Assembly: GCA_963921825.1 (NCBI GenBank)
Contig: OY997588.1
Coordinates: forward strand, 155,683,618-155,747,617
Reading direction: 5' to 3'
From: Erodium maritimum
Taxonomy: Eukaryota; Streptophyta; Magnoliopsida; Geraniales; Geraniaceae
Length of the DNA: 64,000 nucleotides
This document shows positions 1 through 64,000 of the stretch, one piece after another. Position numbers and translations under genes: made by a program. How positions within the stretch are numbered: position 1 is the stretch's first letter; each line of letters begins with the position of its first letter. Below the pieces are notes generated by a model, which was given only the letters and a program-made list of their open reading frames with translations, searched no databases and was not told where the DNA came from.

Positions 1-429
1 ATAGTAATTAACAAGATCCTAGTACTATAAAGGTGATAGTTTTTTTTTTGAAACGATAAAGGTGATAGTTTAACACACACAAAACTTAGAAATTATGAAA
101 AATGACGTCAAATTGATATGTTATAAATTAATTAGTAATCATAGGATGTAACTAAAAATGAGGGTGTTTTAGTTTGAAGGTACAAGTTATTGAGAGTTTC
201 ACATCATACATATCCGTGAGAAAGAGATGCTAACATGTTGTTTATAACACGCTACGTTCACTAAAACGACGTCGGCTTTACAGGGTCAGGCATCACTTGT
301 ATAAGGTGGCAAGCACCACTTCGTAGTCGTCGTACAATTGACTTCGAACTTCAATCAATGACATTTACTTTTTTTACAAAAACGTGATTTATCAATATTA
401 AACTAGGTTACAATGGACCGGATTTTTTT
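1..429. other. AT-rich intergenic DNA, nothing recognised
   Basis: No coding or repeat structure is recognised here. A short T-run (41-50) is followed by ordinary AT-rich plant intergenic sequence up to the TRIM element. Confidence 0.5.
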
Positions 430-778
430 TGTTGAAGTATAAGTCTCACATCAACAGTGTACGGACGAATTGAACACTTGATAAGCGTATTTATGTCTCC
501 TCCTATCCGCTCGAGTTTTTGGGTTGGATCGGGCTTTAACATGGTATCAGAGCTGATTCGGCATATGACCAATCTGTCACCTCTACCATGTGGTCTCCGG
601 TCCATATATAGATGTCCAGTTCTGCTATGACCCATGTGTAGATGCTCAGTCCTACATGTAAAGGGAAGTGTTGAAGTATAAGTCTCACATAGAAAGTGTA
701 TAGACGAATTGAACAATTGATAAGCATATTAGTGTCTTCCCCATCAACTCGAGCTTTTGAGTTGGGTCGGGTTTTAAT
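430..778 (+). mobile_element. TRIM (small non-coding LTR retrotransposon)
   Basis: Two direct repeats of about 110 bp, at 430-541 and 669-778, both begin TGTTGAAGTATAAGTCTCAC. They flank about 127 bp of non-coding DNA. Directly after the left repeat is a primer-binding site matching initiator tRNA-Met (TGGTATCAGAGC, 542-553), and directly before the right repeat is a purine tract (AAAGGGAAG, 660-668). Short LTRs, PBS and PPT with no protein define a TRIM, which must be mobilised by an autonomous LTR element. The LTRs have diverged by several substitutions, so the copy is not new. A related copy in reverse orientation lies at 59779-60053. Confidence 0.85.
542..553 (+). promoter_or_regulatory. 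TRIM primer-binding site (tRNA-iMet type)
   Basis: TGGTATCAGAGC lies directly after the left LTR. It is the usual complement of the 3' end of plant initiator tRNA-Met, used to prime minus-strand synthesis. Confidence 0.85.
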
Positions 779-1378
779 GGATCTTGTCATTATGGAAGGT
801 GTACTAACACTGTATTATAAAATCGAACCAATTTTACTTATCCTCAAGCTTGAGGAGACCTACACAAAATCCTCATATTTATCACCTGAAAAAAAAATAC
901 TCCAAAAACTCCCTATCTCCTCTCTAGGGATCTCGAGAATTGATGAAGAATACATTGGTCTCACAACGAGAACTTATGACAATATGAGACCAACACGAGA
1001 GTGTAAGGGGAAGAGTGTTAGGGGAACGACTGGAACGAGTAGACCAGCATAGGGGAGTATATACGCCAAGATGGCCTTCCCAAGAAAGGAACAAGAAGGA
1101 ACTTCCAAAATCATTCTCATGTTGATGTTTGCGATTGATCATTTGGTATGATGAGGTTATTTAACATATATCTCGTTTGAGTTTCGATTCGATGATTCTG
1201 ATCATATTTATTTGTAATTATCTCTATATACTAAGTATGTAAAATTATAATAGATAGAACGAAACGAACGAAAAATAAATAAATAATAATTTATTCGATT
1301 GAATGTTTAGATATTTGCTATTCAAGTCTCATGATGAGCATGATTTAAGTGACCTCTATAATATAAAACTTAAGTTTA
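779..1378. other. Intergenic DNA, no gene seen
   Basis: There is an open frame of 118 codons here (696-1052), but it starts inside the TRIM, has low-complexity composition and matches nothing recognised. Nothing else is supported. Confidence 0.4.
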
Positions 1379-1387
1379 TAAAATCAT

Positions 1388-1821
1388 GGGTTAATTACAT
1401 ATCAGTACCCTAAATCTTTCATATTTTATTTAGAGTACCCTAAGTCTTTTTTGTATCACTTCAGTTCCCTGAACTTTCATTAATTCATTTAGAGTACGCT
1501 AAATGTTTTTTCTGTCACCTCAGTACCCTAAAATTTCATTAATTTCATTTTAGTACCTACCGTTAACTTTACCCTAAATTTGGTTGTTAGTGAGGGCTAT
1601 TATGGTCATTTACCTATTTTAGATGGAAAATCAGATGTGAAGTTAACGGTGGGTACTAAAATGGAAGTAATGAAAGTTTAGGGTACTGAGGTGACACAAA
1701 AAAGATTTAGGATACTCTAAATGAATTAACGAAAGTTTAAGGTACTGAGGTAATACAGAAAAGATTTAGAGTACTCTAAGTAAAATTTGAAAGATTTAAA
1801 ATACTAAAATAAAATTATCCC
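1388..1821. mobile_element. Mutator-type foldback MITE with 9-bp target duplication
   Basis: A 434-bp element with long inverted arms. It begins GGGTTAATTAC and ends AATTATCCC, and the arms carry repeated 'agtaccctaaa' motifs and their complement. It is flanked by a perfect 9-bp duplication, TAAAATCAT (1379-1387 and 1822-1830). Nine-bp duplications are the signature of Mutator-like transposases. There is no coding capacity, so it depends on a transposase elsewhere. Four similar elements lie at 7755, 52740, 54744 and 56848. Confidence 0.9.
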
Positions 1822-1830
1822 TAAAATCAT

Positions 1831-2289
1831 ATATGGCTACTCCAATTATTTCAAGTTGTTGGGTACTCGATAAACTAATGACCCCAATATTTAAAAAACG
1901 TGTACACTTGTGTGGTGCTTTATGACATTAACCTTATATATAAAGTTGATTGAAGAAAAATGTTTGGTCAAAACGACATAAAAGAGTGGAGCTCAGAGTG
2001 GTTGTTCTCATCTTTTTGAAATGGGGTTGGTACTGAAGATATAATCAAGCTAATCAATTCAGTGTTTCAGCTTATATATATAAAAATATATATATATAAA
2101 TAATTATGGTCCATATATTGATCCTTTGGTTGCTTCCCATTCAGCATGCATGATGTGTATGCCTAGAGAGTAGTGCGATCTCCAAACATGAAGGACGCGA
2201 CTCTTTCGTCACTTAATTTATTGACGTTACCTTAACATATTAATATCAATCATGTTGTGACAAAAGTAAAGAAACTAGGCTAAACTTTT
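1831..2289. other. AT-rich intergenic DNA, nothing recognised
   Basis: Contains an AT dinucleotide-rich patch near 2079-2100. No gene or element is supported. Confidence 0.4.
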
Positions 2290-2700
2290 GACCTGAGATG
2301 AAGATCCCAAAAGATATGGGAGTTTTCTTTCTTGTATTGATTAGATGGGCACCCGTCTTTATCTTCGATCGATCTCTGTTGTTGTTTTGGGTCGGTTTTA
2401 GTGTTCTCTTTCATCCGGATGTTTATTCGGGATTTTTCTCATCGTTGATTGGTTGACGCACAAAAGAGAGTGTTACCCACACTGTGGCGGGTTTTACGGA
2501 ACGTTTGGGAGTCCACTATAGAAGTTCGGTTGAGGAAGAGTCCTCATCATAGTAACAGGGTTCTTAGCCCCATCTGGGTCACGTGATTGTGATCTTCTAG
2601 TTTTGTTGTTTCTGCTTTAGGTCCTGCTATTGAGTTTTCGGGTTCTATTCTTTGTATCATTTACTTCGTTTATATATTTATTTTTCTCTGATAAAAAAAA
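2290..2700 (+). mobile_element. Probable LINE 3' end with poly(A)
   Basis: About 400 bp of T/G-rich sequence ends in CTCTGATAAAAAAAA (2686-2700). This resembles the 3' termini of the other LINE-like elements here, such as TTGCTGATAAAAAAAA at 6719-6734. No intact domain is readable and the 5' boundary is not defined. The call rests mainly on the tail. Confidence 0.4.
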
Positions 2701-2793
2701 TAGTGGAATGAAGGTACGTTAAAATAAAAACTGGAAAAGAAACAAATAATTTTTCGTGATACACTTTTTTTTCTTTTGGTAATGAGCAAATAG

Positions 2794-4060
2794 TTTTTCT
2801 TATAAGCGAAAATTTATTAAACACATGTCCTCCTGAGATGGAAAGACAAGGCAAAGAGAGGCACCCGAAAAAGGGCCTTATCCTCGATATCAAAACAAAG
2901 CTCAAAAGAGCTAACAACTCTCACCAGGAACACATGGAGGAAACAACCAAAACAGTCCAAGAACACACCAGAAACAACTCAACAAAAGCACAACCCAACC
3001 AACGAAACAAACCCCGACCACAACAAGGAACAACAAACACTAAAGAATGAGTCCAACAAAACCAATCATACCAAAGCTGGACCGTCACAAAGTAATCTGG
3101 TCTCATCTTAAACTCCAACCTCAGAACTCAAGGACTTGCCCATGGGAGAAAACTCCATGGCCAAGCAAGAGTCCAAAGCACGATGAACCACCTTAACATC
3201 TGAAACGATCGAAACCACCCCGCTTCTATCCTTGCTGTTAGACTAGGGCTGAATCTGATAAAACACCTTTGTTGAGACCTTGTTCTTCCCTTGACCTCTA
3301 GGTCTCTTCTTCTTCTTCTGACCTCGAACCTCAATAGTGAAATCATCCTCAATAAACGTATTGTCATAAACATCTACACACGGTGTTGTCACACACTTAT
3401 GAACTATCGGAGGGACAAAGATTTCGTCTGGGTCGACGGAATCCAAAAAATCTAAAGTAGACTGTGATGATTTTGAAGGATTATCACCTTCCCTAGACCC
3501 TGCACCACCCGTAAAGGAGGTCGTTCCTGCAACACCATCTTCCGAATCAGACTCATAAACAACATCAGAGAGAACAGGCTCACCAATCATACTAGGGTCT
3601 CTTCTCTCATCAATGTCTCGAACAAAGACACGAAAAACAGTTTCATCAAAGACCAACTCTACTACCTCGTCCCTCAAAATTTCATCATTATGAACCAAGA
3701 CAAAGGCTCGACCAGAAGAAGCCCCAAGTTCCTCTCCCTGAGAAAAGACTGATCCGAAAAGCTTTCCAATGGATAAAATATTCTCAATGCTCCAACCATG
3801 GAAGAGCAGACCACCAACAACCACCCACTGAAAAAAAACCACTCTTGAGCACCAGATCCCCTGAACAGTCCGAAATCACGAATCATCTCTCCAACCAACG
3901 CCACTTCGTATCCTTCATCACCGCTTCAAAGACCGGATCAGAACAAGTAATGAGGCACACCCTGTTGCCAAAAGAACGAAACTCTAAATCCATAACCCCT
4001 TCTCTCTCGATCTCTACCCAAATCGCTTCCAAGATGAAAACAAAAGGTGGTAATAATTAA
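2794..4060 (-). mobile_element. LINE-like ORF1 relic related to the satellite retroposons
   Basis: Read on the minus strand, its 3' end (2795-2820) contains TTTATTAA...TTTTCGCTTATAAG. This is the same terminal motif (TTTTCGCTTAT before poly(A)) as the retroposons inserted in the satellite. Upstream lies a degraded ORF1-like reading frame, annotated separately. The 5' end is not clearly defined, and the last bases near 4060 run into AT-rich DNA. It is a more distant relative, outside the satellite, with a longer stretch (about 440 bp) between its stop codon and the poly(A). Confidence 0.65.
3243..3842 (-). pseudogene. ORF1 C-terminal fragment of a plant LINE-like element
   Basis: A 199-codon open frame. 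An N-terminal part has the form expected of plant LINE ORF1 proteins (KLFGSVFSQGEEL, then RAFVLVHNDEILRDEVVELV). An acidic linker follows, then a basic end with KKKKRPRG and KVFYQIQ before the stop. That end resembles the KRGRPKKG...VVYQTRA arrangement of elements A-F, so I place it in the same ORF1 superfamily. Upstream homologous codons are split over other frames (3845-4060), showing frameshifts. No reverse transcriptase is present. It is probably not expressed as a functional protein. The family assignment comes from motif resemblance only. Confidence 0.55.
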
Positions 4061-5089
4061 TAAATCATAGAAAAGAAAAAAAAAGTCAGACACATGACAT
4101 GTTGTGATTGGTTGAAACAAGAAAGTGAAGAACAGAATGCTCATACCATGAAGGCGTCCTCACGACATTGTCTCACCTATCAGCAGACATCCTACGGAAA
4201 AGGAAAAGTAATTTCAACCTAGATGTCGTGTAAACACCAACCCGTTTAATTGTTCATAAATCACTCCATCAATTAAAACCATTCAAATATATGAAATCGA
4301 GTCGATATTAAAAATCATTGTTAAACAGCTTTCCGACTAAATATCATAACACTCATTGATACACTTAATATAAATAAAAGAACTTTTTAACCAACATGAA
4401 AATGGTTGGATTGGTACGTATAATTCTATCCTGAACATCTCAAAATGACAACACCACCACTCATATATTAATATCAAAGTAGCACCCACCTTTAAATAAT
4501 TTGAGAACCAATGTTTCTACTCAAATTCAAATCTGAGTATTAAAATAAAATTTAAAAGTAGAGAAATAAAAGGAAGAAAATCTGTCTCTTAATATAAAGC
4601 ATTATGCAAAGAGCACTTTATTCATGCATCTAATTAATTTAACTGAAAATGATTGAAGTGGGAGATCTTTTGAAGCATTCAAAGGAACTCTCCTTTTTTT
4701 TCTCATATATACACTATGATTTATTTATCAGATTTTTTCTGTTATATATACCAAGCTTTTAAGATCAAAGAACAAGATAAAGAAAAATCTCTTAACAAAG
4801 AAGACTTACAAACAAAACAAAGTTTGGGTGTGTGCATGGGTATGTTGGTTGATCTTGGCCCATGTGTGGTCTCCTGGGTTGTTCGCGGCTGTGTAGAAGT
4901 TTGGGTGTGTGCTTCCGAGTTTTGGTTTTTATGGTTCTTTTATTCCGAACCTGATCTGTTTTAGGATAATCGGTTCCGCGTTATGTAACTTTGTATTATC
5001 TAGTATAAATTCTCCGTTTATAAGAATAAGGAAATCCCTAGTGAGACCCATAGCGCAAATATACTTGCATAGTAAATAACCTAAACAAA
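4061..5089. other. AT-rich intergenic DNA with a possible LINE 3' fragment
   Basis: 4061-4790 is AT-rich with nothing recognised. 4800-5030 is T/G-rich and ends CTCCGTTTATAAG, which looks like another degraded LINE 3' end on the plus strand, but no domain can be read. An 82-codon frame at 4716-4964 has no recognisable family. Confidence 0.3.
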
Positions 5090-5163
5090 ACTAAGATGGA
5101 TCCAACAATCCTATACGTAGATTTAACAACCTTGAAGCACAACAAATTAAAAATTCTACACGG
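5090..5163 (-). repeat. Left part of a split ~95-bp direct repeat
   Basis: This stretch (ACTAAGATGG...AGATTTAACAACCTT...TCTACA) recurs at 6772-6845 beyond the LINE-like insertion at 5164-6732. The repeat is therefore older than that insertion. It probably belongs to a minus-strand LINE tail that continues at 6733-7060. Confidence 0.55.
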
Positions 5164-6732
5164 AAGATAAGGTTCTAGAGAGAGAACGTCTCGCCTCTCT
5201 CTAACAACCTAACCCTAGTTTCCTTACTCAGCCACCGTCCGTTCTTCCTCGCCCCGCCGGCGATCTCCTCCGTTCGAGGTCGCTGGCGGAGGCTCTCCTC
5301 CTCCTCATTCGTTTACCCCCGTTCCTCTTCCTCTTCTCCCCTCGTCCCTTTTGCTCGCCCTCTTCCTTTAGATCTGGCGCTCTTCAGATCTCCCCTCTTC
5401 GGCTTTGGATCGAGGTAAATCTAACCCTTTCTGGTTGAATTTATATCTCCCCTAGGTCATCGAGGTTATGGGTAAGGGGTGAGGGTGAGGGTTGGGTGTT
5501 TGTCTCCGTGCTTGGTTCCCTCGCCTACGCCTGTAGCTCTCTTCTCAAATCTAGACGTGGGACTTCCTTCCCTGCCGGGAACGATGTGGATCTGGGTCAG
5601 ACTCTTCTCAGTGCTTGGTGGTGATGGCGCGTGGCTCTCGCTGGTGCTGCTGAAGTCTTCTCGGTTCGGTGACTGGCTCGGCTAGTGTTTGCTGAGGGGT
5701 TTCGTTCGTCTGCCGTCGTGGTGCTGCTTGCTCTGGGTTCGCGGGCCCTTTCCCTCCTCCTCAGGCGACTCTGCTCTCCGGTGAGTTCCGATGTCTCTTC
5801 TTTCTCTTGTTGTGGGACGCATTTCTCGGCTCTGGCCAAGATCGTGGGGTTAAGAAAAGTCTCATTGTTCATGGTAGCTTACGGTGTTGGCCTAAGCTCG
5901 GTCTCGCCTGGCGTCGTTTTGTAGTTCTATGGACTGGATCCGGCTCGATAGAAATATCAGATCACCTTGTTGGGCGTTTCTTGGTGTAGGCCAGAATCGT
6001 GTGGGGAATCGGTCGTGTCTCCATTTCTTGGGGCTCCAAAATGGTGAGTCGGCTTTTCTCTTTCCTTGTTTTGGTAGTTTTCTCCCCCTTGTTGGCTTTT
6101 AAACCCCTAGGAAATCTGGTTTCGCTTCTTCTCGACTTGTTCAGTTCGAGTTCGTCGGTTTAAGGCGTTGACCGCCGACAAGGTTTTTTGGGTGCTGTTG
6201 GCCCTCCTTAGAAGCCTTTTCCTAGGGTTTTTTTTGGCCTTTTTGGGTGTGGGAGAACTGCTTCTTCAAGGATGGGGTTTAGTTCTTCTCTGAGTTTAGT
6301 CTGGGCAGTAGTTTGCTTTCTCCCCTTTCTTTTTGGTCTTCGTTGTAGTAAAATTTGGGTAGTCTAGATCTGTTTTTTTAGAAATTTCGATCTTCATGGT
6401 TGGTAAATTTTGGTTCCTGACCCTGTGGTTTTTATTTGTATTGGGGAGAGCTTCAGTGTTGTAGCCCTGGTGGTTGTGTTTTTTCTTTTTCCTGTTTATG
6501 TGTTTTCTTTCTGTTGGTTTTCTTGTCTGTTTTGGGGTGTTGTTTCGTTCTGGTTCCCACATTGTGTTGTGGTGAGGTTGTTGGTTGAATTGTGTTGTAC
6601 TGGTTTCCTTCGGTGTGTTGAAGTGAGGTTGTTGGTTGAGTTTTCTCTTGTGAAACGCTCTTAGTTTGTATCTCCACCCCTGTTCTTCTGTTTAAAGAAC
6701 ATGTTTTATAATATGTATTGCTGATAAAAAAA
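5164..6732 (+). mobile_element. LINE-like retroposon of the same clade, non-coding copy
   Basis: A 1.57-kb insertion bounded by a near-perfect 23-bp direct repeat (5141-5163 and 6733-6755, three mismatches), with a poly(A) at its plus-strand end (6725-6734). Its start is pyrimidine- and GC-rich (5218-5420), typical of a LINE 5' UTR. The rest is T/G-rich and riddled with stops; several short frames of 60-90 codons have no recognisable domain. A hairpin GTTCTT-CTGTTTA-AAGAAC (6682-6700) lies about 25 nt before the tail, in the same place as the terminal hairpin of elements A-F. That makes it a relative, inserted outside the satellite. The flanking repeat could partly reflect the local ~95-bp duplication. 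Confidence 0.6.
6682..6700 (+). other. 3'-terminal hairpin of the LINE-like element
   Basis: A 6-bp stem, GTTCTT/AAGAAC, with a 7-nt loop, just upstream of the poly(A) tail. It is equivalent in position to the hairpins of elements A, C and E. Confidence 0.55.
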
Positions 6733-7060
6733 AACAAATTAACCATTCTACATGGGGTGCAACTAAATAAAACTAAGATGGGTCTAATGAACTTATATCC
6801 AGATTTAACAACCTTAAAAGCACAAAAAATGAACAACTCTACAAGGGGTGGCACAAAACAAACAAAGAACATGAAAGGAGGGAGAAGTACCGGGACAATC
6901 AAAACACCGCAAGCAACAGCCAACCACCCCTACAGCACCTTCCGACCACAAGCCCAACGAACAATGATTTGACTAAGACCTCTTGTTCAGTCCTCAATAC
7001 CAATAGGTAAACCATCCCCGGTCAACACCAGAAATGGCCCAAGAGGTCATCAGATTTTAA
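6733..7060 (-). mobile_element. LINE tail relic on the minus strand
   Basis: Purine-rich non-coding sequence continues the interrupted repeat at 5090-5163. It resembles the 2840-3130 segment in composition (many AACAA and CACAA words). No domain is readable. Confidence 0.35.
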
Positions 7061-7294
7061 ACCTAAAATTTAATATTATCCTACTCTAAAATCCTTCATA
7101 AATCCCAAAATCTGATTATTATTTTTTTAACATTTAAGTTATAAATTAATGTGTATTAAAAGAACATTTTAAATTTTGTAATGAAGTCTTTATTTCTATG
7201 TGATATAAACATTATTGTCTCAGGAAAAAAAAACATTGTTGTTCTGTTTAATAATATAATAAATTTAATATTTATTGGCAAACAAACACAACGA

Positions 7295-7358
7295 TCCGCT
7301 GTAGCACTTCGCAAATTTCTATGATGTTGAAATTCCGGGTTCGATCCCCGGCAGCGGA
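7295..7358 (+). pseudogene. tRNA-like sequence, copy 1
   Basis: A 64-nt stretch with a perfect 7-bp acceptor-type stem (TCCGCTG/CAGCGGA) and a perfect T-arm (CCGGG-TTCGATC-CCCGG). This includes a B-box-like GGTTCGATCCC, and a T-run follows at 7364-7370. The acceptor and T-arm resemble tRNA-Glu or tRNA-Asp types. Only about 33 nt separate them, so there is no normal D-arm, and the possible anticodon stem (AATTTC/GAAATT) closes a 9-nt loop. It is best read as a degenerate tRNA or a tRNA-derived relic. The identity cannot be assigned. Confidence 0.5.
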
Positions 7359-7754
7359 ATTATTCTTTTTTGATTATTTTTACAATAGTTAACAACATCC
7401 TACCAAAGGCCTGAACCTAAAGTACTTGGAAGTTTTTTTTAAGGAAATAGCAATAACATGAAGGAGATAACTAGACAAGGAAGAAGTAATGTGAATCGAG
7501 TAGAATTACCATACGACATCAATTAAAAAAATCGAGAACTTGCGGTTGCGGGTTGAGTTTTCGGAGGTTCGAGGACATGCATTTTTTACAATTATCCCTA
7601 TCTTCTTCTTCTGAATCATTTAGTTCATCAGCACAGCATAGATGATGATAGTCTGAAAAGGGTCTACCAGTCCAATAATCATAGTAGACATTGAAATTGA
7701 ATCTACTTCTCCATTAAATACCAGACTAGATTCGTAATCACATAATAGATTTTA

Positions 7755-8137
7755 GGGATAATTCTATTTTAGTACCCTAAAACTTTCGGATTTCGTTTTG
7801 AGTACCCTAAATGTTTTTTGTGCCACTTCAGTACCCTAAATCTTTGTTTATTCAAGTTTAGTACCCAACGTCTGATTTTTTATCTATAAAAAACCATTTT
7901 TATTTTTCAAAAATTCAATTTGTTTAAACTACCGAAGGGTAGTTTTGGTATTATTATAAAAGATAGGGTTATGTGCAAGGCACATGACGTTTTTCCATCC
8001 AAAAATGGATGGAAAATCAGACATTGGGTACTAAACTGGAATAAACAAAGATTTAGGGTACTGAAGTGGCACAAATAACATTTAGGGTACTAAAAACGAA
8101 ATCCGAAAGTTTTAGGGTACTAAAATGGAATTATCCC
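7755..8137. mobile_element. Mutator-type foldback MITE with 9-bp target duplication and known empty site
   Basis: A 383-bp element with long inverted arms: GGGATAATTCTATTTTAGTA at one end and its near-complement ending AATTATCCC at the other. It is flanked by a perfect 9-bp duplication, TAGATTTTA (7746-7754 and 8138-8146). The homologous segment at 51402-51412 has a single uninterrupted copy of this target, so the empty site is visible in the same window. The insertion therefore postdates the duplication. Confidence 0.95.
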
Positions 8138-8220
8138 TAGATTTTAAAATCCGATCCATATTTCCATCGAATAATAGTTAAGTTGCAAGTACACAAACAG
8201 CAGCTAGTCTTAGGAAATGC

Positions 8221-8298
8221 TCATTCTCTCAGTGCAGCTGCTATTTTCTTTTGGATGAGTTCTACTCCGATCCGAGGAGATAATCTTGGTAGAGTTTC
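8221..8298 (-). pseudogene. Orphan copy of exon 3 of the glutaredoxin-like gene
   Basis: A 78-bp exon with its splice acceptor (TTTCAG before GAAACT), encoding ETLPRLSPRIGVELIQKKIA and on to ALRE, then TGA. The peptide is identical to exon 3 of the complete gene at 51489-51566. The three nucleotide differences (CCA/CCG, CGG/CGA, TGA/TAA) are all silent. Exons 1 and 2 are not present on this side, so it cannot encode a glutaredoxin on its own. Confidence 0.9.
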
Positions 8299-11200
8299 CT
8301 GAAACAGAGTCCAAAATCGAATATCAGAGATCATCTATTGATAGCAACTTAAAAATCAACTTTATTCATTCAAGCAGTGTATCAACATCATCATCAAAGG
8401 AAATCTAGTTTTTTGTGTTGAAGATGAAGTGTAATAAAATGTTGAGTTCTTTTTCTTAGGGGTAAAATTGACATTACTCCTAAAAATGGTGGGTATGCGT
8501 AGATATGCATATTATCATTCTCCATGCATGTTTTAACGCGAAAAAAAAAATCACTTTTTTGCCGGTTCTGACATACTATAGTATACCGAAAACGGTGAAA
8601 AAACGAAAATTCTCATTTTAATTGACCTAACGAACTCGGATTGGCCAAAAAATAGTGGGTCTGCGTAGATATGCATATTCTCATTTTCCGTGCATGTTTT
8701 AACCCGATAATAAATTTTTTTCACTTTTTTTTCCGGTTCTGGCATACTATAGTATGCCAAAAACGGTGAAAAACCGAAAAATCTCATTTTCATTGACCTA
8801 ACGAACTCGGATTGGCCTAAAAATAGTGGGTATGCGTAGATATGCATATTCTCATTCTCCATGCATGTTTTAAACCGATAATGATTTTTTTCACTTTTTT
8901 GCCGGTTCTGACATAGCATGCCGAAAACGGTGAAAAACAGAAAATTCTCATTTTCATTGACCTAACGAACTCGGATTGGCCTAAAAATAGTGGGTATGCG
9001 TAGATATGCATATTCTCATTCTCCATGCATGTTTTTAACCGATAATAGTTTTTTCAATTTTTTTCCGGTTCTGAATAGTATGCCGAAAACGGTGAAAGCC
9101 CGAAAAATCTCATTTTCATTGACCTAACGAACTCAGATTGGCCTAAAAATAGTGGGTATGCGTAGATATGCATATTCTCATTCTCCATGCATGTTTTATA
9201 CAGATAATAGTTTTTTTTCACTTTTTTGACGGTTCTGACATATATCGTATGCCGAAATCGGTGAAAAACCGAAAAATCTCATTTTCATTAACCTAACGAA
9301 CTCGGATTAGCCTAAAAATAGTGGGTATGCGTAGATATGCATATTATAAATCTCCATGCAATTTTTAAAGCGATAATAAATTGTTTTCACATTTTTTCCG
9401 GTTCTGACATACTATATAGTATGTCGAAAACGGTGAAAAACCGAAAAATCTCATTTTCATTGACCTAACGAACTCGGATTGGCCTAAAAATAGTGGGTAT
9501 GCGTAGATATGCATATTTTAATTCTCCATGCAAGTTTTAAACCGATAATAGTTTTTTTTCACTTTTTTGTCGGTTCTGACGTACTATATTATGCCGAAAT
9601 CGGTGAAAAACCGAAAAATCTCATCTTCATCGACCTAACGAACTCGGATTGGCATAAAAATAGTGGGTATGCGTAGATATGCATATTCTCATTCTCCATG
9701 CATGTTTTAAACCGATAATAGTTTTTTTCAATTTTTGCCGGTTTTGACATACTATATTATGCCGAAAATAGTGAAAAACCGAAAAATCTCATTTTCATTG
9801 ACCTAACAAACTCAGATTGGCCTAAAATAGTGGGTATGCGTATATATGCTTATTCTCATTCTACATGCATGTTTTAACCAGATAAATATTTTTTTTCACT
9901 TTTTTGCCGGTTCTGACATACTATAGTATACTGAAATCGGTGAAAAACCGAAAAATCTCATTTTCATTGTCCGAGTTCGTTTTCAGATTGCCCTAAAAAT
10001 AGTGGATATGCGTAGATATGCATATTATAAATCTCCATGCATGTTTTAAACCGATAATAATTTTTTTCACTTTTTTGCCGGTTCTGACATACTATAGTAT
10101 GCCGAAAACGGTGAAAAACCGAAAAATTTCATTTTCATTGACCTAACGAACTCGGATTGGCCTAAAAATAGTGGGTATGCGTAGATATGCATATTCTCAT
10201 TCTCCATGCATGTTTTAAATAGTTTTTTTCACTTTTTTGCCGAAAACAGTGAAAAATTAGAAAAATCTCATTTTCATTGACCTAACGAACTCCGATTCGC
10301 CTAAAAATAGTGGGTATGCGTAGATATGCATATTCTCATTCTCCATACATGTTTTAAACCGATAATAATTTTTTTCACTTTTTTGCCGGTTCTGACATAC
10401 TATAGTATGCCGAAAACGGTGAAAATAACGAACTCGGATTGGCCTAAAAATAGTGGGTATGCGTAGATATGCATATTCTCATTCTCCATGCATGTTTTAA
10501 ACCGATAATAATGTTTTTCACTTTTTGCCGGTTCTGACATACTATTTGACGAAAACGGTGAAAAACTGAAAAATCTCATTTTCATTGACCTAACGAACTC
10601 GGATTGGCCTAAAAATAGTGGGTATGCGTAGATATGCATATTCTCATTCTCCATGCATACTTTAAACCGATAATGATTTTTTTCACTTTTTTGCCGGTTC
10701 TGATATAGTATGACGAAAACGGTGAAAACCCGAAAAATTTCATTTTCATTGACCTAACGAACTCGGATTGGCCTAAAAATAGTGGGTATGCGTAGATATG
10801 CATATTCTCATTCTCCATGCATGTTGTAAACCGATAATAATTTTTTTCACTTTTTTGCCGGTTCTGACATACTATATATAGTATGCCGAAAATGGTGAAA
10901 AACCGAAAAATCTCCTTTTCATTGACCTAACGAACTCGGATTGGCCTAAAAATAGTGGGTATGCGTAGATATGCATATTTTAATTCTCCATGCATGTTTT
11001 AATCGATAATAGTTTTGTTTTCACTTTTTTGCAGGTTCTGACGTATTATATCATGCCGAAATCGGTGAAAAACCAAAAAATCTCATTTTCATTGACTTAA
11101 CGAACTCAGATTGGCCTAAAAATAGTGGGTATGCGTAGATATTCATATTCTCATTCTCCATGCATGTTTTAAACCGATAATAGTTTGTTTTCAATTTTTG

Positions 11201-12339
11201 CCGGTTCTGACATACTATAGTATGCCGAAAACGGTGAAAAACCGAAAAATCTCATTTTCATTGACCTAACGAACTCGGATTGGCCTAAAAATAGTGGGTA
11301 TGCGTAGATATGCATATTCTCATTCTCCATGCATGTTTTAACGCAATAATAAAAAAATTTCACTTTTTTGCCGGTTCTGACATACATAGTATGCCGAAAA
11401 CGGTGAAAAACCGAAAAATCTCATTTTCATTGACCTAATGAACTCGGATTGGCCTAAAAATAGTGGGTATGCGTAGATATGCATATTCTCATTCTCCATG
11501 CATGTTTAAAACCGATAATAATTTTTTTTCACTTTTTTGCCGGTTCTGACATACATAGTATGCCGAAATCGGTGAAAAACCGAAAAATGTCATTTTCATT
11601 TACCTAACGAACTCGGATTGGTCTAAAAATAGTGACTATGCGTAGATATGCATATTCTCGTTCTCCATGCATGTTTTAAACCGATAATAGTTTTTTTTCA
11701 ATTTTTTATTGCATGCCGAAAACAGTGAAAAACCAGAAAATCTCATTTTCATTGACCTAACGAACTCGGATTGGCCTAAAAATAGTGGGTATGCGTACAT
11801 ATGCATATTTTCATTCTCCATGCATGTTTTAAACCAATAGTAATTTTTTTCAATTTTTGCCGGTTCTGACATACTATAGTATGCCGAAAACGGTGAAAAC
11901 CCGAAAAATATCATTTTCATTGACCTAACGAACTCGGATTGGCCTAAAATTAGTGGGTATGCGTAGATATGCATATTTTCATTCTCCATGCATGTTTTAA
12001 TCGATAATAGTTTTGTTTTCACTTTTTTGCAGGTTCTGACGTACTATATTATGCCGAAATCGGTGAAAAACCAAAAAAATCTCATTTTCATTGACCTAAC
12101 GAACTCAGATTGGCCTAAAAATAGTGGGTATGCGTAGATATTCATATTCTCATTTTCCATGCATGTTTTAAACCGATAATAGTTTTTTCAAAATTTTTGC
12201 CGGTTCTGACATACTATATTATGCCGAAAACGGTGAAAAACCGAAAAATCTCATTTTCATTGACCTAACGAACTCGGATTGGCCTAAAAATAGTGGGTAT
12301 GCGTAGATATGCATATTTTCATTCTCCATGCATGTTTTA

Positions 12340-14195
12340 AACCGATAATAGTTGTGTTTTAACTTCTTTGCCGGTTCTGACGTACTATATTATGCTGAAA
12401 TCGGTGAAAAACCGAAAAATCTCATTTTCATTGACCTAACGAATTCGGATTGGCCTAAAAATAGTGGGTATGCGTAGATATGCATATTCTAATTCTCCAT
12501 GCATGTTTTAAACCGATAATATTTTTTTTGACTTTTTTGCCGGTTCTGACATACTAGTATGGCGAAAACGGTGAAAAACCGAAAAATCTCATTTTCATTG
12601 ACCTAACGAACTCGGATTGGCCTAAAAATAGTGGGTATGCATAGATATACATATTCTCATTCTCCATGCATGTTTTAAACCGATAATAGTTTTTTTTTCA
12701 CTTTTTGCCGGTTCTGACATACTATAGTATGCCGAAATCGGTGAAAAACCGAAAAATCTCATTTTCATTGACCTAACGAACTCGGATTGGCCTAAAACTA
12801 GTGGGTATGCGTAGATATACATATTCTCATTCTCCATGCATGTTTTAAACCGATAATAAATTTTTTCACTTTTTTTCCGTATCTGACATACTATATTATG
12901 CCGAAAATGGTAAAAAACCAAAAAATCTCATTTTCATTGACCTAACGAACTCGGATTGGCATAAAAATAGTAGGTATGCGTAGATATGCATATTCTCATT
13001 CGCCATGCATGTTTTAAACCGATAATAACTTTTTTCACTTTTTTGCCGGTTCTGACATACTATAGTATGCCGAAATCGGTGAAAAACCGAAAAATATCAC
13101 TTTCATTGACCTAACGAACTCGGATTGGCCTAAAAATAGTGGGTATCCGTAGATATGCATATTCTAATTCTCCATGCATGTTTTAAACCGATAATAATTT
13201 TTTTCACTTTTTTGCCGGTTCTGACATACTATAGTATGCCGAAAGCGGTGAAAAACCGAAAAACCTCATTTTCATTGACCTAACGAACTCGGATTGGCCT
13301 AAAAATAGTGGGTATGCGTAGATATGCATATTTTCATTCTCCATGCATGTTTTAAACCGATAATAGTTTTGTTTTCACTTTTTTTCCGGTTCTGACGTAC
13401 TATATTATGCCGAAATCGGTGAAAAACCGAAAAATCTCATTTTCATTGACCTAACGAACTCGGATTGGCCTTAAAATAGTGGGTATGCGTAGATATGCAT
13501 ATTCTAATTCTCCATGCATGTTTTAAACCGATAATATTTTTTTCACTTTTTTGCCGGTTCTGACATACTATAGTATGGCGAAAACGGTGAAAAACCGAAA
13601 AATCTCATTTTCATTGACCTAACGAACTCGGATTGGCCTAAAAATAGTGGATATGTGTAGATATGCATATTTTCATTCTCCATGCATGTTTTAAACCCAT
13701 AATAGTTGTGTTTTAACTTTTTTTCCGGTTCTAACGTACTATATTATGCCGAAATCGGTGAAAAACCGAAAATTCTCATTTTCATTGACCTTACGAACTC
13801 GGATTGGCCTAAAAATAGTGGGTATGCGTAGATATGCATATTATAATTCTCCATGCATGTTTAAACTGATAATATATTTTTTCACTTTTTTGCCGGTTCT
13901 GACATACTATAGTATGGCGAAAACGGTGAAAAACCAAAAAAGCTCATTTTCATTGACCTAACGAACTCGGATTGGCCTAAAAATAGTGGGTATGCATAGA
14001 TATATACATATTCTCATTCTCCATGCATGTTTTAAACCGATAATAGTTTTTTTTTCACTTTTTTCCGGCTCTGACATACTATAGTATGCCGAAATCGGTG
14101 AAAAACCGAAAAATCTCATTTTCATTGACCTAACGAACTCGGATTGGCCTAAAACTAGTGGGTATGCGTAGATATACATATTCTCATTCTCCATG
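12340..14195 (+). repeat. Higher-order repeat, period ~1.35 kb (about 8 monomers)
   Basis: Rare monomer variants recur at a fixed distance. The variant with GTTGTGTTTTAACTT occurs near 12351 and 13703, and the variant with CCTAAAACTAGTGG near 12790 and 14148. This shows amplification in blocks of about eight monomers rather than one at a time. Confidence 0.7.
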
Positions 14196-15474
14196 CATGT
14201 TTTAAACCGATAATAGTTTTGTTTTCACTTTTTTGCCGGTTCTGACGTACTATATTATGCCGAAATCGGTGAAAAACCGAAAAATCTCATGTTAATTGAC
14301 CTAACGAACTCGGATTGGCCTAAAAATAGTGGAAATGCGTAGATATACATATTCTCATTCTCCACGCATGTTTTAAACCGATAATAGTTTTGTTTTCACT
14401 TTTTTTCTGGTTCTGACGTACTATATTATGCCGAAATCGGTGAAAAACCGAAAAATCTCATTTTCATTGACCTAACGAACTCGGACTGGCCTAAAAATAG
14501 TGGGTATGCGTAGATATGCATATTCTCATTCTCCATGCATGTTTTAATCCGGTAATAATTTTTTTCACTTTTTTGCCGGTGCTGACATACTATAGTATGC
14601 CTAAAATGGTTAAAAACCCGAAAAATCTCATTTTCATTGACCTAACGAACTCGGATTGGCCTAAAAATCGTGGGTATGTGTAGATATGCATATTCTCATT
14701 CTCCATGCGTGTTTTAAACCGATAATAATTTTTTTCACTTTTTTGACGGTTCTGACATACTATAGTATGCCGAAATGGGTGAAAAACCGAAAAATCTCAT
14801 TTTCATTGACCTAACGAATTCAGATTGGCATAAAAATAGTGGGTATGAGTAGATATGCATATTCTCATTCTCCATGCATGTTTTAAACCGATAATAATTT
14901 TTTTCACTTTTTTTCCGGTTATGACATACTGTAGTATGCCGAAAACGGTAAAAACCCGAAAAATCTCAATTTTATTGACCTAACGAACTCAGATTGGCCT
15001 AAAAAAAGTGTGTATGCATAGATATACATATTCTCATTCTCCATGCTTGTTTTAAACCGATAATAATTTTTTTCACTTTTTTGCCGGTTCTGACATACTA
15101 TATTATGCCGAAATCGGTGAAAAACCGAAAATTTTCATTTTCATTGACCTAACGAACTCGGGTTGGCCTAAAAATAGTGGGTATGCGTAGATATGCATAT
15201 TTTCATTCTCCATGCATGTTTTAAACCGATAATAGTTTTTTTTCAATTTTTTGCCGGTTCTGACATAGTATGCCGAAATCGGTGAAAAACCAGAAAAATC
15301 TCATTTTCATTGACGCAACGAACTCGGATTGGCCTAAAAATAGTGGGTAGGCTTAGATATACATATTCTAATTCTACATGCATGTTTTAAACTGATAATA
15401 ACTTTTTTCACTTTTTTGCCGGTTCTGACATACTATTTTTTTTTTGATAAGCGAAAAATATTTATTAGGCAAAC

Positions 15475-15494
15475 GTTTTACAAGAAAGTAAAAC
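15475..15494 (-). other. 3'-terminal hairpin of retroposon A
   Basis: Stem GTTTTAC/GTAAAAC (7 bp) with a 6-nt loop, ending about 30 nt from the poly(A). Equivalent hairpins in C (GTTCTA/TAGAAC) and E (GTTTTAAA/TTTAAAAC) keep the pairing with different bases. Confidence 0.7.
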
Positions 15495-15499
15495 GATGC

Positions 15500-15530
15500 G
15501 AGAAAAACAGTCCTTAAAAGGACCTTTTCC
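15500..15530 (-). other. Upstream 3' UTR hairpin of retroposon A
   Basis: In element sense: GAAAA-GGTCC-TTTTAA-GGAC-TG-TTTTTC. A GTCC/GGAC core lies inside a GAAAA/TTTTC outer stem. In B (19201-19224) the core is ATCC/GGAT, a compensated pair change; in D (25491-25513) it is GTCC/GGAT with a G-T pair. Confidence 0.65.
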
Positions 15531-15594
15531 CCCTACCGATACAGGCAAAAACCAAAAACTAAAACAGAACAGAAAGCAAGTACAACCCCTACAC

Positions 15595-17154
15595 CTACTT
15601 CCTATCCGGATTCAAACAAAAGAAACGATTAGAAACCGAAACAGGGGAAACTTCCGATATATCATCCAGCTCGCTATCCATAGCGTCCTCCTCACCATCC
15701 CCTTGTTGCGATGATACAAAACCCGAAGAGAAGGAACCAACCTTTTTTTTCTTCACAAATCTCTTGCTAAAGCTCCACGTACCTTCGTTACTTTGTTTAG
15801 CAATGTCAATAGTGAGACTTCCAGCAGAATCCCCTTTATCAGCTGAAGTTCTGGCTCTCGTCTGATAATAGATGACTGGAGGAGCTGTCTTTGTTAACTG
15901 TCCCTTTTTTGGACGACCCCGCTTCCTTGGAACCTCTGCCGGAATACTGGGTTTGCGCAAAAGAATGTCCTTCCAAATACTGCATTGACACTCGACCAAC
16001 GATGGTTCTTTACCTCGAGGCATGTCAGAGCCCGAGCCCACAGCCGCCACCGGATCCAAATCAGTGTCAATGCGTTTAAAAATGTCGAGCAGCTTCGGCT
16101 CGCTAACCGATGGTTGAGCAGCTGGACGTATACCACAACTCGGCCCAATACCTGCCACACCTCCATCTTCGCCAGGCCCATGTGATCCCTGGCCTACAAA
16201 TGGCCCAAGGCCAGTGCAATCCAGTTCAGCATTGTTTACTCGCGACTGATGTACCAGGCTGGACGTGACGCTGCTCTCACGGGCTTCTGGAGGTTGGGCC
16301 ACTGCATGAGGTTGGGGCCCAAACTCGTCACGATCCAGAACGACACCAACGCCAGCGTTCAACGCTTCTTCTCCGGTAATTTTGCGCGCAGGGATCGAAT
16401 CCACAGTGATTGGAGCTGAATCCCTCAAATCACGCGAAATCGGATCCCTCAGATCACGAGGTGAATCTGAGCTGAGAAAAGACTATTGGCGCGTTACCGG
16501 ACCAGAATCTGTGGCCTCCTTGACCAAAGTCGCCGGAACAGTGATCGGCCGGCGAGCAAGAGCGATGAACCGAACGTATCCGTTGAAAATGAAACCGTTA
16601 TAGGTTTCCACAGCCTGTGCAGCAGTTTCAGAGGACGAAAAAACAACGAAACCAAACCTCTTTCCTCCCTTGTTCAAACGCCTCGGAACAGAGCACGTCG
16701 AGATTTCACCAAAAACTCCAAAGGTTTGACGAACCCATTCCACAGTCGTTTCAAACGGGAGGTTTCGAATATAGATCTCAGTTGAGATTACCTCCCCCAC
16801 AGATGCCGGATTCCGGCGTGCACTCTGGCCTCTTGGCTCCATTGGTGCCGAGTTCTCCTGGGTAGCCGAAATTCCGACCACTTCGTCGAGAATCGTTGCA
16901 GTCGCGCCCTTCGCCACGCTGGAAACTATAAGCTCCTTCTCCACAACCACGTCCGATTGTCTTGTGTCAACCCCGACACCACAAGCAATCACAGTGGCCT
17001 TCACAGACCTGCTCTGTTTCTTAGAACACAGACCTGAACGAACCGGTTCTGCTTCAGCAACATCCGATCGTCTGCGAGACTTGCCAGTACCTCTGCTTGG
17101 TCCCTTCTTTCCCAAAGATAGATCCCCCTTCGTCAAACCAAACCCGACCTTCAA
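15595..17154 (-). pseudogene. RRM/AT-hook ORF1 protein of retroposon A, one in-frame stop
   Basis: One reading frame runs through 17154-15595 with a single TAG at 16485-16483 and no frameshift, about 520 codons. Counting from 17154: a basic N-terminus with GKKGPSRGTGKSRRR; an RRM at about 125-202 (RNP2 IYIRNL, RNP1 KRFGFVVF); a long variable linker; a helix-like LLDIFKRIDTDL; the AT-hook PRKRGRPKKGQ; the tail block IYYQTRARTSADKGD; an acidic stretch; and the C-terminal SNRFFCLNPDRK. RRM ORF1 proteins of plant L1-type LINEs bind element RNA; AT-hooks bind the minor groove of AT-rich DNA. The first codon is TTG, so the true start is uncertain. The frame is probably inactive, though the break is a single codon. 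Confidence 0.85.
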
Positions 17155-19134
17155 ATCCTTTGCTAAACCAGCAACTATGCCACGATACTAGGCATACAGG
17201 GCTAGCAGCGTAGAACCAAAATCTGAGAGAGAAAGGGGGCTCATCATAATTTTACCTCCAATCCCTACTGTACATGAGGTTCTGACATACTATAGTATGC
17301 CGAAAACGGTGAAAAACCGAAAATTCTCATTTTCATTGACCTAACGAACTCGGATTGGCATAAAAATAGTGGGTATGCGTAGATATGCATATTCTCATTC
17401 TCCATGTATGTCTTAACGCAATAATAAATTTTTTTCACTTTTTTGCCGGTTCTGACATACTAAATGCGGAAAACGGTGAAAGACCGAAAAATCTCATTTT
17501 CATTGACCTAACGAACTCAGATTTCCCAAAAAATAGTGGGTATGCGTAGATATGCATATTCTCATTCTCTATGCATATTTTAAACCGATAATAATTTTTT
17601 TCAATTTTTTGCCGGTTTTGACATACTATAATGCCGAAAACGGTGAAAAACTGAAAAATCTCATTTTCATTGACCTAACGAACTCGGATTGGCCTAAAAA
17701 TAGTGAGTATGCGTAGATATGCATATTCTCATTCTCCATGCATGTTTTAAACCGATAATAAATTTTTTCACTTCTTTGCCGGTTCTGACATACTAGTATG
17801 CCGAAAACGGTGAAAAACCGAAAAATCTCATTTTCATTCACGTAACAAACTCGGATTGGCCTAAAAAACAGTGGGTTTGCGTAGATATGCATATTCTCAT
17901 TCTCCATGCATGTTTTAAACCGATAATAATTTTATTTCACTTTTTTGCCGGTTCTGAAATTGGTGAAAAACCAAAAAATCTATTTTTAATTAACCTAACG
18001 AACTCGGATTGGCCTAAAAATAGTGGGTATGGGTAGATATGCATATTCTCATTCTCCATGCATGTTATAACCGATAATAATTTTTTTCCATTTTTTTCCG
18101 GTTCTGACATACTGTATGCTGAAAATGGTGAAAAACCGAAAAATCTCATTTTCATTGACCTAACGAACTCGGATTGGCCTAAAAATAGTGGGTATGCGTA
18201 GATATGCATATTCTCATTCTCCATGCAAGTTTTAACGCGATAATACTTTTTTTTTTTACTTTTTTTGCCGGTTCTGACATACCATATATGCCGAAAACGG
18301 TGAAAAACCGAAAAATCTCATTTTCATTGACCTAACGAACTCGGATTGACATAAAAATAGTGGGTATGCGTAGATATGCATAATCTCATTCTCCATGCAT
18401 GTTTTAACGCAATAATTTTTTTTTCACTTTTTTGCCGATCCTGAAATACTATAGTATGCCGAAATCGGTGAAAAAACGAAAAATCTCATTTTCATTGACC
18501 TAACGAACTCGGATTGGTCTAAAAATAGTGGGTATGCGTAGATATGCATATTCTCATTCTCCATGCATGTTTTAAACCGATAATAATTTTTTTCACTTTT
18601 TTTCCGGTTCTGACATACTATAGCATGCCGAAAACAGTTAAATACCGAAAAATCTCATTTTCATTGACCTAACGAACTCGGATTGGCCTAAAAATAGTGG
18701 GTATGCGTAGATATGCATATTCTCATTCTCCATGCATGTTTTAACGCAATAATAATTTTTTTCACTTTTTTTCCGTTTCCGACATACTATATAGTATGCC
18801 GAAAACGCTGAAAACCCGAAAAATCTCATTTTCATTGACCTAACGAACTCGGATTGGCCTAAAAATAGTGGGTATGCGTAGATATACATATTCTCATTCT
18901 CCATGCATGTTTTAAACCAATAATAGTTTTTTTTTTCACTTTTTTGCCGGTTCTGACATACTATAGTATGCCGAAATCGGTGAAAAACTGAAAAATCTCA
19001 TTTTCATTGACCTAACGAACTCGGATTAGCCTAAAAATAGTTGTTATGCGTAGATATGCATATTCTCATTCTCCATGCATGTTTTAACCCGATAATAATT
19101 TTTTTTCACTTTTTTGCCGGTTCTGACATACTAT

Positions 19135-20567
19135 TTTTTTTTTGATAGGCTAAGAAATTTTATTTGTAAAATGTTCTATAAAGCTATATAACAAAGAAAT
19201 AAAGTATCCAAAAGGATCATTTCCTTAAACCAATACCAGCTCCAAAGAGCAAAATACAAGATAGGAAAAACAAGAAATACAAACGTCTTGCCTACTTCCT
19301 ATCCGGATCAAACAAGTGAACCGGTTTGAAACCTGAACTGGAGTTAAGACATGATCCGAAGTCGGTTCCAAGTACTCCTTGTTCTTCCTGCCCTCAGCGT
19401 CCTTCTTGAACGCCAAAACACAAAGATCAACAAGTCTATGGCCAGCCTTCGAACTGTAACTCCAATTGCCCGTGCTATCTTTTTTAGCGATTTACTAAAA
19501 AACGACCCGTGTCATCCCCTCTATCAACATAGGTCCTGGCTCTTGTCTGATAGACCACGGTTGATATTCTCTTGTCTGAGAATATGCATCCCTTCTTTGG
19601 ACGTCCACGTTTCTTTGGCACCAGTTTTTCCAAGGCTTCCTTCCAAGGACTTCCTTGAAAACCGACTTCCATAAACGGTTCACCATCCCGATGAAGGTTG
19701 TCTAACGCTGGGCCCGAGCTCTTAGAAGCCGAACCAATATCGTTCCCGATACGGGTAAAGACGATGACCAAACTTGGCTCATCGTGGGCAAACAATTGGA
19801 CCTTAGCAGATGGGCTTAGCAAACCAGCCCCATCCAAAGCAGGCCCACCCATGTCTCCTGGATCAGGCCCAACAGGACACAGGCCCATATCAGCACCATC
19901 TCCAAGCCCATTTGGACACCCACGAGATCCATCCTGACATAGTGTCGTCACCGAAAACGCAGGTTTGTCCGAGATTAACGTCGACAGAATTGCAGGAAAT
20001 CGATTCGAAATTGGAAACTCAAAAGATGGGATCCCTTTCGATATCGTGCTCCCTTGAATCACGGAGGTAGCTGCAGAGACGGGTGCGAATGGAACTGGTC
20101 GAGATTGGCTAAAGTCCTCAGGCGGCGACGACGTTGAGAAGGTCACCGGCACGGTCTGACTGGAAACCTCATGGGGGGACCCCTTCCCCTCAACTGACGG
20201 CTGCATCAGAACCCCGGCGCGAGATTCCGGAGCAACTCGCAAAACAGAGCCATTGCTCTGTTTTCCAATTCCAGCTGGATCGATCGCCAGAGACTTCACT
20301 CGCACGTCGTTCCCTTTAGGACACACCATATTGACAACCTCCGTCCAATCAGGAACCGAAGAACCCAGATTGGCGTCAACCTGCAAGAGAGAAACGATGC
20401 TATGTTTCACGATCTCGCCTGGTTCAGTCACCGGAGAATGCAGTCGACGTCGAGAAAATGCCACAAACAAGACGTGGCCCTTCACATTAGCTCCGTTTAA
20501 ACTATTGAAAGCCAGGGACGCAGCAGAGGGAGTCGTTTTGGCGTCTTGGCTTTCACATTCATGTTTT
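19135..20567 (-). mobile_element. Retroposon B: 5'-truncated copy at the same satellite site
   Basis: A 1.43-kb insertion flanked by the same 16-bp satellite duplication as element A, GGTTCTGACATACTAT (19119-19134 and 20568-20583). It is truncated inside the RRM: its coding part begins around DAKTTPSAASLAF and keeps the last RRM strands (GHVLFVAFSRRR). The frame continues to 19484 with LVIVFTRIGNDI, PKKRGRPKKG and VVYQTRART. It then shifts frame and ends near 19300 with SNRFTCL. Satellite sequence upstream is open in the same frame, so a chimeric 403-codon frame exists, but this is incidental. The 5' truncation, poly(A) and target duplication are typical of target-primed reverse transcription. 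Its protein tail is of the B/C/E type. Confidence 0.9.
19173..19192 (-). other. 3'-terminal hairpin of retroposon B
   Basis: GTTCTATA pairs with TATATAAC with one mismatch around a 4-nt loop, in the same position as the hairpins of A, C and E. Confidence 0.5.
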
Positions 20568-22580
20568 GGTTCTGACATACTATAGTATGCCGAAATCGGT
20601 GAAAAACCGAAAAATCTCATTTTCATTGACCTAACAAACTCGGATTGGCCTAAAAATAGTGGGTATGCGTAAATATGCATATTCTCATTCTCCATGAATG
20701 TTTTAAACCGATAATAATCTTTTTCACTTTTTCGCCGGTTCTGACATACTATGCCGAAAACGGTGAAAAACCGAAAAATCTCATTTTCATTAACCTACCG
20801 AACTCGGATTGGCCTAAAAATAGTGGGTATGCGTAGATATGCATATTCTCATTCTCCATGCATGTTTTAACCCGAAAATAATTTTTTTCACTTTTTTTTT
20901 CCGGTTCTGACATACTATAGTATGCTGAAATCGGTGAAAAACCGAAATATCTCATTTTCATTGACCTAACGAACTCGGATTTTCTTAAAAATAGTGGGTA
21001 TGCGTAGATATGCATAATCTCATTCTCCATGCATGTTTTAACCCGATAATAAAGTTTTTCATTTTTTTGCAGGTTCTGACATACTATAGTATGCCGAAAA
21101 CGGTGAAAAACCGAAAAATCTTTTTTTCATTGACCTAACAAACTCGAAATGACCTAAAAATAGTGGGTATGCTTAGATATGCATATTCTAATTCTCCATG
21201 CATGTTTTAACCCGATAATAATTTTTTTTCACTTTTTGCCGATTCTGACATACTATAGTATGCCGAAATCGGTGGAAAACCCAAAAATCTCATTTTTCTT
21301 GACCTAACAAACTCGGATTGGCCTAAAAATAGTGGGTATGCGTAGATATGCATATTCTAATTCTCCATGCATGTTTTGACAAGATAATACTTTTTTTCAC
21401 TTTTTTGCCGGTTCTGGCATACTATAGTATGCCGAAAACGGTGAAAAACCGAAAAATCTCATTTTCATTTACCTAACGAACTACGATTGGGCTAAAAATA
21501 GTGGGTATGCGTAGATATGCATAATCTCATTCTCCATCATGTTTTAACCCGATAGTAATTTTTTTTCACTTTTTTTCCGGTTCTGACATACTATAATATG
21601 CTGAAAACGGTGAAAAACCGAAGTCTTTTTTTCATTGACCTAACAAACTCGGAATGACCTAAAAATAGTGGGTATGATTAGATATGCATATTCTCATTGT
21701 CCATGCATGTTTTAACCCGATAATAATTAGTTTTCAGTTTTTTGCCGGTTCTGACATACTATAGGATGCCGAAATCGGTGAAAAATCGAAAAATCTCATT
21801 TTAATTGACCTAACGAACTCGGATTGGCCTAAAAATAGTGGGTATGTGTAGATATGCATATTCTCATTCTGCATAAATGTTTTAAACCGATAATAAAAAT
21901 TTTCACTTTTTTTCCGGTTCTGACATACTATAGTATGCCGAAAACGGTGAAAAACCGAAAAATCTTTTTTTCATTGACCTAACAAACTCGGAATGACCTA
22001 AAATAGTGGGTATGCGTAGATATGCCTATTCTCATTAGCCATGGATGTTTTAACCAGATAATAAGTTTTTTCACTTTTTTCCCGGAGTATGCCGCAAACG
22101 GTGAAAAACCGAAAAATCTCATTTTCATTAACCTAACGAATTCGGATTGGCCTAAAAATAGTGGGTATTCGTACATATACATATTCTCATTCTCCATGCA
22201 TGTTTTAACCCGATAATAATTTTTTTTCAAATTTTTTTCCGGTTCTTACATACTATATATAGTATGACGAAACCGGTGAAAAACCGAAAAATTTCATTTT
22301 CATTAACCTAATGAAATCTGATTGGCCTAAAAATAGTGGTTATGCGTAGATATGCATATTCTCATTCTCCATGCATGTTTTAAAACGATAATAATTTTTT
22401 TCACTTTTTTGCCGGTTCTGACAAACTATAGTATGCCGAAAACAGTGAAAAACCGAAAAATCTATTTTTCATTGACCTAACAAACTCGGAATGAACTAAA
22501 AATAGTGGGTATGCGTAGATATACATATTCTAATTCTCCATGCATGTTTCAACCCGATAATAATTTTTTTCACTTTTTTG

Positions 22581-22586
22581 CCGGTT
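22581..22586. other. Satellite orientation switch (inversion junction)
   Basis: The left monomer reads ...CACTTTTTTGCCGG and the next reads TTTTTCACCGTTTTCGGCAT, which is the reverse complement of the monomer's A-tract region. Both share CCGGTT at the joint, a microhomology of about 6 bp. From here to 42863 all monomers run in the opposite direction. Confidence 0.9.
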
Positions 22587-25391
22587 TTTCACCGTTTTCG
22601 GCATACTATAGTATGTCAGAACCGTAAAAAAAGTGAAAAAAAATTATTATCGGGTTAAAACATGCCTGGAGAATGAGAATATGCATATCTACGCATACCC
22701 ACTATTTTTAGGCCAATCCGAGTTCGATAGGTCAATGAAAATGAGATTTTTCGGTTTTTCACCGTTTTCGGAAAAAAAGTAAATAAAATTTATTATCGGG
22801 TTAAAACATGCATGGAGAATGAGTGTATGCGTATCTACCCATACCCACTATTTTTAGGCCAATCCGAGTTCGTTAGGTCAATGAAAAATAGATTTTTCGG
22901 TTTTTCACTGATTTCGGCATACTATAGTATGACAGAACCGGCAAAAAAGTGAATTTTTTTTATTATCGGGTTAAAACATGCATGGAGAATGAGAATAAGC
23001 ATATGTAAGCATACCCACCATTTTTAGGTCATTCCGAGTTTGTTAGGTCAATGAAAAAAACACTTTTCGGTTTTTCACCGTTTTCGGCATATAGTATGTC
23101 AGAACCGGCCAAAAAGTGAAAAAAAATTATTATCGAGTTATAACATGCATGGAGAATAATAATATGCATATCTACGCATACCCACTATTTTTAGGGAAAT
23201 CCGAGTTCGTTAGGTCAATGAAAGTTAGATTTTTCGGTTTTTCTCCATTTTCGGCATACTATAGTATGTCAGAACCGGCAAAAAAGTGAAAAAACAATTA
23301 TTATCGGGTTAAAACATGCACGGAGAATGAGAATATGCATATCTACGCATACCCACTATTGTTAAGCCAATCCGAGTTCGTTAGGTCAATGAAAATGAGA
23401 TTTTTCGGTTTTTCACCATTTTCGGCATTAGTGTGTCAGAACCGGCAAAAAAGTGAAAAAAATTATTATTGTGTTAAACCATTGACGGAAAATGAGAATA
23501 TGTATATCTACGCATACCCAGAATTTTTAGGCCAATCCGAGTTCGTTAGGTTAATGAAAAATAAATTTTTCGGTCTTTCACCGATTTCGGCATACTATAT
23601 AGCATGTCAGAACCGGCAAAAAAGTGAAAAAAAATTATTACCGGGTTAAAACATGCATGGAAAATGAGAATATGCATACCTAAGCATACCCACTATTTTT
23701 AGGTCATTCCGAGTTTGTTAGGTCCATGAAAAAAAGACTTCGGTTTTTAACCGTTTTCGGCATACTATAGTATGTCTGAACCGGCAAAAAAGTGAAAATT
23801 TTTATTATCGGGTTAAAACATGCATGGAGAATGAGATTATGCATATCTACGCATACCCACTATTTTTAGGCCAATCCGAGTTCGTTAGGTAAATGAAAAT
23901 GAGATTTTTCGGTCTTTCACCGTTTTCGGCATACTCCGGCAAAAAAGTGAAAAAAAATTATTATCTGGATAAAACATGCATGGAGAATGAGAATATGCAT
24001 ATCTACGCATACCCAGTATTTTAGGTCAATCCGAGTTCGTTTGGTCAATGAAAATGAGATTTTTCGGTTTTTCACCGATTTCGGCATACTATAGTATGTC
24101 AGAACCGGCAAAAAAGTGAAAAAAAATTATCATCCGACTAAAACATGAATGGAGAATGAGAATATGCATATCTACGCATACCCACTATTTTTATGTCAAT
24201 CCGAGTTCGTTAGGTCAATGAAAATGAGATTTTTCGGTTTTTCACCGATTTCGGCATACTAGTATGTCAGAACCGGCAAAAAAGTGAAAAAAACTATTAT
24301 CGGTTTAAAACATGCATGGAGAATGAGAATAAGCATATCTACGCATACCCACTATTTTTAGGCCAATCCGAGTTCGTTAGGTAAATGAAAAATAGATTTT
24401 TCGGTTTTTCACTGATTTCGGCATACTAATATGTCAGAACCGGCAAAAAAGTGAAAAAAATTATTATCGGTTTAAAACATGCATGGAGAATGAGATTATG
24501 CATATCTACGCATACCCACTATTTTTAGGCCAATCCGAGTTCGTTAGGTCAATGAAAATGAAAATTTTCGGTTTTTCAACGTTTTCGGCATACTATAGTA
24601 TGTCAGAACCGGAAAAACATGCATGGACAATTAGAATATGCATATATACGCATGCATGGACAATTAGAATATGCATATATACGCATACACACTATTTTTA
24701 GGCCAATCCGAGTTCGTTAGGTCAATGAAAATGAGATTTTTCGGTTTTTGACCGATTTCGACATACATGCTGAACTTGACAGGCCGGGCCTGGCTGGTGG
24801 ATATCCTGGGCTTGGAGATTCAACAGGTAAGGCCCAAGTGTCTTCCCCAGTGGATCTGGACCCCTCGGGTGCGGGTTCAGATGCTCTTAAGTTTCGGGGT
24901 GTTGAATCGTTATTGGAGACTGGTTTTCAAGGAAATCCGTGGGAGGAAGCCTTACAAAAACCATTTCTGGGGGCTGAACCAAAAAATGTGGTCGCCCCAA
25001 GAAGGGTCAGGCGAAGGTGATTGCACAACCAGTGGTAGTGTATCAGACGAGAGCCAGGACCTCTGCTGATAAAGGGGATGCCAAGGGTCGTTTCTTTGTG
25101 AACGTAGCCAAGAAAGATAGCTCGGGATACTGGAGCTATAGTACGAAGGTCGGTAGAAAAGTTGTTGATCTATGCTCCTTAGCTCTTGATTCCGAGGGAC
25201 AGAGGGACAGGGATTCTGTGGAACCGACTTCTGACCAAGCCCTATCCCCTGTTCCGGTATCTAACCAGTTTACTTGTTTGAACCAGAACAGGAATTAGGC
25301 ACGTTACGTGTTGTTTCTTTCTGGTTCTGTTTTTGCTCTTTGTAGTTGTATTGGTTAAAGGAAAAGATCTTTTCAGATTTTTTCTTGCTTT

Positions 25392-25411
25392 GTTCTATAA
25401 CTTTTTAGAAC
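25392..25411 (+). other. 3'-terminal hairpin of retroposon C
   Basis: GTTCTA/TAGAAC (6 bp) with an 8-nt loop, just before the nested insertion of element D. The paired bases differ from A and E but pairing is kept. Confidence 0.7.
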
Positions 25412-25422
25412 ATGTGCTCAAT

Positions 25423-26094
25423 TTTTTTTTTTGATAAGCGAAAATTGTTATTAGACAAACGTTCTACAAAAGGTAAAACGAAGCAAGAAAAACAATCCTT
25501 AAAAGGACATTTTTCCCCAACCGATACAAGAACAAATAACAATACTAAAAACCAAAACTGAAGCAGGAAGGTAAACTAAACAGAACACCGCCCTCCTTGT
25601 CTACTTCCTGTTCGAAGTCAAGCTAAGAAAGCGGTTAGAAACCGAAATAGGAGTTGAGTGTCCTGAACTCCATTCCGGGTTAACCTCGTCCTCGCTAAAC
25701 TCGCCTTCCTCAGTCTCGACACGCTGTGGGTATTCAGAAACTGGGAAATTGGCAACAGCCCTTTTCACAGTTTTCTTACCAAAGCTCCACTCACCGTCTT
25801 TACTTTGTTTAACAATGTCGATTGTGAAGCTTCCCGCTTGCCCCCCTTATCAGACGATGTTTTGGCTCTTGTCTGATAGATAACAACTGGGGGGCGGTCT
25901 TTTTAGGTTGTCCTTTTTTGGGACGGCCACGTTTCCTTGGAACCTCAACGGGGATACTTTTTGGACTCAAAAGGATATCTTTCCACGGGTGATTCGCAAC
26001 AGGATCTTCAGCCCCGTACACGAGTCCACTACTGCAACTGTCTGGCCCAACAAAGGAGGACTACCTTGGGACAAAACCTCCGCTTGGGTACCGC
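25423..26094 (-). mobile_element. Retroposon D: short 5'-truncated copy nested in C
   Basis: A 0.67-kb insertion on the minus strand inside the 3' UTR of element C. It is flanked by CATGTGCTCAAT (25411-25422) and CATTTGCTCAAT (26095-26106), a 12-bp duplication with one mismatch. It has the T-run (poly(A)), TTTTCGCTTATC, both 3' hairpins (25461-25479 and 25491-25513) and the end of the ORF. Of the protein, NHPWKDILLSPKSIPVEVPR, the AT-hook KRGRPKKGQ and a frameshifted QTRA region remain. It is the A/F type. D is younger than C, and its target is not the satellite palindrome. Confidence 0.88.
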
Positions 26095-29000
26095 CATTTG
26101 CTCAATAAAAATTTTAGCTTATAAAAAAATTAGTATGTCAGAACTGGCAAAAAAGTGAATTTTTTTATTATCGGTTTAAAACATGCATGGAGAATGAGAA
26201 TATGCATATCCACGCATACCCACTATTTTTAGGCCAATCCGACTTCGTTAGGTCAATGAAAATGAGATTTTTCGGTTTTTCACCGTTTTCGGCATACTAT
26301 AGTATGTCAGAACCGGCAAAAAAGTGAAAAAAAATTATTATCTGGTTAAAACATGCATGTAGAATGAGAATATGCATATCTACGCATACCCACTATTTTT
26401 AGACCAATCCGAGTACGTTAGGTCAATGAAAAACAGATTTTTTGGTTTTTCACCGATTTCGGCATACTATAGTATGTCAGAACCGGCAAAAAAAAATTAT
26501 TATCGGGTTAAAACATGCATGGAGAATGAGAATATGCATATCTAATCATACCAACTATTTTTACGTCATTTCGAGTTTGTTAGGTCGATGAAAAAAAGAT
26601 TTTTCGGTTTTCACCGTTTTCGGCATACTATATAGTATGTCAGAACCGGCAAAAAAGTGAAAAAAAAATTACTATCGGGTTAAAACATACATGGAGAATG
26701 GGATTATACCTATCTACGCAGACCCACTATTTTTAGGCCAATCCGAGTTCGTTAGGTAAATGAAAATGAGATTTTTCGGTTTTTCACCGTTTCGGCATAC
26801 TAGTATGTCAGAACCGGAAAAAGGTGAAAAAATTATTATCGGGTTAAAACATGCATGGAGAATGAGAATACGCATATCTACGCATACACACTATTTTTAG
26901 GACAATCCGAGTTCGTTAGTTCAATGAAAATTAGATTTTTCGGTTTTTCACCGTTTTCGGCATACTATAGTATGTCAGAACCGGCAAAAAAATTAAAAAA
27001 AAATTTATCGGGTTAAAACATGCATGGAAATGAGAACATGCATATCTACGCATAACCACTATTTTTAGTCCAATCCGAGTTCGTTTAGTTAATGAAAAAT
27101 AGATTTTTCGGTTTTTCAGCGATTTCAGAACCGGCAAAAAAGTGAATTTTTTTTATTATCGGGTTAAAAAATGCATGGAGAATGAGAATATGCCTATCTA
27201 CGCAAACCCACTATTTTTATGCCAATCCGAGTTTGTTAGGTCAATGAAAATGAGATTTTTCGGTTTTTCACCATTTTCGGCATACCAATATGTCAGAACC
27301 GGCAAAAAAGTGAAAAAAAACTATTATCGGTTTAAAACATGCATGGAGAATAAGAATATGCATATCTACGCATACCCACTATTTTTAGGCCAATTGGACT
27401 AAGTTAGGTCAATGAGAATGCGATTTTTCGGGTTTTCACTGTTTTCGGCATACTATAGTATGTCAGAACCGACAAAAAAGTGAAGAAAAATTATTATCTG
27501 GTTAAAACATGCATGGAGAATGAGAATATGCATATCTACGCATACCCACTATTTGTAGGCCAATCCGAGTTCGTTAGGTAAATGAAAAATAGATTTTTCG
27601 CGTTTTCACCGATTTCGGCATATTATATTATGTCAGAACCGGAAAAAAGTGAAAAAATTTATTATCGGGTTAAAACAGGCATGGAGAATAAGATTATGCA
27701 TATCTACGCATACCCACTATTTTTAGGCCAATCCGAGTTCGTTAGGTCAATGAAAATGGAAATTTTCTATTTTTCACCACTTTCGGCATGCTAGTATGTC
27801 AGAACCGGCAAAAAAGTGAAAAAAATTATTATCGGTTTAAAACATGCATGGAGAATGAGAATATGCATATCTACGCATACCCACTATTTTTAGGCCAATC
27901 CGACTTCGTTAGGTCAATGAAAATGAGATTTTTCGGTTTTTCACCGTTTTCGCCATACTAGTATGTCAGAACCGGCAAAAAAGTGAAAAAAATTATTATC
28001 TGTTTAAAACATGCATGGAGAATGAGAATATGCATATCTACGCATACCCACTATTTTGAGGCCAATTGGACTTCGTTAGGTCATTGAGAATGAGATTTTT
28101 CGGTTTTTCACCGTTTTTAGCATACTATAGTATGTCAGAACCGGCAAAAAAGTGAAAATAAATTATTATCTGGTTAAAACATGGATGGAGAATGAGAATA
28201 TGCATATCTACGCATACCCACTATTTTTAGGCCAATCCGACTTCGTTAGGTAAATGAAAAATAGATTTTTCGTTTTTTCACTGATTTCGGCATACTAGTA
28301 TGTCAGAACCGGCAAAAAAGTGAAAAAAATTATTATCGGTTTAAAACATGCATGGAGAATGAGATTATGCATATCTACGCATACCCACTATTTTTAGGCC
28401 AATCCGAGTTCGTCAGGTCAATGAAAATGAAAATTTTCGGTTTCTCAACGTTTTCGGCATACTACAGTATGTCAGAACCGGGAAAAAGTGAAAAAAAAAG
28501 TATTATCGCGTTAAAACATGCATGGAGAATGAGAATATGCATATCTACTCATACCCACTATTTTTAGGCCAATATGAGTTTGTTAGGTCAATAAAAATGA
28601 GATTTTTCGGTTTTTCACCGATTTCGGCATACTATAGTATGTAAGAATAGGCAAAAAGTGAAAAAAAATTATTATCGGGTTAAAACATGCATGGCGAATT
28701 AGAATATGCATATCTAAGCATACCCACTATTTTTAGGTCATTCCGAGTTTGTTAGGTCAATGAAAAAAAGATTTTTCGGTTTTTCACCGATTTCGGCATA
28801 CTATAGTATGTCAGGACCGGCAAAAAAGTGAAAAAAAAATTATTATCGGGTTAAAACATGCATGGAGAGTGAGAATATGAATATCTACGCATACCCACTA
28901 TTTTTAGGCCAATCCGAGTTCATTAGGTCAATGAAAAATAGAATTTTTGGTTTTCCACCGATTTCGGCATACTATAGTATGTCAGAACCGGCAAAAAAGT

Positions 29001-32000
29001 GAAAAATAATTATTATCGGGTTAAAACATGCATGGAGAATGATAATACGCATGTCTACGAATACGCACTATTGTTAGGACAATCCGAGTTCGTTAGTTCA
29101 ATGAAAATGAGATTATTCGGTTTTTCACCGTTTTCGGCATACTATAGCATGTCAGAACCGGCAAAAAAGTGGAAAAAATTATTATCGGGTTAAAACATGC
29201 ATGGAAAATGAGAATATGCATATCTACGCATAACCACTATTTATAGGCCAATCCGAGTTCGTTAAGTCAATGAAAAATAGATTTTTCGGTTTTTCACCGA
29301 TTTCAGAACCGGGAAAAAGTGAAAAAAAATTATTATCGGGTTAAAACATGCATGGAGAATGAGAATATGCATATCTACGCAATCCCACTATTTTTAGGCC
29401 AATCCGAGTTCGATAGGTCAATGAAAATGAGATTTTTTGTTTTTTCACCGTTTTCGGCATACTATAGTATGTCAGAACCGGAAAAAAAGTAAATAAAATT
29501 TATTATCGGGTTAAAACATGCATGGAGAATGAGAGTATGCGTATCTACGCATACCCACTATTTTTAGGCCAATCCGAATTTGTTACGTCAATGAAAATGA
29601 GATTTTTCGGTTTTTCACCGTTTTCGGCATCCTAGTATGTCAGAACCGGCAAAAAAGTGAAAAAAATTAGAACATGCATGGAGAATGAGAATATGCATAT
29701 CTAAGCATACCCACTATTTTTAGGCCAATCCAACATCGTTAGGTCAGTGAGAATGAGATTTTTCGTTTTTTCACCGTTTTTGACATAATATAGTATGTCA
29801 GAACCGGCAAAAAAGTGAAAAAAATTATTATCGGTTTAAAACATGCAAGGAGAATGAGAATATTCATATTTACTCATACCCATTATTTTTAGGCCAATCG
29901 AGTTCATTAGGTAAATGAAAAATAGATTTTTCTGTTTTTCACCGATTTCGGCATACTATATTATGTCAAAACCGGCAAAAAAGTGAAAAAAATTATTATC
30001 GGGTTAAAACATGCATGGAGAATGAGATTATGCATATCTACGCATACCCACTGTTTTAAGGCCAATCCGAGTTCGCTAGGTAAATGAAAATGAAATTTTT
30101 CGGTGTTCACTGTTTTCGAACTATAGTATGTCAGAACCGGCAAAAAAATTGAAAAAAAATATTATTATCGGTTTAAAACATGCATGGAGAATGAGAATAT
30201 GCATTTATACGCATACCCACTATTTTTAGGCCAATCCGAGTTCGTTAGGTCAATGAAAAATAGATTTTTCGGTTTTTCACCGATTTCGGCATACTGTAGA
30301 ATGTCAGAACCGGCAAAAAAGTGAAAAAAAATTATTATCGGGTTAAAACATGCATGGAGAATGAGATCATGCATATCTACGCATACCCACTATTTTTAGG
30401 CCAATCCGAGTTCGTTAGGTCAATGTAAATGAATTTTTTCGGTTTTTCACCGTTTTCGGCATACTAGAATGTCAGAACCGGCAAAAAAGTGAAAAAAATT
30501 ATTATCTGGTTAAAACATGGATGGAGAATGAGAATATTCATGTCTACGCATACCCACTATTTTTAGGCCAATCCGAGTTCGTTAGGTAAATGAAAAATAG
30601 ATTTTTCGGTTTTTCACCGATTTCGGCATACGTATGTCAGAACCGGCAAAAAAGTGAAAAAAAATTATTATCCTGTTAAAACATGCATGGAGAATGAGAT
30701 TATGCATATCTACGCATACCCACTATTTTTAGGCCAATCCGAGTTCGTTAGGTCAATGAAAATGAAAATTTTCGGTTTTTCACCGTTTTCGGCATACTAT
30801 AGTATGTCAGAACCGGAAAAAAGTGAAAAAAAAAGTATTATCGCGTTAAAACATGCATGGAGAATGAGAATATGCATATCTACGCATACCCACTATTTTA
30901 AGGCCAATCCGAGTTCGTTAGTTCAATGAAAATGAGATTTTTCGGTTTTTCATCAATTTCAGAACCGGCAAAAAAGTGAAAAAAATTATTACTGGGTTAA
31001 AACATGCATGGAGAATGAGAATATGCATATCTACGCAAACCCATTATTTTTAGGCCAATCCGAGTTTGTTACGTCAATGAAAGTGAGATTTTTCGGTTTT
31101 TCACCGTTTTCGGCATACTAGTATGGCAGAACCGGCAAAAAAGTGAAAAAAATTATTATCGGTTTAAAACATTCATGGAGAATGAGAATATGCATATCTA
31201 CGCATACCCACAATTTTTAGGCCAGTCCGACTTTGTTAGGTCAATGAAAATGAGATTTTTCGGTTTTTCACCGTTTTCGGCATACTATAGTATGTCAGAA
31301 CCGGCAAAAAAGTGAAAAAAAAGTATTATAGCGTTAAAACATGCATGGATAATGAGAATATGCATATTTATGCCTACCCACTATTTTTAGGACAATCCGA
31401 GTTCGTTAGGTTAATCAAAAATAGATTTTTCGGTTTTTCACCAATTTCAGAACCGGCAAAAAAGTGAAAAAAAATTATTATCGGTTTAAAACATGCATGG
31501 AGAAGTAGAATATGCATATCTACTCAAACCCACTATTTTTAGGCCAATCCGAGTCTGTTACGTCAATGAAAATGAGATTTTTCGGTTTTTCACCGTTTTC
31601 GGCATACTGTAGTATGTCAGAACCGGCAAAAAAGTGAAAAAAATTATTATCGGTTTAAAACATGAATGGAGAATGAGAATATGCATATCTACGCATACCC
31701 ACTATTTTTAGGCCAATCCGACTTCGTTAGGTCAATGAAAATGAGATTTTTCGGGTTTTCACCGTTTTCGGCATACTGTAGTATGTCAGAACCGGCAAAA
31801 AAGTGAATTTTTTATTATTATCTGGTTAAAACATGCATGGAGAATGAGATTATGCATATCTACGCATACCCACTATTTTTAGGCCAATCTAAGTTCGTTA
31901 GGTCAATGAAAATGAGATTTTTCGGTTTTTCACCGTTTTCGGCTTACTATGTCAAAACCGGCAAAAAAGTGAAAAATATTATTATCAGGTTAAAACATGC

Positions 32001-32159
32001 ACGGAGAATTATAATGTTCATATCTACGCATACCCACTATTTTTAGGACAATCCGATATCGTTAGGTCAATGAAAATGAGATTTTTCGCTTTTTCACCGT
32101 GTTCGGCATACTAGAATGTCAGAACCGGCAAAAAAGTGAAAAAATATTATCGGGTTAAA

Positions 32160-34207
32160 ACATGCATGGAGAATGAGAATATGCATATCTACGCATACCC
32201 ACTATTTTTATTCCAATCCGAGTTCGTTAGGTCAATGAAAATAAGATTTTTCTGTTTTTTACCGCTTTCGGCATACTATAGTATGTCAGAACCGGCAAAA
32301 AAGTGAAAAAATATTATTATCGGTTTAAAACATGCATGGAGAATGAGAATATGCATATCTACGCATACCCACTTTTTTTAGGCCAATCCGAGTTCGTTAG
32401 GTCAATGAAAAATAGATTTTTCGGTTTTTCACCGATTTCGGGATACTATAGTATGTCAGAACCGGCAAAAAAGTGAAAAAAAAATTATTATCGGTTTAAA
32501 ACATGCATGGAGAGTGAGAATATGCATATCTACGCATACCCACTTTTTTTAGGCCAATCCGAGTTCGTTAGGTCAATGAAAAATATATTTTTCGGTTTTT
32601 CAACGATTTCGGCATACTATATATATGTTAGAACCGGCAAAAAAGTGAAAAATAATTATTATCGGGTTAAAACATGCATGGAGAATGAGAATACGCATAT
32701 CTACGCATACCCACTATTTTTAGGCCAATCCGAATTCGTTAGGTCAATGAAAATGAGATTTTTCGGTTTTTCACCATTTTCGGCATACTATACTATGTCA
32801 GAACCGGAAAAAAAAGGGAAATAAAATTATTATCGGGTTAAAACATGCCTGGAGAATGAGAATATGCATATCTACGCATACCCACTATTTTTAGGCCAAT
32901 CCGAGTTAGTTAGGTCAATGAAAAATAAATATTTCGGTTTTTCACCGATTTCGGCATACTATACTATGTCAGAACCGGCAAAAAAGTGAAAAATAATTAT
33001 TATCAAGTTAAAACATGCATGGAGAATGAGAATACGCATATCTACGCATACCCACTATTTTTAGGCCAATCCGAGTTCGTTACGCCAATGAAAATGAGAT
33101 TTTTCGGTTTTTCACCGTTTTCGGCATACTATAGTATGTCAGAACCGGCAAAAAAGTGAAAAAAATATTATTATCGGTTTAAAACATGCATGGAGAATGA
33201 GAATATGCATATCTACGCATACCCACTATTTTTATTCCAATCCGAGTTCGTTAGGTCAATGAAAATAAGATTTTTCTGTTTTTTACCGCTTTCGGCATAC
33301 TATAGTATGTCAGAACCGGCAAAAAAGTGAAAAAATATTATTATCGGTTTAAAACATGCATGGAGAATGAGAATATGCATATCTACGCATACCCACTTTT
33401 TTTAGGCCAATCCGAGTTCGTTAGGTCAATGAAAAATAGATTTTTCGGTTTTTCACCGATTTCGGGATACTATAGTATGTCAGAACCGGCAAAAAAGTGA
33501 AAAAAAAATTATTATCGGTTTAAAACATGCATGGAGAGTGAGAATATGCATATCTACGCATACCCACTTTTTTTAGGCCAATCCGAGTTCGTTAGGTCAA
33601 TGAAAAATATATTTTTCGGTTTTTCAACGATTTCGGCATACTATATATATGTTAGAACCGGCAAAAAAGTGAAAAATAATTATTATCGGGTTAAAACATG
33701 CATGGAGAATGAGAATACGCATATCTACGCATACCCACTATTTTTAGGCCAATCCGAATTCGTTAGGTCAATGAAAATGAGATTTTTCGGTTTTTCACCA
33801 TTTTCGGCATACTATACTATGTCAGAACCGGAAAAAAAAGGGAAATAAAATTATTATCGGGTTAAAACATGCCTGGAGAATGAGAATATGCATATCTACG
33901 CATACCCACTATTTTTAGGCCAATCCGAGTTAGTTAGGTCAATGAAAAATAAATATTTCGGTTTTTCACCGATTTCGGCATACTATACTATGTCAGAACC
34001 GGCAAAAAAGTGAAAAATAATTATTATCGGGTTAAAACATGCATGGAGAATGAGAATACGCATATCTACGCATACCCACTATTTTTAGGCCAATCCGAGT
34101 TCGTTACGCCAATGAAAATGAGATTTTTCGGTTTTTCACCGTTTTCGGCATACTATAGTATGTCAGAACCGGCAAAAAAGTGAAAAAAATATTATTATCG
34201 GTTTAAA
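32160..34207 (-). repeat. Recent tandem higher-order repeat, period 1024 bp (6 monomers)
   Basis: 32160-33183 and 33184-34207 are nearly identical. For example, the sequences at 32507-32824 and 33531-33848 are the same base for base, and one visible difference is TATCAAGTT at 33001 versus TATCGGGTT at 34024. The near-absence of divergence, against 10-20 percent between ordinary neighbours, indicates recent unequal exchange. Confidence 0.9.
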
Positions 34208-35339
34208 ACATGCATGGAGAATTAGAATATGCATATCTACGCATACCCACTATTGCCAATCAGAGTTCGTTAGGTCAATGAAAATGATGTTTTTCGGTTT
34301 TTCACCGATTTCGGCATACTATAGTATGTCGGAAACGGCAAAAAAGTGAAAAAAAAATTATTATCGGTTTACAACATGCATGGAGAGTGAGAATATGAAT
34401 ATCAGAACCAGCAAAAAAGTGAAAATTTTTATTATCAGTTTAAAACATGCATGGGAATGAGAATATGCATATCTACGCATACCCATTATTTTTAGGCCAA
34501 TCCGAGTTCGTTAGGTTAATGAAAATGTGATTTTTCGGTTTTTCACTGTTTTCAGCATACTAGAGTATGTCAGAACCGGCAAAAAAGTGAAAAAAAAAAT
34601 TATCGGGTTAAAACATGCATGGAGAATGAGAGTATGCTTTTCTACGCATACCCACTATGTTTAGGCCAATCCGACTTCGTTAGGTCAATGAAAAATAGAT
34701 TTTTATGTTTTTCAACGATTGACCCACTATTTTTATGTCATTCCGAGTTTGTTAGGTCAATGAAAAAAAGACGTTTCGGTTTTTAACCGTTTTCGGCATA
34801 CTATAGTATGTCAGAACCGGAAAAAAAGAGAAATTTTTTTATTATCGGGTTAAAACATGCATGGAGAATGAGATTATGCATATCTACGCATACCCACTAT
34901 TTTTAGGCCAATCCGAGTTCGTTAGGTAAATGAAAATGAGATTTTTCGGTCTTCCACCATTTTCGGCATACTCCGTCAAAAAAGTGAAAAAAATTATTAT
35001 CTGGTTAAAACATGCATCGAGAATGAGAATATGCATATCTACGTATACCCACTACTTTTAGGCCAATCCGAGTTCGTTAGGTCAATGAAAATGAGATTGT
35101 TCGGTTTTTCACCGATTTCGGCATACTATAGTATGTCAGAACCGGAAAAAAAGTGAAAAAAAATTATTATCGGGTTAAAACATGCATGAAGAATGAGAAT
35201 ATGCATATCTACACATACCCACTATTTCTAGGCCAATCCGAGTCCGTTAGGTCAATTAAAAAAATATTTTTCGGTTTTTCATTGTTTTCGGCATACTCTA
35301 TTATGTCAGAACTTGCAAAAAAGTGAGAAAAAAAATTAT

Positions 35340-36590
35340 TATCGGGTTAAAACATGCATGGAGAATGAGAATATGCATATCTACGCATACCCACTATTTT
35401 TAGTGCAATCCGAGTTTGTTAGATCAATGAAAATGAGATTTTTCGGTTTTTCACCGTTTTCGGCTTACTATAGTATGTCAAAACCGGCAAAAAAGTGAAA
35501 ATATTATTATCAGGCTAAAACATGCACGGAGAATGAGAATGTTCATATCTACGCATACCCACTATTTTTAGGCCAATCCGAGTTAGTTAGGTCAATGAAA
35601 AATAAATATTTCGGTTTTTCACCGATTTCGGCATACTATACTATGTCAGAACCGGCAAAAAAGTGAAAAATAATTATTATCAAGTTAAAACATGCATGGA
35701 GAATGAGAATACGCATATCTACGCATACCCACTATTTTTAGGCCAATCCGAGTTCGTTACGCCAATGAAAATGAGATTTTTCGGTTTTTCACCGTTTTCG
35801 GCATACTATAGTATGTCAGAACCGGCAAAAAAGTGAAAAAAATATTATTATCGGTTTAAAACATGCATGGAGAATGAGAATATGCATATCTACGCATACC
35901 CACTATTTTTATTCCAATCCGAGATCGTTAGGTCAATGAAAATAAGATTTTTCTGTTTTTTACCGCTTTCGGCATACTATAGTATGTCAGAACCGGCAAA
36001 AAAGTGAAAAAATATTATTATCGGTTTAAAACATGCATGGAGAATGAGAATATGCATATCTACGCATACCCACTTTTTTTAGGCCAATCCGAGTTCGTTA
36101 GGTCAATGAAAAATAGATTTTTCGGTTTTTCACCGATTTCGGGATACTATAGTATGTCAGAACCGGCAAAAAAGTGAAAAAAAAATTATTATCGGTTTAA
36201 AACATGCATGGAGAGTGAGAATATGCATATCTACGCATACCCACTTTTTTTAGGCCAATCCGAGTTCGTTAGGTCAATGAAAAATATATTTTTCGGTTTT
36301 TCAACGATTTCGGCATACTATATATATGTTAGAACCGGCAAAAAAGTGAAAAATAATTATTATCGGGTTAAAACATGCATGGAGAATGAGAATATGCATA
36401 TCTACGCATACCCACTATTTTTAGTGCAATCCGAGTTTGTTAGATCAATGAAAATGAGATTTTTCGGTTTTTCACCGTTTTCGGCTTACTATAGTATGTC
36501 AAAACCGGCAAAAAAGTGAAAATATTATTATCAGGCTAAAACATGCACGGAGAATGAGAATGTTCATATCTACGCATACCCACTATTTTT
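35340..36590 (-). repeat. Third copy of the higher-order block
   Basis: 35566-36388 matches 32889-33711 (offset 2677 bp), including the rare TATCAAGTT variant. The sequence at 35340-35565 is repeated at about 36362-36588 on either side of it. This looks like a ~1.02-kb block copied into another monomer register by unequal exchange or conversion. Confidence 0.8.
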
Positions 36591-37035
36591 AGGCCAATCC
36601 GAGTTCGTTAGGTCAATGAAAATGAGATTTTTCGGTTTTTCACCGTTTTCGGTATACTATAGTATGTCAGAACCGGCAAAAAAGTGAAAAACAAATTATT
36701 TTCGCGTTAAAAAATGCATGGAGAATGAGAATATGCATATCTAAGCATACCCACTATTTTTAGGTCATTCTGAGTTTGTTAGGTCAATGAAAAAAAGATT
36801 TTTTTGTTTTTCACCGTTTTTGGCATACTATATAGTATGTCAGAACCGGAAAAAAATTGAAAAAAATTTATTATCGGGTTAAAACATGCATGGAGAATGA
36901 GATTATGCATATCTACGCGTACCCACTATTTTTAGGCCAATCCTAGTTCGTTAGGTAAATGAAAACGAGATTTTTCGGTTTTTCACCATTTTCGGCATAC
37001 TAGTATGTCAGAACCATCTTGGCCATTGGGGGATT

Positions 37036-38706
37036 ATGAAACGCTCTCAAAAAATGAATGGATGGAAGTTTTCTTCCGGTGATAGTGAGGGAGATCCGTT
37101 TCCTTTTGTCTCCTTTTGTTCAACTCACTTGTTACTGTACCGTGACTATAGATCCATCTGCAATCCTAGTGTTATGAAGATGGACAGTCCGATCAAGCAT
37201 CCGGCCAACTCGAAGCATAGCCGTCCAGTCTGCGTTTAGGTCGTGAAGCGCTCCGAACTGAGCAAGATGAAGAGGCGTTCTCGTGGACCTTCATCCACGA
37301 TGTATCGGAACCCCGAAGTTCCTTCTTCTGCTGTGAATCGATCACCCAAACCCAGTGTAGGTGTGATATTGGGCGAACCTGTTGTGGGTCGTGGCCCTTC
37401 ATCAGCAAAGCACCGGTCAGCCACTACGGGTGAAGGCACGGGTGATATTCTGTCGGAGTTTGGTCCAGCGGCTACGTCAGTACCTGGATTGGCGGCTGCG
37501 AAAACAGGGTCTGTGGATGCTCTGTCGACGGAGATTGGAACAGAACCGGTAACAGGTACTGCTCTGTTTCTTCACAATCTAACGTACGGGACGACTTCGG
37601 ATTGGTTTCGGCAGACGTTAGGTTCCTTTGGAGATATTGTCACAGTAAAAATCCTTAGAAGGTTGTCTCGAAAAGGTTACGTGTTTGGCTTTATCGAATT
37701 CAAATCGGAGGAGGCAGCGCTGCAGGTAATCAAAGTGTTTAACGGTTTCAACTTCAAAGGACATGTACTGTTTGTGGCTTTTGCTCGCCCCGGCTCAGGC
37801 AAAATTCGAGATGCCCCTGCTCGGAGCTTAGGAGATGAGTGTTCTTCGGATCGTCGTCGGATGAACAGTGAAGCCGGAAAATAGAGCACGTCGAAACCAG
37901 CGAGATCTGCGGAGTTGCTCGTAACAAAGCCAGATTCTGCGATTCCAATTTCGAATTTGAGTGATTCTCGCGATTCCAATCGTGATCTCAGGGATTTGAT
38001 ATCGGATCAGGATGGAAGTATTGCACGCGGCGAGGATTCTTCGATCGCACGCGTTCCAGGCGGGACTGATGGCTCGTTGGGCGAGGGTGGGCTGACAATT
38101 GGGCCTGTGTTGGTTAAAGGTGTGCAGGCCCAATTGAGTCTAAGCGCAGGTCAGGAGGTCCACCCGGATTCGGGCCTATCAGTTCCTGGACACCGTTCCC
38201 CAATCCGTTAAGAGCCACGATTGGCTGCTGTTCTTAATCGGCTTGAGACTGATTTGGGTCCGTTATCGGGTACTCAGATTAATTCTCGGGTTGTACCGAT
38301 TATGGAATTTGGGTTTAACGGTAGTCCGTGGAAGGACTCCTTGTTAAGACCGTTGTTTCCTGGGGTTGAGACAAAGAGACGTGGACGCCCAAAGAAGGGG
38401 CAGCCGAAGGCACGAGTGCAATCTGTTGTTGTTTATCAGACAAGAGCCAAGACTTCGGCTGACAAAGGAGACAAATTGGGACGTTTCACTGTAAGCTTTG
38501 CCAAAAAGGATGAATCTGGTAATTGGAGTTACAGCTCGAAGGTTGGTAAAAGGGTTGTTAATCTTTGCTCTTTAGCGCTCGAACAGCACAACAAGGTTGT
38601 CGAGGGTATAAAGGACGTGGATTACGTGGAATCGACTTCGGAACATGCTTTATATCCAATTTCGGTCTCTAATAGGTTCTCTTGTCTGAATCCGAATAGG
38701 AATTAA
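37036..38706 (+). pseudogene. RRM/AT-hook ORF1 protein of retroposon E, nonsense-interrupted
   Basis: A single frame can be read from ATG 37036 to TAA 38706 (about 556 codons) with only three internal stops: TAG 37237-37239, TAG 37882-37884 and TAA 38209-38211. There are no frameshifts. In order: basic N-terminus (KRSELSKMKRRSRG); an RRM at about 37555-37795 (RNP2 LFLHNL, RNP1 YVFGFIEF, last strand GHVLFVAFARP); a low-complexity linker with NRDLRD and RDSNRDL; VLNRLETDLGPL; MEFGFNGSPWKDSLL; the AT-hook KRRGRPKKGQ; VVVYQTRAKTSADKGD; GRFTVSFAKKDESGNWSYSS; and the C-terminus SNRFSCLNPNRN. Decay by point nonsense alone suggests a fairly young copy. The protein is probably not made. Confidence 0.85.
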
Positions 38707-38809
38707 GCAAGGTGTTATGTTGAACGCTTGTTCGGTTTCTATTTCTCTGTTAGCTCTATGGAGCTGTATTAGTCTGAGGAAAAGGTCGATTTGGATCTTT
38801 TCTTGCTTT

Positions 38810-38829
38810 GTTTTAAATTCTTTTAAAAC
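38810..38829 (+). other. 3'-terminal hairpin of retroposon E
   Basis: GTTTTAAA/TTTAAAAC (8 bp) with a 4-nt loop, about 32 nt before the poly(A). The upstream hairpin (38778-38802) pairs GAAAAGGTC with GATCTTTTC through one G-T pair. Confidence 0.7.
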
Positions 38830-40220
38830 ATTGATCAATAAACAATTTCGCCTATAAAAAAAAGTATGTCAAAACCGGAAAAAAAAGTGAAAAAAATTAT
38901 TATCAGGTTAAAACATGCATTGAGAATGAGAATACGCATACCCACTATTTTTAGGCCAATCCGAGTTCGTTAGGTCAATGAAAATGAGATTTTTCGGTTT
39001 GTCACCGTTTTGGGCATACTATAGTATGTCAGAACCGGCAAAAAAGTGAAAAAAAGTATTATCGGTTTAAAACATGCATGGAGAATGAGAATATTCATAT
39101 ATAAGCATATCCACTATTTTTAGGTCATTCCGAGTTCGTTAGGTCAATGAAAAAAAGATTTTTCGGTTTTCACCGTTTTCGGCATACTATAGTATGTCAG
39201 AACCGGCAAAAAAGTGAAAAAAATTTATTATCGGGTTAATACATGAATAGAGAATGAGATTATGCATATCTACGCATACCCACTGTTTTTAGGCCAATCC
39301 AAGTTCGTTAGGTAAATGAAAATGAGATTTTTCGGTTTTTACCGTTTTTGGCATACAATATATAGTATGTCAGAACCGGAAAAAAAATGAAATTTTTTTA
39401 TTATCGGGTTAAAACAAGCATGGAGAATTAGAATATGCATATATACGCATACCCACTATTTTTAGGCCAATCCGAGTACGTTAGGTCAATGAAAAATAGA
39501 TTTTTCGGGTTTTCACCGATTTCGGCATACTATATTATGAAAGAACCGGAAAAAAGTGAAAAAAATTTATTATTGGGTTAAAACATGCATGGAGAATAAG
39601 AATATGCATATCTAAGCATACCCACTATTTTTAGGTCATTCCGAGTTTGTTAGGTCAATGAAAAAAAGATTTTTCGGTTTTTCACCGTTTTCGGCATACT
39701 ATAGTATGTCAGAACCGGAAAAAAAGTGAAACAAAATTATTATCGGGTTAAAACATGCATGGAGAATGAGATTATGCATATCTACGCATACCCACTATTT
39801 TTAGGCCAATCCGAGTTCGTTAGGTAAATGAAAATGAGATTTTTCGGTTTTTCACCGTTTTCGGCATACTATATATAGTATGTCAGAACCGGCAAAAAAG
39901 TGAAAAAAAAGATATTATCGCGTTAAAACATGCATGGAGAATGAGAATATGCATATATACGCATACCCACTATTTTTAGGCCAATCCGAGTTCGTTAGGT
40001 CAATGAAAATGAGATTTTTCGGTTTTTCACCGTTTTCGGCATACTATATATTATGTCAGAACCGGCAAAAAAGTGAAAAAAAATTATTATCGCGTTAAAA
40101 CATGCATGGAGAATGAGAATATGCATATCTACGCATACCCACTATTTTTATGCCAATCCGAGTTCGTTAGGTCAATGAAAATGAGATTTTTCGGTTTATC
40201 ACCGTTTTCGGCATACTATA

Positions 40221-42000
40221 TATTTTTTTATAAGAGAAATTTTATTAAGCAAACGTTCTACAAGAAAGTAAAATGATGCAAGAAAAACAATCCTTAAAAG
40301 TACCTTTTCCCCAAACCGATACAAGCAAAAAGTAAACTAATAACAGAAAGAACAGGAAAGCAAACTAAACAGAGAACCGCCCTCCTTGCCTACTTCCTAT
40401 CCGGATTCAGGCAGAGAAATCTATTAGACACCGAAACAGGCGTGGAATTTCCTGAAAACGCTTCCGGACTAACCTCATTCTCGCAATCCTCGACTTCCTC
40501 CTCAACTTCAACACCAACAATTGAGGAGTTAACAACAACCCTTTTCACACATCGCTTGCTAAAGCTCCACGTTCCATCTTTACATTGTTTAGCAATATCG
40601 ATAGTGAAACTTCCCGACTGACCTCCTTTATCAGCCGAAGTTTTGGCTCTTGTCTGGTAAAAAACAGTTGGAGGAACTAACAGTTTTGACTGCCCTATTT
40701 TGGACGGCCTCGTTTCTTTGGGACTTGTACGGGGATACTCTTTTTATTCAGAAGAATGTCTTTCCACGGGCTTCCATCAAGATCCACAGAAGTACCTTCG
40801 TCAACTACCATTGCAGGTAATGTAACCCCAGACATCTTTTTGGCTTGCGTACCTGTCAGGCCAATCTGAACTTGAGTTTCCACTGGTCCATCTTTAGCCG
40901 AGTTTAAAACCTCAAGCCCTCTCGGGGGAAAGCCCTCAACTGAAGTCAAATCTGAACCAATGCGTTTAAAAATGTCGAACAACCTCGGATCACTGGTTGA
41001 CTTCTGGACCACTGGGCCTGGGCCACCACTTGGCCCAATTGCTGCATCAACATGTGCTGCTAATGGATTAACCGGGCCTGGTTTTGGCCCAATTACCCCA
41101 CAGCCCACACCAGATACAACTCCTCCACACAGCTCTTCTTCTTCGCACGCAACCTGATTATGCGTGGGCTTGGCATTTGGATACAAATAATTGGGATTGT
41201 CAACAGATGTTGTAATCGCGGAGCGTGATTTCTGGGCCACCGAGATATCAGTTCCACCATCAACGCGAAAGGAATCCAATCCATCCGGAACGCTCGGAGA
41301 TGGGACGACGCTCTCGCCGGCCGTAATTTCGACGGTGATCGGATTGTCCTTGGTCGAAATCAATCCCTCACCTGACCCTTCACGACTGTTGCCCAACAAA
41401 ACACCATCCGGACGCGAAAGCCCCATGGGATCATCGATATTTGCTGCCAGACGAGATGCTCTGTTTTCCTCATCTGAGCCGGTCGCCGGAGCTCGAGGAC
41501 GGGCTATGGCCACGAACAACACATATCCGTTAACTTTGAGCCCATTAAGACTTTCCACGACTTCAATCACTGCAGACGACGTCGCTAATGTAACAAAGCC
41601 GAAGTATCTTCCTCGTCTGTTCGCGCGTCTCAAAACAGAGCAAGCGGAGATCGATCCGAAGGTGCCAAACACAGTACGCACCCAATCTTCAGACGTCTCA
41701 AAGGGAAGGTTATGGATGAATATCTCACGGGAGGGGATATGGAGGCATGTATCAGTCGGCTCGACATGAACAGGAAGCAGAGCACCGGTCTTGGGCTTCG
41801 CAGACTTCTCCTCCGACACCGTCTCAGAGGTCTTGCCTGCAACCGGATCTGGTTTTAACCCTCCACCAGTCGCCCTTTTCCCCTGTTTCCGACGAGAAGG
41901 AACTTCTGTCCCAGCCCCTTCCCTATTCCGTGTCTTCCTCGATCTACCTTCGACGCCACCCTGTCCAGTTCCTGCCACAATGTCGTTCACCACCACCACA
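40221..42000 (-). mobile_element. Retroposon F: near full-length, opposite orientation at the same palindrome
   Basis: A 1.78-kb minus-strand insertion in the reversed satellite block, so its orientation relative to the monomer is opposite to A, B, C and E. Left flank ...GCATACTATA (40211-40220), right flank TAGTATGTC (42001-). The joint therefore lies in the palindrome CATACTATAGTATG, which is identical on both strands. Any target duplication is at most about 3-4 bp. It has a T-run (40222-40229), a terminal hairpin (40255-40273) and an upstream hairpin (40281-40310). Subfamily A/D/F. Confidence 0.88.
40390..41999 (-). pseudogene. RRM/AT-hook ORF1 protein of retroposon F
   Basis: The frame is open from satellite (42089) through to 40695. 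The element-encoded part begins about NDIVAGTGQGGVEGRSR. There is a basic region (PSRRKQGKRA); an RRM about 122-198 counted from 42089 (RNP2 IFIHNL, RNP1 RYFGFVTL, last strand YVLFVAIARP); a variable linker; RLFDIFKRIGSDL; DGSPWKDILL; KSIPVQVPKKRGRPK; then TAG (40695-40697), where relatives have a lysine codon. Beyond the stop the homologous tail continues in a shifted frame (FYQTRAKTSADKGG, GTWSFSKR, SNRFLCLNPDRK) to TAG at 40390-40392. The lysine codon AAG to TAG would be one base change. It looks recently inactivated. Confidence 0.85.
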
Positions 42001-42863
42001 TAGTATGTCAGAACCGGCAAAAAAGTGAAAAAAATTATTATCGGTTTAAAACATGCATGGAGAATGAGAATACGCATATCTAGCCACACCCACTATTTTT
42101 AGGCCAATCCGAGTTTGTTAGGTCAATGAAAAAAAGATTTTTCGGTTTTGCACCGTTTTCGACATACTATAGTATGTCCGAACCGGCAAAAAAGTCGAAA
42201 TTTTTTATTATCGGTTTAAAACATGCATGGAGAATGAGAATATGCATATCTACGCAGACCCACTATTTTTAGGCCAATCCGAGTTTGTTAGGTCAATGAA
42301 AATGAGATTTTTCAGTTTTTCACCGTTTTCGGCACAGTATGTCAGAACTGGCAAAAAAGTGAAAAAAAATCATTATCGGGTTAAAACATGCATGGAGAAT
42401 CAGATTATGCATATCTATGCATACCCACTATTTACAGGCCAATCTGAGTTCGTTAGGTAAATGAAAATGAGATTTTTCGGTTTTTCACCGTTTTCGGCAT
42501 ACTATAGTATGCCAGAACCGGCAAAAAAATGAAAAAAGAATATATTATCGGTTTAAACCATGCATGGAGAATGAGAATATGCATATCTACGCATACCCAC
42601 TATTTTTAGGTCATTCCGAGTTCGTTAGGTCAATGAAAATGAGATTTTTTTTTTCAGTTTTTCACCGTTTTCGGCATACTATAGTATGTCAGAACAGGCA
42701 AAAAAGTGAAAAAAAATTATTATCGGTTAAAACATGCATGGAGAATGAGAATATGCATATCTACGCTTACCCACTATTTTTATGCCAATCCGAGTTCGTT
42801 AGGTCAATGAAAATGAGATTTTTCGGTTTTTCACCGTTTTCGGCATACTATAGTATGTCAGAA

Positions 42864-43541
42864 GAAATTACAATAGTCAATATTTCATGTCATTATACCC
42901 AACTGATGTTATGGTGAAACCCAAACACTCTCGCCGGAGGTACACCGACAACCTTGTTGAGTTTGCTGGGTTCTGTTCTTGTTTGATGGCGCTTTACAAA
43001 GACTTTAGTGCTCTTGTAGTCCCGATAAAGCCACGCCACAAGGTTCACTCGGGAGATGGCGAGCAGGAGGAGCTGCGACGTCGGGGGTCGAAGCTCAGGT
43101 CCGAAACAAAGAGGCCGGATCCAGCTGCAAAGAAGCCGGATTCAGAGACCGTTCCTTTGAACGATGGAAGGAGGCCGGATCCAGTTGCAAAGAAGCCAGT
43201 TTCAGAGACCGTTCCTTTGAACGATGGATCAAAGACCAACGAAGTTGCCATGGGCAGAGCAGTGGCTCGTCGTCGACCGATCCAATATGAGGTGAGTGCC
43301 ACGGAGCTTTACATTCGCAACCTACCGTATCCCCTGCTGGAAGAGTGGATTCGAGAAAAGCTATCTGAATTTGGCGAAGTTAGCTCTGTTTCACTGGTGA
43401 AGAAGGCGAACAGGGCATGGTGCTTCTTCGGTTTTGTTCGGTTTTCAACACCGTTAGCTGCATCCCGAGCTCTTGAAACACTACATGGGTTTCAGTTGAA
43501 GGGTCATATCTTGTTCGTGGCTCTCTCTCGGCGGCGTATTG
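42864..43541 (+). mobile_element. Retroposon G: 5' part with RRM, 3' end lost at the array edge
   Basis: The 5' junction lies in satellite after AGTATGTCAGAA (to 42863). This is within 2 bp of the 5' junctions of A, B and E, so the same site and orientation are implied. ATG at 42911 starts MVKPKHSRRRYTDN; a basic region follows, and then a 60-bp tandem duplication (two copies of RPDPxAKKPxSETVPLNDG, about 43111-43230). The RRM is at 43297-43535 (RNP2 LYIRNL, RNP1 CFFGFVRF, last strand HILFVALSRRR). The element breaks off after this strand and joins a copia fragment. Linker, AT-hook, 3' UTR and poly(A) are missing. It closes the satellite array on the right. Confidence 0.8.
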
Positions 43542-43804
43542 TTTATGACTTGCTTGTGCATTTGGTCCTCATCTCACTTTCTGCACACTATGGTCAGTTT
43601 ATAGTTAGCTATAATACTTATAAGGACAAATGGACTCTTAATGAGCTCATTTCTCATTTTGTGCAAGAAGAGGATAGGTTGAAGCGTGAAAAGACTGAAA
43701 GTGCTCATGTTGCAATGACCTCAATGGGCAACAAAAGAAAGAGGATTAAGGATAAGGTAATTGTAGTGGGAAGTTCACATTTATACAGTGATTCTGGTAA
43801 ATAA
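42911..43804 (+). pseudogene. Chimeric open frame: RRM ORF1 fused to copia Gag
   Basis: The RRM frame of element G stays open across the breakpoint (about 43541) into 80 codons of copia Gag (LLVHLVLISLSAHYGQFIVS, the UBN2-type Gag region). It stops at 43802-43804. An in-frame join of an RNA-binding domain to a Gag fragment could be chance, since one in three random joins keeps frame. There is no sign of expression in the sequence. It is described as a pseudogene because both parents are truncated. Confidence 0.6.
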
Positions 43805-44183
43805 GAATGACTAATCATACTTCTCACCATTTTCTTAAGAATTTTGTTTCGCCTCTCCGCGACACCATTCATGCGAGGTTGCCCTTGCATGGTGTATTGC
43901 GAGACGATTTCACACACCTCTAGGAATTTAGCAAAGGGCAAGTATAAATGTGAACTTCCCACTACAATTACCTTATCCTTAATCCTCTTTCTTTTGTTGC
44001 CCATTGAGGTCATTGCAACATGAGCACTTTCAGTCTTTTCACGCTTCAACCTATCCTCTTCTTGCACAAAATGAGAAATGAGCTCATTAAGAGTCCATTT
44101 GTCCTTATAAGTATTATAGCTAACTATAAACTGACCATAGTGTGCAGAAAGTGAGATGAGGACCAAATGCACAAGCAAGTCAT
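43545..44183. repeat. 242-bp perfect inverted repeat of copia Gag (foldback)
   Basis: The arms 43545-43786 and 43942-44183 are reverse complements with no difference that I can find. A 155-bp spacer separates them. The right arm lies in the native copia frame on the minus strand; the left arm is the inverted copy joined to element G. A transcript through it would fold into a long hairpin. Complete identity means a very recent origin, or conversion, or an assembly artefact. Confidence 0.92.
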
Positions 44184-44577
44184 CAGACAGATCAAGCTTG
44201 AGCCCCATAAGATTTGAAGCGATGTTAGACATCTCCATAATGTACTCCCTTATGTTTCCTTTACCCTTATACCTCATCTGGACAAGGTCAGCTAAAAGCT
44301 TGCTTGTCTCAGCTTTTTCGTTCTTTGCAAAACGACATCTCCATACCGCCCTTGAATGTTTCTAGGACGCACTACGTTGGATCATCATCAGACTTAGGCG
44401 ATCCGAGCGCTCCCACTTCTCAAAGTTCACCTTATCCTAAGTGGAACTTTTATCCGTAAGAGAAGCAGGTTGTTCAAACCTTATCACTTAGTCTAAATCC
44501 ACACAACCGGGAACTAACAGAATGTTATCTTTCCATCTCCTAAAGTTTGTGCCGTTAAGCACAAGAATTGAATTCAT
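43787..44577 (-). pseudogene. Copia gag-int relic
   Basis: On the minus strand, ATG at 44577 starts a Gag-like reading (NSILVLNGTNFRRWKDNI). It passes through several stops and frameshifts to the UBN2-type region (44277-43942, IREYIMEMSNIASNLMGL, LVHLVLISLSAHYG). It then jumps directly to an integrase C-terminal core fragment (QYTMQGQPRMNGVAERRN, 43941 down to about 43800). The zinc knuckle, protease and most of integrase are deleted. RT and RNase H are absent. Confidence 0.8.
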
Positions 44578-45833
44578 GTTGGCAGTGATATTAGCAGCAG
44601 ATAGTAACTATCAATACATAACAAATAAATACATAAGCTCAAACATTGAAAATAATGTTATAACACATTAAGAATAAACAAACAATTCTCATGTGATACA
44701 CAATTTTCAATCAACCGAAGTGATGAGCCCATACAACCAAGATACCTAACACAACATTAATGTCTATCTTTGGATAGAATCATTAATTCGTAAGTGGTAC
44801 TCTTGCACGCAGAAATCAAGTGCTGACGATAAATTCGGTCAAATAACATCCTTCCTTTGGGCCGGTATGTTATCCACATGAAAACTTTACAATCGTCACA
44901 CACCATTCCCACACGTGTATTCATTGTTCGGCCAATCAATGACCTTCCTTTGGACCGATGCATTGACCGCATGAACAATGAACACACACATTCCGTTATT
45001 TTAGAATAAATAAACCTACACACAAGAGGTTACTTTGGCAACTTTATGCGCCGATCTACTCATTTAAAATAGGGGACAAAAATAATATAAGTAAGTGCCC
45101 AAAACTGATTTTTTTTTTTGATATCAATATCAAAAGTGAAATTTTTTCAAACACTTACTGATCAGATATATGAATCAAATATACAGTACCAGTATCAATA
45201 CACATAAATACAGACATATTAACAATTCAATATATATCACAAGTGGTCACTGTAATTATCATTCACATATATCACCACACGTGTATTCATTGTTCGGCCA
45301 ATCAATGACCTTTCTTTGGGCCGAGCATTGACCGCATGAACAATGAACACACACATCCCATTATTTTAAAATAAATAAACCTACACACAAGAGGCTACTT
45401 TGACAACTTTATGCGTCGATTTACTCATTTAAAATAAGGGACAAAAATGATATAAGTACGTGTACAAATCTAAAATTTTGATATCAAACATCAACAACTT
45501 AAAATTATTTTAAGCACTTACTAAATCCATGAAGTAAATCATGAATGAACCTTACACAATCAAAACTCAATAGATTTCGGTCCACACATAACCAAATTAA
45601 CAATATATCAGTTATGCAAATCAACCAAGGTCATGAGCAACAAACCTTAAAAGAAAACCTACTGTGACAAAAAATGTAATATAAGCTCATACTTAAAATG
45701 ATATTCAGAAGCACATGTATAGTTTTGAAAGCCAAAAGTAAAAACAGAAGTTCATGCCTTTTACTTTTATAAAGATTCCACGTGAGCTATTCAACCATTC
45801 AAAAGCCATATCTTGCACAGGCATATACCTAGG
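44578..45833 (-). mobile_element. Copia leader region with an internal ~370-bp-spaced direct duplication
   Basis: Non-coding, between the gag relic and the nested hAT MITE. A block of about 190 bp (TGTATTCATTGTTCGGCCAA ... CATTTAAAATA) occurs at about 44914-45100 and again at about 45284-45466, with substitutions and small deletions. It is probably part of the untranslated leader of the same copia element, whose LTR and PBS lie further right. Confidence 0.55.
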
Positions 45834-46404
45834 TAGGGGTGGGCATTGGGTGGTTAACCACCCAATGGAATCCTTTACGAACTCAATCCGATATTACCGG
45901 TTTGACATATCTTGGAATCAGTCCCAAGCCAAAAACCAACTTTTTACAGTAAAACCAATCTGTCCACTAACCGGTTGGTTAGTGGTTTTAACCAACCAAC
46001 CACTTTACTACATGTAAGTACAAATTTAGATACCAATAACCATACAAATATTTATATTTCAAGCCAAAACATATTACTACATTCTCCAAAACAAAAGAAA
46101 AATTGCATATAAGTCATCGTGTTCTATGTTAGTAATCCGATGACACAAAAGACTGCTCATGGGTCATTCATCTATATCAGATCAGTGGTTATTATGAAGC
46201 CACGTGTATATGATGAACAATACCGGTTTGATTGGTTAACCGATGGTTTGGCGTTTCAAGAACCGACAACTAACCGTTAACTTTTCGGTTTGATCGTCAA
46301 GAACCCGCAACCAACCGTCAACTTTCCGGTTTCAGGTTTTCCAGTGCGGTTTCCGGTTGGTGGTGGTTGGTTTTAGCGGTTTCGGTTTTTTTTGCCCACC
46401 CCTA
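45834..46404. mobile_element. hAT-type MITE nested in the copia relic
   Basis: A 571-bp element with terminal inverted repeats TAGGGGTGGGCA / TGCCCACCCCTA, flanked by an 8-bp duplication with one mismatch (TACCTAGG at 45826-45833, TACATAGG at 46405-46412). The inner sequence is rich in GGTTAACC and CGGTTTCGG-like words and codes for nothing. Eight-bp duplications and this terminus are typical of hAT elements. Confidence 0.88.
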
Positions 46405-46412
46405 TACATAGG

Positions 46413-46870
46413 GCAATAACTAAATAAAATATACAACCACGAACAGTGTATCTATTAAACGTGATTAACAAATCACGAAACAAGATATTATACTGATAAG
46501 CACAATTGAACACAATTGAATCATCAATTTTAACTAAAGCTTACGGCAAAACACAACAATAAACTCATTAGATAAAGCCATATCCTTATGTGTTCATAAC
46601 TTTCGGCCAACCTAATCAAAGATTAATGATTTTGCAAAATATTACCAAACTACCAATCTCATTATGAATAGTTCAACGATTCACGGTCTTGTAAAAATTA
46701 CAAAACTACCAATACATGCAACAGTAAGAACATATAGGCTTCAACAGTCAAACCAAATATAAGCAACGGAACATAAACAAAGGTTTGAAGCCATCGAAAC
46801 CATAACAGTAACTTCACAAATAATCCAACAACAAAAATCAGATACATCCCAATAATCTGACTAAAGCGTG
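46413..46870 (-). mobile_element. Copia leader region, right part
   Basis: AT-rich non-coding DNA between the hAT MITE and the PBS, with no readable domain. It belongs to the copia element by position. Confidence 0.45.
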
Positions 46871-46882
46871 GCTCTGATACCA
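46871..46882 (-). promoter_or_regulatory. Copia primer-binding site (tRNA-iMet type)
   Basis: On the minus strand, TGGTATCAGAGC starts 2 nt after the LTR end. It is a match to the initiator tRNA-Met 3' end and shows that the copia element runs right to left. Confidence 0.88.
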
Positions 46883-46884
46883 CT

Positions 46885-47312
46885 TGTAAGAACCCTAATA
46901 GAATCCCGTGAGAATCCAACGCTTAGTCAAACAATCGGGATTTAAGTATAAAACAACATAAAAAGCGTACCTGACTCCATTGTTGATTCGAGAACAAGAT
47001 TGGTTTGGTCTTCCACAGTTCAATCCCTTATGCTCTCCTTTAATATGCTCTCGCTCTACAGATGGGGATGGAGGAGAAAAAAAAGACGGCTGATTGAACT
47101 TGGGGACCAAACCCTAATATGCCTTTATATATAGAATCTGAATAAAGCCCATTACTCTAATCAGATTTATATGGGTATCACACATTACAAAGCTCATACT
47201 CATTAATGTTTTAAATTGGGCTTCCCAACTAGTAGCCCAATACGAATCATTGACCCCAAATATACTTGTCCAATTTGTAAGCCCACACGTTGGATTATAA
47301 AATAACCCAACA
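46885..47312 (-). mobile_element. 5' LTR of the copia element
   Basis: 428 bp, starting TGTTGGGTTA and ending TTCTTACA on the minus strand (TG...CA ends), followed directly by the PBS. A TATA-like CTATATATAAAG (47123-47134) lies inside. The partner 3' LTR is not in the window, so no target duplication can be read. Confidence 0.8.
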
Positions 47313-47589
47313 TACGGATGAACCCCAAGGAGTCTAAAAATCCCAAAGAAGCAAAAAAATAGTAGACCCTACAGCAAATCCAGCAACTGACAAGGACAAA
47401 AACCTCAAATGCAGCTCTGATAATAATAAGATCTCCTCAAAAGTGTAAGGGCCAGAATCTGCAAGAAAAACCAGGTAAGCAATGTGGTACCAAGCTCACC
47501 AGCCACTACCATACAAAACCAATCCTTAAATCAACCCAGTCCCCCAGAAAGACCAAACTCCTACTAGCTCCGGATTTTCAAATCAAGAA
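47313..47589. other. Intergenic DNA, nothing recognised
   Basis: Purine-rich non-coding sequence between the copia LTR and the reading frame to its right. Confidence 0.4.
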
Positions 47590-48012
47590 TTAATGAGAAA
47601 AGGGAATTCTGCCTTGAGATTCTATCTCATCCAGACAAGTTTCTTCTTTTCCTTCCAAGTCTTCAAAGTCATCACCAGAATCAGTTTCAAAGTTTACCTT
47701 TTGATTAATTTCTGCCTTTAGGTTATCAAATTGGTCAATGACTAGATGATCAGCAACAAAAGCCTTCAAACTAATGGACTTGTAGTAATCCCAAAGGCTT
47801 TTAATTTCTTCACTAGCTGTTGCTGATGTTGGGATCTTCTTTTTTTGTTTCTTATCTGATAGAGGTAGAAGCAGTGTCTCTTTGCCTCTTTTTGATCTTG
47901 TATCATAAACGTAAGAAACATGTGGCTTTTTGGACTTTCTCTTCACTAATGAATTTTTTCTTTGAGAAGAGGAGAACTGAGGATTGATTCTTTTGTTTCG
48001 ATTCAATACCAT
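47590..48012 (-). CDS. Uncharacterised small basic/acidic protein frame
   Basis: An open frame of 140 codons from ATG 48012. The N-terminal third is very basic (RNKRINPQF, SQRKNSLVKRKSKKP, DTRSKRGKE, DKKQKKK). It is followed by EEIKSLWDYYKSISLKAF and an acidic end (ETDSGDDFEDLEGKEET). I do not recognise the family. A basic-then-acidic layout could suit a nuclear protein, but that is a guess. The start lies inside the left arm of a large palindrome, and the right arm carries a diverged ATG (MVLVLNQPFSKKRANG) in the opposite direction that soon stops. It may be a gene fragment or a transposon ORF. Confidence 0.35.
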   Translation of the reverse strand: MVLNRNKRINPQFSSSQRKNSLVKRKSKKPHVSYVYDTRSKRGKETLLLPLSDKKQKKKIPTSATASEEIKSLWDYYKSISLKAFVADHLVIDQFDNLKAEINQKVNFETDSGDDFEDLEGKEETCLDEIESQGRIPFSH

Positions 48013-48540
48013 TACCGACTTAATTTGCAACTCTAACGTGTATCGATTTCGTTGACTGATCGGTTTTTCATTCGAGTATATTTTTCTCTGTTCTTCGTGC
48101 AGAAAAATACGAACGAAGATGACCCTTTCTGTCTTCTTTCAAATCATGGCATTGGGTTTCTTAGAGTAAATAATATACCCATTTTCGATTCCATGACATT
48201 AGTTATGAGTATGTAGCACGTCGAATTTATTTTTGTTATTAAAAAAACATGAGCATTTGTATGGATCAAGGAAATACTCATGTTTTTTTAATAATAAAAA
48301 TAAATTCGACGTCCTACATATTCATAATCAATGTCATGGAATCGAAAATGGGTATATTACTTACTCTAAGAAACCCAAGGCCATGATTTGAAAGAAGACA
48401 GAAAGGGTCATCTTCGGTCGTATTTTCCTACACGAAGAAAAGAGAAAAACGTACTCGAATTAAAAATCGATCAGTCAACGGAATCGATACACGTTGGAGT
48501 AGCAAATTAACTCGGTAATGGTATTGGTATTGAATCAACC
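47990..48540. repeat. Large imperfect palindrome (~265-bp arms)
   Basis: Left arm about 47990-48256, right arm about 48273-48540, loop about 16 nt. Arms share long runs such as TCGATTCCATGACATT and its complement, at roughly 85-90 percent identity by eye. The two halves are head-to-head copies of one sequence that includes the 5' end of the small reading frame. This could be a foldback element or an inverted duplication of a promoter region. Confidence 0.8.
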
Positions 48541-50017
48541 TTTTTCAAAGAAGAGGGCGAACGGGGCGAGGAAGAGACAACGACGACGTTACGACAGACG
48601 ATGAGGACGTAACGGTCAATTTTGATCCCCACATCTTGATCCCAATTTTGTTCGAAATCTCAACGCCTCCGGAAGAATAGAGGAAGTAGAAGGAAAAGGG
48701 AATGAAACAGAGGAAAAGGGCCCATTTTGATATAGCCAAGAGAGTGAGAGAGATTGGTATGTAGGAGGTGAAATGGTGGTAGATGAGGATTAGGGTTTTA
48801 AAGGGAAAGGAGAGGAAGAGACATGCAGGAAGAATGAAATGATAAATTAGAGAGACATGCATGAAGAATGGGTTTGCATGGGGATTTGATTACATGTTTT
48901 GTTGTTAGTTTGTCAGTGAACTGCTTCAAGGATGTGGGCATGGAATGTTTTTGACTCTACCAATTTCTTATTTAAATCTACTCATCAATGCTAAGTATGC
49001 CTGACTTAAAATTTGATAATTACTCGAATATATATTAGAGAAATAGGACATTTTCTCTGTCGTGCCTATCTTCCCGAACTGTCTTATCCCTCGCAGACCG
49101 TGTCTGGTGTGGGGGTTCAAGACCGGCGTTGGGGTTGAGAGAACCATTATCGTTCTCTTCTCCTTCTCGGTCTGCGTTGCAGAAGCGCCGTTTGATGCCT
49201 CCGACGGACGTGTTCTCTCTCTCCCGGGGATCAACAGGTTCTCGTTCGCCCTTCCCTTCGGAACGGGTTTCGGTGGGGGGTAGAACTTGGGTTGCTGCTC
49301 CATCAAGCGCCGAAGTCCTCCCTCATCTTCAGAACCTTCGTTTGCCGGCCGCTCGACCGACCCATGACCTTGCTCTGGGTTTTTTGTCAGGCGGCGCGAG
49401 AGTTGCAGGGCATCGGCTTCCGCCTTGGGCCTCGCCTCCATCTCCATCGGTCTGGATTTTCCCTCGGGGTCCAGGACTGGGGACGGCTAGAGCTACACGC
49501 TGGGTCTCCTCCTCAACCACTACGGTGGCTCAGACTCGACGGGTTTTCCTTGCGGGCGAGGGACTTCTATTTCATTCGCAGGCGAGGGCTGAGAAACAGC
49601 TCCGCCTGGCCACATGAGTCAGCAAGCAGGCCTCAGGGGCAGATGGAAGGACTCCCTGAGTATAGCCTGTTTTTCCTTCACTACTGACGATCACAGCTTC
49701 GGCTTTACATCAGAAGAAGAGCGCCGCCCTCAGGTGACCCAGCGGTACTCAGACCCTACCTTGAGCATGCTCATAAGTCCTTCTTAGATTTTGGTTGTTT
49801 TTTCAGTATTGTTCTAGGTAGTATGAAGCGTAGTCTTCAAAACGTCTTTGATGTAAATTAGTTATCAGAGTTTGGCATGAACCGTTACGTCCTCATCGTC
49901 TACCGTAACGCCATGGTTGAGAGTGAGCATGTTGATAATGTACGTTCCCGCGGACCCTACCTGCAACCACACCATAAGCACGTAGGGTTTCACCTTATCG
50001 AACCCTTCACTAATCGT
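48541..50017. other. GC-rich segment with overlapping open frames, not assigned
   Basis: 49060-49690 is much more GC-rich than its surroundings and is open on both strands: plus 49129-49617 (162 codons), minus 49447-48968 (159 codons, with KFYPPPKPVPKGRANENLL). Neither gives a family I recognise. High GC lengthens chance frames, and the composition resembles the LINE 5' UTR at 5218-5420. 48541-49060 and 49690-50017 show nothing supported. Confidence 0.3.
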
Positions 50018-50519
50018 CCCCTATATATATATAGTTGGTATCAGGTACAAATCACCCCTTATTGTGCAAACTACGAACTAATTTGAGCTATAGGATCCCC
50101 CAAAGTGATGTCAGTAGAGCGCACCAGATGCTGACACGTGTCAATTAAATATATAAAACACTGCACCTTATTGTGCAAACTACGAACTCACCAGGTGCTG
50201 ACACGTAGGCGCGCGCGCTGCTGGTGTGCGCGCACACAGTACTAATAGTTTGAATAGCACGGTGCTGATAGGTAGCACAAAAAATGTTGATAGTTTGCAT
50301 TTGTACTAAACTATCAGCACCGAGCTTGTAAACTATCAGCACCCGTGCGCGCGTGGTCAACACGCGCTATTGTGTGGGCAGAGGCGCGCGCGAAGTGGCC
50401 ACATGTCAGCATCGCGCGCGCTCTGATGACGTCACTTTGACTGCATCCTGTGGCTTAGATTGGTTTGTAGTTTGCACTAAGAGTGATTTTTACTGGATAG
50501 CTACCCTATATATATAGGG
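50018..50519. mobile_element. Foldback MITE with ~115-bp inverted arms
   Basis: Ends are CCCTATATATATATAG and CCCTATATATATAGGG. The inverted arms share GCAAACTAC, TGATGTCAGTAGAGCGC-like and GATGCTGACA words. An inner block (TATTGTGCAAACTACGAACT) is itself duplicated at about 50060 and 50170. The centre contains alternating GCGCGCGC tracts (50210-50220, 50384-50392, 50414-50421). It is non-coding. The target duplication is unclear. Confidence 0.75.
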
Positions 50520-50917
50520 TTAAATATCGAAACTTACTCTTAAGTATTGGTCGCGAACACTACACTACCCACGTTTTCAAAATGAACACTACACTACCCT
50601 TTAGTATTGGTCACGCGATTTTGTTAGTAAAAATGGACGGAATTTTCCATTCCGTTAGTCATATGACCTCAAGTGTCATATAATGGATGGTAAATGACGT
50701 TTCCTTTTAATTATATGACCTCTACACATTTTATAAGGAACATTGTCATTGTACCTTCATTATTGTTTCTTATAAAGTTGCTCATTTGTTAGTTAGAAAT
50801 GCTACTTATTGGGATGTAATTGATTGGGAGATCGATCACTCATATTCCGAATATTCTCATTATAGCCTAAAATGGTGATTTAGCAGTTCAACGAAATTCT
50901 CAACTTTTACCTCAAAA
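50520..50917. other. Intergenic DNA with a degenerate MITE-like stretch
   Basis: 50530-50700 carries a repeated phrase (AACACTACACTACCC twice, GTATTGGTC twice) like the start of a foldback element, but no matching right end is visible. The rest shows nothing. Confidence 0.35.
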
Positions 50918-51735
50918 AAATACATTGCCGTTCTGTTCAACAATATAATAAATATATTTTCATTGCTAATCAAACGCAACGGTCCGCTGTAGCACTTCGT
51001 AAATTTCTATGTCTTTGAAATTCCGGGTTCGATCCCCGGCAGCGGAAATCATTTTTTTTTTTTTTTTACAATAGTTAACAACATCCTACCAAAGGCCTGA
51101 ACCTACGATACTTGAAAGTTTTTTTTTTTTTTTTGAAGGAAACAGCAATAACATGAAGGAGACAACTAGACCAAGAAGAACTGAAGAAGTAATGCGAATC
51201 AGTACAAAAATTGAAATACAATTAAGAAATCGAGAGCTGGCGGTAACTGGTTCAGTTTTCGGGGGTTCTTCTGAAACGTTTAGTTCATCAGCACAACATA
51301 GATGATCATAGTGTGAAAAGGGTCTACCAGTCCAATAATCATAGTAGACATTGAAATTGAATCTATTTCTCCATTAAATATCAGACAAGATTCGTAATCA
51401 CATGATAGATTTTAAAATCCAATCCATATCTCCATCAGATGATAGTTAAGTTGCAAGTACACAAACAGCAGCTAGTCTTAGGAAATTCTTATTCTCTCAG
51501 TGCAGCTGCTATTTTCTTTTGGATGAGTTCTACTCCGATTCGAGGAGATAATCTCGGTAGAGTTTCCTGAAACAGAGTCCAAAATCGAATATCAGAGATC
51601 ATCTATCGTTAGCAACTAAAAAATCAACTTTATCCATTCAAGCAGTGTATGAACATCATCAACATTAAAGGAAATCTAGTTTTTGTATGTTGCATTCTTT
51701 TTTTGAAGGGTAAAATTGATATCACCTTTGAATTG
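50918..51735 (-). repeat. Original of the duplicated segment
   Basis: Homologous to 7222-8478 but without the MITE found there. It holds the tRNA-like sequence, the 3' flank and last exon of the complete glutaredoxin-like gene, and about 170 bp of intron 2. Homology stops in intron 2. Confidence 0.9.
50983..51046 (+). pseudogene. tRNA-like sequence, copy 2
   Basis: The same 64-nt layout as copy 1. Acceptor stem, T-arm and B-box-like sequence are unchanged, while the central loop differs (TATGTCTTT versus TATGATGTT). A long T-run follows (51051-51067). Conservation of stems with a drifting loop is suggestive, but the missing D-arm argues against a working tRNA. Confidence 0.5.
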
Positions 51736-54085
51736 TTTGCAGGCGGTTTTGTATTTTCTTTCAGTTGCACGGTCTATAACAGAGTTAAAGTCTAATGTAA
51801 AAAAGACTGTACCACCCCCACAAAAATCTTGGGAGTCTTGAAGAAGAAGGTTAATCTTGTCATTTAAAGCACAAAATAACGGTCTTGAGGAAGAAGGGTG
51901 GCCGACTGGCAGGTTATTACTTTTTCCATCAGTTTCAACAGATTTTAACTAACGGTGCAACTAAAGAGAAGTATAGGGTAACAAGCTGCTACAAAATAAA
52001 TATAAATGTAACTACCAGCAATTCTTGAATGTTGCGGTATTAAGGAGACTGGTATATATCCCTTTTTTATTCTATTTTCCCACGTATATTCACAGCGTTT
52101 ACAACTTTGAATAATATCACACTTTAGCAGATGAGTTAAAGTGTTTACTCGATAGCCCTTTTATCTAAAAGTAATAAGAGTCTGAAGCTCTACAGATTTT
52201 TCAGGGACGATGGGCCTAGATGTTATGAGATGTGAAGTTATTTTCTTGTCAGTCTCGAGTTATAATAGGAACGTAAGTTGGGATAATGGAACACCACTCG
52301 ATTCCGAAGTCATTAAATGACTGACTAGCAGATGAAATTTTTATTTATGCTCCTCCTAGTATGGTGATGCAATGGCTACTGAAACGAAGTTTTTGAGCTG
52401 TAGGTAGCCCAAGGTAAAGGTATAGTGCCATTTATCAGCAAACTATACAAATTGAAAATAATTACAATAGTATTGCATTTGCCTCGTCTTCAATTACAAG
52501 AAATATCAGCTGAGGATAGAAGATGCTGACTAAGTAAAAATAATGTGATTGTAAAGCAAATGACATCAATGCTAGTGTTGGTTATGATTACAACTTTAAA
52601 GTGGTTTTTGCCTTAGTAAGTAGTGACAAGCTCTTCCAAGGCCAGTTCTTCGAACTTAAAAAATTGGAGGGATGAAGCATATACCAAAGACAAATTCAAA
52701 AGTGGTTGAATACGAGATATACACCTAGGGAAAATTCAAGGGATAATTGCAAAAGAGTACCCTGAGGTATTCATTTTCTGCAACGTATAGCCCCCTTATT
52801 TGAATTTAAATTTCCAAGGGTAAAATCATCATTTTGAAACAAAAAAGACAAGTTCAAGGCTCTTTTTGCAATTATCAAAGAAGGCTACAAGTTGCAAAAA
52901 ATGAATACCTCAAGGTACTTTTTTGTAATTATCCCAAAAATAAAACTACCCGTCTCACTTATCAAGTACTAACTTAATCAGCATATCCAGGCAACAAAGA
53001 CCCTTTTCAGCCTTCACTAACCTTCACTAAGAAATATCAGCAACTACCCAAAATCTCCTCAAACTAGAAGAACTAACATAGGAAGTATATACATGAGAGG
53101 TAGAGCATACCAGACTCCCGATAATGTTGGAAACTGAACAATAGAAGCCAATCACAGACCCAAAAACCCTTTCTTGACTTACATTACAACAAAGAACAAA
53201 CCATTTAACGATGAAATGGTCCATATGCTCTAAATGAGTCAGTATCTATTGAAGGCCAGAGGCAATTCCATGTATAGTTTAGGGGTAACTATATTAACAC
53301 ACCCTCGGTGACCTTTGATTCTCAAAAACACACTATATAGGTGATGAGTTAGCAATAACACACTCTCACTTTCGGTAGTTATCAAAAACCCACCAGGAAC
53401 ACACTCGAAAGGTGACAATGTGTTCCCGATAAAACCATCACCTATTCAGTGTGAATCCGTGGGTTTTTGATGAATAACGAAATGTAACCATGTCTTCACC
53501 GATAACCCCTCGCTTATAAGGGTTCCTAAAACTCAAAGGTCAGTCCAATTTTATCACTTTTTCATGAATTTTATGTATACACAGCTTATTAAGAAAAGCA
53601 CACAGACAAAATTACACAAATAAACCATAATCAAACCTCAAAACCATCACAAAACACTGACCTCAGAGCCATCAGAGAGCAATCTAGCCAACACTGGTAT
53701 TTCATACTGATAAGCCCTCTCCCAATCCGGATTAGTGGTAATGTCCCTCACCTTCCAAAACCCACCAAGCATTAGCGACTAATCACAGCAATTAAGCAAC
53801 AGAACCAGAACAGGATCGAAAATGGAGAAAAGGGTTTACCTGTAAATCAACATCCTGGATCGAATCGGGTCCGGAGAGCAGAAAAGCGGCCTGGAGCTTC
53901 TCCTTGAGCCCGTCGCACAAGCAGCAACCAGGCTTGGAGTAGAGCACGAGCTTCCTCGTCGCGGCCGGCGGAGAAGAAGACGAAGCGCGAGAAGTGAAGT
54001 AGACCCATCTGGGTCTCTGTCGTCCCAGCAACGCCGCCGCCGACGGTCTCGCCACCGCCGCGGCCAATGCTACAGCTGTGGCCAT
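51489..54085 (-). CDS. Glutaredoxin-like (DUF836 family) protein, three exons
   Basis: Exons on the minus strand: 54085-53840, 53751-53662, 51566-51489; all introns have GT/AG ends and phase 0. Protein of 137 aa. Residues 1-40 are rich in Ala/Ser/Arg with no acids, like a plastid transit peptide. Residues 46-82 give KLVLYSKPGCCLCDGLKEKL with the redox pair C54/C57 after SKPG. Exon 2 supplies VRDITTNPDWERAYQYEIPV; exon 3 supplies ETLPRLSPRIGVELIQKKIA. This is the full glutaredoxin-like DUF836 fold, expected to act in thiol redox reactions. An in-frame upstream ATG at 54142 would add 19 residues; I prefer 54085 because the leader then looks like a transit peptide. Intron 2 (2.1 kb) holds a MITE. 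It appears intact. Confidence 0.92.
52740..52935. mobile_element. Short Mutator-type MITE in intron 2
   Basis: 196 bp, starting GGGATAATTGCAAAAGAGTA and ending AATTATCCC with matching inverted arms (GGTATTCATTTTCTGCAA and its near complement). Flanks AAAATTCAA and AAAAATAAA agree at 7 of 9 positions, a worn 9-bp duplication. It lies inside the intron of the glutaredoxin-like gene and does not touch the splice sites. Confidence 0.75.
53280..53530. mobile_element. Degenerate foldback-like repeat in intron 2
   Basis: Starts GGGGTAACTATATTAACACA and contains related words in both directions (AAAAACCCAC and GTGGGTTTTTG; AGGTGATGAG and CATCACCT). The ends are not clean and no target duplication is seen. 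It is probably an old MITE. Confidence 0.4.
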
Positions 54086-54142
54086 CGTTTCGCGAAGCTC
54101 TGTATCCAATTCCAATCCGAGTTTTGTCCTTTGGCAGCACAA

Positions 54143-54743
54143 TCATTCGGGTCGGATCTTTTTGTGAGGATCGGTTTATTTGTGGGCTTTTGGGCTAAAT
54201 GTTGAAACGGGCTCGCTTTGGACTTTTATCTAATCGTGTTAAAAGGGCTAGCCTGAATGAGACCCAGCCCAATTTTTCTTTTTTTGATTTTTCTTTTTGT
54301 GAAATCCAATTTAAAATAAAATGTTTAATCTAATCTTCACACAAATTTGATCGAAATATAAAATAATAAAAATTATTATTGAATTTTAGTGCCACTGTAT
54401 TTTGAAAGAGTTGGACTTGTCAATTAAATGTTGGATAGCCTTTCTTAGAAGGAGGAGTGAAATATTATTGAATCGAGTTCACAACGGATATCAATGTACA
54501 CTTACGTAGTTGTCAAAGTGAATTTTGGGGTTTTTATAGAGTAAATCTATTGTGGAGATAAATCTCGCCTTGAGCGAGCCCGATTTTTCTTTTGAAATTT
54601 GGGCTTGAATTGACCGTAGAAGATAGTGAATCGGTTGTTAAACATATTCAGGTTGTGCAGTCTTTCATGATACCAGCATCTGTCGTTTGACCTTTGAGAC
54701 ATAGTTTTTTACTCGCATTGTGGCTGAATGAACTATTCGTTTT
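54143..54743. other. Upstream region of the glutaredoxin-like gene
   Basis: 54143-54290 is the immediate promoter side, and no clear TATA motif is seen. The rest is AT-rich intergenic DNA without recognisable features. Confidence 0.4.
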
Positions 54744-55095
54744 GGGTAAATTACGTTGACATACCCCCTACTATACGGATAAATACCCCAAAGTTATTTT
54801 GTAATAAAAACATACCCCGAACTAACTTATTAACAACACCCCCCTTCCATCCACTTTTCCATTCATTTTTAGGGTTGGATTAAAAGTTGAAGTTGGTTTT
54901 AGGATTGTAACACTACATATAGTTCCAGAATTCATGAAAAAATGAATAATAAATGGACGGAAAAATGGATGAAATTGGGGATGTTATCATGTTGTTACCA
55001 AGTGTTAGTTTGGGGTATGCTTTCGTTATGAAATAACTTTTGGGTATTTATACGTTAAACGCGTATAGTACGGGGTATGTCAACGCAATTTACCC
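54744..55095. mobile_element. Mutator-type MITE with perfect 9-bp target duplication
   Basis: 352 bp, beginning GGGTAAATTACGTTGACATA and ending TCAACGCAATTTACCC with long inverted arms. It is flanked by ATTCGTTTT on both sides (54735-54743 and 55096-55104). Non-coding. Confidence 0.92.
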
Positions 55096-55104
55096 ATTCG
55101 TTTT

Positions 55105-56847
55105 TCATCTTGAGAGCCACTACTTCCAAATCTCGCGACGCCACCCTTAGGGTCAGCACCACTAGGAAGAGAAAGGGATCCAAGACTTCAATCTCGTCAC
55201 CGAAAAAATGAGAAGAGAAAAACCAGACCCAAAGAGAAAACAGCGACGCGAGTCAAAACTGGTACCCACCACAACCGAAACAAAGATCTTTCACGCACTA
55301 GTCACCTACTAGAGACTGAGAGTAGTCCTCCGGAACCAACACCCACGACGATCTGCGGAGGAGAGTTCACCTCTAACCTCTCAGAACTCGACCGAACGAG
55401 AAAAGATAGGGAAGGGTAAAACACGAAAGCCACGCATCGGTGAGGGATAGGACGACCAAATCTAGACGGAAAACCCTTGATTTGAAAAAGAGCGATCTGA
55501 GATAGGACAAGGTAGGGTCAGAACGTGACGAGGCTTTATCCACAACGAATAAGGAGGCAGGGTGGACCAGATCCACGTCAATCCAAACTTAGTAAGGTGG
55601 AGGAAAAACACCCCACTATCGAAAATTGAAAAAACCGCCTCCATCGGTAAAGAAAGTTGTTGTCGCAGTTTCTCTGGAGGGGAGAAAGGAATAGGAAAGA
55701 AGAAAAATACAAGAGAATAGAGAGAGGACCAACAGTGACCTTATCGGCCGAAACCACGAGATCACCACCAATGACGACGAAAGCAAAAGGCGGTGAGGAC
55801 TAGGTAAGAGAGGGACGAGTTAGAAACAAAAAGGGACTTGCCGAGTAACGTTTTGACCACCCGTCTCTATTAGCCTAATTTAAACTACCATCATTACAAA
55901 TATTTTAAGTTTAACTCCTAAGCTTGCTATACTTACACTTACTCTTAAATCTGTATATTTATTGAAATTCAAACTTCTGATCTCATAAAATGATAGAGTA
56001 CATTAATCAGAGCATCTATTACGGGAGAGTTGAATACATAAATCTGTTGGCATAAGATTGTGTCAATTCGGTGCACACAATAGCGTAGAGGGTCAAACCC
56101 AAAAATCACATGCAAAAAAGATTTTGCAAGAGATAGTGCGATCAGGACAGAGGTAGACACATGAAAAAATAGAATCGACGTCGACAACTTCATCGACGAT
56201 GATAAAAATAAATTGTTCCTCACCAAAAATCTATCTCGACCTCCTCTAAGGTACCTCATATCAATGGACTTGTCATTCAGAGTTAAGAAAATTTCACACA
56301 GTCAACACTTTGGAGGCACATGATATGTTGCAAAATATGTGTCACTAACATTGTCTACTACCTAAAAATGCACCATGTACCCAAATTTGATCCCAACAAC
56401 TCAATCCCTCTTGTGGGTCCTTAACAATCCCATATAAAACCCAATAAAGACATGCATGTTCATGAGCCAGTCCAATATATTTGCTAAGAATGCTTGGTCA
56501 TGACCATGACCATCATGAAAATAAAAGGTATGGTCCAATATGTGGCATTGTGGCCCTTCCTCCTTTACTCCCAACAAAAAAAGCTTCTACTTACTTCCAA
56601 AAACAATGTAGAATCTGCACATGATTAATTGACCAAATACAATGTTCTAGGAAGTGAGCATGGGACCCCATACCCTTTTGAACAAGACATGTCATGTGAA
56701 ATCTTCACTCTAGCCAAAAGTTCAGATACTTGACTAGGTTCAACAATTTTCCATCAAAGGTATCTCATGAATTGATTAATCTGTTTATTCCATAAAATTA
56801 GATCTTATCGATACGATCGTATAGTTTTTTTTTTTGAATTATTAAAA
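55105..56847. other. Intergenic DNA, possible LINE 5' region
   Basis: 55130-55860 read on the minus strand is T/G/C-rich with GC-rich patches, much like the start of the LINE-like element at 5164. No domain can be read. 55860-56847 is AT-rich and includes many CATG words but no gene. Confidence 0.3.
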
Positions 56848-57265
56848 GGGTAAACTATAAATGCATACTTTGAAGTTGACACGTTTAACCGATGATTGTC
56901 TTGAAGTTCAAAAACTACAGATGCATACCCTGAAGTTACAACTCGTAACTAGAATCCCTTTCTGTCAGCTAAAATGACGAAAATACCCTTAGTGTTTTTT
57001 TAAATAATTTAAAAAAAAACTGAAGTGGTTTTTTAAATAAAAATAAAGTCATTTAATAATTAAATATATATAACAAAATTGATTTTAAAATAATTTTTTA
57101 AAAATAATTATTGAAGTGTAGTTGAGGATATTTTCGTCATTTTAGCTGACAAAAGGGTTCCTAGTTACAAGTTGTAACTTCAGGGTATGCATCAATAGTT
57201 TTTGAACTTTAGGATAAACATCGGTTAAACGTGTCAACTTCAAAGTATGGATTTGTAGTTTACCC
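56848..57265. mobile_element. Mutator-type MITE with perfect 9-bp target duplication
   Basis: 418 bp, beginning GGGTAAACTATAAATGCATA and ending TTTGTAGTTTACCC, with long inverted arms sharing GAAGTTGACACGTTTAACCG and its complement. It is flanked by TTATTAAAA on both sides (56839-56847 and 57266-57274). Confidence 0.92.
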
Positions 57266-57274
57266 TTATTAAAA

Positions 57275-58030
57275 ATTAGATATAATTTGAATATGTAGAT
57301 GTAAACCCATCGGAGCAAACCCAGTTGTTAAAAGATGGTTATTCATGTAACAATTTCGTTGTTATTTATGTTTGGAAGGGTTTGGTATTGCCTTGAGTTA
57401 TTTCTCACTTGCGTTTACTACGTTGTCTAGATTAGCCTGAATATTGTTGTAGCTCGAAAATTATCTTTGTTCAATTATAAGTTTGATAGGTGTACTAATA
57501 AATAATGTACTTGACACTTATTTCACCTGAAAATATACATGTTAGAATTTTGTAAGTGGAAAGATCCAATTGAAGAGAAATAGACAATAATCATCTTTGA
57601 TTAGGGTTTCATGTGGTTTCAAGTTTCCACAATGTCAGTAATTTGTTCCCAAGGAGAGGGGCATTTCTGACACTTTCTCATTAAGGAAATTAAAGCAGGT
57701 TTTGCCTCAACTCTCCACAGTCCACACCCACATTAACCCTCTAATTAATTAAAAAAAATTAGTTTAGTTCAATTTCAAATATACAAAAGTCAAATTTAAA
57801 TTTTAAAAAAGATCAAACTTTCACATGATACAAGAACTAAAATTTAAAGTTACTTTGAACATAGTACCTATCAACTCATATATCTTAGGGTTAATTGCAT
57901 TTTAAACCCTTTCTGAATTGGTAACACATTAATTCCAGGAGGTTTTATAATGTTTAACAAGAGTTCTTACAATTTGATAGCACATCTTTAGTATCCGGAG
58001 GTTTTATATTGTTCAACAAGAGATTTTACG
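57275..58030. other. AT-rich intergenic DNA, half of a MITE
   Basis: 57890-58025 begins GGGTTAATTGCATTTTAAAC and has two direct copies of a GGAGGTTTTATA-type phrase. It looks like the left part of a Mutator-type MITE whose right half was displaced by the LINE fragment next to it. The rest shows nothing. Confidence 0.35.
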
Positions 58031-58395
58031 TTTTTTTGAAATGAATTGCTACTTTTCATTAATGCATCAAATCGTTGGATAATACATCACGAAGATCATT
58101 AGGTATCTCCGTAACGCTCCAATCTAAAGTACACCAATCACAAACATTACGAGCAAGACAATGAGCAGCTCTATTGGCTTCTCTACGAATAAACACAAGT
58201 TTGAAATTCTGCACAGCATTCAGTTTCGCCCTACATTCCATAACTATCAAACCCAACGGAGAAAACGTTACCTCATCCTCATTTATACTTTGGACTGCAC
58301 TCAGGCAATCCGACTCAATGATGCCCGAGATCCAACCTGCTTCATAGATCTAGGAGAGCGCTTCGTTGACCGAACTATTACATTTCTTATGAATT
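58031..58395 (-). pseudogene. 5'-truncated LINE RNase H relic
   Basis: On the minus strand, about 58390 to 58059 reads as the end of a plant LINE-type RNase H. There is a segment with GIIESDCLSAVQSINEDE, then GLIVMECRAKL and FKLVFIRREANRAAHCLARN, ending near a T-run (58031-58037 on the plus strand, the poly(A)). The catalytic D of ESDC and the conserved REANRAAH motif are visible. Upstream RT is absent. This is the only enzymatic non-LTR fragment in the window. Confidence 0.75.
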
Positions 58396-58549
58396 AATCA
58401 TGAATCATCAAAATGAAATAAACTTCCAAAATTGTACCATGCGCATCATCTAAACATAAAAGATATCATTTCGTCAAAAAAAAAACATAAAAGATATCAG
58501 AGAAACTAATTTTATATTTATATTAATACAGAGAGAAAATATGTCTCAA

Positions 58550-58555
<6 letters not shown>

Positions 58556-58588
<33 letters not shown>
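58556..58588. repeat. (TA)n microsatellite
   Basis: About 16 uninterrupted TA units. Confidence 0.9.
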
Positions 58589-58590
<2 letters not shown>

Positions 58591-58740
58591 ATCATAACAA
58601 TAGTCAGTAAAATGTCTTCAACATCATTTGATTAACTGATGAAGATTCGACGAATAATAAAAGAATATGATGTAATAATAATAACCAAACTGGCCCCGCT
58701 TCGCATCTTCACCGGCGACTGAACCCCACGCGCCACCTCC

Positions 58741-59464
58741 TCAGCAGAAGCTCCACAGCCGAATATCTCCGGCCTCCTCGTACGAGTAATCAAACACCGC
58801 CGTCTGATCCAACACCAACAAGTACTCGTCGGAGACCACTCGATCATCAAGATCGTTGCACCAATCAAACTCCTCCGGCGAGTACGACTGCACCGACGGC
58901 GACGGTGACGTGGCGGCGGCAGAGGCGGAGGGGGAGGCATTAGCGGCGACGGCGGCGACCCTGGATGATAATGTAAAAAAAAACGATGGTCAGTATCATA
59001 TTAATCTTTTTATTAAAATTCTGATTTAATTAAAATTTTAAGAATAATAACGCAAGTTATCAGAATCGACTGACAATCAATTTTAGGAGGAATTCATACC
59101 TTTGAATGGTTTTGGGCGACATGGCGGCCTCGTCGGGGTTGGGGACGTGGGTGTAGAGGGAGATCGGGAAGTTGAGGTTGGCGGCGGCGGAGGAGCCCTT
59201 GAGGCACAGTAGGGCGGCGTCGTAGGCTCTGGCGGCGGCCTCCGCCGTGGAGTAGGAGCCTAGCCATATTCGTGTCTTTTGGTTCGGTGCTCTGATCTCT
59301 GAGACCCACGAGCCCCATGTCCTCATTCTCACTCCCTTGAACTTCTTTATCTTCCGGCTCGACGAGGAGGAGGAGGACGATGATGATAAAGCCGGCGCCG
59401 GCGCCGGCGCCGGCGACGGTGACGGTTTGGTTTGTCGTCGTGGCTCGGTTTTGACCATGACCAT
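58741..59464 (-). CDS. AP2/ERF transcription factor, ERF014-like, two exons
   Basis: Exons 59464-59100 and 58960-58741, with a 139-bp GT/AG intron at 59099-58961; 194 aa. The start ([10 protein letters not shown]) is followed by a Pro/Ala and a poly-Ser stretch. Residues 41-100 form one complete AP2 domain ([18 protein letters not shown], then [20 protein letters not shown] and LNFP). The C-terminus contains [13 protein letters not shown] and ends DIRLWSFC. The single AP2 domain with GSWVSEIR and the LWSF-type end point to the ERF012/013/014 group. Such proteins bind GCC- or DRE-type promoter elements in the nucleus. An intron inside an ERF gene is uncommon; without it the frame would run on to 59060 with a short unrelated tail. 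It appears intact. Confidence 0.9.
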
Positions 59465-59582
59465 GATCTTGTTGTCGGGGGTGAGTGAGATGTGTATGTG
59501 TGTGTGTGTTTTGATGTGTTATAGGTTTCCTTGTTTGGAAAGTGAGGTGTGTGGTGAATGAGAGGAGTTGGGGAGATGGTGT

Positions 59583-59591
59583 GTATTTATA
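59583..59591 (-). promoter_or_regulatory. TATA box of the ERF gene
   Basis: On the minus strand, TATAAATAC about 120 bp upstream of the ATG. It is followed by a 5' UTR containing a (CA)n run (59494-59511 on the plus strand reads TG repeats). Confidence 0.65.
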
Positions 59592-59778
59592 GATCTTTGA
59601 AAGAGATGCTCTCGGTTCTTGTCCGAAAGAGGTTGGGGAAATGACTATTATGCCCTTTTAATATTTGTGGTTTGTCAATCATTGGTGATTGAGTCACTTG
59701 TATGTGCAGATTCAAAAGGGTTTTGGGTGGTGTTATGGAGCATCTTGTTTGAGAGAGTTTTTATGAAACCGTCTCAAG

Positions 59779-60053
59779 AGCTCAAGCTGATAGATGAAAA
59801 CATCAAGATGTATATCAACAAATCTATTTATCTACACATTTTACGTGGCACATTCAATACACTATTTATCTACACATTTTACGTGGCACATTCAAAAATC
59901 GAGGGAAGGTTCATTAACACAGGCACAAACCAGCTCAGATATCATGTCAAAGCTCATTATAATCCAAAAACTTAAGCTGATAGATGGAGGCATCAAAATA
60001 TATATCAAGAGATCAATTGATCCGCACACTTTCGATGTGGGACACATACTATA
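59779..60053 (-). mobile_element. Degraded TRIM, minus orientation
   Basis: Related to the TRIM at 430-778. The right copy of the LTR (59970-60053) reads on the minus strand CCCACATCGAAAGTGTGCGG, like that element's LTR. A worn PBS (TGATATCTGAGCTG, 59931-59944) follows, and a second LTR copy lies at 59779-59900. In the latter, a ~33-bp piece (CTATTTATCTACACATTTTA onward) is duplicated in tandem. Confidence 0.65.
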
Positions 60054-61010
60054 ACACAAGTGGTTGACATTTTTTTACTTCACAATGTTTAATCCAGTTG
60101 AAAATTAAATTTAAATAATTATCAATAGAACACTCATTATATTCATGTATGTGCTCCTGACCAGTACAAAAAAATTACCCAGAAAAGAACAAGAAATCAA
60201 TAGATAAATGTAAAGTTTCAAAGTAAATGATTTTTAAATCTAGTGAAAAATATATATAAAAAAAGACACACATACGATGGCGATTCCAAATATGTATTTA
60301 GGGGATCTGACCTTATTCATGTGAGTATACGCATCTATCATTTTTCTTGATTCAACCCGAGTAGACATGTGGTGCTTAAAATACTCGCTAGCCCCACGAA
60401 GAGGGCTTTTAGGGACGAAGAACACCAGGTAGTCGAGGAAGTACCCAGGAGAAGGAGGAATGGGACCGGGGAGAAGGGCGTTTCTCTTCATATACGTCCC
60501 GCGATCATCAGTACCCATGTTCGTCGCTTTCAAGTCATGTCTCGTTGATACTGTTTCCCAAACCACAATATAAGTGAGCCACTATATGGCCACCCATCAA
60601 CACTTCTGCTTTCCACAACTCACCAGAGAACAACTCTATAATAACATCGATCTTAAGTCTTACAAAAAAAGACAAAAACATACACATATCGACCCAAAAT
60701 CAGGGGGACCGGGCGATAAAAACTCAAGAGGGAGAAACACAACATATATACCGAACGAAAATAACCAGAGAAAGCAAGGAAATGAAGAAGAAGAGCCACC
60801 ATAAAAATTGACAACGACGACTACAGGGTTAAGAGGTTCTCTCAGCATAACTCGACGTTTTGCCTCCCAACATTGTTTCAAAGTAGATGATAGTCATATA
60901 CGAAATGGTTACCATTAAAAATAATTATTTGTAATTTTCTTCTAATGTGAAAATTAATTAGTTCTAAACGCACTCATATGTGTGATATGTTATCGCTTAG
61001 AACATCTCCA
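60054..61010. other. Intergenic DNA with an unassigned reading frame
   Basis: A 108-codon frame on the minus strand (60566-60240; contains NALLPGPIPPSPGYFLDYLV) has no recognised family and no clear start context. Nothing else is supported. Confidence 0.3.
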
Positions 61011-63694
61011 ATACTAGTATGTTGGTGCTGATTGTTCGTATTGATTGTTTGATTAAAAACATCAGTCATCTCTCAACTAACTGTCAGCACGAACAGTCAG
61101 CAACCTCCAATACTAGCATGTTCGTGCCATTTTCTTCACAATTTTTCAATCTCTAGCGGTTCGTGCCGATGGTGAGCTTACCACCAGCCCTCACCGCCAG
61201 CACCCAAACGTCGGCAAAACACTAGCTTAACACTAGCTCAACACCGACATTTTCTCCCGCCAACGACTTACCGTCGGCTTTACCACCAACGTTTTGTAAT
61301 AAACGTTCCTCCTCTTTATATGTGGACGAGTTAACATTGTCGTGTCACTCTTATATCGTGTTTTTATAATTTTACACTCGTTATTCGATTGTTAATTACA
61401 ACACGATAAATCATTAAAATGTAACATAAAAAAATATAGTGTGGTATAAACAATTAGTAATAAGAATGTATGACTTCTGTGGCAAGTCACATAAAGTAGT
61501 TTTTTCACCTATGTGAACAGTGAACCGTTGAGGAAAAGGAGCTTCAAAATCTGCAGACAGAACCTATGACAGACCAACAAAGCAAAGATAGTTAAGCTTT
61601 TACTGATACTGATTAATATAATAAATAATTTATGTTTTTTTTATTTGTTTCTGACTTACTCAGCAAGTCATCGAACCCTCCCCAGTTGGCACCACATGAA
61701 CTCCAAAGAATAGAACAAAACTAAATACAAAGAGGGCAAATCAGTAAATGTGGCCACGTGGGGTTTTATAATATTACCATTTATAGGTTACTTACTAAAC
61801 ATATCGAAAAGAGATAAAAGAAAGAGTTTGTTTCGTACTAGAAACGATGTCAAGTTGACAACATAGGATTTTTTTTAAAGGAAATATTTATTATAACTTA
61901 ATAAACTTTACAAATTGAATACATAATAAACTGAACAAGTGTTGTATCTGTAGGTCGTTTTTAAAAACTCAAAGAACGATCAGCGAGATGAATAGATTTT
62001 GAGACAAACAATGTAGCGTTTAAACAAAAGCTACTATCAAATTGATCTTTTCTATCAGCTCACCAAAGAAATCCAACATAGGACTCTGGGTAAGTTCCAG
62101 GATCAAGGCTTTTATGTTATTAGCTCATATTAAATTATTAGAGAGTTATAAATGGTATTCCATATGAGTGGTAAACTGTTATATAGTGGGATAGAGTAGA
62201 CTGGATTTATAAACTGGACTACTATTAAAAATAAGGATAAAAAAATCGGCTTTTTTATGTATACTTTTCTGAGATAATTATATATACACGTTTTATAAAA
62301 ACTAACAGTAAATTATTTTTTATAAAAAACATACTGTAAACTATTATTTATCTGCAAATATGTTATTATTAGCGTAATTTAATCATGTGACAGTCACATG
62401 ATATTAACTATTTTTTTTTAAATGTTATACTTTTTGCGTTATACATGTTTTGCAGTTTGGCACCCTTATGTATGCATTTTTACAGCTGTATTTCGACGTT
62501 TTTTTTGCAAAACGTACAGATTATTCATGTTCCTGGGTTTACAAACAGAAAATAATTTATCGTAAGTTTTTATAAAACGCGCATAGATCATCGCAGGTTG
62601 TTGCAATTATCCCTAAATAATATTCTACAGAGGAGGTAAGTTGTTACACCGGTGGGTAAAAAAAATTAGATTTTCGATATATATCTTACAGAAAAAATCA
62701 TGTGGCGCTTGATCGTTGATCGACACTTACAATTGTTGGACTTTCACCCAATTTTAGACGATTCATCCAAACAATGAAATTATCGTCCCAACTACTACGT
62801 CGGATATACCCGCCCACCGATTCGACCAAACAAATAACCCTAGGGACCAGATTCATCCAACCCTATTCACCCCAGTTGGAAATGCTCTTACACATGTTAA
62901 AAACAAAAGCTGAACATGAGCGTATCTACATGCTTAGACCATCTGCATTGGAGATCGAAAGAATCGTCGAAAGTGACGAAAAAAAAGGAATTGTTGACGT
63001 TTTGGCTCCGAGTCTGCAGATTCACTGACCGTCATTTCTCTCTTCCGATTCACTCTTCTCTCTGTCTCTCTCCTCCCTCACAATTCTCTCTCCTTCCTCA
63101 ACGAATCTTCTCCTTATACGTATGATTTGGGGTTGATACGATCATCTGAATCCGATACTCCACCAAAAATCTGGCAAATCCAACTTAATTTAGACCCACA
63201 GATTCAACCTCAAAAATCATCGTCAACCTTAAAAATCAACGTCACTGTGAACGGTTTTACATGCAAGCATAGAGAGTGATTATAATTAATCACTGGTGAT
63301 GCAAAAACAACAGTTACAGCTGTTGCTTCTCTGTCTCGTCGCGGAGTTCTAAAACCGCGTCGCATATAATTTACATGGCCCCATGCAATCCCCCTTTAGC
63401 CAAATCAATATTCAACTCATGTACTCGGTACTACTCATTAATTAATTAATATATTAATTAACACTAATTAGCTAGTAATTTTGTATTGAATGTGTATGCT
63501 TATCAATGGCCTCCCAGAACAGCCATTGACTTTTGCTAATATCTTACGTGTGTGTGAGAACGGGTCCACAAGGTTGTTTTTTCTTTTAATTTTTACTTTT
63601 AAGCACGCATATTGTCGAATTATATGAAAGGTGTCGCCAGCATGATGTTGCGATAACGGTCAATACTACCAGTACAGATATTGATGACAAGAAG
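61011..63694. other. AT-rich intergenic DNA
   Basis: 61011-61320 has two phrases of the CCTCCAATACTAGCATGTTC type in tandem and ends in a GC-richer part, suggesting a MITE or other small repeat without clear termini. 62386-62406 is a short perfect inverted repeat (ATCATGTGA/TCACATGAT). 62770-63130 has chance open frames of 70-84 codons. No gene is supported. Confidence 0.3.
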
Positions 63695-64000
63695 TTAGAG
63701 CAGAGCGTCCCCATTATCGGATAAGAAGGTGCATTGTTGGATTGAGAATTCCCTGGTCCAGTTGACGTCGTCCTCTCTCAAATGATAAATGAAGATCCTA
63801 AAAACATAGAGATATTGGTTCCCGAAATAGTAGGAGAGGAACTTGTTGGTACTTGGTGGAACCTCTTCCACCCTATAATCAATGAAGCGGTGGTACCCGC
63901 TGATCTCTCGTCGACCCCAATAATTGGGAGAGGCGAGAGTGTTTACCGCCCCGTCAGTACAAACCCACCCCATCGGGGTTTTCTGACCGGCCCAAGTCAA
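63695..64000 (-). CDS. Open frame cut by the window edge, unassigned
   Basis: 101 codons open to the right edge (contains GWVCTDGAVNTLASPNYWGR and SGYHRFIDYRVEEVPPS), with a stop at 63695. No family is recognised. The stretch is more codon-like than its surroundings, so it may be the last exon of a gene or a transposon ORF that continues beyond 64000. Confidence 0.3.
   Translation of the reverse strand: MTWAGQKTPMGWVCTDGAVNTLASPNYWGRREISGYHRFIDYRVEEVPPSTNKFLSYYFGNQYLYVFRIFIYHLREDDVNWTREFSIQQCTFLSDNGDALL

Follow-up and report, generated by a model that had tools for sequence, protein, structure and literature searches.

The window is a 64,000-nucleotide stretch of Erodium maritimum DNA (contig OY997588.1). 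As shown in Table 1, it contains an array of a 169-bp satellite, whose orientation flips near 22.64–22.89 kb, and a series of retroposons (A–G). With up to two mismatches allowed, CATACTATAGTATG occurred 96 times against 0.21 expected. On direct reading, satellite and retroposon met at CATACTAT^AGTATG for A, B, C1, E and F (n = 5). A and B had the identical flank GGTTCTGACATACTAT on both sides (16/16), and E had AGTATGTCAGAACC as its left flank and AGTATGTCAAAACC as its right flank (13/14 matching; monomer variant CATACTAGTATG), bearing out the claim of a 16-bp duplication common to A and B, with 14 bp of it in E. The joints of C1 and F were read directly without a target duplication. C2, bounded by the 12-bp duplication CAT(G/T)TGCTCAAT with one mismatch, sat inside the 3′ UTR of C1 and was thus not counted as a satellite insertion. 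The 5′ joint of G was two bases off that of E, and G ran into a copia-like gag segment where its 3′ joint was lost. The original prediction of one joint for all elements therefore held for A, B, C1, E and F, but not for the nested C2, and for G only to within two bases at its 5′ end. A uniform model gave 2e-10 for 5/5 insertions within two monomer positions, the window itself having been chosen for such a pattern.

Table 1. Satellite array, retroposons and target duplications in the window
Feature	Position	Strand	Remarks
169-bp satellite array	8479..42863	.	sat+ to ~22640, inverted from ~22887; broken up by elements A–F
Left 16-bp target duplication of A (GGTTCTGACATACTAT)	15421..15436	+	direct reading
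Element A, ORF1-only retroposon	15437..17277	-	frame broken by stop
Parts of element A			poly(A) at 15437; RRM 16573-16782; AT-hook-like GRPKKG 15898-15930; 3′ hairpin ~15474-15495
Right target duplication copy of A	17278..17293	+	
Left 16-bp target duplication copy of B	19119..19134	+	
Element B	19135..20567	-	5′ truncation inside RRM, judged by likeness to other elements
Right target duplication copy of B	20568..20583	+	
Element C1	24767..26130 (24767-25422 + 26107-26130)	+	split by C2; at satellite palindrome
Element C2	25423..26094	-	nested in 3′ UTR of C1 at CTCAAT^AAAAA
Element E	37016..38862	+	RRM 37558-37779; 14-bp duplication at 37002-37015 and 38863-38876
Element F	40221..41999	-	RRM 41508-41729; site used on other strand, opposite orientation relative to satellite
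Element G, 5′ part alone	42864..43560	+	RRM 43301-43522; 5′ joint TCAGAA|GAAATT

The copies A–G were unequally truncated at the 5′ end and were ~67–75% identical where aligned by blastn, mostly over 200–580 bp at the 3′ end; judging from the ORF1 C-termini, they belong to two subfamilies, A/C2/F and B/C1/E. A, E and F measured 1.78–1.85 kb between satellite joints, with RRM_1 present and ORF2 absent, and a Pfam search gave no RRM match in B. Bounded ORF1-only elements of up to 1.92 kb were also found elsewhere (L068–L070), poly(A) directly followed the ORF1 C-terminus in 122 further copies, and a first look yielded ~3,200 ORF1-only candidates. The median dN/dS of ORF1 C-termini was 0.25, and the sequences suggest selection on the ORF1 of these ORF2-less retroposons.

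Exact poly(A) joints at the site were sought in the genome with a pattern blind to any other site. One strand yielded 41 of them and the opposite strand 16. None lay more than 8 Mb from a contig end, and reversed-pattern controls gave 0. Copies were also sampled without regard to target: 135 of 150 matches were retrieved, 12 of which could not be parsed (one of the 12, L008, is C1; L023 and L089 have satellite nearby without a readable joint). L180, a subtelomeric choice with a near-site joint in opposite orientation, was excluded, which left 122 copies whose 3′ end could be read. Ten of these lay inside the satellite, a ~29-fold enrichment over its 0.28% share of the genome (21-fold once one group was collapsed), and five of eight independent satellite insertions were on the site within 2 bp, the other three being off-site. 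The original claim of many insertions at one monomer position was supported, with diverged lineages involved. The remaining 112 copies were outside the satellite, and their flanks showed no strong target consensus. An exclusivity like that of R2 or TRAS, as originally proposed, was thereby largely refuted for a strictly target-specific element, and a strong hotspot survived: the satellite site is a strong hotspot, not an exclusive target.

Two LINEs of ~5.9 and 5.8 kb (L074 and L075) had their 3′ joint at the same site, where a third copy (L043) reads as a truncated ORF2. L074 contained RRM_1 (26.9 bits, cut-off 20.7), Exo_endo_phos (PF03372, 67.2 bits), RVT_1 (PF00078, 126 bits) and zf-RVT (PF13966, 36.8 bits). 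LINEs and ORF1-only copies had a tail and hairpin in common: over 24 tails, 85.9% of cells were paired, with 21 double-change cells versus 7.6 in shuffles. RNAalifold predicted no pairs on the same tail alignment, which we attribute to a bulge in the LINE tails that shifts the alignment. Since they occupy the same site and end in the same kind of hairpin tail, near-full-length LINEs with RRM-ORF1, endonuclease and RT are likely to be the source of the machinery moving the ORF1-only copies. The ORF1s of the two kinds of element were homologous in two stretches, with 26–44% identity within them, so that the real helper may be something other than the LINEs found here.

We consider it likely that the elements are ORF1-only L1-type riders, trans-mobilised by a LINE with a relaxed endonuclease that has a hotspot at CATACTAT^AGTATG. 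A, B, C1, E, F and probably G would belong to an L1-type LINE family whose ORF1 has an RRM and an AT-hook; they would encode ORF1 but be non-autonomous, and the endonuclease/RT of a hairpin-tailed LINE of the same genome probably carried out their reverse transcription in trans. The first nick would be made at this site in the subtelomeric 169-bp satellite, the GGTTCTGA-bearing strand being favoured over the other, and the poly(A) tail would be primed from the nicked 3′ end. Where a duplication was left, the second cut would fall 13–17 bp off, adjoining CC|GGTTCTGA. The endonuclease would be relaxed elsewhere and would use the palindrome given the right flanks or chromosomal setting; because it is otherwise relaxed, the satellite site would be a hotspot rather than an exclusive target.

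The dependence on context emerged from a sister satellite, which has the identical 14-bp palindrome in different flanks and whose listed places are interior. The ratio of joined to intact site-sides was 41 to 1410 in the 169-bp satellite; in the sister satellite a single joint stood against 3155 intact site-sides, a ~90-fold lower occupancy. The palindrome as a sufficient target, as the original prediction had it, was rejected, since it is almost unused in the sister satellite and three of the eight satellite insertions were off-site. A canonical TTTT/AA preference inside the satellite was likewise rejected, as the TTTT/AA site of the same 169-bp monomer had no satellite joints. In the preferred mechanism, use of the palindrome would depend either on the sequence around it or on where in the chromosome it lies. 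The sparing of the sister satellite also prompts a further reading, possible but tentative, in which the LINE would read the extended subtelomeric sequence CC|GGTTCTGACATACTAT^AGTATG instead of the palindrome, and the selected RRM/AT-hook protein of the ORF1-only elements, bound to the RNA that encodes it, may steer the borrowed endonuclease to the AT-rich repeat. If true, the retroposon system would be split into two parts, the rider supplying a targeting protein of its own. Alternatively, accessibility alone could be at work: the palindrome would lie in the linker of nucleosomes phased on the 169-bp monomer, in open subtelomeric chromatin, and the endonuclease itself would have no special taste. 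Such an account, which is compatible with the mechanism preferred above, agrees with the sparing of the interior-listed sister palindrome and with the lack of a strong flank consensus in dispersed copies. We regard it as unlikely, since the first cut is fixed to ~2 bases and the second, in the 11 insertions with duplications, adjoins CC|GGTTCTGA, whereas linker access alone would be expected to spread over tens of bases, and the TTTT/AA site, though possibly nucleosomal, is unused. Because the same palindrome is present many hundreds of times or more, hit in one satellite and spared in the other, flanks and chromatin can be directly tested against each other. The two satellites are a natural experiment in how a relaxed LINE endonuclease turns precise.

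Another explanation is that a lineage with a satellite-specialised endonuclease made the satellite copies and other LINEs the dispersed ones. It would account for a family that is relaxed elsewhere and precise at the site, and for the three LINE ORF2 copies there. Yet the endonucleases closest to that of L074 (90–92%) were at other chromosome positions, away from the known satellite ones (by position alone), and the ORF1-only satellite copies were polyphyletic, interleaved in the tree with dispersed copies so that at least five label changes were forced. This explanation is accordingly improbable, and a single satellite-specialised lineage of the ORF1-only elements themselves was rejected by the interleaving. 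The A/F subfamily was also rejected as a satellite specialist, 9 of 150 matches being in or near known satellite positions by coordinates only.

Duplications of 13–17 bp (≤1 mismatch) were found at 11 distinct site insertions, in which the second cut adjoined CC|GGTTCTGA and the first was constant within ~2 bases. For seven other distinct on-site insertions the duplication search, which overlooked that of B through an edge error, found none, so other repair may account for some joints. These seven would suit the capture of retroposon cDNA by break repair at an unstable palindrome, the LINE endonuclease not being needed, as would a conservation of the palindrome within arrays (0.868) below the monomer average (0.916). 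This explanation is very unlikely, however: duplications of 13–17 bp together with a 3′ poly(A) joined at one constant base, as seen in 11 insertions, are what target-primed reverse transcription typically leaves, and the palindrome of the sister satellite is almost unused. The idea that the palindrome is the most conserved core of the arrays was rejected, as it ranked 135th of 156 windows.

Amplification of a few insertions with the array, through unequal exchange and segmental duplication, is most improbable and as sole cause is refuted: it explains a minority, namely two identical joint pairs (L063 = L065 and L064 = L066), a 617-bp insert present twice in L073, and C1, L009, L010 and L012 (the last three on C5), whose common 5′ break makes them probably one insertion spread by duplication, but 28 of 30 sequenced joints hold distinct sequences (with the identical pairs set aside, identity over 400 bp reaches 92.7% at most), 5′ ends vary where visible and many lineages are represented. 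The claim that the copies are not one amplified insertion stood for these diverged lineages, with the group of C1 as the exception. L072 carried a 2376-bp insert.

The half-L1 elements of mammals (HAL1) code for ORF1, lack ORF2 and are presumably moved in trans. The Erodium elements are similarly ORF1-coding, ORF2-less and bounded, with trans movement presumed only; they differ in residing in a plant and in having an RRM/AT-hook ORF1 and a satellite hotspot. Their existence bears on the question of why a rider should retain an ORF1 protein. TRAS and SART are R1-clade LINEs that insert at a single position within repeated DNA, and repeated use of one such position is common to R2, TRAS, SART, Tx1 and the present elements. 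BNR-type plant L1s possess endonuclease and RT. Their ORF1 contains an RRM (Heitkam and Schmidt 2009, cited in the accessible text of PMC3747384), as does that of L074. In the available sections of Kojima and Jurka (2015, PMC4640811), R2, R1-clade and Tx1-clade LINEs are described as target-specific, with weakly specific members, such as crocodile Utopia, occurring in target-specific groups; unlike that kind, most Erodium copies are outside the target. The accessible text of PMC12477314 names no plant case. A 3′ stem-loop with CGAG and UCU motifs is described, in the sections available, for a monocot L1 lineage with SINE partners (Ohshima 2013, PMC3747384); the Erodium LINEs resemble these in poly(A) ends and in a hairpin with compensatory changes common to LINEs and non-autonomous elements, but their partner is an ORF1-coding element, not a SINE.

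The original prediction knew of no described plant satellite equivalent, but the L1-CS LINEs in satellite CUS-TR24 of Cuscuta europaea are one (Vondrak et al. 2021, PMC8091179). According to the accessible parts of that paper, full-length elements of 5–7 kb were mapped, 91% of L1-CS lie within 10 kb of CUS-TR24, and the two target sites (TTCTA, TTTCAA) are compared with TTTTAA. Both systems consist of plant L1 LINEs, from several master elements, repeatedly inserted at fixed satellite-monomer positions, with 5′ and 3′ ends offset by ~13–16 bp and arrays with inversions and duplications (PMC8091179). In contrast to what is described there, the Erodium site is the palindrome centre CATACTAT^AGTATG, unlike TTTTAA, the elements are mostly ORF1-only, and the satellite is subtelomeric and holds 10 of the 122 sampled copies. 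The Erodium satellite adds another example of plant satellite DNA targeted by LINEs; new relative to Cuscuta are a site of non-canonical sequence, ORF1-only elements that are coding, and a dependence on context.

The 169-bp satellite array was interrupted by the retroposons A, B, C1, E and F, with C2 nested inside C1, and G stood at the array's right edge. A, E and F were 1.78–1.85 kb long, their coding part being followed by a short 3′ UTR that ended in poly(A). They contained an RRM (RRM_1), a GRPKKG stretch that we take to be AT-hook-like (our own label rather than a library match) and a conserved YQTRA(R/K)T stretch, in reading frames interrupted in places. Since space for an ORF2 was absent, they were ORF1-only elements.

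Features of the window (G000:C1:155683618-155747617, in an assembly of 763 Mb)
Feature	Position in window	Remark
169-bp satellite array	8479-42863	inverted near 22.7 kb
Array inversion	within 22640-22887	
G together with the copia-like gag segment into which it passes	42864-44230	gag: PF14223, below cut-off
Inverted recurrence of the gag segment	~43950-44180	
60-bp tandem repeat within G	43111-43248	
Imperfect 30/59-bp tandem repeats, left of array	1402-1816 and 7761-8131	motif like GGGTACTAAAAT / TTTAGTACCC, both orientations

A, B, C1, E and F joined the satellite at one palindrome, as the original prediction had it; the point of joining, at the centre of the 14-bp palindrome, is here called the site. 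C2, which the prediction counted as part of one element C, lay in the 3′ UTR of C1 and hence was no satellite insertion. The predicted identical target duplication of A and B was found, GGTTCTGACATACTAT flanking each on both sides (read by eye for B); E, said to have 14 bp of it on the other strand, had the same stretch with 13 of 14 bp matching, in a monomer whose palindrome is shorter. C1 and F were joined at the palindrome without duplication. From the window joints, the first cut would fall at CATACTAT^AGTATG, the strand cut being the GGTTCTGA-bearing one of the satellite in four cases (A, B, C1 and E) and the opposite one in F, and the GGTTCTGA/TCAGAACC flank is the place of the second cut; we infer this order of cuts. 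Among loci with both ends in view, duplications of 13–17 bp with at most one mismatch were found at 11 distinct insertions (A, B, E, L045, L051, L060, L068b, L069, L070, a 903-bp element and the LINE L074), and no duplication was found at 7 others.

Genome-wide, 41 poly(A)-TAGTATGTCAGAA and 16 poly(A)-TAGTATGCCGAAA joints were detected, none of them more than 8 Mb from a contig end, and reversed-pattern controls for both gave 0. Thirty of the 41 were sequenced (L038–L067); two pairs showed no difference over 400 bp, the next most similar reached 92.7%, and median identity was 76.8% over the 77 alignable pairs. Distinct sequence alone is no proof of a separate insertion each time, and the best-supported cases are the 11 that each have a duplication. 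Intact sites, counted with equal exactness, numbered 1410, so that ~2.8% of sites were filled (41 joints). In 60 kb of fetched arrays, picked by the joint pattern and so biased towards it, 12 interruptions were seen: nine had their 3′ end at position 8 of the monomer, two (copies of each other) sat at the palindrome in reverse orientation, and one (2376 bp, unclassified) lay elsewhere. The 5′ end lay at monomer 161–164 in five of the 12. At L053 (joint C3:1440849), a ~70-bp retroposon 3′ tail at the site continued upstream into what by eye resembles a tRNA, along with other sequence, which suggests template switching in reverse transcription. Conservation of the palindrome was below average (0.868 vs 0.916), with a minimum at its centre (354 monomer alignments; window and L068–L073).

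Element copies were also sampled without regard to target. A 106-aa query from element C1 gave 150 scored matches from 3183 candidates, on nine large contigs; 135 were read (30 loci and 105 slices), the 3′ end could be made out in 123 of them, and removal of one position-chosen copy left 122. Ten were inside the satellite. Seven of these lay no more than 2 bp from the site (L009–L012, L078, L090 and the oppositely oriented L163), and the other three, L118, L160 and L166, were off-site. The query C1 is itself on site. Because C1, L009, L010 and L012 have a common 5′ break, independent insertions came to five on and three off the site, with a chance probability of 4e-10 for one exact position or 6e-6 for plus or minus 3 bp. 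The predicted clustering at one monomer position was borne out within the satellite as a hotspot, not as an exclusive target, and did not extend to the family as a whole. The other 112 copies lay outside, and in their flanks the poly(A) was followed by T and then A at no more than a slight excess. L118, L160 and L166, of the same family and in the same satellite, were inserted before GATAATGATAATATGC, AGATTTTTCGG and CGAACTCGG. With a satellite share of ~0.28% of the genome, counting every exact palindrome, the satellite excess of copies was 29-fold, or 21-fold once copies were collapsed; canonical sites alone gave a share of 0.11%, many palindromes belonging to another satellite. A second subfamily (F query) was also dispersed, judged from coordinates.

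Two controls bore on what makes the site hot. At the monomer's TTTT/AA stretch, the genome-wide pattern count was 0 poly(A) joints in one orientation, where 237 exact sites predicted ~7 at the palindrome's rate (Poisson 0.001), and one in the other, which matched the control count and lay in the interior of a chromosome. The palindrome itself also occurs, as CATACTATAGTATG, in a second satellite of period ~179 bp (L002–L007, G000:C1:43.21 Mb); this match is 14/14 by construction, since the loci were found via the exact palindrome. The two satellites are distant sisters (61% identity, 294 columns, E 7e-12), the 179-bp one lying at C1:43.2-43.5 Mb, and from counts most of the genome's 4662 exact palindromes seem to be in that one. 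One joint was found there, against sister-flanked palindromes intact at 3155 site-sides (at most two per palindrome; first 100 places listed). The contrast of 1 to 3155 with 41 to 1410 (odds ratio 92, P 5e-20) indicated that the palindrome is insufficient and that the GGTTCTGA/TCAGAACC flank or the chromosomal setting must matter; either could make the site hot, both being compatible with these data.

L039 and L059 had LINE ORF2 sequences at the site, ending in a 3′ tail of the kind seen in the ORF1-only elements, and L043 was an apparent truncated ORF2 copy. The full loci (L074 and L075) held elements of ~5.9 and ~5.8 kb. L074 encoded RRM_1, Exo_endo_phos, RVT_1 and zf-RVT, read in separate pieces of interrupted frames. 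Its endonuclease gave 146 matches from 9612 candidates; among the matches listed, the nearest relatives (90–92%) were at other positions, known from coordinates, and two further ones were at C3:3.24 Mb (L075) and C2:5.27 Mb (between known joints, by coordinate). The LINE ORF1 was 26–44% identical to that of ORF1-only elements in the RRM and AT-hook region. The ORF1-only elements were probably trans-mobilised by a LINE of this kind.

Most of 61 tails could be folded into a hairpin, with poly(A) further on, after sequence resembling TTAATAAA..TTCGCTTATC; the tail of B had no such fold. On 24 tails, an 8-bp stem was 85.9% paired, with 21 double-change cells vs 7.6 in shuffles, and slid versions scored worse. 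Four pairs had a double change (matched by 35/500 shuffles), the count of further pair types was matched by 335/500, and RNAalifold predicted no structure on the same alignment. A recognised 3′ stem-loop in plant L1 is described by Ohshima (2013, PMC3747384).

When 60 ORF1 C-termini were placed in a tree, the copies from the satellite needed 13 label changes, at least five of them forced by well-supported branches; the tree had few columns (program warning), dispersed copies sampled by likeness to C1, repeated rows (L041=A, L042=B, L065=L063), and C2 and L023 labelled dispersed. Frames were open in 42 of the 60 rows, and median dN/dS was 0.25 over 731 pairs, with low values favoured by the use of open rows only; the result is consistent with ORF1 having been kept working during element spread.

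Most target-specific families belong to the early-branched, Tx1 and R1 groups, according to Kojima and Jurka (2015, PMC4640811). The original prediction knew of no described plant satellite equivalent, but there is one: as reported by Vondrak et al. (2021, PMC8091179), Cuscuta L1-CS LINEs target two sites of the satellite CUS-TR24. We do not claim Cuscuta as the sole other plant case in print. The present case, in a presumed plant host, is of the same kind, LINE targeting to a satellite, but differs in a different, non-canonical site, in mainly ORF1-only riders and in a family that is mostly elsewhere.
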